A stretch of 64,000 nucleotides of DNA, taken from NCBI RefSeq assembly GCF_964355755.1, contig NC_092670.1, positions 15,189,201 to 15,253,200 of the forward strand, written 5' to 3'. Made by a program: the position numbers and the translations under genes. How positions within the stretch are numbered: the first letter of the stretch is position 1; every line of letters starts with the position of its first letter. Shown piece by piece: positions 1 through 64,000 of this stretch. Source of the stretch: Antedon mediterranea. Its lineage: Eukaryota; Echinodermata; Crinoidea; Comatulida; Antedonidae. The notes beneath the pieces were generated by a model, which saw nothing but the letters and a program-made list of their open reading frames with translations, made no database searches and had not been told where the DNA came from.

Positions 1-366
1 AAAAAGACATCGCTGCTCTTGAATCTGTCCCAAGGTCAGCCAGTGTTCCTTACCCTGAACGTTTGAAACGCCTTAATCTGATGTCCATTAACAATCGTAT
101 TAGGTATTTATGTATTAATTTTGTTACCAAATATATGTACAAATTATATGATGTTAACGTTTTTAAATATTTATCTATTAATTGCAGACATATTAACAAC
201 CTTGAGTTGCGTAATAATTGTAGCTCGGACTGATTCATTTCATAACTCTGTCCTTAACTTTTTTGAGAGACTTTTCAGAGATCTGCCTGCGGATCTCTGC
301 GACCAACTTTTAATTAATATAAACTGTTTTAAGCATAGCCTTAAATATCTTACCAATCTGTTTTAA
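1..366 (+). mobile_element. LINE (non-LTR retrotransposon) 3' ORF fragment
   Basis: Reading frame 3 from base 3 gives an open stretch to about 232 (begins KDIAALESVPRSA, then YPERLKRLNL). Its continuation, TDSFHNSVLNFFERLFRDLP, lies in another frame and ends at the stop at 364-366. Both parts resemble the C-terminal end of LINE reverse transcriptase ORFs, where an R+A..YxERLKxLxL segment is followed by a short tail with an (R)TxxFxNS-like motif. The frame break near 225-235 shows it is dead. Its 5' part lies outside the window. The family is inferred from pattern alone. Confidence 0.6.
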
Positions 367-992
367 ACTGTACATCTATATGTGTATTTTAAAGATGTTT
401 TCTTAATTCTATCTATTTAAATTACCAATAATTGTTTTATATAAATCAATTGCAAAATTTTATAGTTTTATCTCAATTTTATAGGAATTCATTTTTTTTT
501 TGTGTGTGTTATTCATTTTGTGTAAGTATTTCGATGTGGAGAGCCCCCGGGAGAGCCACTCGACGGTTATTTTAATTTATAACTTTTAGGTAATCCGGCC
601 TCATTGGTTTACTTTAGTTAGTAGTGTTTTTTCTCTTTGTACTGTACTGTATATTGTCGAAATAAATGATATAATATGATAAGGTCTCCATGATTGGTTA
701 AAACATATCAGTCACTCATTGGTTCAAATATTGTTTTGGTGACACTTTTTTACATGTGTATGGCCTACTGTATATATATAGAAAAAGAGACATGCTAATC
801 TAATTCTCAAAATGTGTTCTATTTGGAGTTACACTCGTACTATTGTATTTGTTATATAGATCTTATAAAAAAATCACTATCAACATGTCTCACAAAAAAA
901 CAACCACTTTCAACAAAAAATGTTACGTGTAAAGTATTAACATGCCTGAAAATGACAAAAATAGTTAAGCTGTTGGGGGGGAGGGGGTAAAC

Positions 993-1098
993 AAGGCCAT
1001 AGATGGCCGCAGTCGCGTGCTCAAGTTAGTGTTTACCGACCGACCGACCAACCGACCGACATAGTGAGCTGTAGAGTTGCATTGCAAACGACTAAAAA
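993..1098 (+). repeat. Dispersed repeat family 3 (CCGACCGAC / GTCGCGTGC), copy 1
   Basis: Begins ACAAGGCCATAGATGGC, continues with GTTAGTGTTTACCGACCGACC and ends in ACTAAAAAGAC. The same unit recurs inverted at about 37990-38095 and in the same orientation at 50039-50158. In all three the core reads GTCGCGTGC ... AGTTAGTGTTTACC ... CATAGTGAGCT. About 105-120 bp, no ORF; a short non-autonomous element is the likeliest explanation. Confidence 0.65.
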
Positions 1099-1671
1099 GA
1101 CATTAACACAAGTCCTTTTTTTATTCAATTGTTTATGTATAGGCCTATAACAATTTCGAAACATGTTCGCAAATAGAGAGCTCCGTATTAGTATTAATAG
1201 ACAGCAGTATATACAGTAGCCACATCAGTGTGAACGAATATGCTTTAATCGATTTTTCAAAGTTATTTAACACTATTGCAAAATCATGATCGATTCTTGT
1301 TGATTTTGATTAATAATTCTTGTCACCTTCCTATTAAAAGTGAACTAATACGTCATTTCATTGTAATAGAAAATGGGTTAGGCCCTAACGAAAACAAGAA
1401 AACGTTATATGAGTGATGATTAACGCAAACAAATTTGAAACATCTTCCCATAATTATATCAAGCATTATCCGTAGGCCTACTATTGTGCAATACGAACCC
1501 ATACGACTTACAATACTTAACGATCATCAGTTATTAATTTTAAGTTCTCATCACGCACAATATAGGTCTGAAATTGCGCAAAGACAATCACATAACACTT
1601 CTCAATAATCATCACTCATATCAAGCATATAAAAGTTCAAATTCTGTCGATCTCAATTACAGGACAAGTAT

Positions 1672-1698
1672 TACCATAGAGATATTATCTCTATGGTA
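1672..1698. repeat. Perfect short hairpin
   Basis: Arms TACCATAGAGATA and TATCTCTATGGTA are exact reverse complements separated by one base. It stands alone in intergenic AT-rich DNA; function unknown. Confidence 0.7.
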
Positions 1699-2695
1699 TT
1701 ACTTAGTGTTGTTAAATGTGATACAGGTAGTACATTTGTAGATAGTATTTGTATTATGTAACATCTGTTTAGCATATCTGTACTGATAAAAATCAACTTA
1801 ACTCGAACATACACGCAATATACTGTAATCGCGTGTTATGAAAAGAAATCGAAGTCATCCGTCATTTTCGGTGTGACGTGTAGACCTACGCGATTACGTC
1901 CAAATGGAAGTCAAGCGTTTAGATATTCAAGGTACTGAAACCAAAATAATATAGGCCAAGTAATATTACGCGGGTGGGATGCCTTTGGGGAACGACTTTT
2001 TTATGAGACTGTGCAATATAGTATGATAACACCGATAAAGATTATGATAATTTTCTACGGGTAAGCCGTAGTAATTAAACCAAAATATGAATGCATCTAC
2101 TGCACTGTAGGCCTATTTTTTTTTATAGCAATCGGAGCGAGGCCTACATAACTTGCTATATCATTTTATGAGAACATAACACAATACACAATAACCAATA
2201 AAATATTACCGTATGCATCTTGATGTATATTCATAATTGTAGCAACGTCACGGATCATCAATAGCTGATTCAAATCCAGAATATATCATAACTAGCAACA
2301 TGACTCAACTTCCACAGAACTGTCTTGATAAATAAGTCGGAATGTGCACCTTGTAAAGCATTTCACTGCCTTTAGATGCTAATTATTTATGAAATGGACA
2401 CATGGTATGGAGAAACTTAAATTAATAAAATATAAATTAATAAAAATATAAAATAATAATAATAATAATAATTACAGAATGATTTTAATCAAGCAAATGT
2501 TTTATTTTTATGACTATAATAATAATCATATTATATCATATATAATGATTATAATGAAAAGTACAGTGTATGCCTACATCAATAAATAAATAAATAAATC
2601 ACACTCAGATCTGACTTAGGCCCTAAATAGAACGAAAGTATTTTTTTTCCTCAAAAATTAAGAATTATGATAATGTAGGCCTACCTAAAAAATAT

Positions 2696-2833
2696 AAAGC
2701 TCTGTCTACATTATCAAACTTTGTGTCACAACAAAATGGAATTTGCCCATATAGACCCGTTGACGTCATATCACTACCATTTTTTAGAACATAACACTTT
2801 TCTTGTAAAACTAGATGGTGTAAACGGAGCTTA
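2696..2833. mobile_element. MITE-1 family copy (GCTCTGTCTACA termini)
   Basis: Starts AAAGCTCTGTCTACATTATC and ends with an imperfect inverted copy (GTGTAAACGGAGCTTA). Internal TGACGTCATATCACTACCAT is shared with copies at 5321-5477, 34701-34837 and 37854-37982. Length about 135 bp with no coding capacity, so a MITE. Confidence 0.7.
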
Positions 2834-2834
2834 A

Positions 2835-3060
2835 CGACTCGTTCCCTCTGGAACGCAACACATCGCAAAGACGTAAACGCAACTCAAGCAAATTTACAAG
2901 CGACAGTTCGATAAATCCATCGCTTTTGGTTTTTCAATTACTTGCGTTGCGCATGATACCTCCTTCTTGCGTTGCGCTTACGTCCTTGCTTTGCGCTTAC
3001 GTCCTTGCGTTGCGCTTACGTCATTTGCTTTTCGCTTACGTCCATGCGTTGCTTCCTAGT
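2835..3060. repeat. GCAACGCAAG family repeat (family 2) with internal tandem
   Basis: Left arm contains GGAACGCAACACATCGCAAA, the centre AGCGACAGTTCGATAAATCC, and the right part several TTGCGTTGCGCTTACGTCC units ending GCGTTGCTTCCTAGTAG. The arms are inverted relative to each other. Related copies lie at 4611-4742, 5700-5984, 29550-29730 and 62455-62526. Probably a palindromic MITE family whose arm expanded here into a minisatellite. Confidence 0.6.
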
Positions 3061-3614
3061 AGAAATCAAGCTTTGGGGAGCGGTGCAAATTCAGAAAGCG
3101 AGTCCCAATTTATTTTATTTTTTTCTGGAAGGATTCGAACACGCGAATTTTGTTTACAGGGCGAGTACAATGATTATAATTATATAGGCTACCATACCGA
3201 CATTTTTTTTTTCGATCTGTGTTGGCGGATAACAAAGAGTTTTTTTAATGAGAGACTAATGAGGAAATCGTCATATGGGAATATAGTTTCTGTGAAATGA
3301 ATAAGAATGCTAAGCAATACAAATTTATATTATTATAGATACTCATCGTTCAATACTGTATACAGTATATATCTAAAAATCTTCAATATTATTAGATAAC
3401 ATTTTCATTTGAGCTCTGCAGACTGTCTATTGGTTTAAAAAAATGACATTCACACTGCTATAATGAGAGGTTGATGAGCACGAATCCCCTGGGAGTGCGT
3501 CCCGTGACACCCAGCCACTCTAATATTCATGAGTACGCGTTCCAACTGACTTCAATCTGACAATCTCCAAATTCTGAGTTGTAATTTCTTCTGACGTTTC
3601 GATTCTAATTGAAC

Positions 3615-6600
3615 ATGGAGGCGAACAGATTTTGCGACGTGTTAGCCATTTTCGGTAAGTAACGGTTTGAAAATGTGTTCATGATCTGGTATTTGTTTTT
3701 ATATATCTGTCTGTTTCAGACTTATTACTTAGTATGTAAATATGCAGAACAGTTTACGATACAGGAATCAAAAGCATAAACACATTAGCGATATAGATCC
3801 AAGGATGTTACAGATTTAGAAAATAGGCTTTTGTCAGCATAATGTACGGCGCGGAATATTATATTTGAATTATAGGCAGACAATTGTTATATTACAATTT
3901 TCATCACGTTCTTGGAGTTGACGATGCTGTTATTAAAGCTATTGAGACTTACTTATAGGATGTTATTACATGTTATAACATTATTATCATCATGATTATT
4001 ATGATTCTTGATCATTGATCTTGTAAATAGTTACTGTACGTCTGCACCGTTAATATATTCTACTGTCAGTTTTAATTAACTTGACTAAATCTTGGAAAAA
4101 CACGTCGAGTCCTTATGGTAATTGCTATATTTTTAAACGTACAAAACAAATAAAACGGATGCCACAACGAGATATATTGCTAACGTTCGCGCTCACGTTA
4201 TGATGCTAATGTAGGACATGTCCACGTGGTGTGCACGTGGGCGTAAATGATTGTTTTAATAAACATTAAAATGTACACAAATAGGTCGGTATTAGGCCTA
4301 TGTAATTGTATTGTAACTGAAAGTTATCTCTAACGTAATTACCGCCATTAAAAAAAATGATAATGTAATAGGCCTATATCATATAAAATAATCTAAATTA
4401 TGTCTAAAATAATTTATTTAAGTAACTGCATACGACAGGGGGATTCAAACGTATCCATCTGGACCGGTCCTTCCTCCCCACCTCGTTAAAAAAAACCGTT
4501 GGGTTAATTCAGCACTGTGTTTAAGGCCTAGGTTTATCTACATTAAAAAATCCTAGATGTAGCACGATATGTATTGATTGAAATACAGTTGCCATCCATA
4601 GTATTAGAACTAAAGCTCCCACTAGAACGCAACGCAATGACGTAAGCGCAAAGTAAGTAATTTGACCAACCACAAACGATGAACTATCCGAACTGTCGTT
4701 TGTTACTGGTCAATTAGATTTGCGTTGCGTCCTAATTACCAATACTAAGCAATGAATGTACAAAATACAAGTATTCATCACATAATCTTGTAAAAAAAAT
4801 GTTTGAAGTTGATTTAAATATCAATCTATCTCGATATTATGTTGTAGAGTAAGAAATTACGTTTTTATAGCTGAAAGTACTCGCTCAACTGTAATTGTAT
4901 CTTGTTTTAAATTACTGTTATATCACGACATGTTGACTTGAGATATATATTGCAATTGCAATTTTTTATACTTTTTAAATTAGTATTAACATTTAAAGTG
5001 TCATTTTATGCATATCAAATTGCAAGTGTCTGTCTTATTTTGTATTATCAATTGATGGATACTTTTACATATACTTATGTGCAGGTATTCCTACTGATGA
5101 TTGAACATAAGATAATGATAGCAGATCGCTTTATATACGGTGTATGCTGTACCGTATGTGTGTAGGGTGTAAGGGAGAGTTAGGGGATTCAAATATACCA
5201 TTTTGTACCAATTTAAAATACATTTCTAGTTTGGTAGATGCTAGCCTTACTTAACTATTTATTGTATTATTCAGTTTACACGCGAAGTGACACGCGTAAG
5301 CTTAAAATTAAATTGACACTAGCTCTGTCTTCACTATCAAACTAAGTTTGACAAAAAAAACGTGTAATGTGCCCAAACATATTGTAGTGTTTGCCCAAAT
5401 ATGGCAGTGATATGACATCATCATGTCCACATATGGGCACATAGATATGTAGATATCCTCAGTGTGAACCGAACTTAAATGTCTTCATGGTTATATTTTT
5501 CTTTTTGCAGTAAGCCTACTGTCATTATTTCATAAAGTGACGTCACTACAGTGCTATACCTGCGATTCTTACTTAGAATTTGGAACACCGTGTACTGTTA
5601 CTGAACAATACTCTCCACAGATCCTGAATTGCTCAAATAAATGTTATGTGAGTTAATTTAGTTTTTTCTGTCTGGCTAAAAAGCTGTAATCTTCACACTA
5701 GTTGGAACCAAGCTTAAACTTGGTTCCAACTAGGACGCAAGGCAAGGACGTAGGCCCAACGCAAGCGAGTTTTGACCAATCACACGTCTATTTGAATAAT
5801 CCATCGCTTGAAATTGATCAATTCACTTTGCGTTGCGTTACGTCATTGCGTTACGCCAATGACAAGCGAAGTTATATACAGTTAGCAATCACAAGCGAAT
5901 AAGCCATCTCTTGTGATTGGTCAATTCACTTTGCGTTGTGTTACGTCATTGCGTTGCGTCCTAGTGGGAACCAAGCTCAAGTGTCATAATGAAGGTATAT
6001 CGAATACTTTTCCCTCTCCTAACAATTACAGATTTGGATTGTATTTAAACTACCTCGGGTACATTTTTGTCTTTTGGTTCGCTCTGCCTTTAGGGCTATC
6101 TTGTCAATTGTTTTATAACAATTGTACACATGCAATTATAAGATACTACATATGACATTCCATTCAAGGGAGACCCATTTTAAGGGGAACCCTTTCGAAC
6201 GAAACGAACAATAATGGATACTTTGTTGAGTCCGAAAATACTATACTGCCACTGTAAGCAATTATTATGCATTGTCCCATTCTAAGGTAAGACAGAGAAG
6301 GAGCAATTAAGTGTCCCTATTAAGGGAGGGAGGGGGAAGCATGTCATTTCTATTTGTTGTTTTTTTCCTATTTTACAGTATAATTATTATTGTCGTGGTA
6401 CCATCAGTACAATTGTCATTTATATCAACCTTTTTTTTAAAGCCCTATCTACACTATCAAACTAGTTTAAAAAAATGTAATATACCCAAATATGGTAATG
6501 ATATAATATATGATTGTTCTTTTTTCAGAGCGAGGTAACTCGAGTGGGTAGTTGCATCATCAATTTTAAAAGGGGTTGCACATTGTCGAACGATTGCGAG

Positions 6601-6804
6601 GAAGAAAGTGAATGTGCAGAGTTTATCCAAGTCGGAACCTGCCGAAAATGTTGTACTGAAAATAACTGTAACAACGAAGATGCAATGGCAGTCGTTCCAG
6701 TTCCAGAACCGAACCCTACAAACTCTGCCACCGTTAGTTCATTAGATTATATTTTGTCTATAAGTACCATATTGTGTTTAATATCAAAATGTGTTATTTT
6801 CTAG
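3615..6804 (+). CDS. Ly6/uPAR (three-finger) domain, GPI-anchored surface protein, three exons
   Basis: Exons 3615-3654, 5511-5647 and 6529-6804 join in frame (donors GTAAGT and GTGAGT, acceptors TTTTTGCAG and TTTTTTCAG) into about 150 residues. Residues 1-28 form a hydrophobic signal peptide ending ...KVTS; the mature chain starts LQCYTCDS, the classic first beta strand of Ly6/uPAR domains. Further cysteines occur at GTPCTV, NCSNKC and SCI..GC, and the domain closes with CRKCCTENNCN, matching the CC...CN ending of the family. A Pro-rich spacer and a hydrophobic C-terminus (about 20 residues, ending LCLISKCVIF) fit a GPI-attachment signal. The predicted product is a small extracellular GPI-anchored protein; ligand unknown. 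The start is chosen because it is the first ATG of a signal-peptide exon with a perfect donor. Intron 2 holds two repeats, one of which ends about 20 bp before exon 3. Confidence 0.8.
4611..4742. mobile_element. Family 2 palindromic MITE copy (in Ly6 intron 1)
   Basis: Left arm CCCACTAGAACGCAACGCAA, centre GACCAACCACAAACGATGAA, right arm ATTTGCGTTGCGTCCTAATT. The ends are imperfect inverted repeats. It sits in intron 1 of the Ly6-type gene. Confidence 0.65.
5321..5477. mobile_element. MITE-1 family copy (in Ly6 intron 1)
   Basis: Starts AGCTCTGTCTTCACTATCAA and contains ATATGGCAGTGATATGACATC and ATATGGGCACATAG. It ends GTGTGAACCGAACTTA, about 30 bp before exon 2 of the Ly6-type gene. Confidence 0.65.
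5700..5984. mobile_element. Family 2 repeats, compound copy (in Ly6 intron 2)
   Basis: Outer ends AGCTTGGTTCCAACTAGGAC and TCCTAGTGGGAACCAAGCT are near-perfect inverted repeats. Inside, two TTGATCAATTCACTTTGCG / TTGGTCAATTCACTTTGCG blocks are repeated, suggesting a duplicated or nested element. No coding frame of its own. Confidence 0.65.
6441..6510. mobile_element. Truncated MITE-1 adjoining a splice acceptor
   Basis: AAGCCCTATCTACACTATCAA followed by TATACCCAAATATGGTAATG is the left half of the MITE-1 consensus. It ends about 20 bp before the polypyrimidine tract and AG of Ly6 exon 3. Confidence 0.6.
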
Positions 6805-9429
6805 GTGGCGCTACGCACCAACTCTACACATTTTATTGACCATCAATAGACGTACCTAACGCAGTAAATTTTGTACTGTCAGTGGGATATCCTAGGTTAA
6901 AATGTATAAGTTGAACTATGTGATTTATTTGAGACAACAATCAAATGTCTCAGGATTCACTTACTCGATCCTCTCCCCGAGCCCCTGAAAAACTATGAAA
7001 TTCCTAACTCTGATTCAATTCATGAAGTACAGACCCCACCAAGTAAGCCAACTTGTTAAATTTACATTGCATAATCGTTTGTTGATAGCCATTTGAAGCT
7101 ATTATTGATTTCTATTAATTTGAATATACGCATGCTAGGGCATTGCAGGCAATGCCACGAACCCATATTTGGTAATTAGGAATTATCGCGCGTAAATGAT
7201 CATTAGTCTGAAGAGGTGCTTTAAACATTATAAATATTGATAATTGTACTGTGACATAGTTTAACATTTAGGAGTAAACTATGTAAACTAACTATGTAAT
7301 TATGTATATGATAGTAATAATTTAACGTAATGTTAATGTCTGTACACTACAGTGTGACAATAATATCTAGCTTATTGAACCAAACCTTCTCCAGAAGGCT
7401 AACCAAGAGTTTCTCTTATAATTTATTAAATATAAATTATGTAATATTATGAGTTCGCTATATTATCGTCTGCTATTTATCGCGTAAAAATCCATACGCG
7501 CTCGTTACACTTGATAGCTTTTTGTACTATAAATGACTCGGTTGATGAAATAATGACAGGAAACGTGTTACACTGTAATGATTTCTAAGCTTGTGTCAGT
7601 ATTTAAGATTACTATATTTTCCCTTGTGTGTAGTTTTATCTACGTAACTAACAAATATTTTAAACAAAATGTCAGTATTCATAACTGATAAACAACTGGG
7701 CTTGAGAATGAATCATCTGTTGAAAAAACAGATAAAACACCGTACATATACGTAACGTAAAGACGTAAAAAAGTATATAATATTTTACGAAGCTGAAGCA
7801 AAATTGTACAGTAGAATTTCAAATTATACAATCGTTGGTGTGAAGTGTCTCAAAGACTCTAATAATATTCGACAGGTATTCACATATGTATATATGTACA
7901 TGTACATATGTTTATTAATAGTTTTACAACAGAGCATTACAGTATGTTACTTCTTGTGTGTAATAGTTTGTAATATTTTAGACGTTTTATGTGTATAAGT
8001 AAGCATGGATAATGCGCTGTCTTTAATTTCATTCGTACTAGACGGCTTACTGTATGTGTAAATCATTTCTGTTTAGTAGTATGTACTTTAGTGTTGTGTA
8101 TTACTTATATTCTGCATTGTAAATAATCAGGAAGGTGTATAATCATGAAAATAAAAATATTGTATAGAAACAGACGCAGCACGAACACGGCTTTATAAAG
8201 GCTAAGGAGCGGTCATGTGATACACTGGTCGTTCACACTTAGGCTAAGGGAAACACTTATAATAACAATCTGCTATCTGAGTGAATACAATTTAAGGGGA
8301 ATACTTCAATAGTTATTGAGTGATACTTATTAATATTGAAGGGAAATATCTCTTAATTTGGAAAGAAAAAAATTGAAATTAGGCCTACATGGCCTATTTG
8401 TTCCAAATCGTTGCCCAAAATCAATTTCTATTTTCCGCGACGACCGTACACCCAAAACGTAATGGTATGTCTAGATAACAGAATCCAAGGTAATATTAAT
8501 CGATGAAATTAGGTCCGACGACAGGAAAAAATTGTCACAAAAAAAAAACCACAAACGCATGCGCAAAATAAATTAACATCATATTTGTAGGTATAAGTTT
8601 TTGCAAATTTAAATTTGCATATTATTAGTTTAGAAATATAGGCCTACATTTAAAAAAAAAGAAGATAATTAGACATTCATTATTTGTAAGGTTTCGACTA
8701 CCGCGTTTGAGTTATTGTTCGAAATCTCTTTTTAATTTTCAATTTAGAAGCACTAACAACAATTGAGAATGTAATGTTAATGTTGACAAATTTATATAGC
8801 ACTTTTAACAATCAGCAGATTGTCCCAAAAGAGCTTAAAATACAAATTAGAATTGGAATGAACAGATTAAATTACGAAGAACTAAAAATATGGGGTTTTT
8901 AAACTTTGACCTAAGGCAAAGGCTCGATCATTTTGTACTTTTTGTTCCATCTAGTCGCCATAGTTGTTTACATACTGAAAAGCTGTTTAGTTAAGGTGGA
9001 AATATGATTGTGATTGGTTATGAAGTGAAGTGAATCAGTTTGAATATATTTCGTTGTTTAATTGGAAGTCAGTGGCATTTAGGTTTTTTAATTTATTTAA
9101 TATTAAGGCCAATTACACGATTTAAATTCTTGTTTAAATAAAATCAGTTTTCAATGTTTTTTGTTTATATAGCAATAAAGTAAATCATTAGAAAAGGTAT
9201 ATTCATTTGTAAGAATATTCTTAAAAGTCTATCCATGATTGACTGTGATTTAGTATAAACATTATTATTTAAAGGTATTAAAGGTAGACATACACAATAA
9301 CCATTATATTTCTTGATCAACATTGCTTACTGTGCACTTAGTAGAGATGGATGAGTAACCATAGAAACAGTACAGTATTCATCGCGTCAAATTATGTTGT
9401 TGTTGTTGGGTTTTTTTGTTCATTAACAG
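6805..9429. other. Intergenic, no gene seen
   Basis: AT-rich sequence after the Ly6 stop codon; the first part should be its 3' UTR, although I see no single clear AATAAA. Isolated TAGGCCTAC octamers occur (for example 8382-8390 and 8641-8646). Short ORFs such as 7804-7998 show no protein-like pattern. Confidence 0.5.
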
Positions 9430-12400
9430 GACGCTCGCAACATGATCAACGCTATCATAGCAAATAACAGTGAATTTCTCGATCAGATGATGCGTGTGCT
9501 TAGGCTTACTACTGCTTTGTCGAGAAACAACAATGACAGCAACTTTATCCTGTAAGTTGCCCGAGACAGTAGCCCCAAGTGACCACTAAAAAATGGTGTT
9601 ATTCATGTCAAGAGCCACATGGCTAATTCCTTTTGCATTGCAACTGTTACACATTGGGTTGCACAAAAATATCAACTTCACGAGGTACTGTCAGGCCCTG
9701 GAAGAATACATCGTTAGGTCTTGGTTTAACCATGGAGAAATAAGTTATTTTTCCATGGTTTAACGTCCATGCTTGGATCTAAGGGAGCAATCACTATTTT
9801 AAATCGCCTTAGTCATACAATAAGTTATGATGAATGTAAACGTATGGAGACCGAAATAGCATACACATGTTCTTTAAGTGAATTGGAGACCCCTGCTGGC
9901 TTATTGTTGCAACCTCTATTGGCTACAGGTAATATAAATATTTTAATTTAATGAAAATTATAAATGAAATTAGTAATTAGTATCAATAATCAAGGTGACA
10001 AATTGCACAGTACATTATGTGTATATATTGATATGTTTTGTTTTTACAGGTACTGCGTGGGAAAATTACGATTTAAACATGGAAACCATGGATGGTAAAA
10101 ATAGTCTCAATGTTACAGTTCGCATTGCATATCAGAATGTCCTTCAGGGGCAAACCACTGAGATGGAAGGACTGCCGTTCAGTTTGGTCACTGGAAGACC
10201 TAGGCGGAAATTTGACGGAGCAGAGAAAATAGTACCACTATTTTATTCAAATCTAAAACTTGCCAAGTTTAAATTTGAAGAAAAATACCAGGAACAAATA
10301 AGTGAATCCGATGCAAGTTATTCTCTTGTAAGATGGAAAAGCCTAGATTTAGTTTGGCTAATCTTATCATCTAATTGAAAACTTCCTCTGTTCAATGGCT
10401 TTTACTCAACGTTCGTTAACGATCCATTTCCTTTAACTGCCATTGCATACATGGACGCAATTTTATAACCAACAACAAGAAATGATGTTGTGCAAGAGAC
10501 AATGATTCGATCTCTTAAAGTTGCAGATGAGACAAAAATGCCGTATCATCCAGTGACGTGGCACTTAAAGCTTTTGATAGACTTGTAATTTTACTTGGTC
10601 ACTTTCATATCGAAGGGGCATTTTTTGGAGCGGTTGGAACATACATTTCTGATTCTGAATCTGGTATACTGGCAGAGAGGTCACTTAAGACTTTATTTAG
10701 TCTTTTCGGTACCCTGAAACTAAAAGTCTTCATTACTGTTTTTGTCATGTTTCCGGTTCCCGTGTTGTCCTGTTTTTTGTTTCAGTTTTTATGGGCTGCC
10801 TTATACAAGCTTCGCTTTTTTGGAATCTTGCCCCTCTTATTTTAATCCTATTTACTGTTAATTTTATATTCTATGAAAGAAAAGAAGAGAAATAAATGTT
10901 ACTTTGATTGATTTGATTGATTGATTGATAATGGTTTCATCCATGGTAAATTATACAACCGATGCACCAGAATACATCAAATCACTGCTATGGCATTTGA
11001 GAAAGAATTGTTTAAGCGATTCCTGGGTACCTACTCTATGAAAGATGATACTTTGCTACAAAGTGTTCGAGCAATACCAACGGACGATATAAATGCGCCT
11101 CATCAAATTGCCGACACTGACGAATTCTTAATACTTCTTAATGAATATGAAGAATTTTTACATCGTAGGCCTACTATAAAGGGTGAATTTGACAACACTG
11201 CCGCATATTGGGCTATTTACGTGTACCTTATCAACCGCTTGTATCGTCAATTCCAGCGTGCAGTAATAACGAATGATGTGATTCTGTTCATTAATGTACT
11301 ACCGTATTTGGTTGAAATCTGAACCGGCCAAATTATGCTCGTTGGGGGTCACTTTTTATGGAAACAAATGAAGAATTTGGACTCTGCAGCATTAGATGTT
11401 TTAAAAGCCGGTGCCTTTTCAACACGATGAACGAAAAAATGTAGATCTTACATTAGACCAAACTGTTAACAGAGATGCTGCGTCATCGGCAACTGGAAAT
11501 ACAGCTTTTGCGAACTCAGAGAGTGCATTTCGTCGTTGTTGCGTAAGTCTCACTCAACGGAGTATTCCTGTGTCTGAAATGAAGTCCATGAGTGGAATTC
11601 AACCCGGTGAAACACCAGCTAACCAGTTACGTCGACGGAGGATTGAGAGAGATAATAATGATGTAGACAAGTTTCTCATTAAGCTAAATAGTACATGCAA
11701 TCCATTCCCCTCAGATTAACCAACCACATTAGTAAATATTGCTACAGGTAAAGCTGTAAATGACATAACTATAGTACATATTTGCTGGGAACACTACAGA
11801 GAGGAGCCCTATCACGGCATCTATTTTACAAAGAATGTGTTTCAAACGAAACAAGATTATTAAAGACGGTAAAGCGTATAAAGGTACGCAATTTTACTGC
11901 TTCAAACATGAAGAAGAAATCGTTAAAATGAAACAAAGCTCTTGGTGTAGCTGAAGGTGTTCGTGATGCTTTTGGATACTTGTTATCAAAGACGACTACA
12001 GATTTGCATTATGTACTAACGATCACTGAAATACCACTAGCTATTGCACATTCAATGGTTATTACTCCAACAAAAACAGAGAAGGCAATTTTTGCGAAGA
12101 TTTTAGAAACAAGACAATCTGGTTCACATAAGGAAGATACTCCTGCGACCGACACAACTCTCTTTGATGACGGACTTGTTCTGCATGAAATTTTACCTCG
12201 TCATAATGTGTCTACATATTGGGAAAATCGTTGCAGATATCATGATTAAGGTATGTTCAGCCAGTGGAAATTCTGTTCTGATGTTGCTGGACAAATATAT
12301 AGAACAATCAATAAAAGATGTCGAAAGATTAAAAAGAGGTGCAGAGTAGAACGCCAAGAACACATTCATTATAACTGGAGCGGATCAACAACAGCAAAAG

Positions 12401-12543
12401 AAAGGTATAGATCTATTAAATAATGGAGAATTTAAGGAAGCTCTAGTACAGTTTCTTATAAACGATGTCCAGAATGATCACTATGGTCCAATAATAGGTG
12501 ACAAAACCGTATTCGTGTCACATGGTGGTAAATGTAAATTGTA
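9430..12543 (+). pseudogene. Decayed copy of a large uncharacterised metazoan protein gene
   Basis: Protein-like blocks follow one another in a consistent order but in changing frames: 9430-9552 (DARNMINAIIANNSEFLDQM), 9769-9930 (KGAITILNRLSHTISYDECK), 10050-10330 (ENYDLNMETMDGKNSLNVTV), 10381-10560 (TRNDVVQETMIRSLKVADET), 10555-10680 (VILLGHFHIEGAFFGAVGTY), 10930-11430 (IHGKLYNRCTRIHQITAMAF), 11425-11715 (DLTLDQTVNRDAASS), and 12240-12543 (ADQQQQKKGIDLLNNGEFKE). From memory of the family, these resemble long uncharacterised proteins found in cnidarians, insects and echinoderms. Stops and frameshifts between blocks show it is not functional. An intron-like gap (9931-10049: CAG/GTAATA ... TTTTACAG) suggests a DNA-level rather than processed copy. 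A LINE tail interrupts it at about 10690-10930. Function of the family unknown; transposon origin is possible. Confidence 0.65.
10690..10930 (+). mobile_element. LINE/SINE 3' end inserted in the pseudogene
   Basis: Non-coding segment ending AAATAAATGTTACTTTGATT followed by a TTGATTGATTGATTGA tail, the style of 3' terminus used by many LINEs. It separates two blocks (…ESGILAERSL and NGFIHGKLYNR…) that should be adjacent in the decayed gene, so the insertion postdates or accompanied inactivation. Confidence 0.55.
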
Positions 12544-12589
12544 ACTTGATGGGTAAACTTGAAGTTAAGGAGCCTGCCGACGTGCTGTC

Positions 12590-13400
12590 GTGAATACATT
12601 CGTATATTTCAAGTCATAAAAATTCCAATAAAAAGGGAATTGGCCGTGTGGCTACTGTCTGGGGCCGGCTACTGTCTGGGGAAACCTAAGATAAATTTGC
12701 TGTCATGAGTATTTTCGTCTATCCCAAGACGCAATAGTTCCAATAAAAAAGGAATTGACTGTGTGGCTCTTCGTGTGATTAAATCTTGTAGGCCCAGACC
12801 CAACGGGCATTTCTGGGCTACTGTCTGGGGCTACTGTCTGGGGAAACTTACAGGATAAAGTTACTGTCATCGGTATTTTCGTCTATCCCAAGACGTAACA
12901 GTTCCAATAAAAAAGGAATTGGCCGTGTGGCTCTTCGTGTGATTAAATTTTGTATAGCCCAACGGGCATATCTGGGCTACTGTCTAGGGCTACTATTTGG
13001 GGCAACTTACAGGATAAAGTTGCTGTCAATGATATTTTTGTGCACCCCAATGTGTAACAGTTGCAATGCAAAAGGAATTAGCCGTGTGGCTCTTGACATG
13101 AATAACATCATTTTTTAGGGGTCACTTGGGGCTACTGTCTCGGGCAACTTACAGGATAAAGTTGCTGTCATTGCTGTTTTAACATTGTATACACATATAT
13201 GGGAACAATGTCCAACAACTTTTATCCGTGTGACTTTTCACATGATTAAATCCATTTTTTACCCCTCCTATTTGGTGTCCCCATGGTAAATTTACATGAT
13301 AGGACCCGGCAGCAATATTGAATATTGAATATTGGCCATATATCTACATAATCAGCCCATCAGACCTTTTGTGGCTTTTCACATGAATAAATCTTCTGGG
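12590..13400 (+). repeat. Satellite-like tandem array, about 115-165 bp units
   Basis: The segment CCAATAAAAAAGGAATTGGC followed by CGTGTGGCTCTTCGTGTGA begins near 12622, 12737, 12901 and 13060, with degraded copies near 13220 and 13360. Each unit also carries GGGCTACTGTCTGGGG, sometimes doubled, and ACAGGATAAAGTTGCTGTCA. Units diverge towards the right end. No coding potential. Confidence 0.75.
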
Positions 13401-14368
13401 CGCCCGGTCTATAAGAAAGTTAAATAGCACGACTATAATATTTGATTTGATTTTTAAAGGCCAGGGTGGTGGCAAAAAATTTATATTGATCATACATTCC
13501 AATAATTATCGATCTATAGTTTCCCCTATGTTTCATAATTTTTGGGATTTTATTTGTGTTACACAAGCTTTTTGAAAATTAGCACTTTCTTATCAGTGGG
13601 GGGGATAGTTCAAATTACACAGTAAAATCTATTCTTTTGTACACAAATTTTGAAAATAGAGAGGCATTTTAAAAAGCTATGAAAAATAAACGGTGTGGTA
13701 AAAAATGTTATCAGATGACTAAATATAGGTAATATAACTTGAATTTTACATTTCTGGTATTTTTATTCAACTTCAGAATTTTATTTTCATGCTATAGAAA
13801 AAATTATCCACCGTATATCCACTATCTTTTTTCACCTTCTAGGGAGTCACCAGACATGTTATTACATTATGTTAACTACCTAACTACTGAAAAAAAGTCT
13901 TCCTAGTTTTTTTGGCAGAATTTTGCCAAATTTTGTATTTGACCATATTAGGGGAAATTCATGTTTTTTCGTCTTGATTTCTGTTACAAATATTAGATTT
14001 ATGTACAATTAACCAGATATTATGTTTAAAATTCATGCCTGTACCTGAGCTTTAATATCAATTTCAAGTAGTATAATTTCTAACTAACAACACACAACAA
14101 TAATAAAACATGATAAGTGTAATACATATGTCATAGGTCTACTTTTATATTTAGAAGATTGGTGATTTAGGTATGATCCGCTTAATTATATATATAAGTA
14201 TTTATTCAATTTAGTTGACTTAATTTAATGGATGATTAGAGCCAAGAAGGGTTGTTATTATTTTTTTTATCTTATTTATCAACAAATGTAATTACTTTAT
14301 AGCCTACATTACTTCAAGCAAATAACACATTTTAAAGTTTCGAAAAATAATTGATGAGTGATGTAAGC
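13400..14368. other. Intergenic between array and gene A 3' end
   Basis: AT-rich, with no gene on either strand. On the minus strand it should contain the 3' UTR of gene A; an AATAAA hexamer (plus-strand TTTATT, 14201-14206) lies about 165 nt after the A stop codon and is a candidate poly(A) signal. Confidence 0.5.
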
Positions 14369-15108
14369 TTATTTCATGACATCATCGTCTACTTGCACTT
14401 CCAAGAAAGCCTGGGTCACCACATCAGTGGCACTTCTCTTTCTTCGTCGTACGGCGGCCGAATTACAACTTTGCTGAGAGTTTAAAATCTTGCAATGCGA
14501 TTGGTTGTTTTTTGGATTGCATGTTACAAATGAACACGTTACCCACACCTAATAATAATAAATATAACTTAATGAGGAGTCTATCCATGACAGTGGCTGC
14601 TGTATGAGGTAACCCTCTACTCGTCTCGAAAAATGTACTGGATTGGATGAAGTGCACATGAGCTAGATGTGTAGGCCTACACTGGGCCTACGATTTATAT
14701 AGTCCTTATCCGAGAAGACTCGTTCTACCACCAGAATCATAGAGCGGGTGAGCATCGAACTTAATTGCCATAACTTGGCTGGACTACGGTTCCACTGTCT
14801 CAAACGCGCAGACAAACACTCACTCACTTTTTTTTAAAGTTTATTTTTGTAGGCCTATGTTATTTTAATGTTAAATTTAATTTACTTAATAAAACTAAAC
14901 AGGGTCTAAATCTTGATTTCAGAAATTTCACACTCTAACTAAAACTTGGTATAAAACTGATTCTGGGTCATGTTTGTCCACCTTTTAAAAATGTTTACTT
15001 ACTGCGTCTTTCAAGCCATGGTTAATCATTGCAAATGTCTTGATAGAAAATTCTCTCCGAGCAGCAAACCCAAACCCATGAAAAATGATGGTATCATCCA
15101 CTGGACAA

Positions 15109-16308
15109 CTATATCAACACAAAACAAGAGAGAACAACTGTGAACCACTAACAAATACACACAAAAGAAAACAATGAAACAGAAACAAAATCAAGAGTTG
15201 ATTGAATTGTAAATTGTTATTGGCCATGTAGCCTAATAATTTATAGAAATCTCATTACATTTCCGCCTTTTAAAATCAATTTAAGTTTTGCTTTTTTTTT
15301 TTAATTTTGACAGCCATGTCTGAATCTGTTTTAAATAAGCTTGAAGGAGTATTAATATATTTATATCCTTTTTGTAAATTGATTGACAGTATGCCACGCT
15401 AGCATATTTATTCAATGGTGCTAAATCTACAGTAATACAGTATATAAATAAAAATGTAATTTTCATTATTCTCCTTCTAGTATTTTTGTACCATTCCACG
15501 AACATAAACATTCATTATTTGTTTTATATAACATCTAAATAGATTCCGGTCATTTGAATCAGATTGAATAATAGGCCTACATTTGATTCTTGGGTCTAAC
15601 TTAGTACGGTATCTCTTTAAAAATTCCGTCGCGATACGACGAGAGTGCACTGTTTTTGTATTGTTTAAAAATAGGCGGCGCTGTTGGATTTTACGTTCAG
15701 AATCACTGTTATGGTCTTTCCCATTTTTTTTCGTACGTGAAAAGTACTATTTAACAATCGTTGAATAGTGCGCACTATTTGCATGCCATGTGACCCACAA
15801 TCGAAATTTAGTTAAGTTTTATATAATATCAAATACCTGTACTGTATCAAATAAACCATGTCACACACATATGTGTGTATGTATACGGTAGGCCTATGTA
15901 TATATGATTTATTAATATTATGTTAAAGAGAAAAAAAATTATGTTATAAAATGTATATATCTGGTTACTTAATTAAAACAATTACATTCAGTTACTAGAT
16001 TGGTTACAGCATTTACCAAATTAATAATTGATTAATAATTAATAATTAATTATTATTTACTTTAAAAAAATGGAATTAATAATTTATACTTTTTAATATT
16101 GTTTGATCATTGTAAGTTACTTTATTTAAACGTTCATATTTCTTTGATATCTATTACTTTATGTGATTTTGTGTTATGGTTGTATTTTTTTAAATGAATT
16201 AAAAAAAATAATAATAAAAAAAAAAATAAACCATGTCACACACGGCTTTGATTTTACTCTAAACCTATTTATGTAATTTGTCTATGAATATGTAAGAGGA
16301 TGTCTTAC
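15109..16308 (-). other. Gene A intron 12, no gene seen
   Basis: AT-rich intron with A-runs and ATTAAT repeats (16020-16060, 16200-16235). A TAGGCCTAC octamer occurs near 15573. No exon or element boundary recognised. Confidence 0.5.
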
Positions 16309-17402
16309 CCATCTACGATAAATTCAAACTTCTTATCAAATTTGGTACAAGATTTATACTTTGGCGTTGCACTGCAGCTCTCAATTGCAACCTCTTTACC
16401 ACTGTCATGTGCTCTGGCGGCAAAATACAAAGTATCGTTAAAATCCATCTCCTTCTCTGTGCCGTATTCTACCTTGTCTTCATAGCGTCTGTCTTCGTAG
16501 AGAGCTCCAGCACAGCTTCCAATCGTGTCTTTGATTCGACCTTACTGGATTCTAACGATGTGTCTGGACTAAAGTAAACGTTGGCAATCCCAACCCCTTC
16601 GACCTCACAGATAATTTTGATGTTCACCTTCCGTTTTTTGCGGGTTATCAGTTTACTTGTTTGATAAGGTTCTGGATCATCTCTCAAGATGTTGATAAAT
16701 CGAGTGATATCTGACGATTTTTTCTGTAAAAACATATTTTATGTTATTTGATAATATTGTTACTGATTGCAATAGTTATTATTCTGTTCATACATGAGAG
16801 TGCACAATGTGCAGCCTATCACACTATGTTGTGGCAACAACTAACCTAAAAAACATTAACTGCAATTACTTTGCTTTTAGGACTTGTCTAGTCTGTGAAT
16901 TAAATCCTTGCTTTCCGTCACTCTTATTGCCGTTTTTTTTGGTTTGAATATAAATGTCAAAAATAATATCCGAATTAGGTATTTAGAGTAAACAAATTCC
17001 CACTATAGAACCTTTGCTTGTCCCAATGCGCCTTATCAATTCGGTCATACGGTACAATTTTTGGAAAATGGTTGCATTAGCCTATCAACATGGAAGTGCT
17101 ATAAGGCTGCTCTAAGAAAACATTTACCTTGATGTAAGTTCCACAGGAATCATAGGCAAACTTAATGATTAGATGCGTTCCATTATCAATACTCTTACAC
17201 CGTCGGTCTATCAAATGTAGCTCATTCACCGACTTGTCATTGGCATACGACTTTGGAACAGACGCAGTGATCTCTGACTGACCACAGTCAACCGTTGGAG
17301 GATTTGCTTTAAACAAAAGATAACACTGTACAATAATACAGTTCTGTCTACACTATCAAACTTAATGAGACAATAAAGTGATATGGACGCAATGACGTCA
17401 TA

Positions 17403-17883
17403 ATAGGGAGGTTTCGCAACCTTACGAATACGATAACGAAAACGGATACGTCACGCACACGTATTCGTTTTCGCATGCCAACGAAATATTGAGGGGCGTC
17501 CAAAATATGACTGCGGTAAATTTGAGCGAAGCGCAGGTACGTGTTGCTTGGTGCTTGGCTGCCTAGGCCTAGCGTAGCATCAAAGCGAGTGAAGACTTTA
17601 AAAACTGCTATTTATCAAAATTGACTTGGCATTTTAGTAAATTACTTTAGTAAATTACTTTCAATAAATCTATAATTATATTATAATCATGAATCATTCC
17701 TGATTCAAATGCAAAATGTGCAAATAGATCAAAACCTATACTCGTTTTGTGGTTACGAATATGACTGGTGATATTCGTCAACACGAATACGCTTTACGAA
17801 TATGAAATGGGGATCAGCTCAAAAGTTTCACAAATGTATGACGTATCCGTTTTCGTTATCGTATGGTTGCGAAACCTCCCTAT
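17403..17883 (+). mobile_element. MITE-2, copy 1 (in gene A intron 10)
   Basis: Terminal inverted repeats: ATAGGGAGGTTTCGCAACC at the left and GGTTGCGAAACCTCCCTAT at the right, with subterminal GATAACGAAAACGGATACGT inverted as well. It is flanked on both sides by TA (17401-17402 and 17884-17885), consistent with TA target-site duplication as in Tc1/mariner-type elements. It is inserted inside a MITE-1 copy: GACGTCA lies to the left and CTACCACTTT to the right. Confidence 0.85.
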
Positions 17884-18066
17884 TACTACCACTTTCTTTT
17901 AAACTAAATATAATTATATTAAATTCAGTAAACTAAAGACTGCGGAATTAAGGCATGATTGTACTTTCAAATTAAGATTAACCTATCACAGGATCGATGG
18001 CTATTTATGACAATTTATTATGCCACTCATAGTTTTTAATATCTTTATTTAAGTTTTCGATATTTA

Positions 18067-18587
18067 ATAGGGAGGTTTCGCAACCTTACGAATACGATAA
18101 CGAAAACGGATACGTCACACATTTGTGAAACTTTTGAGCTGATCCCCATTTCATATTTGTAAAGCGTATTCGTGTTGACGAATATCACCAGTCATATTCG
18201 TAACTACAAAACGAGTAGGCCTATAGTTTTTGATCTATTTTGCACATTTTGCATTTGAATCATGAATGATTCATGATTATAATATAATTATAGGCCTACT
18301 TTTATTGAAAGTAATTTACTAAAGTAATTTACTAAAATTCCAGGTATAAATAGCAGTTTTTAAAGTCCTCACTCGCTTTGGTGTTACGCTAGGCCTAGGC
18401 AGCCAAGCACCAAGCAACACGTACCTGCGCTTCGCTCAAATTTACCGCAGTCATATTTTGGACGGCGTCCTCAATATTTCGTTGCCATGCGAAACAGATT
18501 TTTACTGGCTTACGAAAAACGAATACGTGTGCGTGACGTATCCGTTTTCGTTATCGTATTCGTACCGTAAGATTGCGAAAACTCTAT
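18067..18587 (-). mobile_element. MITE-2, copy 2, inverted relative to copy 1
   Basis: Same element as 17403-17883 in reverse orientation: internal GCCAAGCACCAAGCAACACG here is the reverse complement of CGTGTTGCTTGGTGCTTGGC there. The left TIR is intact, the right degenerate (GCGAAAACTCTAT); TA dinucleotides flank both ends. It lies 183 bp from copy 1 in the same intron. Confidence 0.85.
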
Positions 18588-19384
18588 TACCGATGAATCA
18601 ACAGGCGAATAAGTGACATACAAGGTCGTTATGTTGATATAGACAGTCTCAAAGTTTCAATTTGGTTTTTATCCATAACTAATTAGATAATTTTCATTAG
18701 AATATCAAAATGATGTGTACCATGGTAACTTTCGTACCAAACTTAATCATACATTTGTAATATTTACAATACTTACAAACATTAAAGCCAATTTTTGATG
18801 GATCTGACGTGGTTTCAGCAGTACCATGACAAAATGCGGAGTAATTGGTGACTGAAAAACCTCCATCTATATCTATAACATAACGGTTTCCAGCTTTTAT
18901 GTCTTTTGGCGCTTTATATCGAAGTTTTGTAGGATCGTCGGAAAGAAATTCTACTTCATCCGAATTGGCAGCGTCATAGCTGATTAATTGTTGGTTATCC
19001 GTTAAATCAAGTACGCGAATGTATACAGGTTTTTCTGGTCTTGAAACCTTAAATAATAGTGGTAAACGAAAATGTAATATGGTTACATATATAAAGGATT
19101 ACTCAATGTATTTATTGTTCTAGTTATTTAACCAAATACTATCTCTTTTTCCACTTACTAACTAAGCGCGTTATTGCCGGTACTGTATGAATTTAAAAAA
19201 AGTGGAATAATAGTGTATGAGGTTACATTACCGGTTTATCGAACTTAATGAACCAGTATTTTACTGTTTCCTTCAATAGGCTATTGGTAGCTGGGTACGA
19301 TTCGGCATCTAAAACATTTGGAATCGGTGGTTTTCGAACGGATTTGTCATCTACAAAAAAAAAGATATAAATAGTGTGATGGTA

Positions 19385-19575
19385 AGTAAGTAAGTAATAT
19401 TTATTGCTTTCCAAGAACAGTACAAATTTATAAAACAGTATAATGTAAATGATATAAAAAGAGAAAACATTAAATATAATAATACAAGACTAAACTGGAA
19501 AATAAGCATTGAAAGCAGGGGATGGCCCTTTAAGCCCAGAGGCTTGTTTCCAAAGGGGTCCCCAAATGGCGCTAG
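19385..19575 (-). repeat. LINE/SINE-like 3' end in gene A intron 8
   Basis: GTAAGTAAGTAAGTAATATT followed by TTATTGCTTTCCAAGAACAG and later GGCCCTTTAAGCCCAGAGGC. Reverse-complemented, this reads as an AT-rich 3' end with a short tandem tail, typical of LINE 3' termini. Family not identified. Confidence 0.35.
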
Positions 19576-22130
19576 TTAATATTATGCATTATTAAAGAAT
19601 GATTACTATACAGTATAAAATACGGTATTACGGCGTAGACGCGATTATCACGCTTCATTTGTTGGTAGAGTGTATACGTGAACATAATGCCATACCCATG
19701 TGTTGCATTTTGTAACAGTGTCATCGTAGTTGAAGACAATATGAAATCGGGAATTGCCGTCTGAGAACCTGATGTGTCATTGCTTTCGATTTGTGAACAT
19801 TCGCCTAATGGAATAGAGGCTTGAATGCAAAATTATTGTAATAACAATTCTTTACCTGTAACTAACACTTTTCCAGCGACAGACTCTCCTTGCAATCTTT
19901 AGGGAAAAAAAAAAGTTAAATCAGGTATTTGCCAGAGCCATAGCCAATGTGGTATAAACTTTATATTATGTAGTATTTATTTTATCGCCACACTTCAAGC
20001 TGTAACACAAGCTTCATAGAACTTTTAAACATATGTGCTTGAAATGTAAGTTGATCGAATTTAACCTATAAGTTATTTTATACCGATAAAAATTGGTACA
20101 AAGAAATATTTTTCATACCCAAAATCGTCAGTAGCAGTTATAGTGTATTCATATATTCCAAGTTTATTGGTTTGAAATGAAAGAGTGCTCTGAACAAATC
20201 TACCTGGCGGAGGAATATCTTCAGTGTGTGACATGCCTTTTGGTAAAATATACGTCATCTCTTCAACTCTGTATAAAACAACAACAAATAATTGTATTCG
20301 ATGATATAACAAAGGAATTATTTTATTGTCCAAATTATTACGAAATTTTGAATTTTGTTCTTGTGTTTAAAAGAGAAACAACGAGGTTACAGTATTTTAT
20401 TGGGAAGATTCCAGAAACTGCAATACTTAAAATAGAATAGGAATACGGCTGTAGATAAAAATCGAGAAAAATGACACACTGATTTCCATCCGATTCTTCT
20501 GGTAGATTCGCAGAAACGGTATTCTTCCATTTTCCACCTGGTCGAATAATGGAACATTCCTCTTCTAACGTCACTTGTGGTCCAGTACAACTTCCGGCTA
20601 AAAATAACCATATATATTGTTTTGTAGATTAGATAAATTATATAATTCTCTTTTAGTTAAAGACAATGTTCTAGATATGTTTTCATATTTAAGTTTACTA
20701 TAAAGTTAAATGCTACTTTGTATTGATTTTTGAATAAGATTTAAAAATATAAATAAAATAACTGTCGTTACGGACGGATGTTGTTATGGTTATATAACCA
20801 TTTTTCTGGTCTCATAAACCTTTCTATTTTATACAACTTTCATTGACGATTCGTAAGCAGAACTATTTTTCAAGTTAAGTTTCTCTTCTGTACTTTCAGC
20901 AGACAAACATCGAAACGCCGACTGGTTGACTATAACATAAAAAAAGACTAGACTACTGTACAAGTCTAGTTTCCGTATTGGGAGAGTTAATTGTACTATA
21001 CTAACGTTCAGTAAGTTGAATAAGAAACTGGTACGGCACTTTACTCTTGGGTGTTGTTGAACCCTCGTCGTCGAAATCTTCAACCATTACGGATACGCCA
21101 TAGTAATTTCCCGCAGGGTGATAAACGTATTCTCCCTTTGTTTGAAATTTTACTAAGCACTTTTTCTAAAATGAAATAAATTTATTTTAAAGACAATATT
21201 TTCACCCTGAAAAAATAATTGTTACAGTGTTTTTGTTGAATACCATTTAAATGGCAAATAATAGTTATTCACTTTGACCAGAAAAAAAAACCAAAAATAT
21301 AATAAAGATTTTTTCTTCTAAAGAAGTGATTAACTTTATTGAAACTGTGAACTGCTTATTCAAAGTTGTTTTTGTGTTGTTAATCTTAATTTTTCAAGTT
21401 TTCGGGGAACAATACATCTTTAAGGGATTACATATGCAGTGATTGAAACAATGCGAACTCTTTTGGAAAAATGTAATCGAATTTATAATAGAAATCGTGA
21501 ATTGATGGTCAGTCAAAATTTTTTCCCACAAAAATGAAAATGAGGATTAGCAAAATCAAACTTTGTAGTTTAAAGAAAGTCAATTAAAGTAGAAAAAAAA
21601 ACCACAAATATTTCTCTTATAAAAATACAAAATAAACGGTTAGATTTAACAAAAAAAATCATTTAGGTTAGACCTACTGCGCATGTAGAAGAGAATTTAT
21701 GCCTACCTCATAAATGGTTGCATTAATTGGATCTTTACTTGGGTCACCACAGACACGGAGTGTATTAGTATCACCTGGGCATTCATGTTTATTTGGATCA
21801 GCCCAGCGACATCTGACTATATCACCGTCGGGATCACTTGCTGAACAAGAAACACAAAATGTAACATTAGGCCTACTAGTATGCCTACGATAGGATACAA
21901 CGTAAAACTGAATGAATTTCATTGATAGAACTTCATTATTCATCTCGTATTTATTCTCTTGCATATTTCAACAAGTTCAGTTGATTCTAAATTCAAAAAG
22001 TTTTAAATATGAATGGTAGCATTTTAATTGGTGATATTGGTTAATTGGAACATGGAGGTATAATTGGAAGTACATCTACCACAGTGAGATGATTAGTTTC
22101 AAAGAGTGGCGCCGTGAATGTATCAAATAA

Positions 22131-22332
22131 AGCCCGTTTTCCTGTCGACGTTATTCGATGCTATCGTTACAATAATCGGCAATCTTCTACGTAAACATTG
22201 AAATGTTAACGATTTACAGGAAAAGGTACTCACTATCGTTATCATTTCAATTTTATCGTTTTCAAACGATCGTCTTGAACTGTTAACGATCAACGACGAT
22301 AGCGTCGAATAACGTCGACAGGAAAACAGGCT
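22131..22332. mobile_element. Palindromic MITE in gene A intron 3
   Basis: Ends AGCCCGTTTTCCTGTCGACG and CGTCGACAGGAAAACAGGCT are inverted repeats, extended by TTATTCGATGCTATCGTT / AACGATAGCGTCGAATAA-like subterminal arms. About 200 bp, non-coding, full-length foldback shape. Confidence 0.75.
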
Positions 22333-23774
22333 TAAGATGTCTAATGTAGACCTACCCATCATCTATTAACAATTTAATTGGTCAGTAAACGCTGAACTGG
22401 TTAGTTATTGCTACAAACAAAGAGCGTTTAATATAATTGTTATGATTTTTACCTTTCAGGTCAATTAACAGTTCACATCCTTGTCGTACACGATAGAGTG
22501 GAAGTCCAGCCGTTACGCGGGGAGAGTTATTGTCAATAGATAGGTCCACATGGCTCAGTAAATTCCAACATCTTCCAGGATCGAAATTTTGCAGATATAG
22601 CCAACTACTGTCTGTACATGACCCTTCGGTTTCATAGCTGAATAAAATTAGATATTACGTCTCTGCCACTGATGGTAAAAGACTACATTATTGATTTTAG
22701 GGCCGCAAAAGCTATTCCATCACGGTAGCTTTCCACGCAAAACCTTTCAAACAAGTGCTACCACTCGATTTCCTGACCCAAAATTCAAACCAAACCTATT
22801 AAATGTATTGTTCTGTTTTTAGTACAATGTATAATGAGTATATAGGCTAATTACAGAAAAATAAATCAAAATATTTATAAACTTACCTCATTGTAAATTC
22901 ACTACTTTTCACCTTATACTTATAAGAACCTTTAAACAGATTCCAATCATTTTCTGAGCTGGTAGCAATACAGGTTAATGGAAGGCGTTTTATAATTTCT
23001 TGATCATAAACGGAACACGTCTTGCATTTTAACATGTTCGAATCTTCGGCCAGAATCTGGGATCCCACGAATTCACAAGGGTAGGTCCCTTCACTCTTTT
23101 TAAACGACAAACGCCAGAAAAATTCAACCTAACATTTTAAAAAATGATTAAGTTTGGAATACAATCATTAACAATACAATGTGAGTTTCAAATTTAAAAC
23201 ATTAGGAGTCAAGTGGGGGTACACCAACCATGCACTTTGTGCAGTGTTCATCCATTACAATGCATATATTCTTATTCATATTTTTTATACTGTTCTGGTC
23301 GTAACATTTACAATAATCTACAGTATTATCATAAATTAAAATTTAAGTAATAACGTTTTAGTTATCATTATGTGCCTACCTTTCGGTAAAATATAAACAA
23401 ATAATTGGTGCAGGCCTACCTTCTTGTTGTTTATTTTCTCCCAGTAGAATGTTCCTCCGCGGTAATGAACTGCTTGCGCCGACTGAGAAAGTGCACATAC
23501 TAACACCAGTAAACCCACCAATTGCATGGTGAATCAAAACTACAGCCTACAATACATATAAACAAAACATGAATAAATATCAATATCATTAAAAAAAAAA
23601 TTATACTAATATTATTAAATACAAATGTATTCAACAAGATTTGGTTCAGATTTGGTTCCTAGTTTCATATAATAAAAATAAAATTAACCATTCAATATCA
23701 TTATAAACTGATTTAATTAAGCATTGTAGTAGCTGGTCCTACTTTCAACATTTTCAGTTAAAATAAAAAAATAC

Positions 23775-23870
23775 CTTTTAATTATGTAGACACAAAACTA
23801 TTGTTGTCGATAACTGTAGGCCTACACTGTAAATTTGAAACCTAGGCCTGCCGCTAGAGGTGCAATCAAA
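23775..23870 (-). other. Gene A non-coding first exon (predicted)
   Basis: A donor (minus strand TAAAAG/GTATTT, at 23774) lies 20-130 bp downstream of the TATA-like box. The matching acceptor before the coding exon is GGCTGTAG at 23540-23541, eight or more bases before the ATG. Genes B (34069), C (53231) and D (63961) have equivalent donors. The 5' boundary is a guess from the TATA position. Confidence 0.45.
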
Positions 23871-23890
23871 ATGAATAATCTCTTCATTGT

Positions 23891-24011
23891 CCTTTTATAT
23901 TGTATAAAATCTGTGTAAACGATGTTTCCAAACCTCCATGGTATTAAACAATAATACATTGAGTATTAAATTAATTTTCCAATTCTCGTTGATATTGATT
24001 TACATTGAAAA
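23891..24011 (-). promoter_or_regulatory. Gene A promoter module
   Basis: On the minus strand a TATAAAAGG box (23891-23899) is preceded by a GTTTACACAGATTTTAT element (23902-23920). Further up is a block whose plus-strand form is TTTTCCAATTCTCGTTGATA then TTGATTTACATT (23974-24011), with AAACAATAAT nearby. The same order and spacing of blocks occurs upstream of genes B and C. Confidence 0.6.
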
Positions 24012-24407
24012 CAAGACGATAATTGCAACAATATTGTTTAAAAATAATCAACCAATTATTTATCAATTCTAATGCGTTTTTAAATCCAAATTAAATGAAA
24101 TTTGATACGTCATTTGTATATCACTTATCAGCGTTCCGTATGTTTAGGTCTTTAATTTCAATCAAATATAAAATAACATAAACATGGAAAGTCTTGGTTT
24201 ATGCAAAACCAGCTGCCAAAACGTATACACATCGATTCAAGTGTAATTATTACCGCTTGCCGCATTAAATATAGCTTGAACCATGTAAACAGACACGTGG
24301 CTCTCATAACGGATATTCATACAAACGCCCGTTTGTTCTTCCATTGGTGGACTTGGGACCACTTTTAAGCGCACCAATCAACCACACCAACCGTTAGAGG
24401 ATATTAC

Positions 24408-24512
24408 GCTCTGTATCAAACTTTATGTGACAACAAAATGTGGGAATAAGGACACGATGACTTTACAACATGTGGGCGCATCACACTAGCTTGATAGTGT
24501 AGACAGAACTTT
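24408..24512. mobile_element. MITE-1 family copy
   Basis: Left end GCTCTGTATCAAACTTTATG, right end GCTTGATAGTGTAGACAGAA, about 105 bp; the left terminus lacks a few bases of the CTACACTATC core. Confidence 0.65.
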
Positions 24513-24526
24513 AGGGCACCTTTTTA

Positions 24527-24611
24527 ACTTACAATAATATTGTAAGTTAAACATTGTAGAAAGTGTGTATAAACTTACATATTATGAAAGTTTATACACA
24601 ATTTCTACAAT
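24527..24611. repeat. Tandem palindrome and hairpin
   Basis: AACTTACAATA/TATTGTAAGTT forms a perfect palindrome (24527-24549). It is followed by ATTGTAGAAAGTGTGTATAA, whose imperfect reverse complement TTTATACACAATTTCTACAAT lies at 24590-24611. Confidence 0.6.
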
Positions 24612-26292
24612 TTTACTGAACCAAAAGATAATCTTAAATAATTTAATGAGATATAAATAAATTTACAATGGCTTGAAATTTTAATTCGTTTAGAAGGTCT
24701 CGAATATCATTCAACGTTTAAAAAAAATTGCATATATGGGGTTGAAGAAAATAAAATTAGATCGTAACAGAACACAGTTTATTTGGTTACAAAATAATCA
24801 AGTTACATATTGTTTTTAGGTTTCATCTTGGCTGTTTTCAGTTTGAATAAGCTTACATTATTTGTAATCTTTTATTTAACTTACTTTATTAATATTTAAC
24901 GGGTCACACAGAATTAATCTTAATTCTAATCAAATTACCCACTCCCACCCTCTTTTTAAAAATTTATATTTTATTTCAAAACATGTACATAAAAAAAACA
25001 ATAGTTCAAAGATAATAGAAACAAAATCACGAATTCCTACCTATCTACACCAATACCTACGCCTATATTTATTCCGTTGAACTCTGACTATTTAGTAGGA
25101 TACATTAACAATTGGAAGTTTGTTACTACCTACCTCATAATGTTTTATAAGTATGTACTTGAAAACAGTATTCCGTAGTTCTGTCTTTCCTCTGTCATAG
25201 CAACAGGAATATCAAAATCACTGAAGAAATAATAAGTTTCCATAAAAATGGCGTCGATTAAATGTACAAACCAAACGCGTTTGAAATCAAATTCAAACTG
25301 ATGGTTTATATTATCACTCCGGCACAAACCAAACCAAACCAACTCTCGTATGACAATGTGATTATTTTTACTGTATTCCTAAATGGAATAGTTTGGTTAG
25401 AGATTTAACCATCGTATATGAAGAAAAGAGTTAAATTAATTTAACTCTTCCCTGGTATATGAATCCAATTGGTTAAATGTATAGCCTACTCTGCCTTTTT
25501 ACTTGTGTGTGAAGAATTACAGTAACCGATGGGATTTTGACCTACGGCCTCACTGGCCACTTCTTTGAGTTGAGATAATAAATGAAAGAACACAGAAGGT
25601 TTGCAATCATGCCACAAAAGTAATGATTTATTCTATAACTTCTGTAATACTACATAACATGACAATCACAATACTATTAAGAACTCAGGTCTATACTATC
25701 GTCTCAACTAACCACACTGGCTAGTAAACTCCAACCGCGACAGCTGACATGGCATTTTATGCAAATTATTACATGCCTCTCATGGTTTATAATTGGATTG
25801 AAGTTTGTTAGTTTGATAGTGTAGAAAGAGCTTAAGACTATGATTTAGCACTGCATTTTCGTCAATAAATCTACTTCTATATCTAGCAGATTGCTGTAGT
25901 AGTAGTAATAGGCCTACGCACTTAGTTGACATAATTCAACATTTGGCTTGGATGGTTAGAGCCAAAACAAGGTTTGAATTTTCAACGTATTTCGTTCGAG
26001 TTTGTTTTGTTTTCAGTCTTAAAATATAACGTAAAAGCATACAAAATACAATAATAAACTGAAAGCTTTTATACTTGGTAGAGTTCTACCAATTCTATAC
26101 TTATATATTATTTAAATTAGATATTTTGTAAGAATAATGATAGTATTAACATCAAAAAATTGTAAAATATTTCCAAACAACATCGTGTCATGAGTAAACA
26201 TTTTTCAATAATTTTCATTACATTATACATTAAAAGTAAATAAACAATTTTAAAGTTTAAGTTTCGATAAATAACTGATTATCTTCCGCGGC

Positions 26293-29200
26293 TTATTCCA
26301 TGAAATCAGAGTCTATTTGCACTTCCAAGAAAGCCTGGGTCACCGCATCGGTGGCACTTCTCTTTCTTCGTCGTATGGCGGCCGAATTACAACTCTCCTG
26401 GGAGTTTAAAATCCTGCAATACGATTGGTTGTTAGTTGGATCACATGTAACAAATGAACACGTTACCCAGACCTGCCAATAATAAAAGTATATTAACGAC
26501 AATGTTATATGCAAGCAAATGAAAAGCAAGTGAAAATACGAGTAGTGAACTATTCCAAATTTCTGATATTTTTTAATATTAGTCCTCTGTTCAATATAGA
26601 TAATGTTACTTCTGTTTATGGTACGTTTGGTTAACATAATTTCAAATTGAAAGTTTGCAAAGCTTTGAAACAGATTATTGGTCATTATAATGGAATCTGA
26701 CCCATAGTCAATATACTATTGCACTTACCGCGTCGTCTAAGCCATAGTTAATCATCGCAAATGTCTTGATAGAAAAGCGTCTCTGAGCAAACGACCCAGA
26801 CCCATAAAACATGACGGTATCATCCACTGGACAACTATATCAAGAAAAAACAAGACAAAACAGTGGAAACAAAAATCAACTAAAAGACAATTAAAAGTAA
26901 ACAGTAACATCAATAACCCACTAATTCGACAGTTAAACACTGAAATTAACAGCAGTAAAACATTAGAAAGCTACTCCGAGAGTGCATACATCTGCCTACT
27001 GTAAAATTCTCCTACATAAGATTTCTCCGGGGGAAAAAAAATATATATATATATACATTTTTAATTATTACTGCACACGTAATCATCAAGTTTGATTTTT
27101 ATCGTTTTTTTAACAACATCCGTTTCTGAAGCTTGTAGGTATATTAATATATTTATATACATTGTGCGAATTGATAGAACAGTGTGCTACAATACCAAAT
27201 ATATAATAATTATATCAATAATGATATTTAGCCAATGGTATTGTAATGATAAATTCTGTGATACAGTATCAAATGTGATGCATAGGTCATAGAAACAATG
27301 TTTTACTTACCCGTCTTTGATAAATTCAAACTTCTTATCAAATTTGGTACAAGATTTGTACTTTGGCGTTGCCCTGCAGCTCTCAATTGCAACCTCTTTA
27401 CCACTGTCGTGTGCTCTGGCGGCAAAATACAAGGTATCTTTAAAATCCACCTCCTTCTCTGTGCCGTATTCCACCTTGTCGTTATAGCCATTGTCTTCGT
27501 AGAGCTCCAGCATTGATTCCAATCTTGTCTTTGATAGGAACTTACTGGATTCTACCGATGTGTCTGGATTGAAGTAAACGTTGGCAATCCCAACCCCTTC
27601 GACCTCACAGATAATTTTGATGTTCACCTTCCGTTTTTCGCGGGTTATCAGTTTACTTGTTTGATAAGGCTCTGGATCATCTCTCAAGATGTTGATAAAT
27701 CGAGTGATATCTGAGGATTTTTTCTGTGAAAACATTTTAAATGTTATTGCCAATTGGAAAATCAGTTAAACCCATCAGAACACGTGGCGTAATTAAATTG
27801 CTTTTAGTGAAAGACCATATTTAATTACTTTCATTGTACAGTATTGGATACCAAGAAACACCACTGGTCTGGCTTAAGCCTTTATTGAAAAAAAAAATTC
27901 ATAATAGCAAACAATTTGAATTGATTTCAAACTTGAACGAAAGCATTTACCTTGATGTAAGTGCCACATGAATCGTACGCAAACTTAATGATTAGATGCG
28001 TTCCATTATCATTACTCTTACACCGTGGGTCTATCAGATGTAGCTTATTCACCGACTTGTCATTGGCGTATGATTTTGGAACAGACGCAGTGATTTCTGA
28101 CTGATCACATTCAACAGTTGGTTCTGGCGGAGTTGCTATATGTTTAAAGTTAATCAGAAATATTGTGGTGTAATCATTTATATTTATATTGTTTCCAATT
28201 CAATTAAATTAAATTTATTTCAGAAGATACCGTACATTATTATGTAATAAAATATATGAGAGTAGAACAACAGAGCACACAGTTTATCATTCCAGGGAGA
28301 CTACCAAATGTGATGTTATAATGTGTATCGAGTGATTAAGTTACTAGTGAAAATCATTGGTCATGTATTATGATGCGTCTGCATTATTGTACGTGAAGCC
28401 TATTCCCCTTTAATGACTTTGGCTTCTGGTACTTTTGATATCTTAAAAGAAGTACTCTATTCGGGTTTTCCAAAAATAATTGAAGAGAACTACATATCTG
28501 AAGCCCAACGTAAATATTACTACAATACAAAAGGTAAACCTAAGCTATCAGTAGCTATTGACAACACTTACGAATACTGAAGGGATACGCTGATGTGTCT
28601 GAATTGACTACTGCAGCGAGTTCACAAAATGTCGAGTATTTGACAACTGATAAACCTTCTTCTATTTGTAACGCATATGTTTGTCCGGGTTGTAAGTTTT
28701 TTGGCGCTTTATACCGCGCTATTGTAGGATTGTCTGCAGGAAATTCTACCTCATCCGGATTTGCTGAGTCATATGTGGCGTATGTTTTCCTGAATCTATT
28801 ATCCAAAACCGTAATATATGCAGATTTTTCCGGTCTTGAAACCTGTACACATTGTTGAAACATAAATTGGTTACAAATCTACAATGGATAATCAGAGTAC
28901 AGCTGTCTGTCTGCGAACACCAAACACATTGAATCCACGTGTGTAGTAAAAGTAGAAGTATAGGCCTACATTCGTGTCCATGTAAGAGAGATACTACTGA
29001 ATAATAATAAATAATCATGAGGATACGTACCGGTCCATCAAACTGAATAAACCAGTACTCTCTGGTTTCATCCAGTTGGCTATTGGAAGCTGGGTAAGAT
29101 TCGTCATTGAGCACCTGTGGATGCGGTGGTGGTTTAATAACGGTTTCATCATCTACAAAAAAACAAACATTTAAATAAACTTGTAAATTCTGTCTAAAAA

Positions 29201-32200
29201 TAACTTCAGTGAATTTCGTTATAATGCAGTAACTAAAGCTCTGTCTACAAAACTAGCTTGGCATAAAAAAGCGTGATGTACCCAATTATGGTAGTGAAAT
29301 GACATCATCGTGTATGCTTAAGGGATCATTTCTAAATTATTCAACTGCAGTCTCGGCAGTAACTAACATTCAACGTATGATTTTAGTAGAAAATGTAGAA
29401 GTAATAATAAACAATACATGATTACCCGGAAAAAGCTTGCTAAATAAGGTTAGAATGTAAATATAGTTACTGCATTAACTGCATAGAATCATTTTGTGCT
29501 TAAGTTCTTCCATAACCTATGTTCATAGACGTATGTCTATGCTTACTTAAGCTTGGTTCCTACTAGAACGTAACGCAAGGACGTAAACGCAACGCAAGCG
29601 TGTTAACCAATGAAAAGCGAAGTTACAGACAGTTAGCAATCACAAGCGAATAAGCCATCGCTTGTGATTGGTCAATTCACTTGCGTTGCGTTACGTCCTT
29701 GCGTTGCGTCGCTAGTGGCAACCACGCTGTAAAGTGCTTACTGTATTGAAATAGAACTCACCCGTAACTTCAATTTTTCCAGATACAGATTTACCTTGCA
29801 ATCTTTAGATAAAATAAGAACATGGTACTTGGTTTATTTATGGAAAGTCAATGATTTAGCAAAGCGGGCAACTAAGGTTTAATAAAAACTGACTTAATAA
29901 AAAATGTACTACTGTAGTGGATATTGTAAAAATACAAGTAATATTATAATAATCATTGCATTTAATCTATAAAGTGCAATGGTTTTTTAATAAATTTTAG
30001 ACGTTGTTCATACCCAAAATCGTCAGTAGCAGTTATAGTGTATTCATATATTCCAAGTTTCGTGGTTTGAAATGAAAGAGTGCTCTGAACAAATCTACCT
30101 GGCGGAGGAATATCTTCAGTGTATGTCATGCCTTTTGGTAAAATATACGTCATCTCTTCAACCCTGTATAAATAGTAAAAATAAATCAGCACTCGTGTGT
30201 CAAAAAATGGTTCTTGATGGTGTTTGATTAGTCTAGGTTCTAGACAGCATTTCGACTTTATATTGGTAAAAAGATAATTTGTTGACAAATATGCGTATTA
30301 TACGTTTCATACGTATAATATTTTGAGCTGAAAAAATCGAAACTCAGACTGTTGTAAAATAAAATAATAACTAAAGGCATTGGGGCAAGCCTAGTTTTTG
30401 ATAAGTTTGTTTTAAAACTTTATTGTGAACGTATTACAGCCCTATCTCATCAACATTTTTAACTATTTATAGGATAAAAAATAATATTCAATGAACACAC
30501 CGATTTCCATCTGACTCTTCTGGTAGCTTTGCAGAAATCGTACTCTCCCATTGTGTACCTGGTTTAATACTGGAACAGGGGTTACCTAATGACACTTCTG
30601 GTCCAATGCAACTACCGGCTACCGATATATAAGCAATAAGTTGAGTTTCATAATTATGAACAAATTATATATTTTTTTTTATGTCTTCTGAAGAACAACT
30701 GCTAAGTGATAATTTGTTAATACATTTGTATCGTTGAGCTAATAATTTACACTGAACAATGTTCTAGTTCAATATTGGAAATAATGTCTTGTAGAGGGAT
30801 GGATGGGATTAATTGTTACAGTGTTGAGTGTCTATTACTCTACTTTCTACTACATAGTACTCAGCTTTTTTCTTCATAATTAACCAATTTGTTAATAAAC
30901 ATTTCAACCGGGATCAGCGCATTTCAACTTCACTACATATTCTCTATAAACATTTTTGTTGGCATAATAGGCATACAAAAGAGTAATCTTTCCTGTATTC
31001 ATACAGTCTACTCTATCTGCTTGGGCCACCCCAGCCCCGAGTGTTGACTTTACTCAACCAAGGCAATCTAACTACATGGTTTATCTGTGGATGCGACACG
31101 ATCAATTCAACCGCACATGTAAATTGCAGTACTGTGGTATTTATCGCAGCCATACATAAGAGCAAAGGACTGTTACGAGTTTATATATTAGCAAGGCGAG
31201 CTCAGTGTCCTGTTGTTAAATTGCCTATTGATTAAACTAACGTTCAGTAACTTGAATAAGAAACTGGTAGGGCACGGTGCTCTTTGGTTTTGTCGATCCC
31301 TCGTCGAAATCCTCAACCATCACGGATACGCCGTAGTAATGCCCTTCTACTGGAATAACGTAGTCTCCCTCTGCCTGAAACCTTACTAAGCACCTATCCT
31401 ACATTCAGTAAAAACATTGTGAATATTTAGGTTGTCAAACAATGTTCTTTATTATATTATTTCGTTTTCTTTTATTTCGTTTTCTTTTAGTAGGGTTGCC
31501 CTCTCAGTAATAAAATAAAACTGCTCTTCCGAGGGGCCCTACGGCACATTTAAACAAAATTTGAAAACAACTTAAACTAAACTTAAACTAAAACTTAAAC
31601 TAAAACTAAACTTCAATGCATGTTCTCATTATTATTATACTTTTATACCATATTTAAATATATTTCACTGGAACCATCCTAGACCACCGGCAACAATAAA
31701 TGAATCTTAACAAGTGATTTAAAACGGTTATAATTGTTTTGTTTTCTTAATTCATAAGGTAGGCCATTCCAGAGTGAACTTCCATAATAAACAAAACTAC
31801 GTTTGTATATTTCGAGGTTACATCTGGGCAAATACAACAGATTATTTTCATAGTTTCTGGTTTGAATATTGTGTACACTACTAATATATTGCAAAACATC
31901 ACATAAGTATGAAGGTACAGATTCTTGTAAACATCTAAATATTGTACAAATTGTATGATATTCAATTCTTGTCCTAATTGTTAGCCAACCTAAATCATAA
32001 TGCATTTGTCTAACAGGAGTTCGAATATCAGCACCTAGTATTAATCGTGCAGCTCTATTTTGTACCCTTTGCAATTTATATAATATACTTCAGAAGAAAA
32101 TCATCTAAACTGCCCAGTATAGACGTGAACTATTAGATAGAAAATAATTGAATTTGTTTTTTATGTTAATACACATGTGTAAAATTGTGTAGCAATAGAC

Positions 32201-33691
32201 ATTCTGGTAAAGTAGAAGTATATGGCTAACTGTAAGGGTTGCAGACACGTGTTATGGCGCAACCCATTTACCGTGTTTGTCGAATCTACAAAATAAAAAA
32301 AATGAAATACCTCGTAAATCTCGGCTTTAGCAGGATCTTTACTTGGGTCACCACATACACGGGGTTCATTAGCATCGTCTGGGCATTCTTGTTTAACTGG
32401 ATCTGCCCATCGGCATCGCACTGTATCGCCGTCTGGATCACTTGCTGTTTTAAAAAAAACATACAATAAGTATAGACATAGCCTAGATATACTTTATTCG
32501 TCAGGATATTTTCGAAAATTGTGTTTCTTGGCAAGTTAAGATATCAAATTCTATTTAAAATACCTTTATAATAAAAACATTTAAAATACGATAAAACAAT
32601 ACACAATATTTCAACATGTTAATGGCGTAGCCTATGTATTATCTAAGGTACATATCGAACGGGCCTTTCACACCACACCTGCTCCGGTCAAGCTCCGGCA
32701 AATAAAATCGAACCTCAAGGTTTCGTTTTCACGACGGCCACGCGGATCAAGCCGGACCGGAGCGGGTGTGAAAGACACTTAACAATTGAATAGATGAGAA
32801 GGCCTACATGTTGAACCGGTTAGCTATTTCTTTACGATAAGTAGAAATAAAATAAACAAAGCCAAAAATGAGCGTAAATAATAATTATAATTGTTATGTT
32901 TCTTACCTTTCAAATCGATCAGCAGTTCACATCCTTGTCGTACACGATAGAGTGGTAGTCCAGCCGTTACGCGGGGAGAGTTATTTTCAATAGATAGGTC
33001 CACATGACTCAGTAAGTTCCAACATCTTCCGGAACTGAAATTTTGCAGATATAGCCAACTACTCCATGTACATGGCCCATCAGTTTCGTAGCTGAATAAA
33101 AATAGACATTTGCCTCCCCTTGTAATCTAAATATTTCAAATTTTTTTTGGCTGACAATTATGTTTTAAAATGTTTTTTTGGAGTAGGCCTAATGGAAATA
33201 CTTAAATACAAATAGTTAAATAATTAATGCAATTTCAGGAAATCTTTATATTTCACATACAATTTATTTTACTATATTTTTGCATTAACAACGAACAAAA
33301 ATGAAATATGTTCAGTTTACAAGCTTTTTAGTATGTGGTTGGCGCCGCATACTAAAAAGCTTGAAGAAGATAAAACATAGATTTTGGAAAGCAAATGTTA
33401 AAACGTAGCACGTGTCTTTAACACGAAATGAAAATAATATGTTATTCGCTAAGGGAAAACAGGCTTATGGCAAAGATATAAAAATATACGTTTATATGTT
33501 TTACTAATGTATAAGGAAGCATAATTTTGTTTCCAATATAATAATTTAGATTAAAATATTAAAAAATATTTGTGTAGGCCTACCTTCCGATTGTTTATTT
33601 TCTCCCAATAGAATGTTCCTCCGCGGTAATGAAGTGCTTGCGCCGACTGAGAAAGTGCACATACTAACAGCAGTAAACCCACCAAGTGCAT
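26293..33691 (-). CDS. Gene B: secreted HYRGG-ZP protein lacking coding exon 2
   Basis: Thirteen exons found: 33691-33584, 33091-32907, 32444-32311, 31398-31242, 30618-30501, 30163-30014, 29802-29762, 29152-29031, 28842-28572, 28135-27951, 27723-27311, 26834-26729, 26472-26293. Order and phases match gene A and the sequences are close. Features: signal peptide with HYRGGTFYWE, SDPDGDTVRCRWAD, TATDDFGYE, ZP-N with TVECDQSEI, ZP-C (IICEVEGVGI; IESCRA), GCPVDDTVMFYG, and RRRKRS followed by a 20-residue tail without a membrane span. The 242-nt exon 2 present in A (a WRLSF...TCSVYD segment) is absent from 33092-33583. Joining exon 1 to the next exon meets a stop after three codons, so the gene is either a pseudogene, uses an unseen exon, or is mis-assembled here. 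Otherwise no lesions seen. Confidence 0.75.
29234..29325. mobile_element. MITE-1 fragment (gene B intron)
   Basis: AAAGCTCTGTCTACAAAACT, then ATTATGGTAGTGAAATGACA: the left two thirds of the MITE-1 consensus, lying in the intron between gene B exons 29152-29031 and 29802-29762. Confidence 0.6.
29550..29730. mobile_element. Family 2 palindromic MITE (gene B intron)
   Basis: Ends AAGCTTGGTTCCTACTAGAA and GTCGCTAGTGGCAACCACGCT are imperfect inverted repeats; the interior has AAGCGAATAAGCCATCGCTT and TTGCGTTGCGTTACGTCCTT. Related to 5700-5984. Confidence 0.65.
31480..32090 (-). mobile_element. LINE reverse transcriptase C-terminal fragment (gene B intron)
   Basis: The minus-strand ORF 32074-31679 (131 residues) starts MQRVQNRAARLILGADIRTP, continues with LGWLTIRTRIEYHTICTIFR and ends with SLWNGLPYELRKQNNYNRFK. 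These are the hallmark C-terminal motifs of CR1/jockey-like LINE ORF2 (LQ.VQNRAAR, L.WL..R.RI, WN.LP...R). The 3' flank down to about 31490 is AT-rich. 5'-truncated, as usual. Same strand as gene B. Confidence 0.75.
32660..32776. mobile_element. Short TIR element (gene B intron)
   Basis: GGGCCTTTCACACC ... GCTCCGG at the left is mirrored by CCGGAGCGGGTGTGAAAGA at the right. About 115 bp, GC-rich relative to surroundings, non-coding; a hAT-like MITE is possible but no target duplication was established. Confidence 0.55.
33320..33363. repeat. Perfect hairpin at the site of missing gene B exon 2
   Basis: Arms CAAGCTTTTTAGTATG and CATACTAAAAAGCTTG (16 nt, exact) with a 12-nt loop containing GGCGCC. 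It lies between gene B exon 1 and the next exon, where gene A has exon 2. Confidence 0.75.
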
Positions 33692-34068
33692 GGTGATTCA
33701 AACTATAATAAACACATGCTTTTATGAATATCATATAACATTCTTAAAACAAATTAAAATAATGCTATTATTAACATAAATGTATTCAACAACCAAGGTA
33801 CGTAAATCTTTGCAGGCTTTCTTTTCCCTAGTTTAGTTCCTGAATCCATACTGATTACGTGTATATTCAATATGGAATATTAAACCTAAGCCAGTGTTGG
33901 TTTGTTGTCAACAAATTTGTACTCACACGCCATTCTAAACGTGCACAGCATACATATCCCGTATTCAAAATGAATTGTATTATAAACACTTTTATTATGT
34001 ACTAAGCCCTACCTAAGCTTCAAATAGTTAGTTTCAATATGTAACATGAAAATAATATTTTAAAATAC

Positions 34069-34165
34069 CTGATCAACTGAACACACAGACAAGAAGTTGC
34101 TGTTTCGGTAAGCTAAGGCGTAACGCAACAAACTTGCTATTGTCACTCTAGAACGTCCTCAATCC
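34069..34165 (-). other. Gene B non-coding first exon (predicted)
   Basis: Minus-strand donor GATCAG/GTATTT at 34068; the acceptor before the coding exon is TTATTATAG at 33703-33704. The upstream edge is inferred from the TATA-like position. Confidence 0.45.
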
Positions 34166-34191
34166 AAATGAATAAACTGTTCATATTTTCA

Positions 34192-34322
34192 CCTTTTTAT
34201 CACTTATAAAATGTGTGAAAACAATATACCTAATCTCCAAAACTCAACGTATCAAACAATAATGCGTTTAGGAATAAATGAATTTTCCAATTCCAGTCGA
34301 TATTGTTTTACATTTTTGAAAA
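34192..34322 (-). promoter_or_regulatory. Gene B promoter module
   Basis: Plus-strand CCTTTTTATC (34192-34201, minus GATAAAAAGG, TATA-like), then TTATAAAATGTGTGAAAAC (34205-34223), then AAACAATAATGCGTTTAGGA and TTTTCCAATTCCAGTCGATA with TTGTTTTACATT (34255-34318). The blocks match those of genes A and C in the same order. Confidence 0.6.
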
Positions 34323-34700
34323 TGCGATATCAGCAACAATACTGTTTAACAATTATCATTCAATTATTGTTAATTAATTCTGATGCGTTTTGCTTATGAC
34401 AACTTTTATAGTAAGAGTTGTATTGCATAATTAAATGAAATTGAATACGTAATTTGTGTATCGTTTGTCAGTGTTTCGTATGTTTAGGTCTTTAATGTCA
34501 ATCAAATGACATTATTAGGGTAAACGGATTAAGAAACGCCAATTATAGGGTAATCAATACCTAACTTGTTCGCATTAAATTTACAGTTGAACCTCCCTCT
34601 GCGGAAACCCCTCCTCGAAAGCAGACTGGTCCCATTAACGGACATACATCCAGACGCCAAAATTAGTTATTCCTATACCAGTGCATTTGGCAACTCTCAT

Positions 34701-34837
34701 AAAGCCTTGTCTACACTACACAAAATTTATGTGACAAAAATGTAATATGGTGCCCATATATCGACTTGATGATGTCATATCACTACCATTTGTGCACATC
34801 ATACTTTTTTGTCAAACTACATTGTAGACAGAGCTTA
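34701..34837. mobile_element. MITE-1 family copy, nearly full length
   Basis: AAAGCCTTGTCTACACTACA ... GATGTCATATCACTACCATT ... ATTGTAGACAGAGCTT. The best complete representative together with 37854-37982. Confidence 0.75.
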
Positions 34838-35320
34838 GGCAGAAACAACTAGTAAAGTTTGGCACCGCTTAGGGCAATACAAGTGGGTTGATCAATAACA
34901 AATGATTGGTCCATAAATATTATTACTGTATTAACTCAAAATTATTTGCTCATTTTAAATTTTCCGATAAGGAAAAGCTAAAGAACCAAATTTTAAAGTC
35001 AAATGGCAAGAAAAAAGTTTACCAATAAACATCTATATGCACTATCTCGTTATAAGTCATATCAATGGTAACTCGTCATATCACATTCACCGTTATTTAT
35101 CATCACCACAACCGTCATCAAATAATCAAATGATTGCAAATTCAAAACAATTTCATTTACAACATTTATTTATTTATTTAGAACTACCATTTTCAACGGT
35201 TTACTATTTTCGTACATTCAATAAAGTTGATATATTGTCAATTAATTTTGACTTAATTTGACTAAATATAATGAAAGTAGTAAGTTTTTAAATGAGAAGT
35301 AAGTTAGATAAGATTATTCA

Positions 35321-35627
35321 GTCAACTACTTCCACAAAGTAATTGTAATATAACACAAATATTATCGATTTTAAATTGTTATTCGATTGACCGACTACAA
35401 TGAATTCTAAACACATATGAGATATACTATCAGTTAAATTTAATTCGATGTAGTTTGTTCAGTTTATAACTGCGTCAACTACTTCCACAAAGTAATTGGA
35501 ATATAACAAAAATATTATCAATTTTAAATTGTTATTCGATTGACCGACTACATCGAATTTCTAAACACATATGAGATATACTAATAATTAAATGTAATTC
35601 GATGTAGTTTGTTCAGTTTATCACTGA
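35321..35627. repeat. 153-bp tandem duplication
   Basis: Two consecutive units (35321-35473 and 35474-35627) begin GTCAACTACTTCCACAAAGT and end GTTTGTTCAGTTTATxACTG. They differ at only a few positions. Non-coding. Confidence 0.85.
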
Positions 35628-35675
35628 GCAAATTATTAATCATAGTAAAATTAAAAATCAACAATTATTATTTGA

Positions 35676-38600
35676 TTACATTTTAAATGTCATGAATGCA
35701 TTAGTTTCGTCTTCAAACGTACCGATTCGGTTACCTCGGCGGCGTCGTCCTTTGGAGGAGCAATATTGGTCATCCTTGAGAGTAGCGCAACGGGATTCAG
35801 TATGTAGATCATTACATGAAATTATCTTACACTTCACAAGAATCTAAAAATAGCATTTTTGTTATTGTTAAATTAATTAATATATTTTAAATAATGAAAT
35901 CATAATAAGATAGCTCCTACGTCTTGATTTTACATTTTTATTTTTAAAATTAAATGATGTGAAGTGAACTAAATAAATCATTAAGTTTGTTTAAAGATTG
36001 GAAGTTCTGAGAATATTATCTATTGAAGACTTGTTGGCATTACATAAACGTTCATTATGATTGTGTTGAGAATTACTGTCCTCAAAGAAATCATGAATAA
36101 TTCATTAGAATAACTATGACATAATATGGGACATTATAGATGGCGCTATATAAGCATGGGGAGAGATTAAAAATAATTTGTGTAAACAGCGTTTGCCAAC
36201 CGAAATGTTTGGTCTAATGGTAAAGGCCTTAACCTCCTATACTCGCTTCGAGGTCTATCAAGAACATGTTTTTTTAATACTTGAGAGAGATTATTTAGAG
36301 GGTTAGGTTTAGTATATTTAGGAAGTAGATCAACTATCTTGTAATTCTTTATAATAGAAAATAATTAAGGTAATGAATTATTCATGATTTCATGGTGGTT
36401 AATGACTTAACCTCATAGGAAAAAAATGCAACCGGACAGACTTTTACGTTTTAATTCGAAAGGCAATACTTGTCATAATTTTTCTTCCCTAGACTATTGG
36501 AACAAATACAAAGTGACATACAAATTTCACCAACACTTTGAATATTTAAAGTTTCTCTAACAAAACACTTTATTCATAGGCCAATGATTTTATTTTAACT
36601 GTTTGTATTGTAATATGGAGTGAGTGTAGAACCTGGCTCATTCGGTTATTATTTTTTGGTAGGCCTAACCGAAAAGATTATTATAACTTGTTATTGTTTG
36701 ACGGTCAATTTTATGCTGTTGTACTCGACCTGTTTAACCGGTTTCCAGCAATCAAAAACACTTATTGTAGAAAGAATATGCGAAGTATCCTTGTATTATT
36801 ATTATGTGGGTAAGTTTCAGCATCGAAAACAGATTCCAAGTTCCACGTTCGGAAAAAACCCCTATTGGGGAAAAATCGTTCAATAACTTATTATCCAACT
36901 AACCTTATTAGTAAACAAGGTTACATTAGGTGGTTAGACTTAGTACAAAAACTATACAATGTCGGCTAGAAAATATCACGTGATTGCGGGGCGCCCTCGC
37001 AATCATCTTTTGACAGCGTGAGCATCTCATCGTCTTCACCTCACGCTGTCAACAGATTACCACGCCAGTTTTTGGCTAAGTAAAATAATTTTAACTTTTA
37101 CATTTTAACAGTCCCTTTTATCCTCCTACACTGATAGGCTTTGTGTTCTCACACAATATACTTTGACTTGAATTTATCTCACACTCCTTATCTTACCCCC
37201 ATTTCTTTTCCATTTTTCGTACTTTATTGTAATTAGCCTATGTTGTCTGGTTTTCGGCTAGAAAATATGTAATTATACACTACTTAAGAATGTGTATGTT
37301 CTTCTATTAACAATGTTTTACCGGGTTTTTAAAATGTAAGTCAACAGATGAATAGTTGAATAAAAATGTTGAATTTTTTAGTGTTGTATTTTGTTGGAAA
37401 ATCGTTTTGCAATTATTATTATTTATGAACCGGGCGGTATACAATTCATGTTAAGTCATGACTAATGCGTTTATATATAGATTATTATTACATAAGTTTC
37501 TTACAGTGAAACAGTGTACAATTTTATGTATTATATCACCTTAATGCCATTATATTGACATTAGGTATATCGTCGAGAGAGAACTGAATCATGCTTTGTA
37601 CCACATGTATATTTCATAACGAACCACAGTTTTAAACAGAAAGGAATTCCTAAACCATAATTACATATTAGTCAATTGTATTTAGTGCCTTAAGTGTAAA
37701 CATCCTTACCTCGTCAGATGCTCGATCCATGAATTCAAACGACTTGATGGAGAAACGATGATCCAAACCTGAAGAACTAATCACCACCGATTGATCTATA
37801 CCACAACTAAATCAAAACAGAAAAGGAATTTTGAATTATTAGTACAAGGATGTAAAGCTCTGTCTACACTATCAAACTTCATGTGAAAATTAATTGTGAT
37901 GTGCCCATGTATGTCATAACACTACCATATTTGGGCAAATTACACTTTTTTTGTCAAACTATTTATTGTAGACAGAGCTTTTCTAAGTTTTTAGTCGCGT
38001 GCAAACGCGACTTTACAGCTCACTATGTCAGTCGGTTGGTCGGTAAACACTAACTCAAATTTGAGCACGCGACTGCAGCCATGTATATGGCATTGTTATA
38101 AACTATGGAAACTGATATCAAATTTTGGAGACAAAAAAAATAAAATATCAAAAGATACATACCCATCTTGAATGAAAGTGTATTCCTGTACCGTTTCTCT
38201 TGCTAACGTATTCATTGCCTTACAGCTATCGATGGCCACGTTTTTAGAGGAGGTACTTATAGCAGCAAAATACATGACGTCGTCTATGTTTACTGAAGCG
38301 GTTCCGCTGATAACATGTCTATAAGCCGAGTCCTCGTACATTTTAAGGTAAGCCTTAAATTGTCCGGTCGCTTTGTATTTTACAGGTGTGGTGGTATGAA
38401 CTGTTTTGAAGCGTACGTCAATACCATCTCCTATCATTTCGCAAATAATTTCTACTTCAACATTATGCTGTTCTCTGGTTACAAGAGCACCGGGAACAAT
38501 TGGCGTAGGGTCGTCTCGGATTGTGTTGTAGAAGTTAGTATGCGTTTCTGATGAACGCTAGAAATATATGAAGCAATAATGGGTAAAGACTCACTTTAAA

Positions 38601-41600
38601 TATTTACATTATCATTTAGCCTAATCATAATTACTTAAAAACCTAAGGATATATAAAGAAGTCTCTTGACGACACTGACTTGACACACATTCACTTTTAC
38701 AATACATGAACTATCTTATGAAACAAAAGCAGCCCAATTCTTTTTTTTAGTAAATTTCTTGTGTGTGGGCTTATTTTCGACATAAGCTTCTTTTCGAGAT
38801 TACTCTTGCAGACAAAGGAATGGATTGTTGTTTAAATGGGCTTCATTTCGAGATTTTAAAGTATTTTACTTATTACTAGACAATTTAACCACTGTTCATT
38901 TAACTGTACAATACCTTTATTTAACCACATTTTACTTACGTATTTTAAACTATTATAATTAAAAAAAGTTTATGGACCACGATCACGCATAACCTTGATA
39001 GATTTTCACCCAAATTCCAGAATGTTGTTGCTGAAACAATCCTCGTATGACATTATTTTGTTTATAATGGTGGCACTAATTTGCATAAAATGTATACACT
39101 CTAAACATTATTCTTTTCATAATGTTACCTTAATACTGGTTCCGCATTCATAATAACTAAAATCCACCTTGTAGTACTTTGGATTATCTTCAATTTCCTC
39201 AAGTCTGCATTTTTTGTCGTGGAGGTGAAGTTCACTTGCTGGAATGTTATTCACGTACGTTCTAGGAATTCGGACTTTTATTTTAGAATTCCCACATTCA
39301 ACTTCCGGTTCTGGTGGCTTAGCTATAGAAAGAAACACACGTAATTCAACTTCCTAGTTAAATAATAATAAAGAAGACCGTGGGATAAAATAGATCTTAA
39401 TGTATAACGTTATAAAATGTAAATTAAATTGTTTTTTTATGCTAAAAAAGACATACAAACATGAAAGCAATAAACAACAACAATGCTTTTACTTACGGAT
39501 TGTGAATGGATAGCTGGAAGCGCCATTTTTCGTTGCAGGACGGTGACACAGACCGGAATAGTCTTTAACAGCAGCTCCTTCATCCACAAAAACAAAATAT
39601 GATTTGCCTCCTTCTAGTCCAGTTGGTGCAGGGAATTGAAGAATAGTTGGATCACTTTTTGGAAATGTTACTTCACTTTTATTACGAACATTATACTTAG
39701 CAATTCGGACTAGATTCGTAGTGCCATTTTCTTTTATCTCGATGAATGATTTTTTTTCAGGACGTCTAATCTATAAGTAAAATTAGTTTATAGTTTCTAA
39801 TTATTAAAAATACTAAGAGTATTTGACTATTTTGGTTACGCGTAGTCCTTTACTGCAATGAACTTTGCATACGTTTGTATTAAATTTGACTGTCCAATAA
39901 TCTTCTGTTCCCTCGTACAGAGATGCTTTGGCCGGGGTCGACTCTTCTGGTAGAACAGAGGGAGCAGGCTGTTTATCTTTGACAGGATTTCTGGAAGCTA
40001 AATCAGTAACAAAGAAAATAAGACAACTTAGACAGAGGTTCAAAACCCAACAACGATTTACGACGATATAATGTATAAATTGAATTCTTACTAAACAATA
40101 ACATATCATTATTGGAAATAATTATATTATCATAAACCAATCCAATTTTGATGATAAGTCTACTGAATTACTTTATAGAATATTATTGGAGATAATATGA
40201 TACTTACATACATGCACTCGTGCAGACGTCGGATCACTTTGAACACTGTAGGTGAATTATAAATAGGCCTAATAATATTAATATATAAACGGTATCTACA
40301 CTATTGTCTCAAAGGTTTTCAACCAAAGGGTAATGAATTGAGGGCCCATTGCTAGAAGACCTAACTTAAATTAACATTGACGAATTCGAGCCTGAAATCA
40401 AGTAATTCACCCCAAATGCATAACCAGTAAAAGGGCCATACAATATTTATCCTCGAGCACTAATAAAGGAATATATGGTGTTGGTTGTTGTTGTTGTGGT
40501 GTTGTTAATATGATGTTGTTATTGGTCATGGAGGTGATGTTGCTATGATGATGTTGACATTTTTTTTATTTTCAATTTATTTTTATTTATTTTATCAATT
40601 AATATCAATCAATTTTATTTCTCAAAGACAAACAAAGTACAGATAACATTTTCTAAAATGATACATAATAAATGAGGTACTAAGTGGGTTACCCCACTGG
40701 AAGCTTAAACTTTAAGATGTGGGATCCAGGCAACATATTTAAGTAAGGTAAGAAACATGTTAAAAAAAACAGTATGTTAATGAGCAAAAATGCATATCCA
40801 AAAATGTTTTCAACATGTTATTGAACAATGTAGTTATTTAATTTTATTAATTTATTCTTTACGTATTTTACAGTCTCTAATACTGTTAAAGAATATTAAA
40901 TAAAAGAGAAGTTTGAACATACCCATTATCATCTATTGCCGTGAAGCTGAATACATAGGTACCTTTAGCTTCAGGTAAGAAAGACACCTTTGCTGTTACT
41001 TTTTTACCGGGGTTAATGTCGTCTATTTTCAGTCCTTTTCCACTTGCTTGGATTTCTTTTATTCTGTGTGTTAACAAAGACATTATCAAGTTAAAACGTT
41101 ACAGTAAACCACTAAGGATATACTTGTACTGTGACCATAAAAAAAAAAAGAAAATACTGTATAGACCTTTTATAAATTATGGTTGTTTTTTGCATAATAC
41201 AGTTTTTTCAAAGGTACATACATTTTTGCATCTGAGCCCGTTTGTATTGAAGCAGTAACCGTACTGCTCCATGTTTCTCCAAGACCAATCTCAAAACAAT
41301 GTTCTATCTCAATCTTTGGAACTATACATGAGCCGGCTAAATGACAAAGGTTATTCACATATATTATTTACGTTTCCATGGCTAATATACCAAATACATC
41401 AACTTCAACGAAATATTGATTAATTGAAAGCATGACCCAACTACGGTACCTAGCCATTCATTCATGAACTGAATTTCTTAGGGCATTTTATTCACATCAC
41501 AAAAATTTTAAATAATAATAATCCACATGCACACACAAGGGGTTAAAGGTTCGTAATGTTGTATAATAATAGTATTAACCAGAAAAGCACAACCCATTTA

Positions 41601-44600
41601 AAATCTGGATACACCCTTGACATATAGGCCAACGCGTTTGGCATTGCATTTCTACTTACATAGGCCTACTTAAAAATAATCAGCTATATTTATTAATATA
41701 GCTGGTTATTGAAACATGTAGGCCTAGTCACTTCATAACTGGTATAAAATATAATATAAAAATGATCTTGACCATGAAAATGAGTCTAGACACCACGTTT
41801 GTAATACATCCTTTCATTATTTCGATTAAGTAAAGTTACACACTGAATTTCGTGTAAAATTGCGATAATTTGTCTGGTCTTTAAACTGTTCAAAATGTGA
41901 AAGCTAAGCCGATCATAATAATTTAAGCTGCCCGCTAGCTATATATAGCAGCATGCTATTGATATTTTCTTTTTCCTTCTGTGATGTACCCATTTCGGTC
42001 GCGACTCATATCGGTCGCGTTTCACATTTCGGTCGCTGTACCGCTTGATCTCGTATATAAATTAGCTAATAGTATGGAGCGCCATTCACCAATATAACGG
42101 TCATTGTTTTATTTACTACTGTAGGCTACTACAGTATTATTACGTTCATTTCTTTTCTTGTTATTTTTGTGTAGGCCTATAACAATTTATATTTTTAACT
42201 TGTTGTTTTTGTCTGCACCAGAAGGAGAGTACTTCGTCACTTTTCTGCAACAATCCGCCAGACTGGTGTCAGTTTTTTTTAGTGTTTGTATTTTTTATTG
42301 TATTATGTGTCTTCTAGGCCTAATTAATGTTATTATGTATATTTATTTAATAGACTTTTCTCATTACAGAACTAAGAAATATAAAATTGAACATTATTTG
42401 TTTGAAAAGAAGAATAATAGTTTTACTGCAGTAAATGTAGTATTTTTCGTTTGGTTTTGATTGTTAATTATTTGTTAGAATGTGTACGACAATGAATTTG
42501 AGATATATTGAGGATATATAAAAAATACTTATTTTGTTTTTAAATAGGCCAAAGGCCATCAACTTTCAAGCTCGATAAAACTGGGTCTCTACCTCCCGAT
42601 TTGTATTGTGTATATATATAGTGTAGAACACTAGACTTTAGTAAAACACATTATAGCTTGCCCTCAATCGGTCGATAAATCTGTTCACATTTGGCTACTT
42701 ACGTGACGTAACTTTGAGTAGAAATTGGAATGGAACTGTGCTCTTAGCTATTTTGTAACTTTCATCCTCAAAATCTTCAATCATAACGGAAGCGGCATAC
42801 CAACCTTCCGCACTATCTTCTCCGGTATTAAACTCGATCGTGCATGATGTCTACAATAAGGAGGTTAACATTAAATTACCAATAGATGAAATTTCAGTTT
42901 TCTTTAGGTACATCGTTTATTTATCAAATTCGGACTCTAATGTCACGTGGTTCAATTATCTGTTACATGCTTTAAATTTGTTTACATTATAATTGTATTT
43001 GTTATATTTAACCAGTTCACTACCGTATTAAGTGTTGTAAAATCTGTCGGACGTCCACACACAGGAGCATTATTGTAAGGCGTATCACTTCGTCTCTCTG
43101 GGCATTCCTTAGTACTTGTCCATCGACATTTAACTGGGTCTCCGTCTATATCAATGGCTGAAAGATGAACAAGTATGTACCGTTAAGAAGGATATATATA
43201 TATATCATGGAGTAATTACTCCATGATATATATACACGGTGCATTTTTGTTGTGAATACTATTAGCATTTTGCAAAGCACGCTCGTTGAGCTCGTGTACT
43301 CTTTGTGTTCATAATCAGTGTACCATGTCCCGCATGCAATTTTTTTTTCGTACATAAGTTGGGGACCCTCCCCCCCTCCTGAAACGTCACAAAATAAACA
43401 TGAATAATTCATCAGTTAAATTTTCTTGTTCCGTGTGCACCCAAGCGTATAGCAACAAGAAGTGATTACACAACTGCGATACGATACTTTTACAGTAGGC
43501 CTAGGATTCTAAGTCAATTCACGTTTTTGCCTTCGCGCACTCTTCTTACACACACACCACTATGCAAAATGTGTCGAGTCGAGGCTAATCGACAGCTAGG
43601 CAAGACATTACACTAAGTAGTAATTCATTGGACATAGCCCAAAGAAAGCTTAGACCCACAAGAATAAAGAATGTGTATAATTTGTGTACTGTATCTATAT
43701 ATAAATTTACGTAAGGGCAAAATTCGGTAAATATAAATTTACGTAAGGGCAAAATTCGGTAAATCTCGGTTTATTTCTAGAATTTCTACTCGATGGTATA
43801 TAAAGTTGGTTCATACTTTCGGTACTGATTTTAACCATCTGATGTAACCCTGTTTACTAATTAAATTGAGTTAGGTAATTAGTTATTGACGATTAAAACG
43901 AATTTAGGTTCAACGATTTGCCCCAAATAGGGGTGTTTTCCGATCGTGGTATACACTGTCTAATGGATGTCCATCTGGAAAAATACCCGCCACAAAAATA
44001 CGAGGAGGCTTCGCATTTTCCTATCTCCTCCTACGATAATTGTTTTTAATAGCTGAAAACTGGTTGAACAGCTAGAGTACAGCATCATAATGTTGAAGAC
44101 AGGCCGATTTTCTTAAAAAAATACTATTTTGATAGATTTAATATACGATTATACTAATGTATTGATTTGCGATGAATGGAACATTCCAATCTCTGTTTTA
44201 CAAGTGTCTATTCCCTCAGGCGTCGTAAAGGCAAGTACAGCACTGTATACTCGAAATTCGATCCATTTTTGTTTTCAATCTGTGCTGCAGAGGTTGGATA
44301 TAATTTTTTTAAAACGGATAATGAGCTAGCGTTTTCACTCGCCGTATATTATGTACAAATCTTTATTATTGCAGTTAAACCACCCACATCATCACCTTTC
44401 CCTCACTGGCATGAGTAACGTTGTAAAACCAGTAGAGAATAGGCCTACGGTACATCACATGCCCTAAACGCAGAACAACTTTGGTGGGTAGGGTAGGAAC
44501 CAACTTAAGTATAAATTGGCTCTAAGAAACAATTGAAAACCATTAGGCCTACTAATTAAGTTGAGTTAGATAATTTAATATTTATTGACGATTAAATCGA

Positions 44601-47600
44601 ATTTATGATTTTCCCCGAATAGAGGTGGTTTTCACAAATTGTTTTACATTATATTATAAACATATACACGTCGTAGTGATGTATCGTTACATGTGCTGTA
44701 CTATTTCAATCGACTAGGACGGTGATAGTTTCAACAAAGTATTACATCGCAATGTTTTACTGTGTTTAGTGGTATACTATTTGTAAAACATGAAAGCAAT
44801 TAATATTTCGTTACTAAATGGATAAAGAATATATTTTAACATTGTTCCTCTTTGCACCCATCCTCTTCCCCATCCCTCAACCCTAATGTTACATACAAAA
44901 CACAAATTAAGTTTGTTTAAATTTGACTTAAACAATTGGTCTTATTTTGTGACAAATTTCTCTTTCGGAAGTAATAGGGTGCTAATTTTAGTTGAGTACA
45001 TAAATCACAGTGTCTATTTATTCGTTCCTGTACACGACATGTATTGTCCTGCGGTACGTACATTTGAAATCGCCAGTTTTTTAACGCTGAAATTATTATG
45101 TATTCGAGAACCAACTGTGGGCACGACCTAGATGGTACGCGAGCGAAGCGAGCGTACCATCTAGTTTTTTTAATTCTGCTATTTTATTATCAAACAATAT
45201 GCATGTAATCAAAGGAACTTTAAAAATGCGCGTATATGAACACATGAGATGGGAAGATTAGACCCACGAGAATAAAAAATGTATTTTTGTGTAATGTTTA
45301 TTGTTTAATTTTGCTGACTCTAACACACACGTCACACACACCAACACAGCTACTACTAGAATAGACATGGGTTTAGAGAATAGTAATTAGGCCTAATAGT
45401 ATCAATAGAAACTATAATTTTAACACGTAATTCTTTAGTAATAAATTATATTAAACACACCATAAACTAAAGGCTGATTATTTCGACAATTCACACAAAA
45501 CGCCGCTATTCTATTATGAAATCGCACGCGGCAACCACAGCGGAGATAGGCCTAGAATCGTACCGCTTTGTGTAAACTATAGTCTGGGCTCCAGACGGAG
45601 TTTTTTCTTAATATTAGTAAAAATATAAATATTTTTGCACATATGGCGTTTCATACGTGTATTACTTGATTTTGGATACTCCGTCTGGGGAAACACGCAA
45701 AAGTCACGTGGTTTGACACCAAGAATTCTTGGTGCATAGATTATCCGGTTGACTAGTTTCAGCTGCATGCGATTGGCTACTCACTCGTACACTGTTTTAA
45801 TATTCATGTTTCAGAATTTCAAAGACTCAACAACTAAGAAGGTACGCATGCGCTATGTTACGTTTAGACAATGTGTACTTGGGTACATTAATGAAAGTTT
45901 CTGAAGGCTAGAAATGATTTTATACCGTATGCCTAGTAGTAGTCTGGTAAAAATTTGATGGGATTTTTCCCAAGAAAACTCGTCTTGCTTCTCCGCAAAT
46001 CAAACATTGAATGGATCATTTAATATTACGCGGAGATAATTTGATTTAATTCCCACCCAGACCCTGTCCTGTTCTGTGTAGTGTAGCCCTGTCTGTTGTG
46101 TGTGAATCCTGTTGTGTGCGCCGGTGGTGGTATGTAGGCCTACCTTATTGGCGTTTTATTTGGCAGGTCATACGTGCGAGTTAAGTAGGACCTACGAAGG
46201 AGGCCTAGGCTAAGGACTAAACAATTAATAAACAAAACAAATTGGCAACACGATTTCATATTTCAACAGTCTCGATCGTACCATGGATTAAAGAATAGAA
46301 GGATATGCATCGACGGTGACATCAAACGATTTTACAACGCGCTTGCCTATACTAAAGCACTGCTGCCAATCAAACAAACACGTTCATTGAACTCCGTGTC
46401 TCTAACCGCGGCCCTCTGTAAAACGCTGCGAATCAACTGTTACATTTTTTGAGACCAAAACGTAACCATGTAGAAATCGTATGCGCAGTCTGAATGTTCT
46501 ATTGACATGTCTGCGTCGATGATTAATTGATAACAAACATATATTGCTGAATAATTCTGTTTTAGTTTCATCACAATCGGACTACGAAAAGTTCACTTTC
46601 TTACGACTGGTAATTTTAGGTAGTTGGTAATATTAATAAAATATGCCATTTTTATATTTGAATTATCATTATTTGCCTGCCATCTTCTGTCATTAAAAAT
46701 TGCGTTAATCTATAGAATATTAAATTATGCATTTGACCATGTATGTTGTTAGCGTGGCCGGTGTTCAGACATACAACAATCGTGTTTTTTAATATATGGC
46801 TAAGCAGTGGTTTCTTCATAAATCTCCTTAATTATCGATGTGATTATATTTAAACTGTAGTGCCTGGTGATTGGCTAGTGGTTATGTCATCCACATCACA
46901 TCCAATCACCGGGCCTAATTGAATGAAAACAGTGATCCCTGATCCGGGATTGGCTGGCTATGTATAGTTGCGATTCGTTACCTAGCGGTCGTTTTGAAAA
47001 GTACACGCAGGGCAAACTTGATCACGAACAAACGAAGTAGGCCTACCTATTATTATTATTCACACAAGAAGTAAGACAACGGTGAGTATTTAAGATTAGC
47101 CTAGGCCTACCTAGGCAGTATCAATGTCGGCAAATCATAGGGTTTACTAGCCCAGTTTAGCCTAGTTAGTACAAGGCCTGGGCCTAGCTAGGCTAGCATT
47201 CTTGCTGATTTTGTAATTTTACAACAAATGAGACAACTAATAGTTATTGTCTCAGATGTAGGGCTACTACAGGTCATAAAATGCTACTTTAATCATCATA
47301 AAAAAATCATTAGCGTAGATCAATCGCGGCAGAAACCAACATAGTCAATAGTTGACCATCTACAAACATCATGCCACCAAAGAACGCGCGAAAGAAGCGT
47401 AGTAGCCAACAAGGTTAAATGTCGTTGCACATGTGCAGTAAACAATATATTAGGCACGCGACCGTTTCGTTGTTACCATGCGGTTAATTAAACTGTAACA
47501 TTGTGGGCGGTCCGCGGTCTGTCGGCGAGAGTCAAGGAACCCTTGATCTCACGTCGATGCATATCCTTCTATTCTTTAATCCATGATCGTACATTCAGCA

Positions 47601-50600
47601 CTGTACGTACTCGATCTTTTTCATTTTGAAACAAAATGATCATTGGTTGATTCGAAATCCATATTTACATACCGCCCGCCCCATATAGCCAAATACGGTA
47701 TGATAACCTACGTCATTCTTATCGGATGTTTGCGGTCTGCAAATCGATTTCTATACGTGTTTCACAAGTCTGTATTTTCAGACAAAAATCGCGGCCGAAA
47801 TAAAACAAATAAATAAAAAACCAGTATCAGGTGGAGGCCTGAATGGTCGAGCGCCTTTCAAACGCCGAACATACATACTTCATAACTGGCTTGATGATAT
47901 CGGGATCATTTGCACTCATAATAAATATAAACTTATCATTTTGTGACATATTTTTTAAGTTTAGATTAAAATCTAGATCCGAGAATAATGCCGTTCTGAT
48001 GTCATCATAAATGGGGCAATATAGCATGAAGTGGATCTCATCTTCAATATCGCCACCTTTGCAAAGAGTACACAATCTATTGTTTGCATCTGTTTTGGGA
48101 ATTGTGTAGCGACCTCTCTCGATTTCGAGAGCATGCGCACTTACTCTTAGCTTGCTAAACTGACATCTTTTATTTCTTTTATATAATAACGTATAATTCT
48201 CTATACAGAAGGACTTTTTATATGTACAAAAGGATCGTAATTTAGGTTGATGGTTTTGTATCATGTTAAGTCATTGGTTATCATACTTTTTATGTATTTT
48301 CGATAAAATATTTAAGTTAAAATTAATGTTTACATTAATATGTGTTGCCTCGATAGATTCCAGAATACGTCGTATTCCAGAGGACCATGTAAAGCCTTTT
48401 TGGCATGCGTACTGTGTGTCTAATTTTCTATTCTCCGAAAGGGCATCAATAACCAGTGAATCAATCCCATTGTAACACATGTTATTTAATTTTAAACAGT
48501 ATTTAATGGAAGAACATAGCAATGAAATTAGAATTAGATATGAGCCTATTCTCCTCTAATAGCATGGTTGGATGCTTTTTTGTTTACTCCAAGCATATCT
48601 TTGCATATTTTATAGTGCAAGTGAAGGAATTTGGATAACGGCATAGCATAAGAACAAGAATAAAAGAAATACAACAAAAGAAGAAAGGGTGGTAAATGGT
48701 GGGTGGGGACTGAATAAGAGTAGAAAACAAAGAAGTTAGCTTGGTAGTAGAGATACAAAATTTTGGAATGAAACTAAAAAACAGCCTAAATGGCGGTTAA
48801 TATTGAAACTTAAATTTTGGTAGTCAATGGAATAATTTTACCGATCTGGAAGTATGTTCCTAATATATATATACACTGATGAAGGGCATTTTGGGTATAT
48901 ATATATATATATATATATAAATCCAAAGGCAAATTACTGAAAAAAATGACAATGCTGTGGGTATCAGTGGCTGGATCTCAATAGAGATACAAAAAAAAAA
49001 AGCGAAAAGCTAAATCAAAACGATAAAGTAAACAGCCAGAAAAGTTAGCAGAGCTTTCAGGCAACACTAGTCCTTCATCAGTGCAAGTGAGGGAATTTGG
49101 ATAAAGTCATAGCATATGAGTTGGCAAGTGCTGCCTGGGTGGACAGGAATAAAAGAAATATAACAATAGAAACAGCGTGTTGAATAGTGGGTGGAGACTG
49201 AATAAGAGTAGAAAACAAAGAAGGTAGCTTGGTAGAGATATAAAAAATTTTTGAATGGAACTAAAAAAAGGTAAAATGGTGGTTAATATTGAAACTTAAA
49301 TTTTGGTAGTCAATGGAATAATTTTACCGATCTGGGAGTATGTTCCTAATGTTAATTCCAAAAGGTTTTGTGGTGTTAAGTAGTAATTCCCAGTGGTTTT
49401 CTTTGTCTTTGTGAGTTTTTTCGCTCCATTTGACATCGTGGTCTATTGCAATAACTCTGAAATTTGCAATCGAGTGACCAGCTGAATTAAAATGTTCGGC
49501 TACAGGTTGATCAAGCTTTATTGTTTTGATAGCTGATCTATGTTGTGTCATTCTCATACGGAGAGTGTTTTTTGTTTCTCCGACGTACTGTTTGCCACAA
49601 ATATTACAGTATATGAGATAAATGACGTTTTTGGTTAGACAATTAATTGATTGTCTTATCCGAAAAATGCGGCCAGTATGAGTATATATATATATATATA
49701 TATTGCACTGATGAAGTGTAGCCAGAGTTTAACATAATCGTTAGAGTTATTTGTATTTGGGTAGCTATATCTAAATATAAACAACTCACGGTTAAGATCG
49801 ATAACTCTGTTACAGCCTTGTCTGACTCGATGAACTGGTAAACCAGCCATAACTCTTGGAGAATTGTTGTTTAATATGATTGAAGTGTCAACTTTGGTTA
49901 TTAGTGACCAACATTTTCCACCGGCGGTACCGTAGTTTTGAAGGTAAATCCAACTACTATCTTTACAGTCTACTTTTGTTTTAAAACTGAAAAAAATAAT
50001 GAAGATAATAATATAAAACTCTTGTTTTCTTTTTTAGAACAAGGCCATATACATGGCTGCAGTCACGTGCGAAAATTTGAGTTAGTGTTTACCAAACATT
50101 TAGTGTTTACCAACCGACCGACATAGTGAGCTATAGAGTCGCGTTGCACGCGACTAAAAATACTATTTTCTAAATGTTTACAATGTCGTTTATGTTTATT
50201 AAATAAAACGTTTGTGCATTTCACTAATAATGATGCTCTAATTAAAACAACAGGCCCATATCCAGGATTTTTGTAGATTAGTTCAAATTTGAAAAAAGAG
50301 ATACACTTGCGGGCCAATGCAAATAATCGTGGGTCTGATGTAAGATTTTGTAGTCTTGTGATTGATAACTCAGCCCAACAGTGATTATGCAATTCGTCAT
50401 CTACAGTATACCTATCGTGTAAGAGGATAAGTTTCCGTTCAAACGAATCATAGGCTGCTGTTTAGCTTATTTTTAAAGAAACTGTCGAGACTTTAAACAA
50501 ACAAATTATACTCCTGAAAATATAATTTTTTATTTAAAAAAAATAGGAAATATTAATTAAGAATAAGAGGTCCGAAAACGAAAATTATTTCCTATGTGTT

Positions 50601-51088
50601 TAATTTATTTAGTTGACAATTTTAATGTTATTTTGGTGCCAAGCGGAGCCTTATAGCAAACAGCAGAGTTCCTGGCTACCGGCCTGAACAAGGTTTATTA
50701 TGAGTACTAAATGAACACGAACATGTAGGCCTACTTACGCCAATGTGAATACCTCGCGGTCTGCCTTATAATCAACGTATCCATCAAAAAGACTCCATTT
50801 CATCTCTTCTGAAGTGAATGAACATTTAATATTTAGTGGTGAAGAAATTATTTTATTTTCACGGCAGTCTGTACAGGTCAAAGCAAGAGATGTTTCTGAT
50901 TCCCTTTGTTGTCCAATAGAATCACAAAAATACTCGTCAAAAAAGTCTTCTTTTTTTTCAAATGCGAGACGCCAAAAAATACGGATATGTTTGTTGCCAA
51001 GTCGTTCCCAGTAAAACGTGCCACCACGATAGTGAGTAGCGTACACCCCAGCTACCACCAAAACCATAAAGAGTACCAGAGTCCTCAT
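35676..51088 (-). CDS. Gene C: secreted HYRGG-ZP protein, intact
   Basis: Thirteen coding exons: 51088-50739, 49986-49790, 43157-43024, 42850-42703, 41336-41222, 41063-40923, 40245-40208, 39997-39873, 39770-39497, 39322-39129, 38557-38163, 37806-37710, 35843-35676. They join in frame to 791 residues. Signal peptide 1-17 (MRTLVLFMVLVVAGVYA), then THYRGGTFYWERL and a Cys-containing domain (to about 116); DGDPVKCRWT segment (about 183-227); beta-sandwich segments with FSFTAIDDNG near 360; ZP-N about 508-572 (VECGNSKIKV, LHLHDKKC, YYECGTSIK); ZP-C about 573-736 (IICEMIGDGI, AIDSCKAM, GCGIDQSVVI); then RRRR at 769-772 (furin-type) and a 20-residue tail with no membrane span. Exon 1 is 350 nt, equal to exons 1+2 of A (108+242) and D (105+245), so one intron is missing. 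Probably secreted and polymerised through the ZP module; role unknown. Intron 2 (49789-43158) is packed with mobile elements. Confidence 0.87.
35844..37709 (-). other. Gene C last intron
   Basis: No coding sequence recognised. Two adjacent hairpins occur at 36981-37005 and 37010-37052. The short open frame at 36620-36886 shows no family resemblance. Confidence 0.5.
36981..37052. repeat. Two adjacent GC-rich hairpins
   Basis: First: TGATTGCG ... CGCAATCA around GGGCGCCCT. Second: TTGACAGCGTGAG (37010-37022) and CTCACGCTGTCAA (37040-37052), a perfect 13-nt stem. They stand out in AT-rich intron sequence. Confidence 0.65.
37854..37982. mobile_element. MITE-1 family copy (gene C intron)
   Basis: AAAGCTCTGTCTACACTATC at the left, ATTGTAGACAGAGCTTT at the right, about 129 bp. 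Immediately followed by a family 3 repeat. Confidence 0.75.
37990..38095 (-). repeat. Dispersed repeat family 3, copy 2 (inverted)
   Basis: TTTTAGTCGCGTGCAAACGC, then CAGCTCACTATGTCAGTCGG and GGTAAACACTAACTCAAATT. Reverse complement of the copies at 993-1098 and 50039-50158. It abuts gene C exon 38557-38163 within about 70 bp. Confidence 0.7.
40555..40745 (-). repeat. LINE/SINE-like 3' end (gene C intron)
   Basis: On the minus strand the sequence runs from an ATCTTAAAGTTTAAGCTTCC block to GAAATAAAATTGATTGATA and an A/T-rich tail, the shape of a LINE 3' terminus with TGAT repeats, as at 10690-10930. Confidence 0.4.
43197..43234. repeat. Perfect palindrome
   Basis: ATATATATCATGGAGTAAT is followed by its exact reverse complement ATTACTCCATGATATATAT. 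Confidence 0.75.
43701..43764. repeat. 32-bp perfect tandem duplication
   Basis: The unit beginning ATAAATTTACGTAAGGGCAA occurs twice without change (43701-43732, 43733-43764). Confidence 0.9.
45128..45164. repeat. Perfect hairpin followed by T run
   Basis: CTAGATGGTACGC and GCGTACCATCTAG flank an 11-base loop GAGCGAAGCGA and are followed by TTTTTTT. The loop itself is nearly self-complementary (GCGAAGCG). Confidence 0.75.
46283..47584. mobile_element. Candidate 1.3-kb element bounded by 33-bp inverted repeats
   Basis: ATGGATTAAAGAATAGAAGG... (46283-46315) is exactly matched in reverse complement at 47552-47584. The interior is more GC/CpG-rich than its surroundings. It holds three CCAAT-type motifs (46871, 46902, 46949), a consensus donor ACGGTGAGT near 47080 and a short ATG frame (47371-47418, MPPKNARKKRSSQQG). 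No transposase frame is seen. A non-autonomous element that captured a gene's promoter and first exons is one reading; chance inverted duplication is another. Confidence 0.5.
47827..48525 (-). mobile_element. LINE ORF2 C-terminal fragment
   Basis: Two minus-strand frames: 48522-48271 (…LCSSIKYCLKLNNMCYNGID) and 48264-47827 (KLRVSAHALEIERGRYTIPK, NRLCTLCKGGDIEDEIHFML, YCPIYDDIRTALF). The second carries the CxxC...HFxxxCPxY zinc-knuckle-like ending of many LINE-type polymerase proteins. The break between the frames near 48265 marks it as inactive. Confidence 0.7.
48575..48890 (-). mobile_element. Penelope-like element, partial first copy
   Basis: Shares with 49080-49345 the blocks GGAATTTGGATAA, ACTGAATAAGAGTAGAAAAC, AACTTAAATTTTGGTAGTCA and ATAATTTTACCGATCTGG in the same order. 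It is cut off at AAGTATGTTCCTAAT, where the second copy continues into coding sequence, so it resembles the partial tandem copies usual for Penelope elements. Confidence 0.65.
49046..49081 (-). ncRNA. Hammerhead-ribozyme-like core in Penelope-like element
   Basis: On the minus strand CTGATGA is followed by AGG, a 10-nt loop, CCT, then GAAAGC, TCT, GCTA. This gives the conserved CUGAUGA and GAAA boxes, a 3-bp stem II (AGG/CCU) and a minimal stem III (AGC/GCU) closing on U-A. Penelope-like elements are known to carry such minimal hammerheads. Stem I is not obvious from the immediate flanks (first pair would be A-A), so activity is doubtful. Confidence 0.4.
49324..49680 (-). mobile_element. Penelope-like element GIY-YIG endonuclease fragment
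   Basis: The minus-strand frame from about 49680 to the stop at 49324 contains NVIYLIYCNICGKQYVGETK, then TLRMRMTQHRSAI, VAEHFNSAGHS, and ends GINIRNILPDR. The YLIYC...YVGET...R...H pattern is the GIY-YIG endonuclease (here IYC/YVG) at the C-terminus of Penelope-like retroelements. The reverse transcriptase part is missing. Confidence 0.8.
50039..50158 (+). repeat. Dispersed repeat family 3, copy 3 (gene C intron 1)
   Basis: ACAAGGCCATATACATGGCT, GAGTTAGTGTTTACCAA (partly duplicated) and GCGTTGCACGCGACTAAAAA. Same orientation as 993-1098. Confidence 0.7.
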
Positions 51089-51410
51089 AATGACCTGCCA
51101 AAAATTAAAAGTCATGGCTTAAAAAGATTGCTGGGTACCTATATTTCAAAGAAAATCTATTACGGGAGCAAGATATGTCAAGGCATGTGTATGTTTAAAT
51201 GTAATTTTCCGTATTTCTCAAGTATTATTATTGAGAAGAAACACCCCTAACAATATTTAATATATCAGAACTATAAGAGTATGTATTTTTCTTTTTATTA
51301 TTACTTCCCAATTTAGTTGACTGAAAATAAATGGTGTCAGGTTATAGAATTATCTTCCATAATTGATTTTGTTGGTCTTGTGTGAGTATGATACTGTGTA
51401 ATAAATATAA

Positions 51411-51807
51411 TAAGTCGCCAAATTGTTTAGATTATGGAGATACGTGTAGCGTTTTCCACATTTTATTTATGATAACTCTCTGCACCCGTCTGATGCTGTT
51501 GACCCGTTCATACCTTTCAATCGACTTTATACAGTCTCTGCTTAGCAACAATTGCAACTTTGAACGCTATATCTGGTATCTAGATATGTAATATCTTTAA
51601 TTGGACAATATGATTTTTTTTTAAATAATTGAATCAATTTCTTACTAAGTCAGCTTATATGATTTTATTATCTGTAATTCTGATGATTATTCTATAGGTT
51701 TTTAAATATGTATGTACTATGGTATAAGAACACAAAACATCTATGTGTTTAAGTACACATTGCCACTAAAAATCGTATCTCCATAATCGAAACAATTTGG
51801 CGACTTA
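51411..51807. mobile_element. Candidate 0.4-kb foldback element (34-bp TIRs) in gene C 5' intron
   Basis: TAAGTCGCCAAATTGTTTAG with continuation to TACG (51411-51444) is inverted at 51774-51807 (CGTATCTCCATAATCGAAAC...). The two arms differ at one or two positions. No ORF of note inside. Confidence 0.6.
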
Positions 51808-51813
51808 GGAATA

Positions 51814-52340
51814 CATTTTCCAATTCTTGTTGATATTGTTTTACATTTAAAATCAGACAGCAATAACAACATAGGCAATGTTTCAACAACAAAAAAATGA
51901 CTTGGCTTTAGTAATATGTATCCGTAATGCGAGTGTCCATGTACTATATGAAAGATGATGGTTTTATGGTTTTATCACATACGTTTAAACCGTTGTTAGG
52001 AAAAATGTATGCTAAATATTTAGTATACTGTAAATGCAAGCTGTTTTACACAATAGGAAAATATTTCAATTTGCGACGACCAACGACCAATGTACGCAAG
52101 CGCATTAGGCCTATGTGTTATGGAACGCGGACGTGTTTTCTCGCTCCAGACTCACCTCGACGTAGTTTGATGTTTTCTGGGTACGGTTCAGGCGACGACC
52201 AACGACCAAAGTAAGCCTACGCCTAGTGCTACGGTAACATGCGTATTTTGTGTTATGGGACGCCGGACGTGTTTCCTCGCTACAGACTCACCTCGACAAA
52301 GTTTGAGGTTTTATGGGACTAGGCGACGACCAACGATGAC
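51814..52340 (-). repeat. Second copy of gene C promoter region plus 120-130-bp repeats
   Basis: Block TTTTCCAATTCTTGTTGATA with TTGTTTTACATTT (51815-51848) duplicates the promoter block at 53477-53510. Beyond it, 52071-52340 has two to three units starting GCGACGACCAACGACCAA and containing GACGTGTTTxCTCGCT; a further unit lies at 53645-53750 on the far side of the true promoter. The whole segment therefore looks like a duplicated upstream region of gene C. Confidence 0.55.
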
Positions 52341-53230
52341 AGAACTGATCTAGGTCGTCGATCGTCAAAACTACCGAATATCTACCATTATGATTGCAAA
52401 ACAACAGTGATAGCACCGATGATCTTACTACGCGCTAAAAAAAAACACACATATAGAAATAACTATTATGTCTTTTTACTTTCAAAGAAGTAAAGTGCAC
52501 ACATTCAATTGTGTTTCTGTCAAATTTTGCAATAATGTTTTCCGCTGGATAATTCTTTAGGATACTTTCGAAATATCATGACTATTTAAAAATCCACACG
52601 TAATACCTAACTTTCTATTGACAATCAGTTAAACACACGTCTCGGATAATACTTTAATATGTTATCTCTGTCAGTAGATTCTATCTAAAGGATCAAATAC
52701 ACACCTCGGGAAATACAATCTCTATACTGTATTAGGCCTATACCCCATTTACATCCCTAGAAAATTCCATTTACACAGGAAGAACTGAATAAGACGAGGA
52801 TGTTTTAATACATTGGAGGGTATATGTCTTTAATTAGTCGGTAAAAAAGCAAGTCCGCAAAAATTATAGAAGATCTCTATCCCAGAAAAAGAAGCATCGC
52901 GCATAATTCACAATTACTTTGCCGTAACAAATTCAAAGAGTATACTTACACAATTAAAAAAAAATTCAACGTTTATAAAAAATACAAACAATAAACAAAT
53001 TACAGAACATAACAATAACAATTAATGGTACATAAATATTCAAAAAATGCAAAGGTTCATTAATACATTCGATATTTTTTTTAAACTTTAAGTCATCAAA
53101 TGGCTTAGCAATACACGATCTACTCGGAAACATAAGAAAGCCGAACTAGACTTAAATTGTCTAGAAGTTTATCTAAACTACATAATAAATTATAGCAATT
53201 ATTTTTGTCGGAAATTGTAGATGAAAATAC

Positions 53231-53375
53231 CTGATTTAAGTTGATAAGCCGGAACCAGGTTGCAATTTTTCGAAGCGAAAAAGTAACGCAAAGCCGTTAA
53301 AGAAAATGCCTACAACACTGATGAAAAGTTGCCGATAACAGCACGAGCAAGGTAACACATCAAAGTGTTCGACTT
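53231..53375 (-). other. Gene C non-coding first exon (predicted)
   Basis: Minus-strand donor AAATCAG/GTATTTTC at 53230, similar to that of gene B; the acceptor TTTTTGGCAG at 51095 lies six bases before the ATG. The upstream edge is inferred from the TATA-like sequence near 53401. Confidence 0.45.
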
Positions 53376-53400
53376 AATAAACAAACTGTGTAAAATTCTC

Positions 53401-53510
53401 GCTATTTATCATGTTTTAAATGTGTGAAAACGGTACGCCTATTACCATAACCTAAACAATATTTAGGCATAAGTGTATTTTCCAATTCTTGGAAATATTG
53501 TTTTACAACA
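53401..53510 (-). promoter_or_regulatory. Gene C promoter module
   Basis: Plus-strand GCTATTTATC (minus GATAAATAGC), TTTTAAATGTGTGAAAACG (53414-53432), TAAACAATATTTAGGCATAA, and TTTTCCAATTCTTGGAAATA followed by TTGTTTTACA (53478-53507). The block order is the same as in genes A and B. Confidence 0.6.
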
Positions 53511-54453
53511 AAAATCATCGATAAACCATTAGAAGACCTATGGACTAACACACAAAAGCCGCAATATAAGTAATGTTTATGTTATGTTATTGTAATGTAA
53601 CTATATACCATAAACAACAGTGTTTCAACAGTATAAAGAAGTGTGTGTTATGGGACGCCGGACGTGTTTTATCGCTACAGACTTAACAAAGTTTGATGTT
53701 TTCTGGGACTAGGCGACGACGACCAACGACGACAGAACTGATCTAGGTCGGGTATATGGTATGCTATGGTATATGTCTTTTTAATTAGTCGAAAGTAGTG
53801 AAGTGACAGTAAATTGTTAGTAATTGTTTGTATGCTTATGTTAATATCACAATACAATATAAATTACATAAACACATGCTTAAGTACAAAGTATTATGTG
53901 TTTTTTAATTAGTATCAAACAAGCCGTTTTAATTACGATGTGGTCTGCCTCGCTACACTCTATATGCACTTTTCGTAAATAAACATAATAATAACAATAA
54001 TGAAATCTTTATTTTAAAATGTAGGCTCGTTCACAACAAACTGGGTTCTTCCACGAGGTCGTATGAAAAAATACAATTATCATAACTATCTGAATGATGA
54101 ACAACCATGAACAAAATTATATATTAAAATGAGAAAAAAATTATCTATATATTAATGCTACTAATTTTTTCGCGTATTTGACGTATCTCCTCCGAGACCA
54201 CTGAACGGTACGTGCTCACATTTGACACACTGATGTTTATTGATGGACCGCACACGATAGGCTAAGTCACTTTCCTAAATTTTAAGGATAAAACACAAAA
54301 AAAAGGCAAATAAAAAAGCAGTAATTTGACGTCTCAGCGACCATGTTACGTCACTGTATAAACTACGCAACCTCCTCTGTTGTGTACCGCCATGGCCGGA
54401 TCTATAAATACCATGCTGGACCGATATAAAAACAGTCTTTAGTCAATCAAAAC

Positions 54454-54830
54454 TAGACCACAATGTAATTACAAAACTAGCAAAAAAGATATAAAACCTC
54501 ACAACAAAAATTTGCAAAATATAAAAAAACATGAAAAAATGTAAATGAACTCTAAAAAAACACATAAAACGAATCCAATGGGTGTTGTGTTTCCACAAAA
54601 TATGAGCACCCAACAAAAAAGTGCAACATTTAATTCCGGACACTTTTTGTGTCCGCAGGCAGCTGTAATTTTATTATTATAACTTATTTATATTTTATCA
54701 TTAACATGTTTTAATCTTCAACGTGCACGTTGTCACTTTCATATCTCATATCCAGTATTGCGCTTTTATACTTAATCATCCCATTGTTATTAAGGCAGAC
54801 AAGACCGTGCGGAGCACGTGTTACTGCTAT
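54454..54830 (+). mobile_element. Helitron-like non-autonomous element 1
   Basis: Begins TAGACCACAATGTAATTACA and ends with hairpin CCGTGCGGAGCACG followed by TGTTACTGCTAT. The 3' hairpin plus CTAx terminus is the Helitron signature, here slightly degenerate (CTAT instead of CTAG). No Rep/helicase coding. Confidence 0.6.
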
Positions 54831-55462
54831 AGACCACAATTTAATTACAGAATTAGCAAATAGCTAACAAATCTCCCACACACAAAAATTTTAAAATATT
54901 AAAACCATTGAAATAAAAATAAAATGTAAATGAAGAAAAAACTATTCCAAATAGGCCTAGATTTATATATTGTTGAACATGAAAACAACTTAACAATTCG
55001 TGTTTCCGCATCAATGTATTTTTCAATCGATTTATGTTAAACTTTTTTATTTTATCTGTATCAAATAATTAATACAATACGAAAAAAACCCAAAATAATA
55101 TAGTTTGGCATTTTATACTTTCGTTAGTGTTTGCGCGCATCATCTAATTCACACAGCACAATTTTTCTTTAGCGTCTTTTATTTTCGCAAAATCTAAACA
55201 AAAGTAAAGTATAAAGTTCCATATCCAGTATTGCTTTCATTTTTTAGTCTACATATATTGCAAAGTGAAGGGATAGTGTATAACAAAATCAATGGCCGCC
55301 GTAAATACAGTAGTTCCGAATTGTATTCTTGATACAATTTGTTTTTATTTTAATAATTTGTCAAATACTTTTGTCAGAGTGCGCTTTTATTATACTTTCC
55401 CATGCAAAGTATATAACCACATAGGGCAGAAAAATACCATGCAAAGCACGGGTTACTGCTAG
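54831..55462 (+). mobile_element. Helitron-like non-autonomous element 2
   Basis: Directly abuts element 1 and begins AGACCACAATTTAATTACAG, like element 1. It ends CATGCAAAGCACGGGTTACTG then CTAG, followed by T, the expected Helitron 3' end and insertion context. A hairpin (CATGC/GCACGG, imperfect) lies just before CTAG. Confidence 0.65.
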
Positions 55463-56337
55463 TATAAATGTAATGGATTAATAGATTTAAAGTTAGTATA
55501 TATAAATTAAAACAGAATTGCTAAAAATTATAAAAAGAAATCGTTTTGGGATAAAGCAATTTTTATGTTCCAAATTTTTTCTTCAAATGAGGAAAAACTT
55601 TTTTTTTAAAACATTCTGTATTTGGCTTTACTAGACACAAGTCATTTTTAGATCTTGTATCTTATATAATATATATGTAGCATATGTGATAGATAGGTCG
55701 GAGTTTTTATAAATTAAGACTTTATCGTTGTAAGTTTACATAAGATTATAGTTTTTAAAGAAAGTATAGAAGACAAATTTATCCAAAGCATTATATTCAA
55801 ATGATATTGTCACATTTCATTTTGATAGACGATCATATAGCGACTACAGTGTGCCAGGAAACTTACCAGGAAAAATACTTATATTAAAATCTCGAGTTAT
55901 CTGTATCTTTAATAATGAGCTGAAATATTAAATAGAACGCCCTCTGTCGTTCTGCGTTTTGCCAACTTTGATTTATTATCATTTTTGTCATGAAAATATC
56001 TTCGCAAACAATTACATTTTCACTGCTCTTTATTATTATGAACTAGTTACGTCATTTTAATTCATTGTGTGCATGCGGGACAATGAAATATGCTTTTTAT
56101 TTTAATTCTTCGACTGAGTTTTGGTGGATTCTAAATCCGGGCGAACACTAACAGCATAATTATGCGTAGGTCGTAGGTTGTCGAAAATCTTCTTTTTTCA
56201 TCATCTTCATTGTCACATAAGTAAATACAGAATTTAATACAAAAATCAACATTTTTAACTTTGCAAACATTTATTTCACACAAAAGAAAAAAATCACATT
56301 CGGTTATCAGATTATTCTTTAGAAATTCATTCGTTTA

Positions 56338-59300
56338 TTACATTCTAAATGTCATGAATGTATCATGTTCTTCTTCAAAGTTTCCGATACTTCGGCGACG
56401 TCTGGAGCAGTTACCACGCTTGATGTCAGCACAACGTGAACTACTTGCTCCAGGCTTACACGATACCATCTTACATTTCACAAATACCTAGAAAAAAAGC
56501 AAGTGTTTTGTTCATGTTATAAACTAGTTTGCTTTAGTAGTAGTAGTTCGGCTGCAGTCTAAATTAATCTTTTTTTATTCAATATAACTCTGGAAATTAG
56601 AGTAGACTAGTAGCCTAAAAGTATGAATAAATAGCAAATCTCAACAGTCTCGAATAATACAGTATTAGTAATATTAAAAAAATATCAATGTGATAGTATC
56701 TTTTTGTTATGTAATATAATTGCATGATATCTGTCCACCAACATCCCAATACCCACCCTCTCCCTTGGGTTATGGGTTAGTTGCAATATACAGTATTTTA
56801 TGAACAGTAGTTCAATCATTCTTTTTTCAAAAATAAAAATGTGTACAAAAGAAAGTTTACATTCAATCCAGGTTAATGTTACAATTAAAATACACGTAAA
56901 TATACAAAAGATACAACTACAGATAAAAAATATTTTACAGTCATCATCATCATGATCTATTAACCCTATATATAACCTGTATAATCACACGTCAGGGCCG
57001 TATTAGATATGGTTTTCTTTAATTCTTAAATTGGGATGTATTAAGTTTAAGCATTAATTTAAGCCGAATTTTGTTTCTTCTATTTTTATACTTCCTGCTT
57101 CTAACTTTGAAACAAATTAATTTACCCAGTATAAATATAAATTTCAATCAATTCAATTCAAGTTCAACGTATTAGAACATTTTTATTTACAGGACATTCC
57201 CACGTACATCCTTTGCATTTGAGTATATCATCACTACTTTTAAACAAAGACAGACTCTTACCTCGTTAGTTAAGCCATATTGCAGGAATCCAAAAGATTT
57301 AATAGAGAAACGGTGATCCAAACCAGAAGGAGTAAGACTGACGGATGAGTCTACACCACACCTAAATAACCAAGAAAGACGGAGAATTACTTTGATTATA
57401 ATTAACAATGTGTTCTTAGGCACTGTTGAGCATAGTCTTGTCCTCCTTTGTCGTTTAATGCTGGAACGTTTACAACCAATTATACGCCATGGCAAACAAA
57501 ACTGTTATCCAGAATTTCAAAATGGAGCGCGCACGCGCATGAGAATATCACTAGGAAAAAATGTGTTTTAGAACAATGATGCCAATGATGTCCAAATTAT
57601 TTATTAAATAATTATCAAGTCAAGTCAATGAAAATCCTATTTCGTATATTACAATTTAATAGTAAAATTAATATTCACTTCGACAAAGTAGTAGTTAATA
57701 GATATTGAATATTTGACAAATATTAATAAGCTAAATGAGTAAAGAATATGAAGAAAAGTGTAATAAAAGTATAGTAATCATCGTACCCGTTTTCAATGAA
57801 TGTGTATTTCTTGTCATTCTCTGTGCATGTTCCGAATTTAGCCATTGCTTTGCAGCTTTCGATTGCAACGTCCTTTGAAGCTGTGCTCTTCGCAGAAAAG
57901 TACAACGTTTCTTTGAGTTCAACTGATGCAGTTCCAGTGATGTCTTTGTTGTAACTTGAGTCTTCATACATCTTAAGATAAGTCTTAAACTCTCCAGTTG
58001 CTTTGTATTTTTCAGGGTTAACAGCTGCTGCTGGTTTGAAGAATACGTCATTAACACCAACTCCTCTCATTTCACAAATAATTTGCATCTCAACCTTATG
58101 CTTTGCTCGGGTTACTGGTGCACCTGGAAAGATTGGTTTAGGGTCGTCTCGGATTGTGTTGTAGAATTTAGTTTTCGATTTTGATGAACGCTGGAAAAAA
58201 AGCAAACTGATTATACTAACATGTTTTAAATCAATTTATTATTAATAACTTAATAATGATTTAACTATCAACTACTGTACAGAGTTCAGTTTAGTTTTAA
58301 AGAGAAGAAGCTAACTAGATTCTATATACGATAATATTGTTACACAACGGCCAATAAAAAGAAACATTTTTAATTTTTAAATTCATTAATAGCACAATTG
58401 ATACCTTAATGATAGTTCCGCACTCATCATAACCAAACTCAATCGTGTAGTACATTGGGTCATTATCCTGAATTCTGCATCTTGTGTCGTGAAGGTGAAG
58501 CTCACTTGCTGGAATGTTATTCACGTATGTTTTAGGGATGCTAACTTTTATGTAAGAATCACCACATTCTACTTCTGGCTCTGGTGGCTTAGCTATAGAA
58601 AATGAGAAAATAAAACTTTTTTCTTAGATGTATATTTGAAACCATTCCTACAATAAAACGAGATGCTTTTGATTTTATTGCATAATTTTGTTAGAGGCAG
58701 TTTATACAGCCGGTTATTTCTTTCATTTTTCTATCGTTAAAGAACTAAACATTACTGTCATTGGTATTATTGTCACTTACGGATGTCAAACTTGTATATC
58801 CCTTCATCACTGACAGCCTTGGCACTGCGGCCACATGGAGTTTCCCAGACTCGCTCACCGAAACCTGCCTCAACATTTACAAGATAGCCTTTGCCTCCTT
58901 CTAGTCCAGTTGGTGCTGGGTATTGGACAATCGTTGGATCACTTTTTGGGAACCTTACTACATCTTTGTCAACAGCATTATACTTGGTAATTACATTCCC
59001 TTTCAAGTCTAAAATTTTGATGAGTGACTTGGATTCTGGACGTGTAACCTATAAAATAAAGTAAAATGATATATATAATATTGGCGTAGACCTATTTTAT
59101 TCATATAGCGTTGATATTTTATACTGGCTCTATTTTCTGACGCCATACCTGGGTTCTCCAGCATAAATTACGGTATGCAAAATTAGTTATATATTTGTAT
59201 TTAATTACAGGAAAGTCTTCATAGAGTGATTAAGTTCGCTTCTGAAAATCCATAGCATTTTATTACTTTGTAAAGTTGTGCCAAAATTGAATAAATCAAA

Positions 59301-62300
59301 TAAAAAAATCAATCCACAAATACCAACAATTAACAATGTGTATCCAGTTTGCAATGCATTACGTCATTCTGTAGTAACTAGCGCCATCATCAAACGTCAT
59401 ATTTTAACCGTGAATACTTGTATACTTACGGGTGCATCAAATTTAATTGTCCAAAGTTCCTCTGTTCCCTCGTACACTGAGTTGATAACTGGTGTCGATT
59501 GATCTGGTAGAATTGCAGGGGGGTCTAATTTATTTTCCATGGGAAGACCATCAGCTAAACCAACAATAAAGTACAAAGTATCGTTAAATAAATTATAGAC
59601 AAGTTATGATTTTAGAAAGCAAAATATTTTGTAAAAATCAGAAATAATACAAATTTTTACATTTCAAAATAGGTTAATATGAACTTTTTAAGCAAAAAGA
59701 TTCCGCGGTTAGAGACACAACCAATGACACAATCACTAACATACAGAAAACATCGCAAACACAAGATGCCTTACACAACATATTAAAACACGTTTTTGGC
59801 AGTGAAGTTGAACAACATGTCGTGAGAAAATATCTGGTTGCGTTTAGAAACCTGTAGCCATAGATCAATAGACAAGGATCTAAACCCACAAGTTACAACT
59901 TAACTAAATAAATCAATAAAGATTTCCATAACATTGTTGCAACCTTGCTGAACGCCCTACTTCCCGCTGATGGGACTCTAATACTAAGCAGTGTAGTAGA
60001 GTCCTCTGATGACCCGAGTAAGCAAGATAATAAGATAAGATGATAAAGCACAAATAATCATGTCAACTTACCTGACACAATCAAACGTCCAGATTTGGGA
60101 TCATTTTGAACACTGTAAATTAATTGAAAGTGTTTATAAGTACTGTACACAATATAGACCGACATAATTGATTGGTTTATTCTTTCTAAAAGTTGCTAAT
60201 GCGTTGTTAGTATAATATGTTGTGCAACACGAGATGGCCCTCATCCGAAACTTACAAAACTAAGACCTTATTATGCCACTTACCCATTATCATCAGTAGC
60301 TGTGAAACTGAATACATAGGTACCTTCTTTTTTAGGTTTAAAAGAAAGTTTGGCTTTGACAACCTTCTGGCTTGGTTTTGAACCGCTAACGTATTCCATT
60401 TTCATTCCATTTGGATAACTGCCTTGGATTTCAGTTATACTGAAAATATATTAACAATGTCAGTATTGCAAGTATATGCAATATCAGTATTTACAATAAA
60501 AATCAAATAAAAATAAATACTATAATATAAAAAGAAGCATAATAATAATAAAAAAAATCAATATAAGTGTCAATTCGTTCTGATTGTCTATTATAGGCCT
60601 AGATTATCAATCTTATATATATATATCGTTTCAAATTATCACCGGGCGGTTTAGAATTAATGTTCTATGCCTATACAAACATGTACAACAATTTCAATTT
60701 AAAAAAAAACAATTACATACGTTGATGCATCAGAGCCCTTTTGTATTGACGCAGTAACGAAACTGTTCCAAGTTTCTCCAGGAGCAATCACGCTGCACTC
60801 CTCTAGATCAATCTTTGGTCCTACACATGATCCAGCTAGTGAAGAGAAAAAACATCAATTTAATAATAATAAATTATGCCTATATTAATTGTTTATGATA
60901 TTCCTCAATACAGTGAATCCCACAACAAAACAACGTAGACAGAACAAGTGAGTTCATTAATCAAGTTAGTTATTACAGAGATTTACATTCAGAGACAGTT
61001 ATTTACCCTAGGAAGATCCTAACAACAGAACAGGAGTGTATGTATAGTCAGTAAAATCGTAACCCAACAAAATTTAACTTACGTGCAGTAACATCAAGAA
61101 GAAATTGGAATGGAACTGTGCTCTTAGCTTTACTGTAAGTTTTATCTGGAAAATCTTCGATCATTACGGAAGCGCCATACCATCCTTGCAAATCATCTTC
61201 TCCGGTAATAAACTCGATCTTGCATTCTTCCTAAAATTAAGTTTACCATTTACATTTACAATTTATGTTCATGGTTTCCTTTCTTATTATACTTACCATA
61301 AATGTTTTTCTCATACAAAAATATACTCGAACGCACCAAAGGACAACAGCATAATTATATACCTGATAAAGTTTTGTCAATGATGTTGCTTGTCCACATA
61401 CACGATTCACATCGTTACTATCTCGACCTTCTGGACATTCGTCGTTATTCGCCCATCGACATTTTGTCGGGTCTTCGTTTATATCAATGGCTGAAAGATT
61501 AAGGTGACGAAATAAATGAGATACTGTATAAGTGTTGAAATACTGTGTTTTAGTTATATTTTCTAAATTACTCTTTCATCTATCTTCAGAGAGAGCATAC
61601 GCATTGTTCTGTCTCTTTTTAGCATTACAACACTTACGGTTAAGGTCGATAAGTCTCTTGCAACCATGTCTGACTCTATACACTGGTAAACCAGCTGTAA
61701 CTCGTGGAGAGTCGTTTTTTATCGAAGTGTCAACTTTAGTCAAAAGTGACCAACACTTGCCAGGACCGTAATTTTCCAGCTTAATCCAGCTGCTGTCGGA
61801 ACACATGCCAGTTGTCTTAAATCTAAAAACAAAAACAAAACAAAAACAAAGTATAATTAATTGTTTTGCATCAAAGTCAATACTATATTGTATAATAATA
61901 TTAACATGTTTAGTCTTCTCAACGTACTTAATGTATGTACAAAATTACGCCAGAGTACAGTAGGACAAACATCGGATCAATTACTCAACTTCAGTTAATG
62001 CATAGTAGGTAATTGCAATTATAATGCCAACATGAATATTTCTTCGTATAGCGCTCGTAACGAAAGCAATGAACTTTCTATTTCCAACAAGATCAGATAG
62101 ATGTAAACACCAAGTCATGTTAATAAAAATAAACTACTTACGCCATAATGAATTCTTTACGGTCTGCCGTATAATCCACGTATCCATCTAGAAGACTCCA
62201 TCCCATTTCTTGTGAAATGGAAGTACATTCAAGTTTTAGTGGGGTTAAGATGGTCTGGTTGGTACCACAATCGATACATGTTAAAGCAAGAAGGTTTTCG

Positions 62301-63552
62301 GCAATCAGGTTGTCTCCTATTTCGTTGCAATAGTATTCTGGGTAATAGTTAATCAACTGGAAAGATAGACGCCAGAAAACACGTACCTATTGAAAACAAA
62401 TTCACATCATAATCAGGAATTATAACAAAATGATAATACTCTTTACTTTGGACGCAAGTAATTTGACCAATCACAACGTGATGGAGCATCCGAATTGTGG
62501 ATTGTGATTGATTAAATAACTTGCGTTTATACTACTATTATTATTACTATTTAGGCGTACATAAGAAAATGAATATTTAAGTCCAACAGAAATAACATTG
62601 AACTAAGATTATAAATGATAACAATGTCCAATGTTCAAATCCTACATACAGTGAACTTTTATATCGATTCGTGTTTCATTCATTCATTTATTCAATAGTA
62701 TGTAGGCCACTGCCACAAATACAATAAGAGTTAATAATACATAATAATTACATTTAAGGAAGCCTAATAGTAATAGCAACATAATTATTAGTTCTCTTTT
62801 TATATGCGAGTAAATTATTTTAAAACAATCAATATTTAAAAACAGACTTGAGAATACCACAGGGATACAATATTTTAAAAGCAACATATAAGAACATCAA
62901 TAATACTATAAAAATTACTTGATACTGGTTCCAATAATTACTTAAATTATGCAAAAAAAACTGGCTAAAAAAATTTTTTTTCTGACTTTACTATGCTCAA
63001 TTGATTTCAATTAAGATTATTCAGCGTTATACAACCTGATCGAGTAAGGAACAACGGATTTTTTATATCTCTCGGTTCTACATCTGATAGATCATACAGA
63101 TCATTTATCTTGGAGCGCATTTTATGATAATTACTATATAACGGGTGTTTTGCATCTTCCTGATATATTTCTGGTTAAGACCTATAATATTTCATGACTA
63201 AAACCATCTATATCTTAACAAAGAATAAACCTAGTCTAGTCTAGAACTCACAGGTTAAAACCTATCAATGTACGACTTTTATAAACACAAATTATAGCAT
63301 AGGATTTGATCGAGGAATTGGGGAACTTATGAACTTAATTTAACTCACAGTTATTGTCCATACCAATATATAATGGGCAATGGATATACAATACAAAGAA
63401 CTACATAAATTATGCCTGTTCTCGAGTTTGTAAGAAAATCAAGGTACCTTAGCTTTTCCGAGTCTTTCATAGTAGAACGTACCGCCACGGTAGTGAGTAG
63501 CGTACACCTCAGCTACCATAAACACCATCGCTAAGAGCACCAAACTTCTCAT
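56338..63552 (-). CDS. Gene D: secreted HYRGG-ZP protein, intact
   Basis: Fourteen coding exons: 63552-63448, 62386-62142, 61822-61638, 61490-61363, 61230-61083, 60835-60721, 60439-60284, 60112-60072, 59554-59430, 59048-58781, 58592-58405, 58190-57787, 57361-57262, 56487-56338. They join in frame to 785 residues. Signal peptide MRSLVLLAMVFMVAEVYA, then THYRGGTFYYERL; NEDPTKCRWA segment; FSFTATDDNG segment ending exon 7; PESKSLIKILDL segment (exon 10); ZP-N (exon 11: VECGDSYIKVSI, LHLHDTRC, YDECGTIIK); ZP-C (exons 12-13: IICEMRGVGV, IESCKAM, GCGVDSSVSL, FSIKSFGF); exon 14 has four Cys, then SRRRRS (furin type, about 764-769) and a 17-residue tail with no membrane span. Closest to gene C (shared PASELHLHD, YKATGxFKxYLKMYEDS, TFMTFxM). 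Likely a secreted ZP-module matrix protein. Confidence 0.87.
62455..62526. mobile_element. Family 2 MITE remnant (gene D intron 1)
   Basis: GACGCAAGTAATTTGACCAA and TGATTGATTAAATAACTTGCGT form an imperfect inverted repeat around a CGTGATGGAGCATCCGAA centre like that of 4611-4742. Confidence 0.55.
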
Positions 63553-63960
63553 GATTACCTGTCAAAGGAAACAAACAAACTCTTGCAACTCTTACAAAGA
63601 ATTAACCAGGAGGATGCATTTTACCCTAAATCCAAGACTATCCCAAATAGTTATTATTTTGATTTGATCAGGGAAGAGTGAAATTACAATTATTGTAAGA
63701 AATTTGCACCTAAAAAAAAGAATGAGAATATAATTAAAAGCATCATTGTTACAAGCAGTAAAATTCCTTTTTCAACCTTATTTAAAACAACTTGACTAAT
63801 CAAATAAAAACGGAAAGCAGACAGGGAAAACAGACATAGAAATGCAATGATAGCCCATGAAAGTCAATAGTTAAAGTGGACTTGTTTCCAATGAGGTCCT
63901 TTAGAAAATATAAAAGAATTAAAAGAAACAGAAAAAAAAAACATTGAAGGAAAAACTTAC

Positions 63961-64000
63961 GGATTTGTCGAAACCGTTACCTCCTGTACCACACACACTC
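63961..64000 (-). other. Gene D non-coding first exon (3' part)
   Basis: On the minus strand GACAAATCC/GTAAGTTTTT is a perfect donor at the edge of the window. The matching acceptor TTTGACAG is at 63559-63560, six bases before the gene D ATG. The 5' end and promoter lie outside the window. Confidence 0.5.

Follow-up and report, generated by a model that had tools for sequence, protein, structure and literature searches.

A tandem array of secreted ZP-module genes in an echinoderm, with an intronless copy and a candidate role in the egg coat

Gene layout and lesions in the array

The window, a 64-kb stretch with a GC content of 33% (C1:15189201-15253200, from the 354-Mb assembly of 18 contigs that we searched), carries four matching exon series on its minus strand when compared with itself by tblastn. 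These are genes A to D, all on the minus strand and together extending from 63552 to 14369. The initial annotation had proposed four same-strand genes, and this is borne out, with the start codon of A and the stop codon of D exactly where it had placed them. Exon-by-exon, paralogue-guided splice modelling yields 14 coding exons with phase pairs identical among the copies, so the exon layout described as shared stands as 14 phase-matched exons, except that B has 13 (intron 1 is absent) and C is without exon 2.

Gene A (56338..63552, minus strand) is intact and encodes 785 aa according to the paralogue-guided splice model and Pfam, with exons at 63552-63448, 62386-62142, 61822-61638, 61490-61363, 61230-61083, 60835-60721, 60439-60284, 60112-60072, 59554-59430, 59048-58781, 58592-58405, 58190-57787, 57361-57262 and 56487-56338. 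Gene B (35676..51088, minus strand), supported by Pfam and by an intronless copy, L001, that matches its junctions, is likewise intact and encodes 791 aa in 13 exons (51088-50739, 49986-49790, 43157-43024, 42850-42703, 41336-41222, 41063-40923, 40245-40208, 39997-39873, 39770-39497, 39322-39129, 38557-38163, 37806-37710 and 35843-35676). Its first exon (50739..51088, minus strand) is a fusion of exons 1 and 2 from which intron 1 is precisely absent, and the same intron is exactly missing in copy G, outside the window. The large intron between the second and third exons of B contains a GIY-YIG domain fragment (49327-49728, minus strand, E=7e-5), which is likely a remnant of a Penelope-like retroelement.

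Exons 7 and 9 had incompatible phases, and a micro-exon was therefore sought between them by comparing all AG..GT intervals of fitting length in the four copies, and the top-scoring pairs were C/D and A/B. The resulting exon 8 encodes 13 aa: VQNDPKSGRLIVS in A (60072-60112), VQSDPTSARVHV in B (40208-40245), LQGKSVSGKIEVT in C (29762-29802) and LQGESVAGKVLVT in D (19856-19896), all on the minus strand. It also corrects the TATDD(F/N)GY segment initially described: TATDD or TAIDD is present, but the 'Y' of TATDDFGY is intron read-through, and the true continuation is the micro-exon, (V/L)Q....

Genes C and D carry lesions. In gene C (26293..33691, minus strand), exon 1 lies at 33691-33584 and is followed by exons at 33091-32907, 32444-32311, 31398-31242, 30618-30501, 30163-30014, 29802-29762, 29152-29031, 28842-28572, 28135-27951, 27723-27311, 26834-26729 and 26472-26293. 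The interval expected to hold exon 2 (33092..33583, minus strand) has none, and tblastn of the window against itself found no match to it between 33584 and 33091. Exons 1 and 3 differ in phase (0 and 1, respectively), so their direct junction disrupts the frame; only splicing to 33126, a weak cryptic acceptor, would preserve it. Gene D (14369..23527, minus strand) has exons at 23527-23420, 23128-22887, 22637-22453, 21840-21707, 21165-21006, 20597-20480, 20268-20119, 19896-19856, 19350-19232, 19047-18777, 17306-17128, 16723-16309, 15108-15003 and 14548-14369. Its exon 12 contains a 2-nt (CT) insertion at ~16502 (within 16490..16510, minus strand; CTCTCT in D versus CTC in C), through which the ZP-C reading frame is lost. 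These lesions could be pseudogenisation, allelic variants or assembly errors. The earlier description of four large secreted genes holds for the intact A and B and was overstated for C and D. An intron of D also contains a long inverted repeat (17497-18464, arms of 126 and 119 nt, 97-98% complementary), probably a foldback element.

Protein architecture

Exon 1 of A (63448..63552, minus strand) encodes a signal peptide that ends in VYA and has its hydropathy maximum at residue 1, followed by the mature N-terminus THYRGGTFY. We infer cleavage after VYA, and the HYRGG segment noted initially proves to be the start of the mature protein. The CRW segment is also present, but A reads DINEDPTKCRW, so the DxDGD-CRW form does not extend to all four genes. 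The ~275 N-terminal residues contain twelve conserved cysteines and match no Pfam family, and no named Pfam domain was matched within the N-terminal ~500 aa; this ~500-aa architecture could be defined as a new domain. A non-exhaustive scan for two conserved motifs across 84,980 prokaryote species found no prokaryotic relatives of the region. AlphaFold models the N-terminal unit encoded by B exon 1 as beta-rich (pLDDT 70). Structure searches with this unit gave a best Foldseek E of 0.1 and a best VIA-align Z of 5.8, to phage tail-terminator proteins, which is in the range typical of unrelated models, and we assign it no fold relative.

By the dN comparison, the protein varies most in the Ig-like (Big_5-like) unit encoded by exons 9-10 of A (58781..59554, minus strand). 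The exon 10 model has its best Foldseek match in CopC (E 0.023), a protein with an Ig-like fold, which is at most suggestive. The middle segment of K, an older family member, matches Big_5 (E=0.032) and K319L-like PKD (E=0.014) in Pfam, both under the curated cut-off.

Exons 11-13 of A (57262..58592, minus strand) encode ZP-N, linker and ZP-C (PF23344 and PF00100; residues 515-609 and 633-755), and Pfam thus confirms the ZP module assigned to these exons at the outset. ZP-N matches in A (6.6e-11), B (4.2e-9), C (1.9e-7) and D (1.2e-7) are all above the curated cut-off, as is that of K, and ZP-C is matched above the cut-off in A (7.2e-14), B (2.2e-14), K (6.2e-17) and M (1.3e-15). The ZP-C of C is alignable, yet falls under the PF00100 threshold; the frameshifted ZP-C of D was excluded from the query. 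Exon 14 of A (56338..56487, minus strand) supplies the end of ZP-C, a furin-type site (RRRR) and a 17-aa tail ending in TFMTFRM, with no transmembrane segment. Each of the 10 proteins examined has a furin-type R-X-[KR]-R followed by a short tail with hydrophobic residues, and beyond the signal peptide no further hydrophobic stretch in any of them is long enough to form a membrane helix. The combination first proposed, a ZP module with a furin-type site and no membrane anchor, is borne out by these features. LDLa, vWFA, D8C and EGF had no Pfam match in the A-D proteins, nor had the window's open reading frames at 10-12 kb or its other small ones any Pfam match.

Against solved structures, protein B has one significant match, to GP2 (8xc5, E=3e-7), covering the ZP module only. 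GP2 and uromodulin carry EGF/D8C domains and a GPI anchor; they share the ZP-N/ZP-C module with the array proteins, whereas the latter have neither an EGF/D8C match in Pfam nor a C-terminal hydrophobic segment for a GPI anchor. The GP2 match points towards a mucosal, gut or body-surface ZP polymer that would act as a decoy or barrier against microbes, as GP2 and uromodulin do, with duplication driven by microbial variety. Set against this, the similarity is limited to a module common to all ZP proteins, and D8C and EGF domains went unmatched; we regard such a role as the main rival to the egg coat, possible but on the whole unlikely.

Egg-coat proteins offer a different set of comparisons. Amphioxus BbZP1-5 are also encoded by clustered genes in a deuterostome and have a signal peptide and a C-terminal ZP module, and the egg-coat proteins BbZP3 and BbZP4 combine that module with a furin site and no transmembrane segment (PMC3543715). 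They differ at the front, which is LDLa plus vWFA there and unnamed cysteine-rich and Ig-like segments in the array proteins. Abalone VERL/VEZP are egg-coat proteins of the ZP family that have duplicated and whose front part evolves fast (PMC13361971). The array proteins are likewise a duplicated ZP family with a variable front, although the front of VERL consists of tandem ZP-N repeats and that of the array proteins of other Ig-like units, with a single ZP-N.

The wider family and an intronless copy of B

Copies beyond the 64 kb, for which the initial annotation had suggested looking, were found: the array does not stop at four genes but continues ~70 kb past the window, to ~15.323 Mb, with copies E, F and H intact and G rearranged. 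In G, exons 1-5 are B-like and exons 6-14 A-like, and there is an internal repeat; orphan C-type exon 1 pieces lie between array copies. E and F each sit in one half of a segmental duplication of 12.4 kb with 98.7% identity (C1:15254767-15267136 and 15284082-15296440), which could also be a haplotype duplication in the assembly; its edge lies inside exon 2, and so the two proteins differ mainly in their N-terminal part. Contig C7 carries an older member, J, and C1:31.92-31.94 Mb two more, K and M, whose exons 8 and 9 are fused. Loci that diverge further are found at C1:25.8, 35.3, 35.5, 36.1 and 37.7 Mb, some of them weak matches only.

In the tree, A groups with E/F/H, B with L001, C with D and K with M. 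The C/D pair proposed initially is therefore recovered, but A and B are not sisters, their nearest relatives being copies beyond the window for A and L001 for B. Local duplication with divergence of a secreted ZP family, as first suggested, is borne out. Our search of the literature found no description of this family.

When protein A was searched against the whole genome, one uninterrupted match appeared, spanning residues 2-785, on contig C3. This locus, L001, is a 792-codon open frame without introns (1498-3849 of L001) and an intact intronless copy of B. Its DNA aligns to every B exon at ~85-95% identity, in pieces that end at predicted exon ends, and it reproduces junctions such as 50739|49986, 49790|43157 and 37710|35843. 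L001 is thus a natural cDNA that independently supports the exon joins, and it answers the refuting condition named at the outset, transcripts in which these exons are not joined.

Downstream, homology between L001 and B breaks off in a run of nine As (A9) that is absent from B, and upstream it reaches ~0.9 kb before the ATG, with one local inversion; no clear target-site duplication was seen at L001. Given this upstream homology, L001 may have brought its own promoter. Upstream of B, the sequence at window 51411-51640 is inverted relative to that upstream of L001. A short sequence ~0.45-0.78 kb before the ATGs is common to B, C, D and L001 (window 51702-51871, 34254-34339 and 23974-24030) and is a possible promoter or first non-coding exon.

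L001 could derive either from a far-upstream start of the parent transcript or from a DNA copy that lost its introns by recombination with cDNA, and either origin requires reverse transcription of spliced mRNA in the germline. The reverse-transcription model of intron loss has germline expression among its predictions, and to be heritable, retrocopies and intron losses of this type need germline transcription (PMC3652778).

B and L001 differ by 231 substitutions and 7 indels, all 7 of which are in frame, and by 161 amino-acid differences (~20% of residues), with no cysteine changed. In a neutral simulation with half the substitutions (one lineage), 4.4 stops arose on average and 1.3% of runs had none (P ~0.013). 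At the level of sequence, L001 looks like a retained, functional-looking retrogene.

Pairwise dN/dS is ~0.9 for B versus L001 and 0.2-0.5 for other pairs; it is never clearly above 1, so positive selection is not demonstrated. For B and L001, the value of ~0.9, taken with the intact reading frame, is suggestive of a mixture of constraint and relaxed or diversifying change. Among A, E and H, and between C and D, dN is highest in exons 9-10 (0.15-0.38) and is 0.02-0.08 in ZP-N/ZP-C. The ZP exons have dN/dS of mostly 0.1-0.3, and if the other parts are simply looser, the proteins might form a structural ZP matrix with no part in sperm recognition, such as a larval or adult cuticle or a cortical-granule or fertilisation-envelope material, in which copies serve dosage and variation reflects relaxed constraint. 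Tolerance of the broken copies C and D would fit such a matrix, but L001 keeps its cysteines and frame despite ~20% residue replacement, which is more than dosage needs, and we consider this explanation improbable. Still further from what we would expect is an array of mostly dying duplicates with no current role: C without exon 2, the frameshifted D and the rearranged G speak for decay, whereas A, B, E, F, H, K, M and L001 have full open frames over their exons, and cysteines and frame are under constraint.

Proposed egg-coat role and the bindin neighbour

Furin removal of a hydrophobic-patch propeptide permits ZP proteins to polymerise. By analogy, the signal peptide would direct each array protein into the secretory pathway, with a predicted layout of a cysteine-rich, beta-rich N-terminal region (mature start THYRGG), PKD/Ig-like and Big_5-like units and ZP-N/linker/ZP-C, ending in R-X-[KR]-R and a hydrophobic tail of ~17-30 aa without a membrane anchor. 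Furin-type cleavage would free the tail, a putative blocking hydrophobic patch, whereupon the ZP-N units could assemble into filaments with the variable front part exposed, in a matrix that may be an egg coat (vitelline layer or jelly). Our preferred reading is a family evolving by birth and death whose products are secreted, activated by furin and serve as subunits of a ZP polymer, with the egg coat as the most likely role, at a probability of roughly 55%. We base this assignment on the reverse transcription of the mRNAs in the germline, the ZP/furin/no-anchor design, which is also that of known egg-coat subunits, and the fact that sequence divergence lies mainly outside the ZP module; linkage to bindin adds a little weight.

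Several points weigh against it. Matrices of the gut, epidermis and cuticle are also built with ZP proteins, and a gene with no gamete function could give rise to retrocopies if it were transcribed in the germline at a low level. Host-microbe conflict at a mucosal surface would equally account for gene turnover and a diversified front half, though germline reverse transcription is less expected of a gut-restricted gene. The fast-evolving coat or gamete-surface role suggested initially is compatible with the sequence evidence, and is strengthened by the retrogene, the echinoderm host and the bindin neighbour.

The genome search for bindin returned one match (L050, C1:15552813-15555145), with a PF02084 core (E=2.3e-28; DLPVDINDPYDLGLLLRHLRHHSDLLANIENPAV) and an upstream exon rich in basic repeats. 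Bindin being the sperm protein of echinoderms, this match identifies the host as a member of that phylum; COX1 was not found in the assembly. The bindin gene and the array share a contig and are separated by 230,005 bp. A random position falls this near the array with a chance of 0.16%, and this near any of ten family clusters with a chance of at most 1.4%, in a comparison made post hoc for a family concentrated on C1. We take the linkage as a lead only, to a possible linked sperm-egg pair. The characterised sea urchin bindin receptors, the 350-kDa protein and EBR1, are not known to be ZP proteins, which counts against the egg-coat reading, and EBR1 is built of TSP1/CUB modules. Both have been described as receptors for sea urchin bindin (PMC4866015). 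EBR1 resembles the array proteins as a candidate bindin partner on the egg surface in the same phylum and differs in its TSP1/CUB rather than ZP composition, the bindin partnership of the array proteins being putative.

A stronger version, in which sperm recognise egg-coat proteins by their variable N-terminal and Ig-like parts, with the array kept near bindin as a co-inherited mate-recognition block, seems to us very unlikely. Such a block would be comparable to the linked sperm and egg recognition genes s-/v-Themis of Ciona (PMC8849226), and, if true, male ligand and female coat would be inherited together. Linkage of sperm and egg recognition genes becomes directly testable across echinoderm assemblies. 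A multi-copy, actively recombining ZP family in which the polymerising end is conserved and the front varies, with a retained retrogene and bindin nearby, forms a candidate set for the echinoderm egg coat.

A separate cluster of ~8 ZP-C matches at C10:21.41-21.51 Mb is apparently another ZP gene family. The palindrome TAGGCCTA occurs in 75 copies in 144 kb (the window plus C1:15253201-15333200), versus 1.4 expected from base composition.
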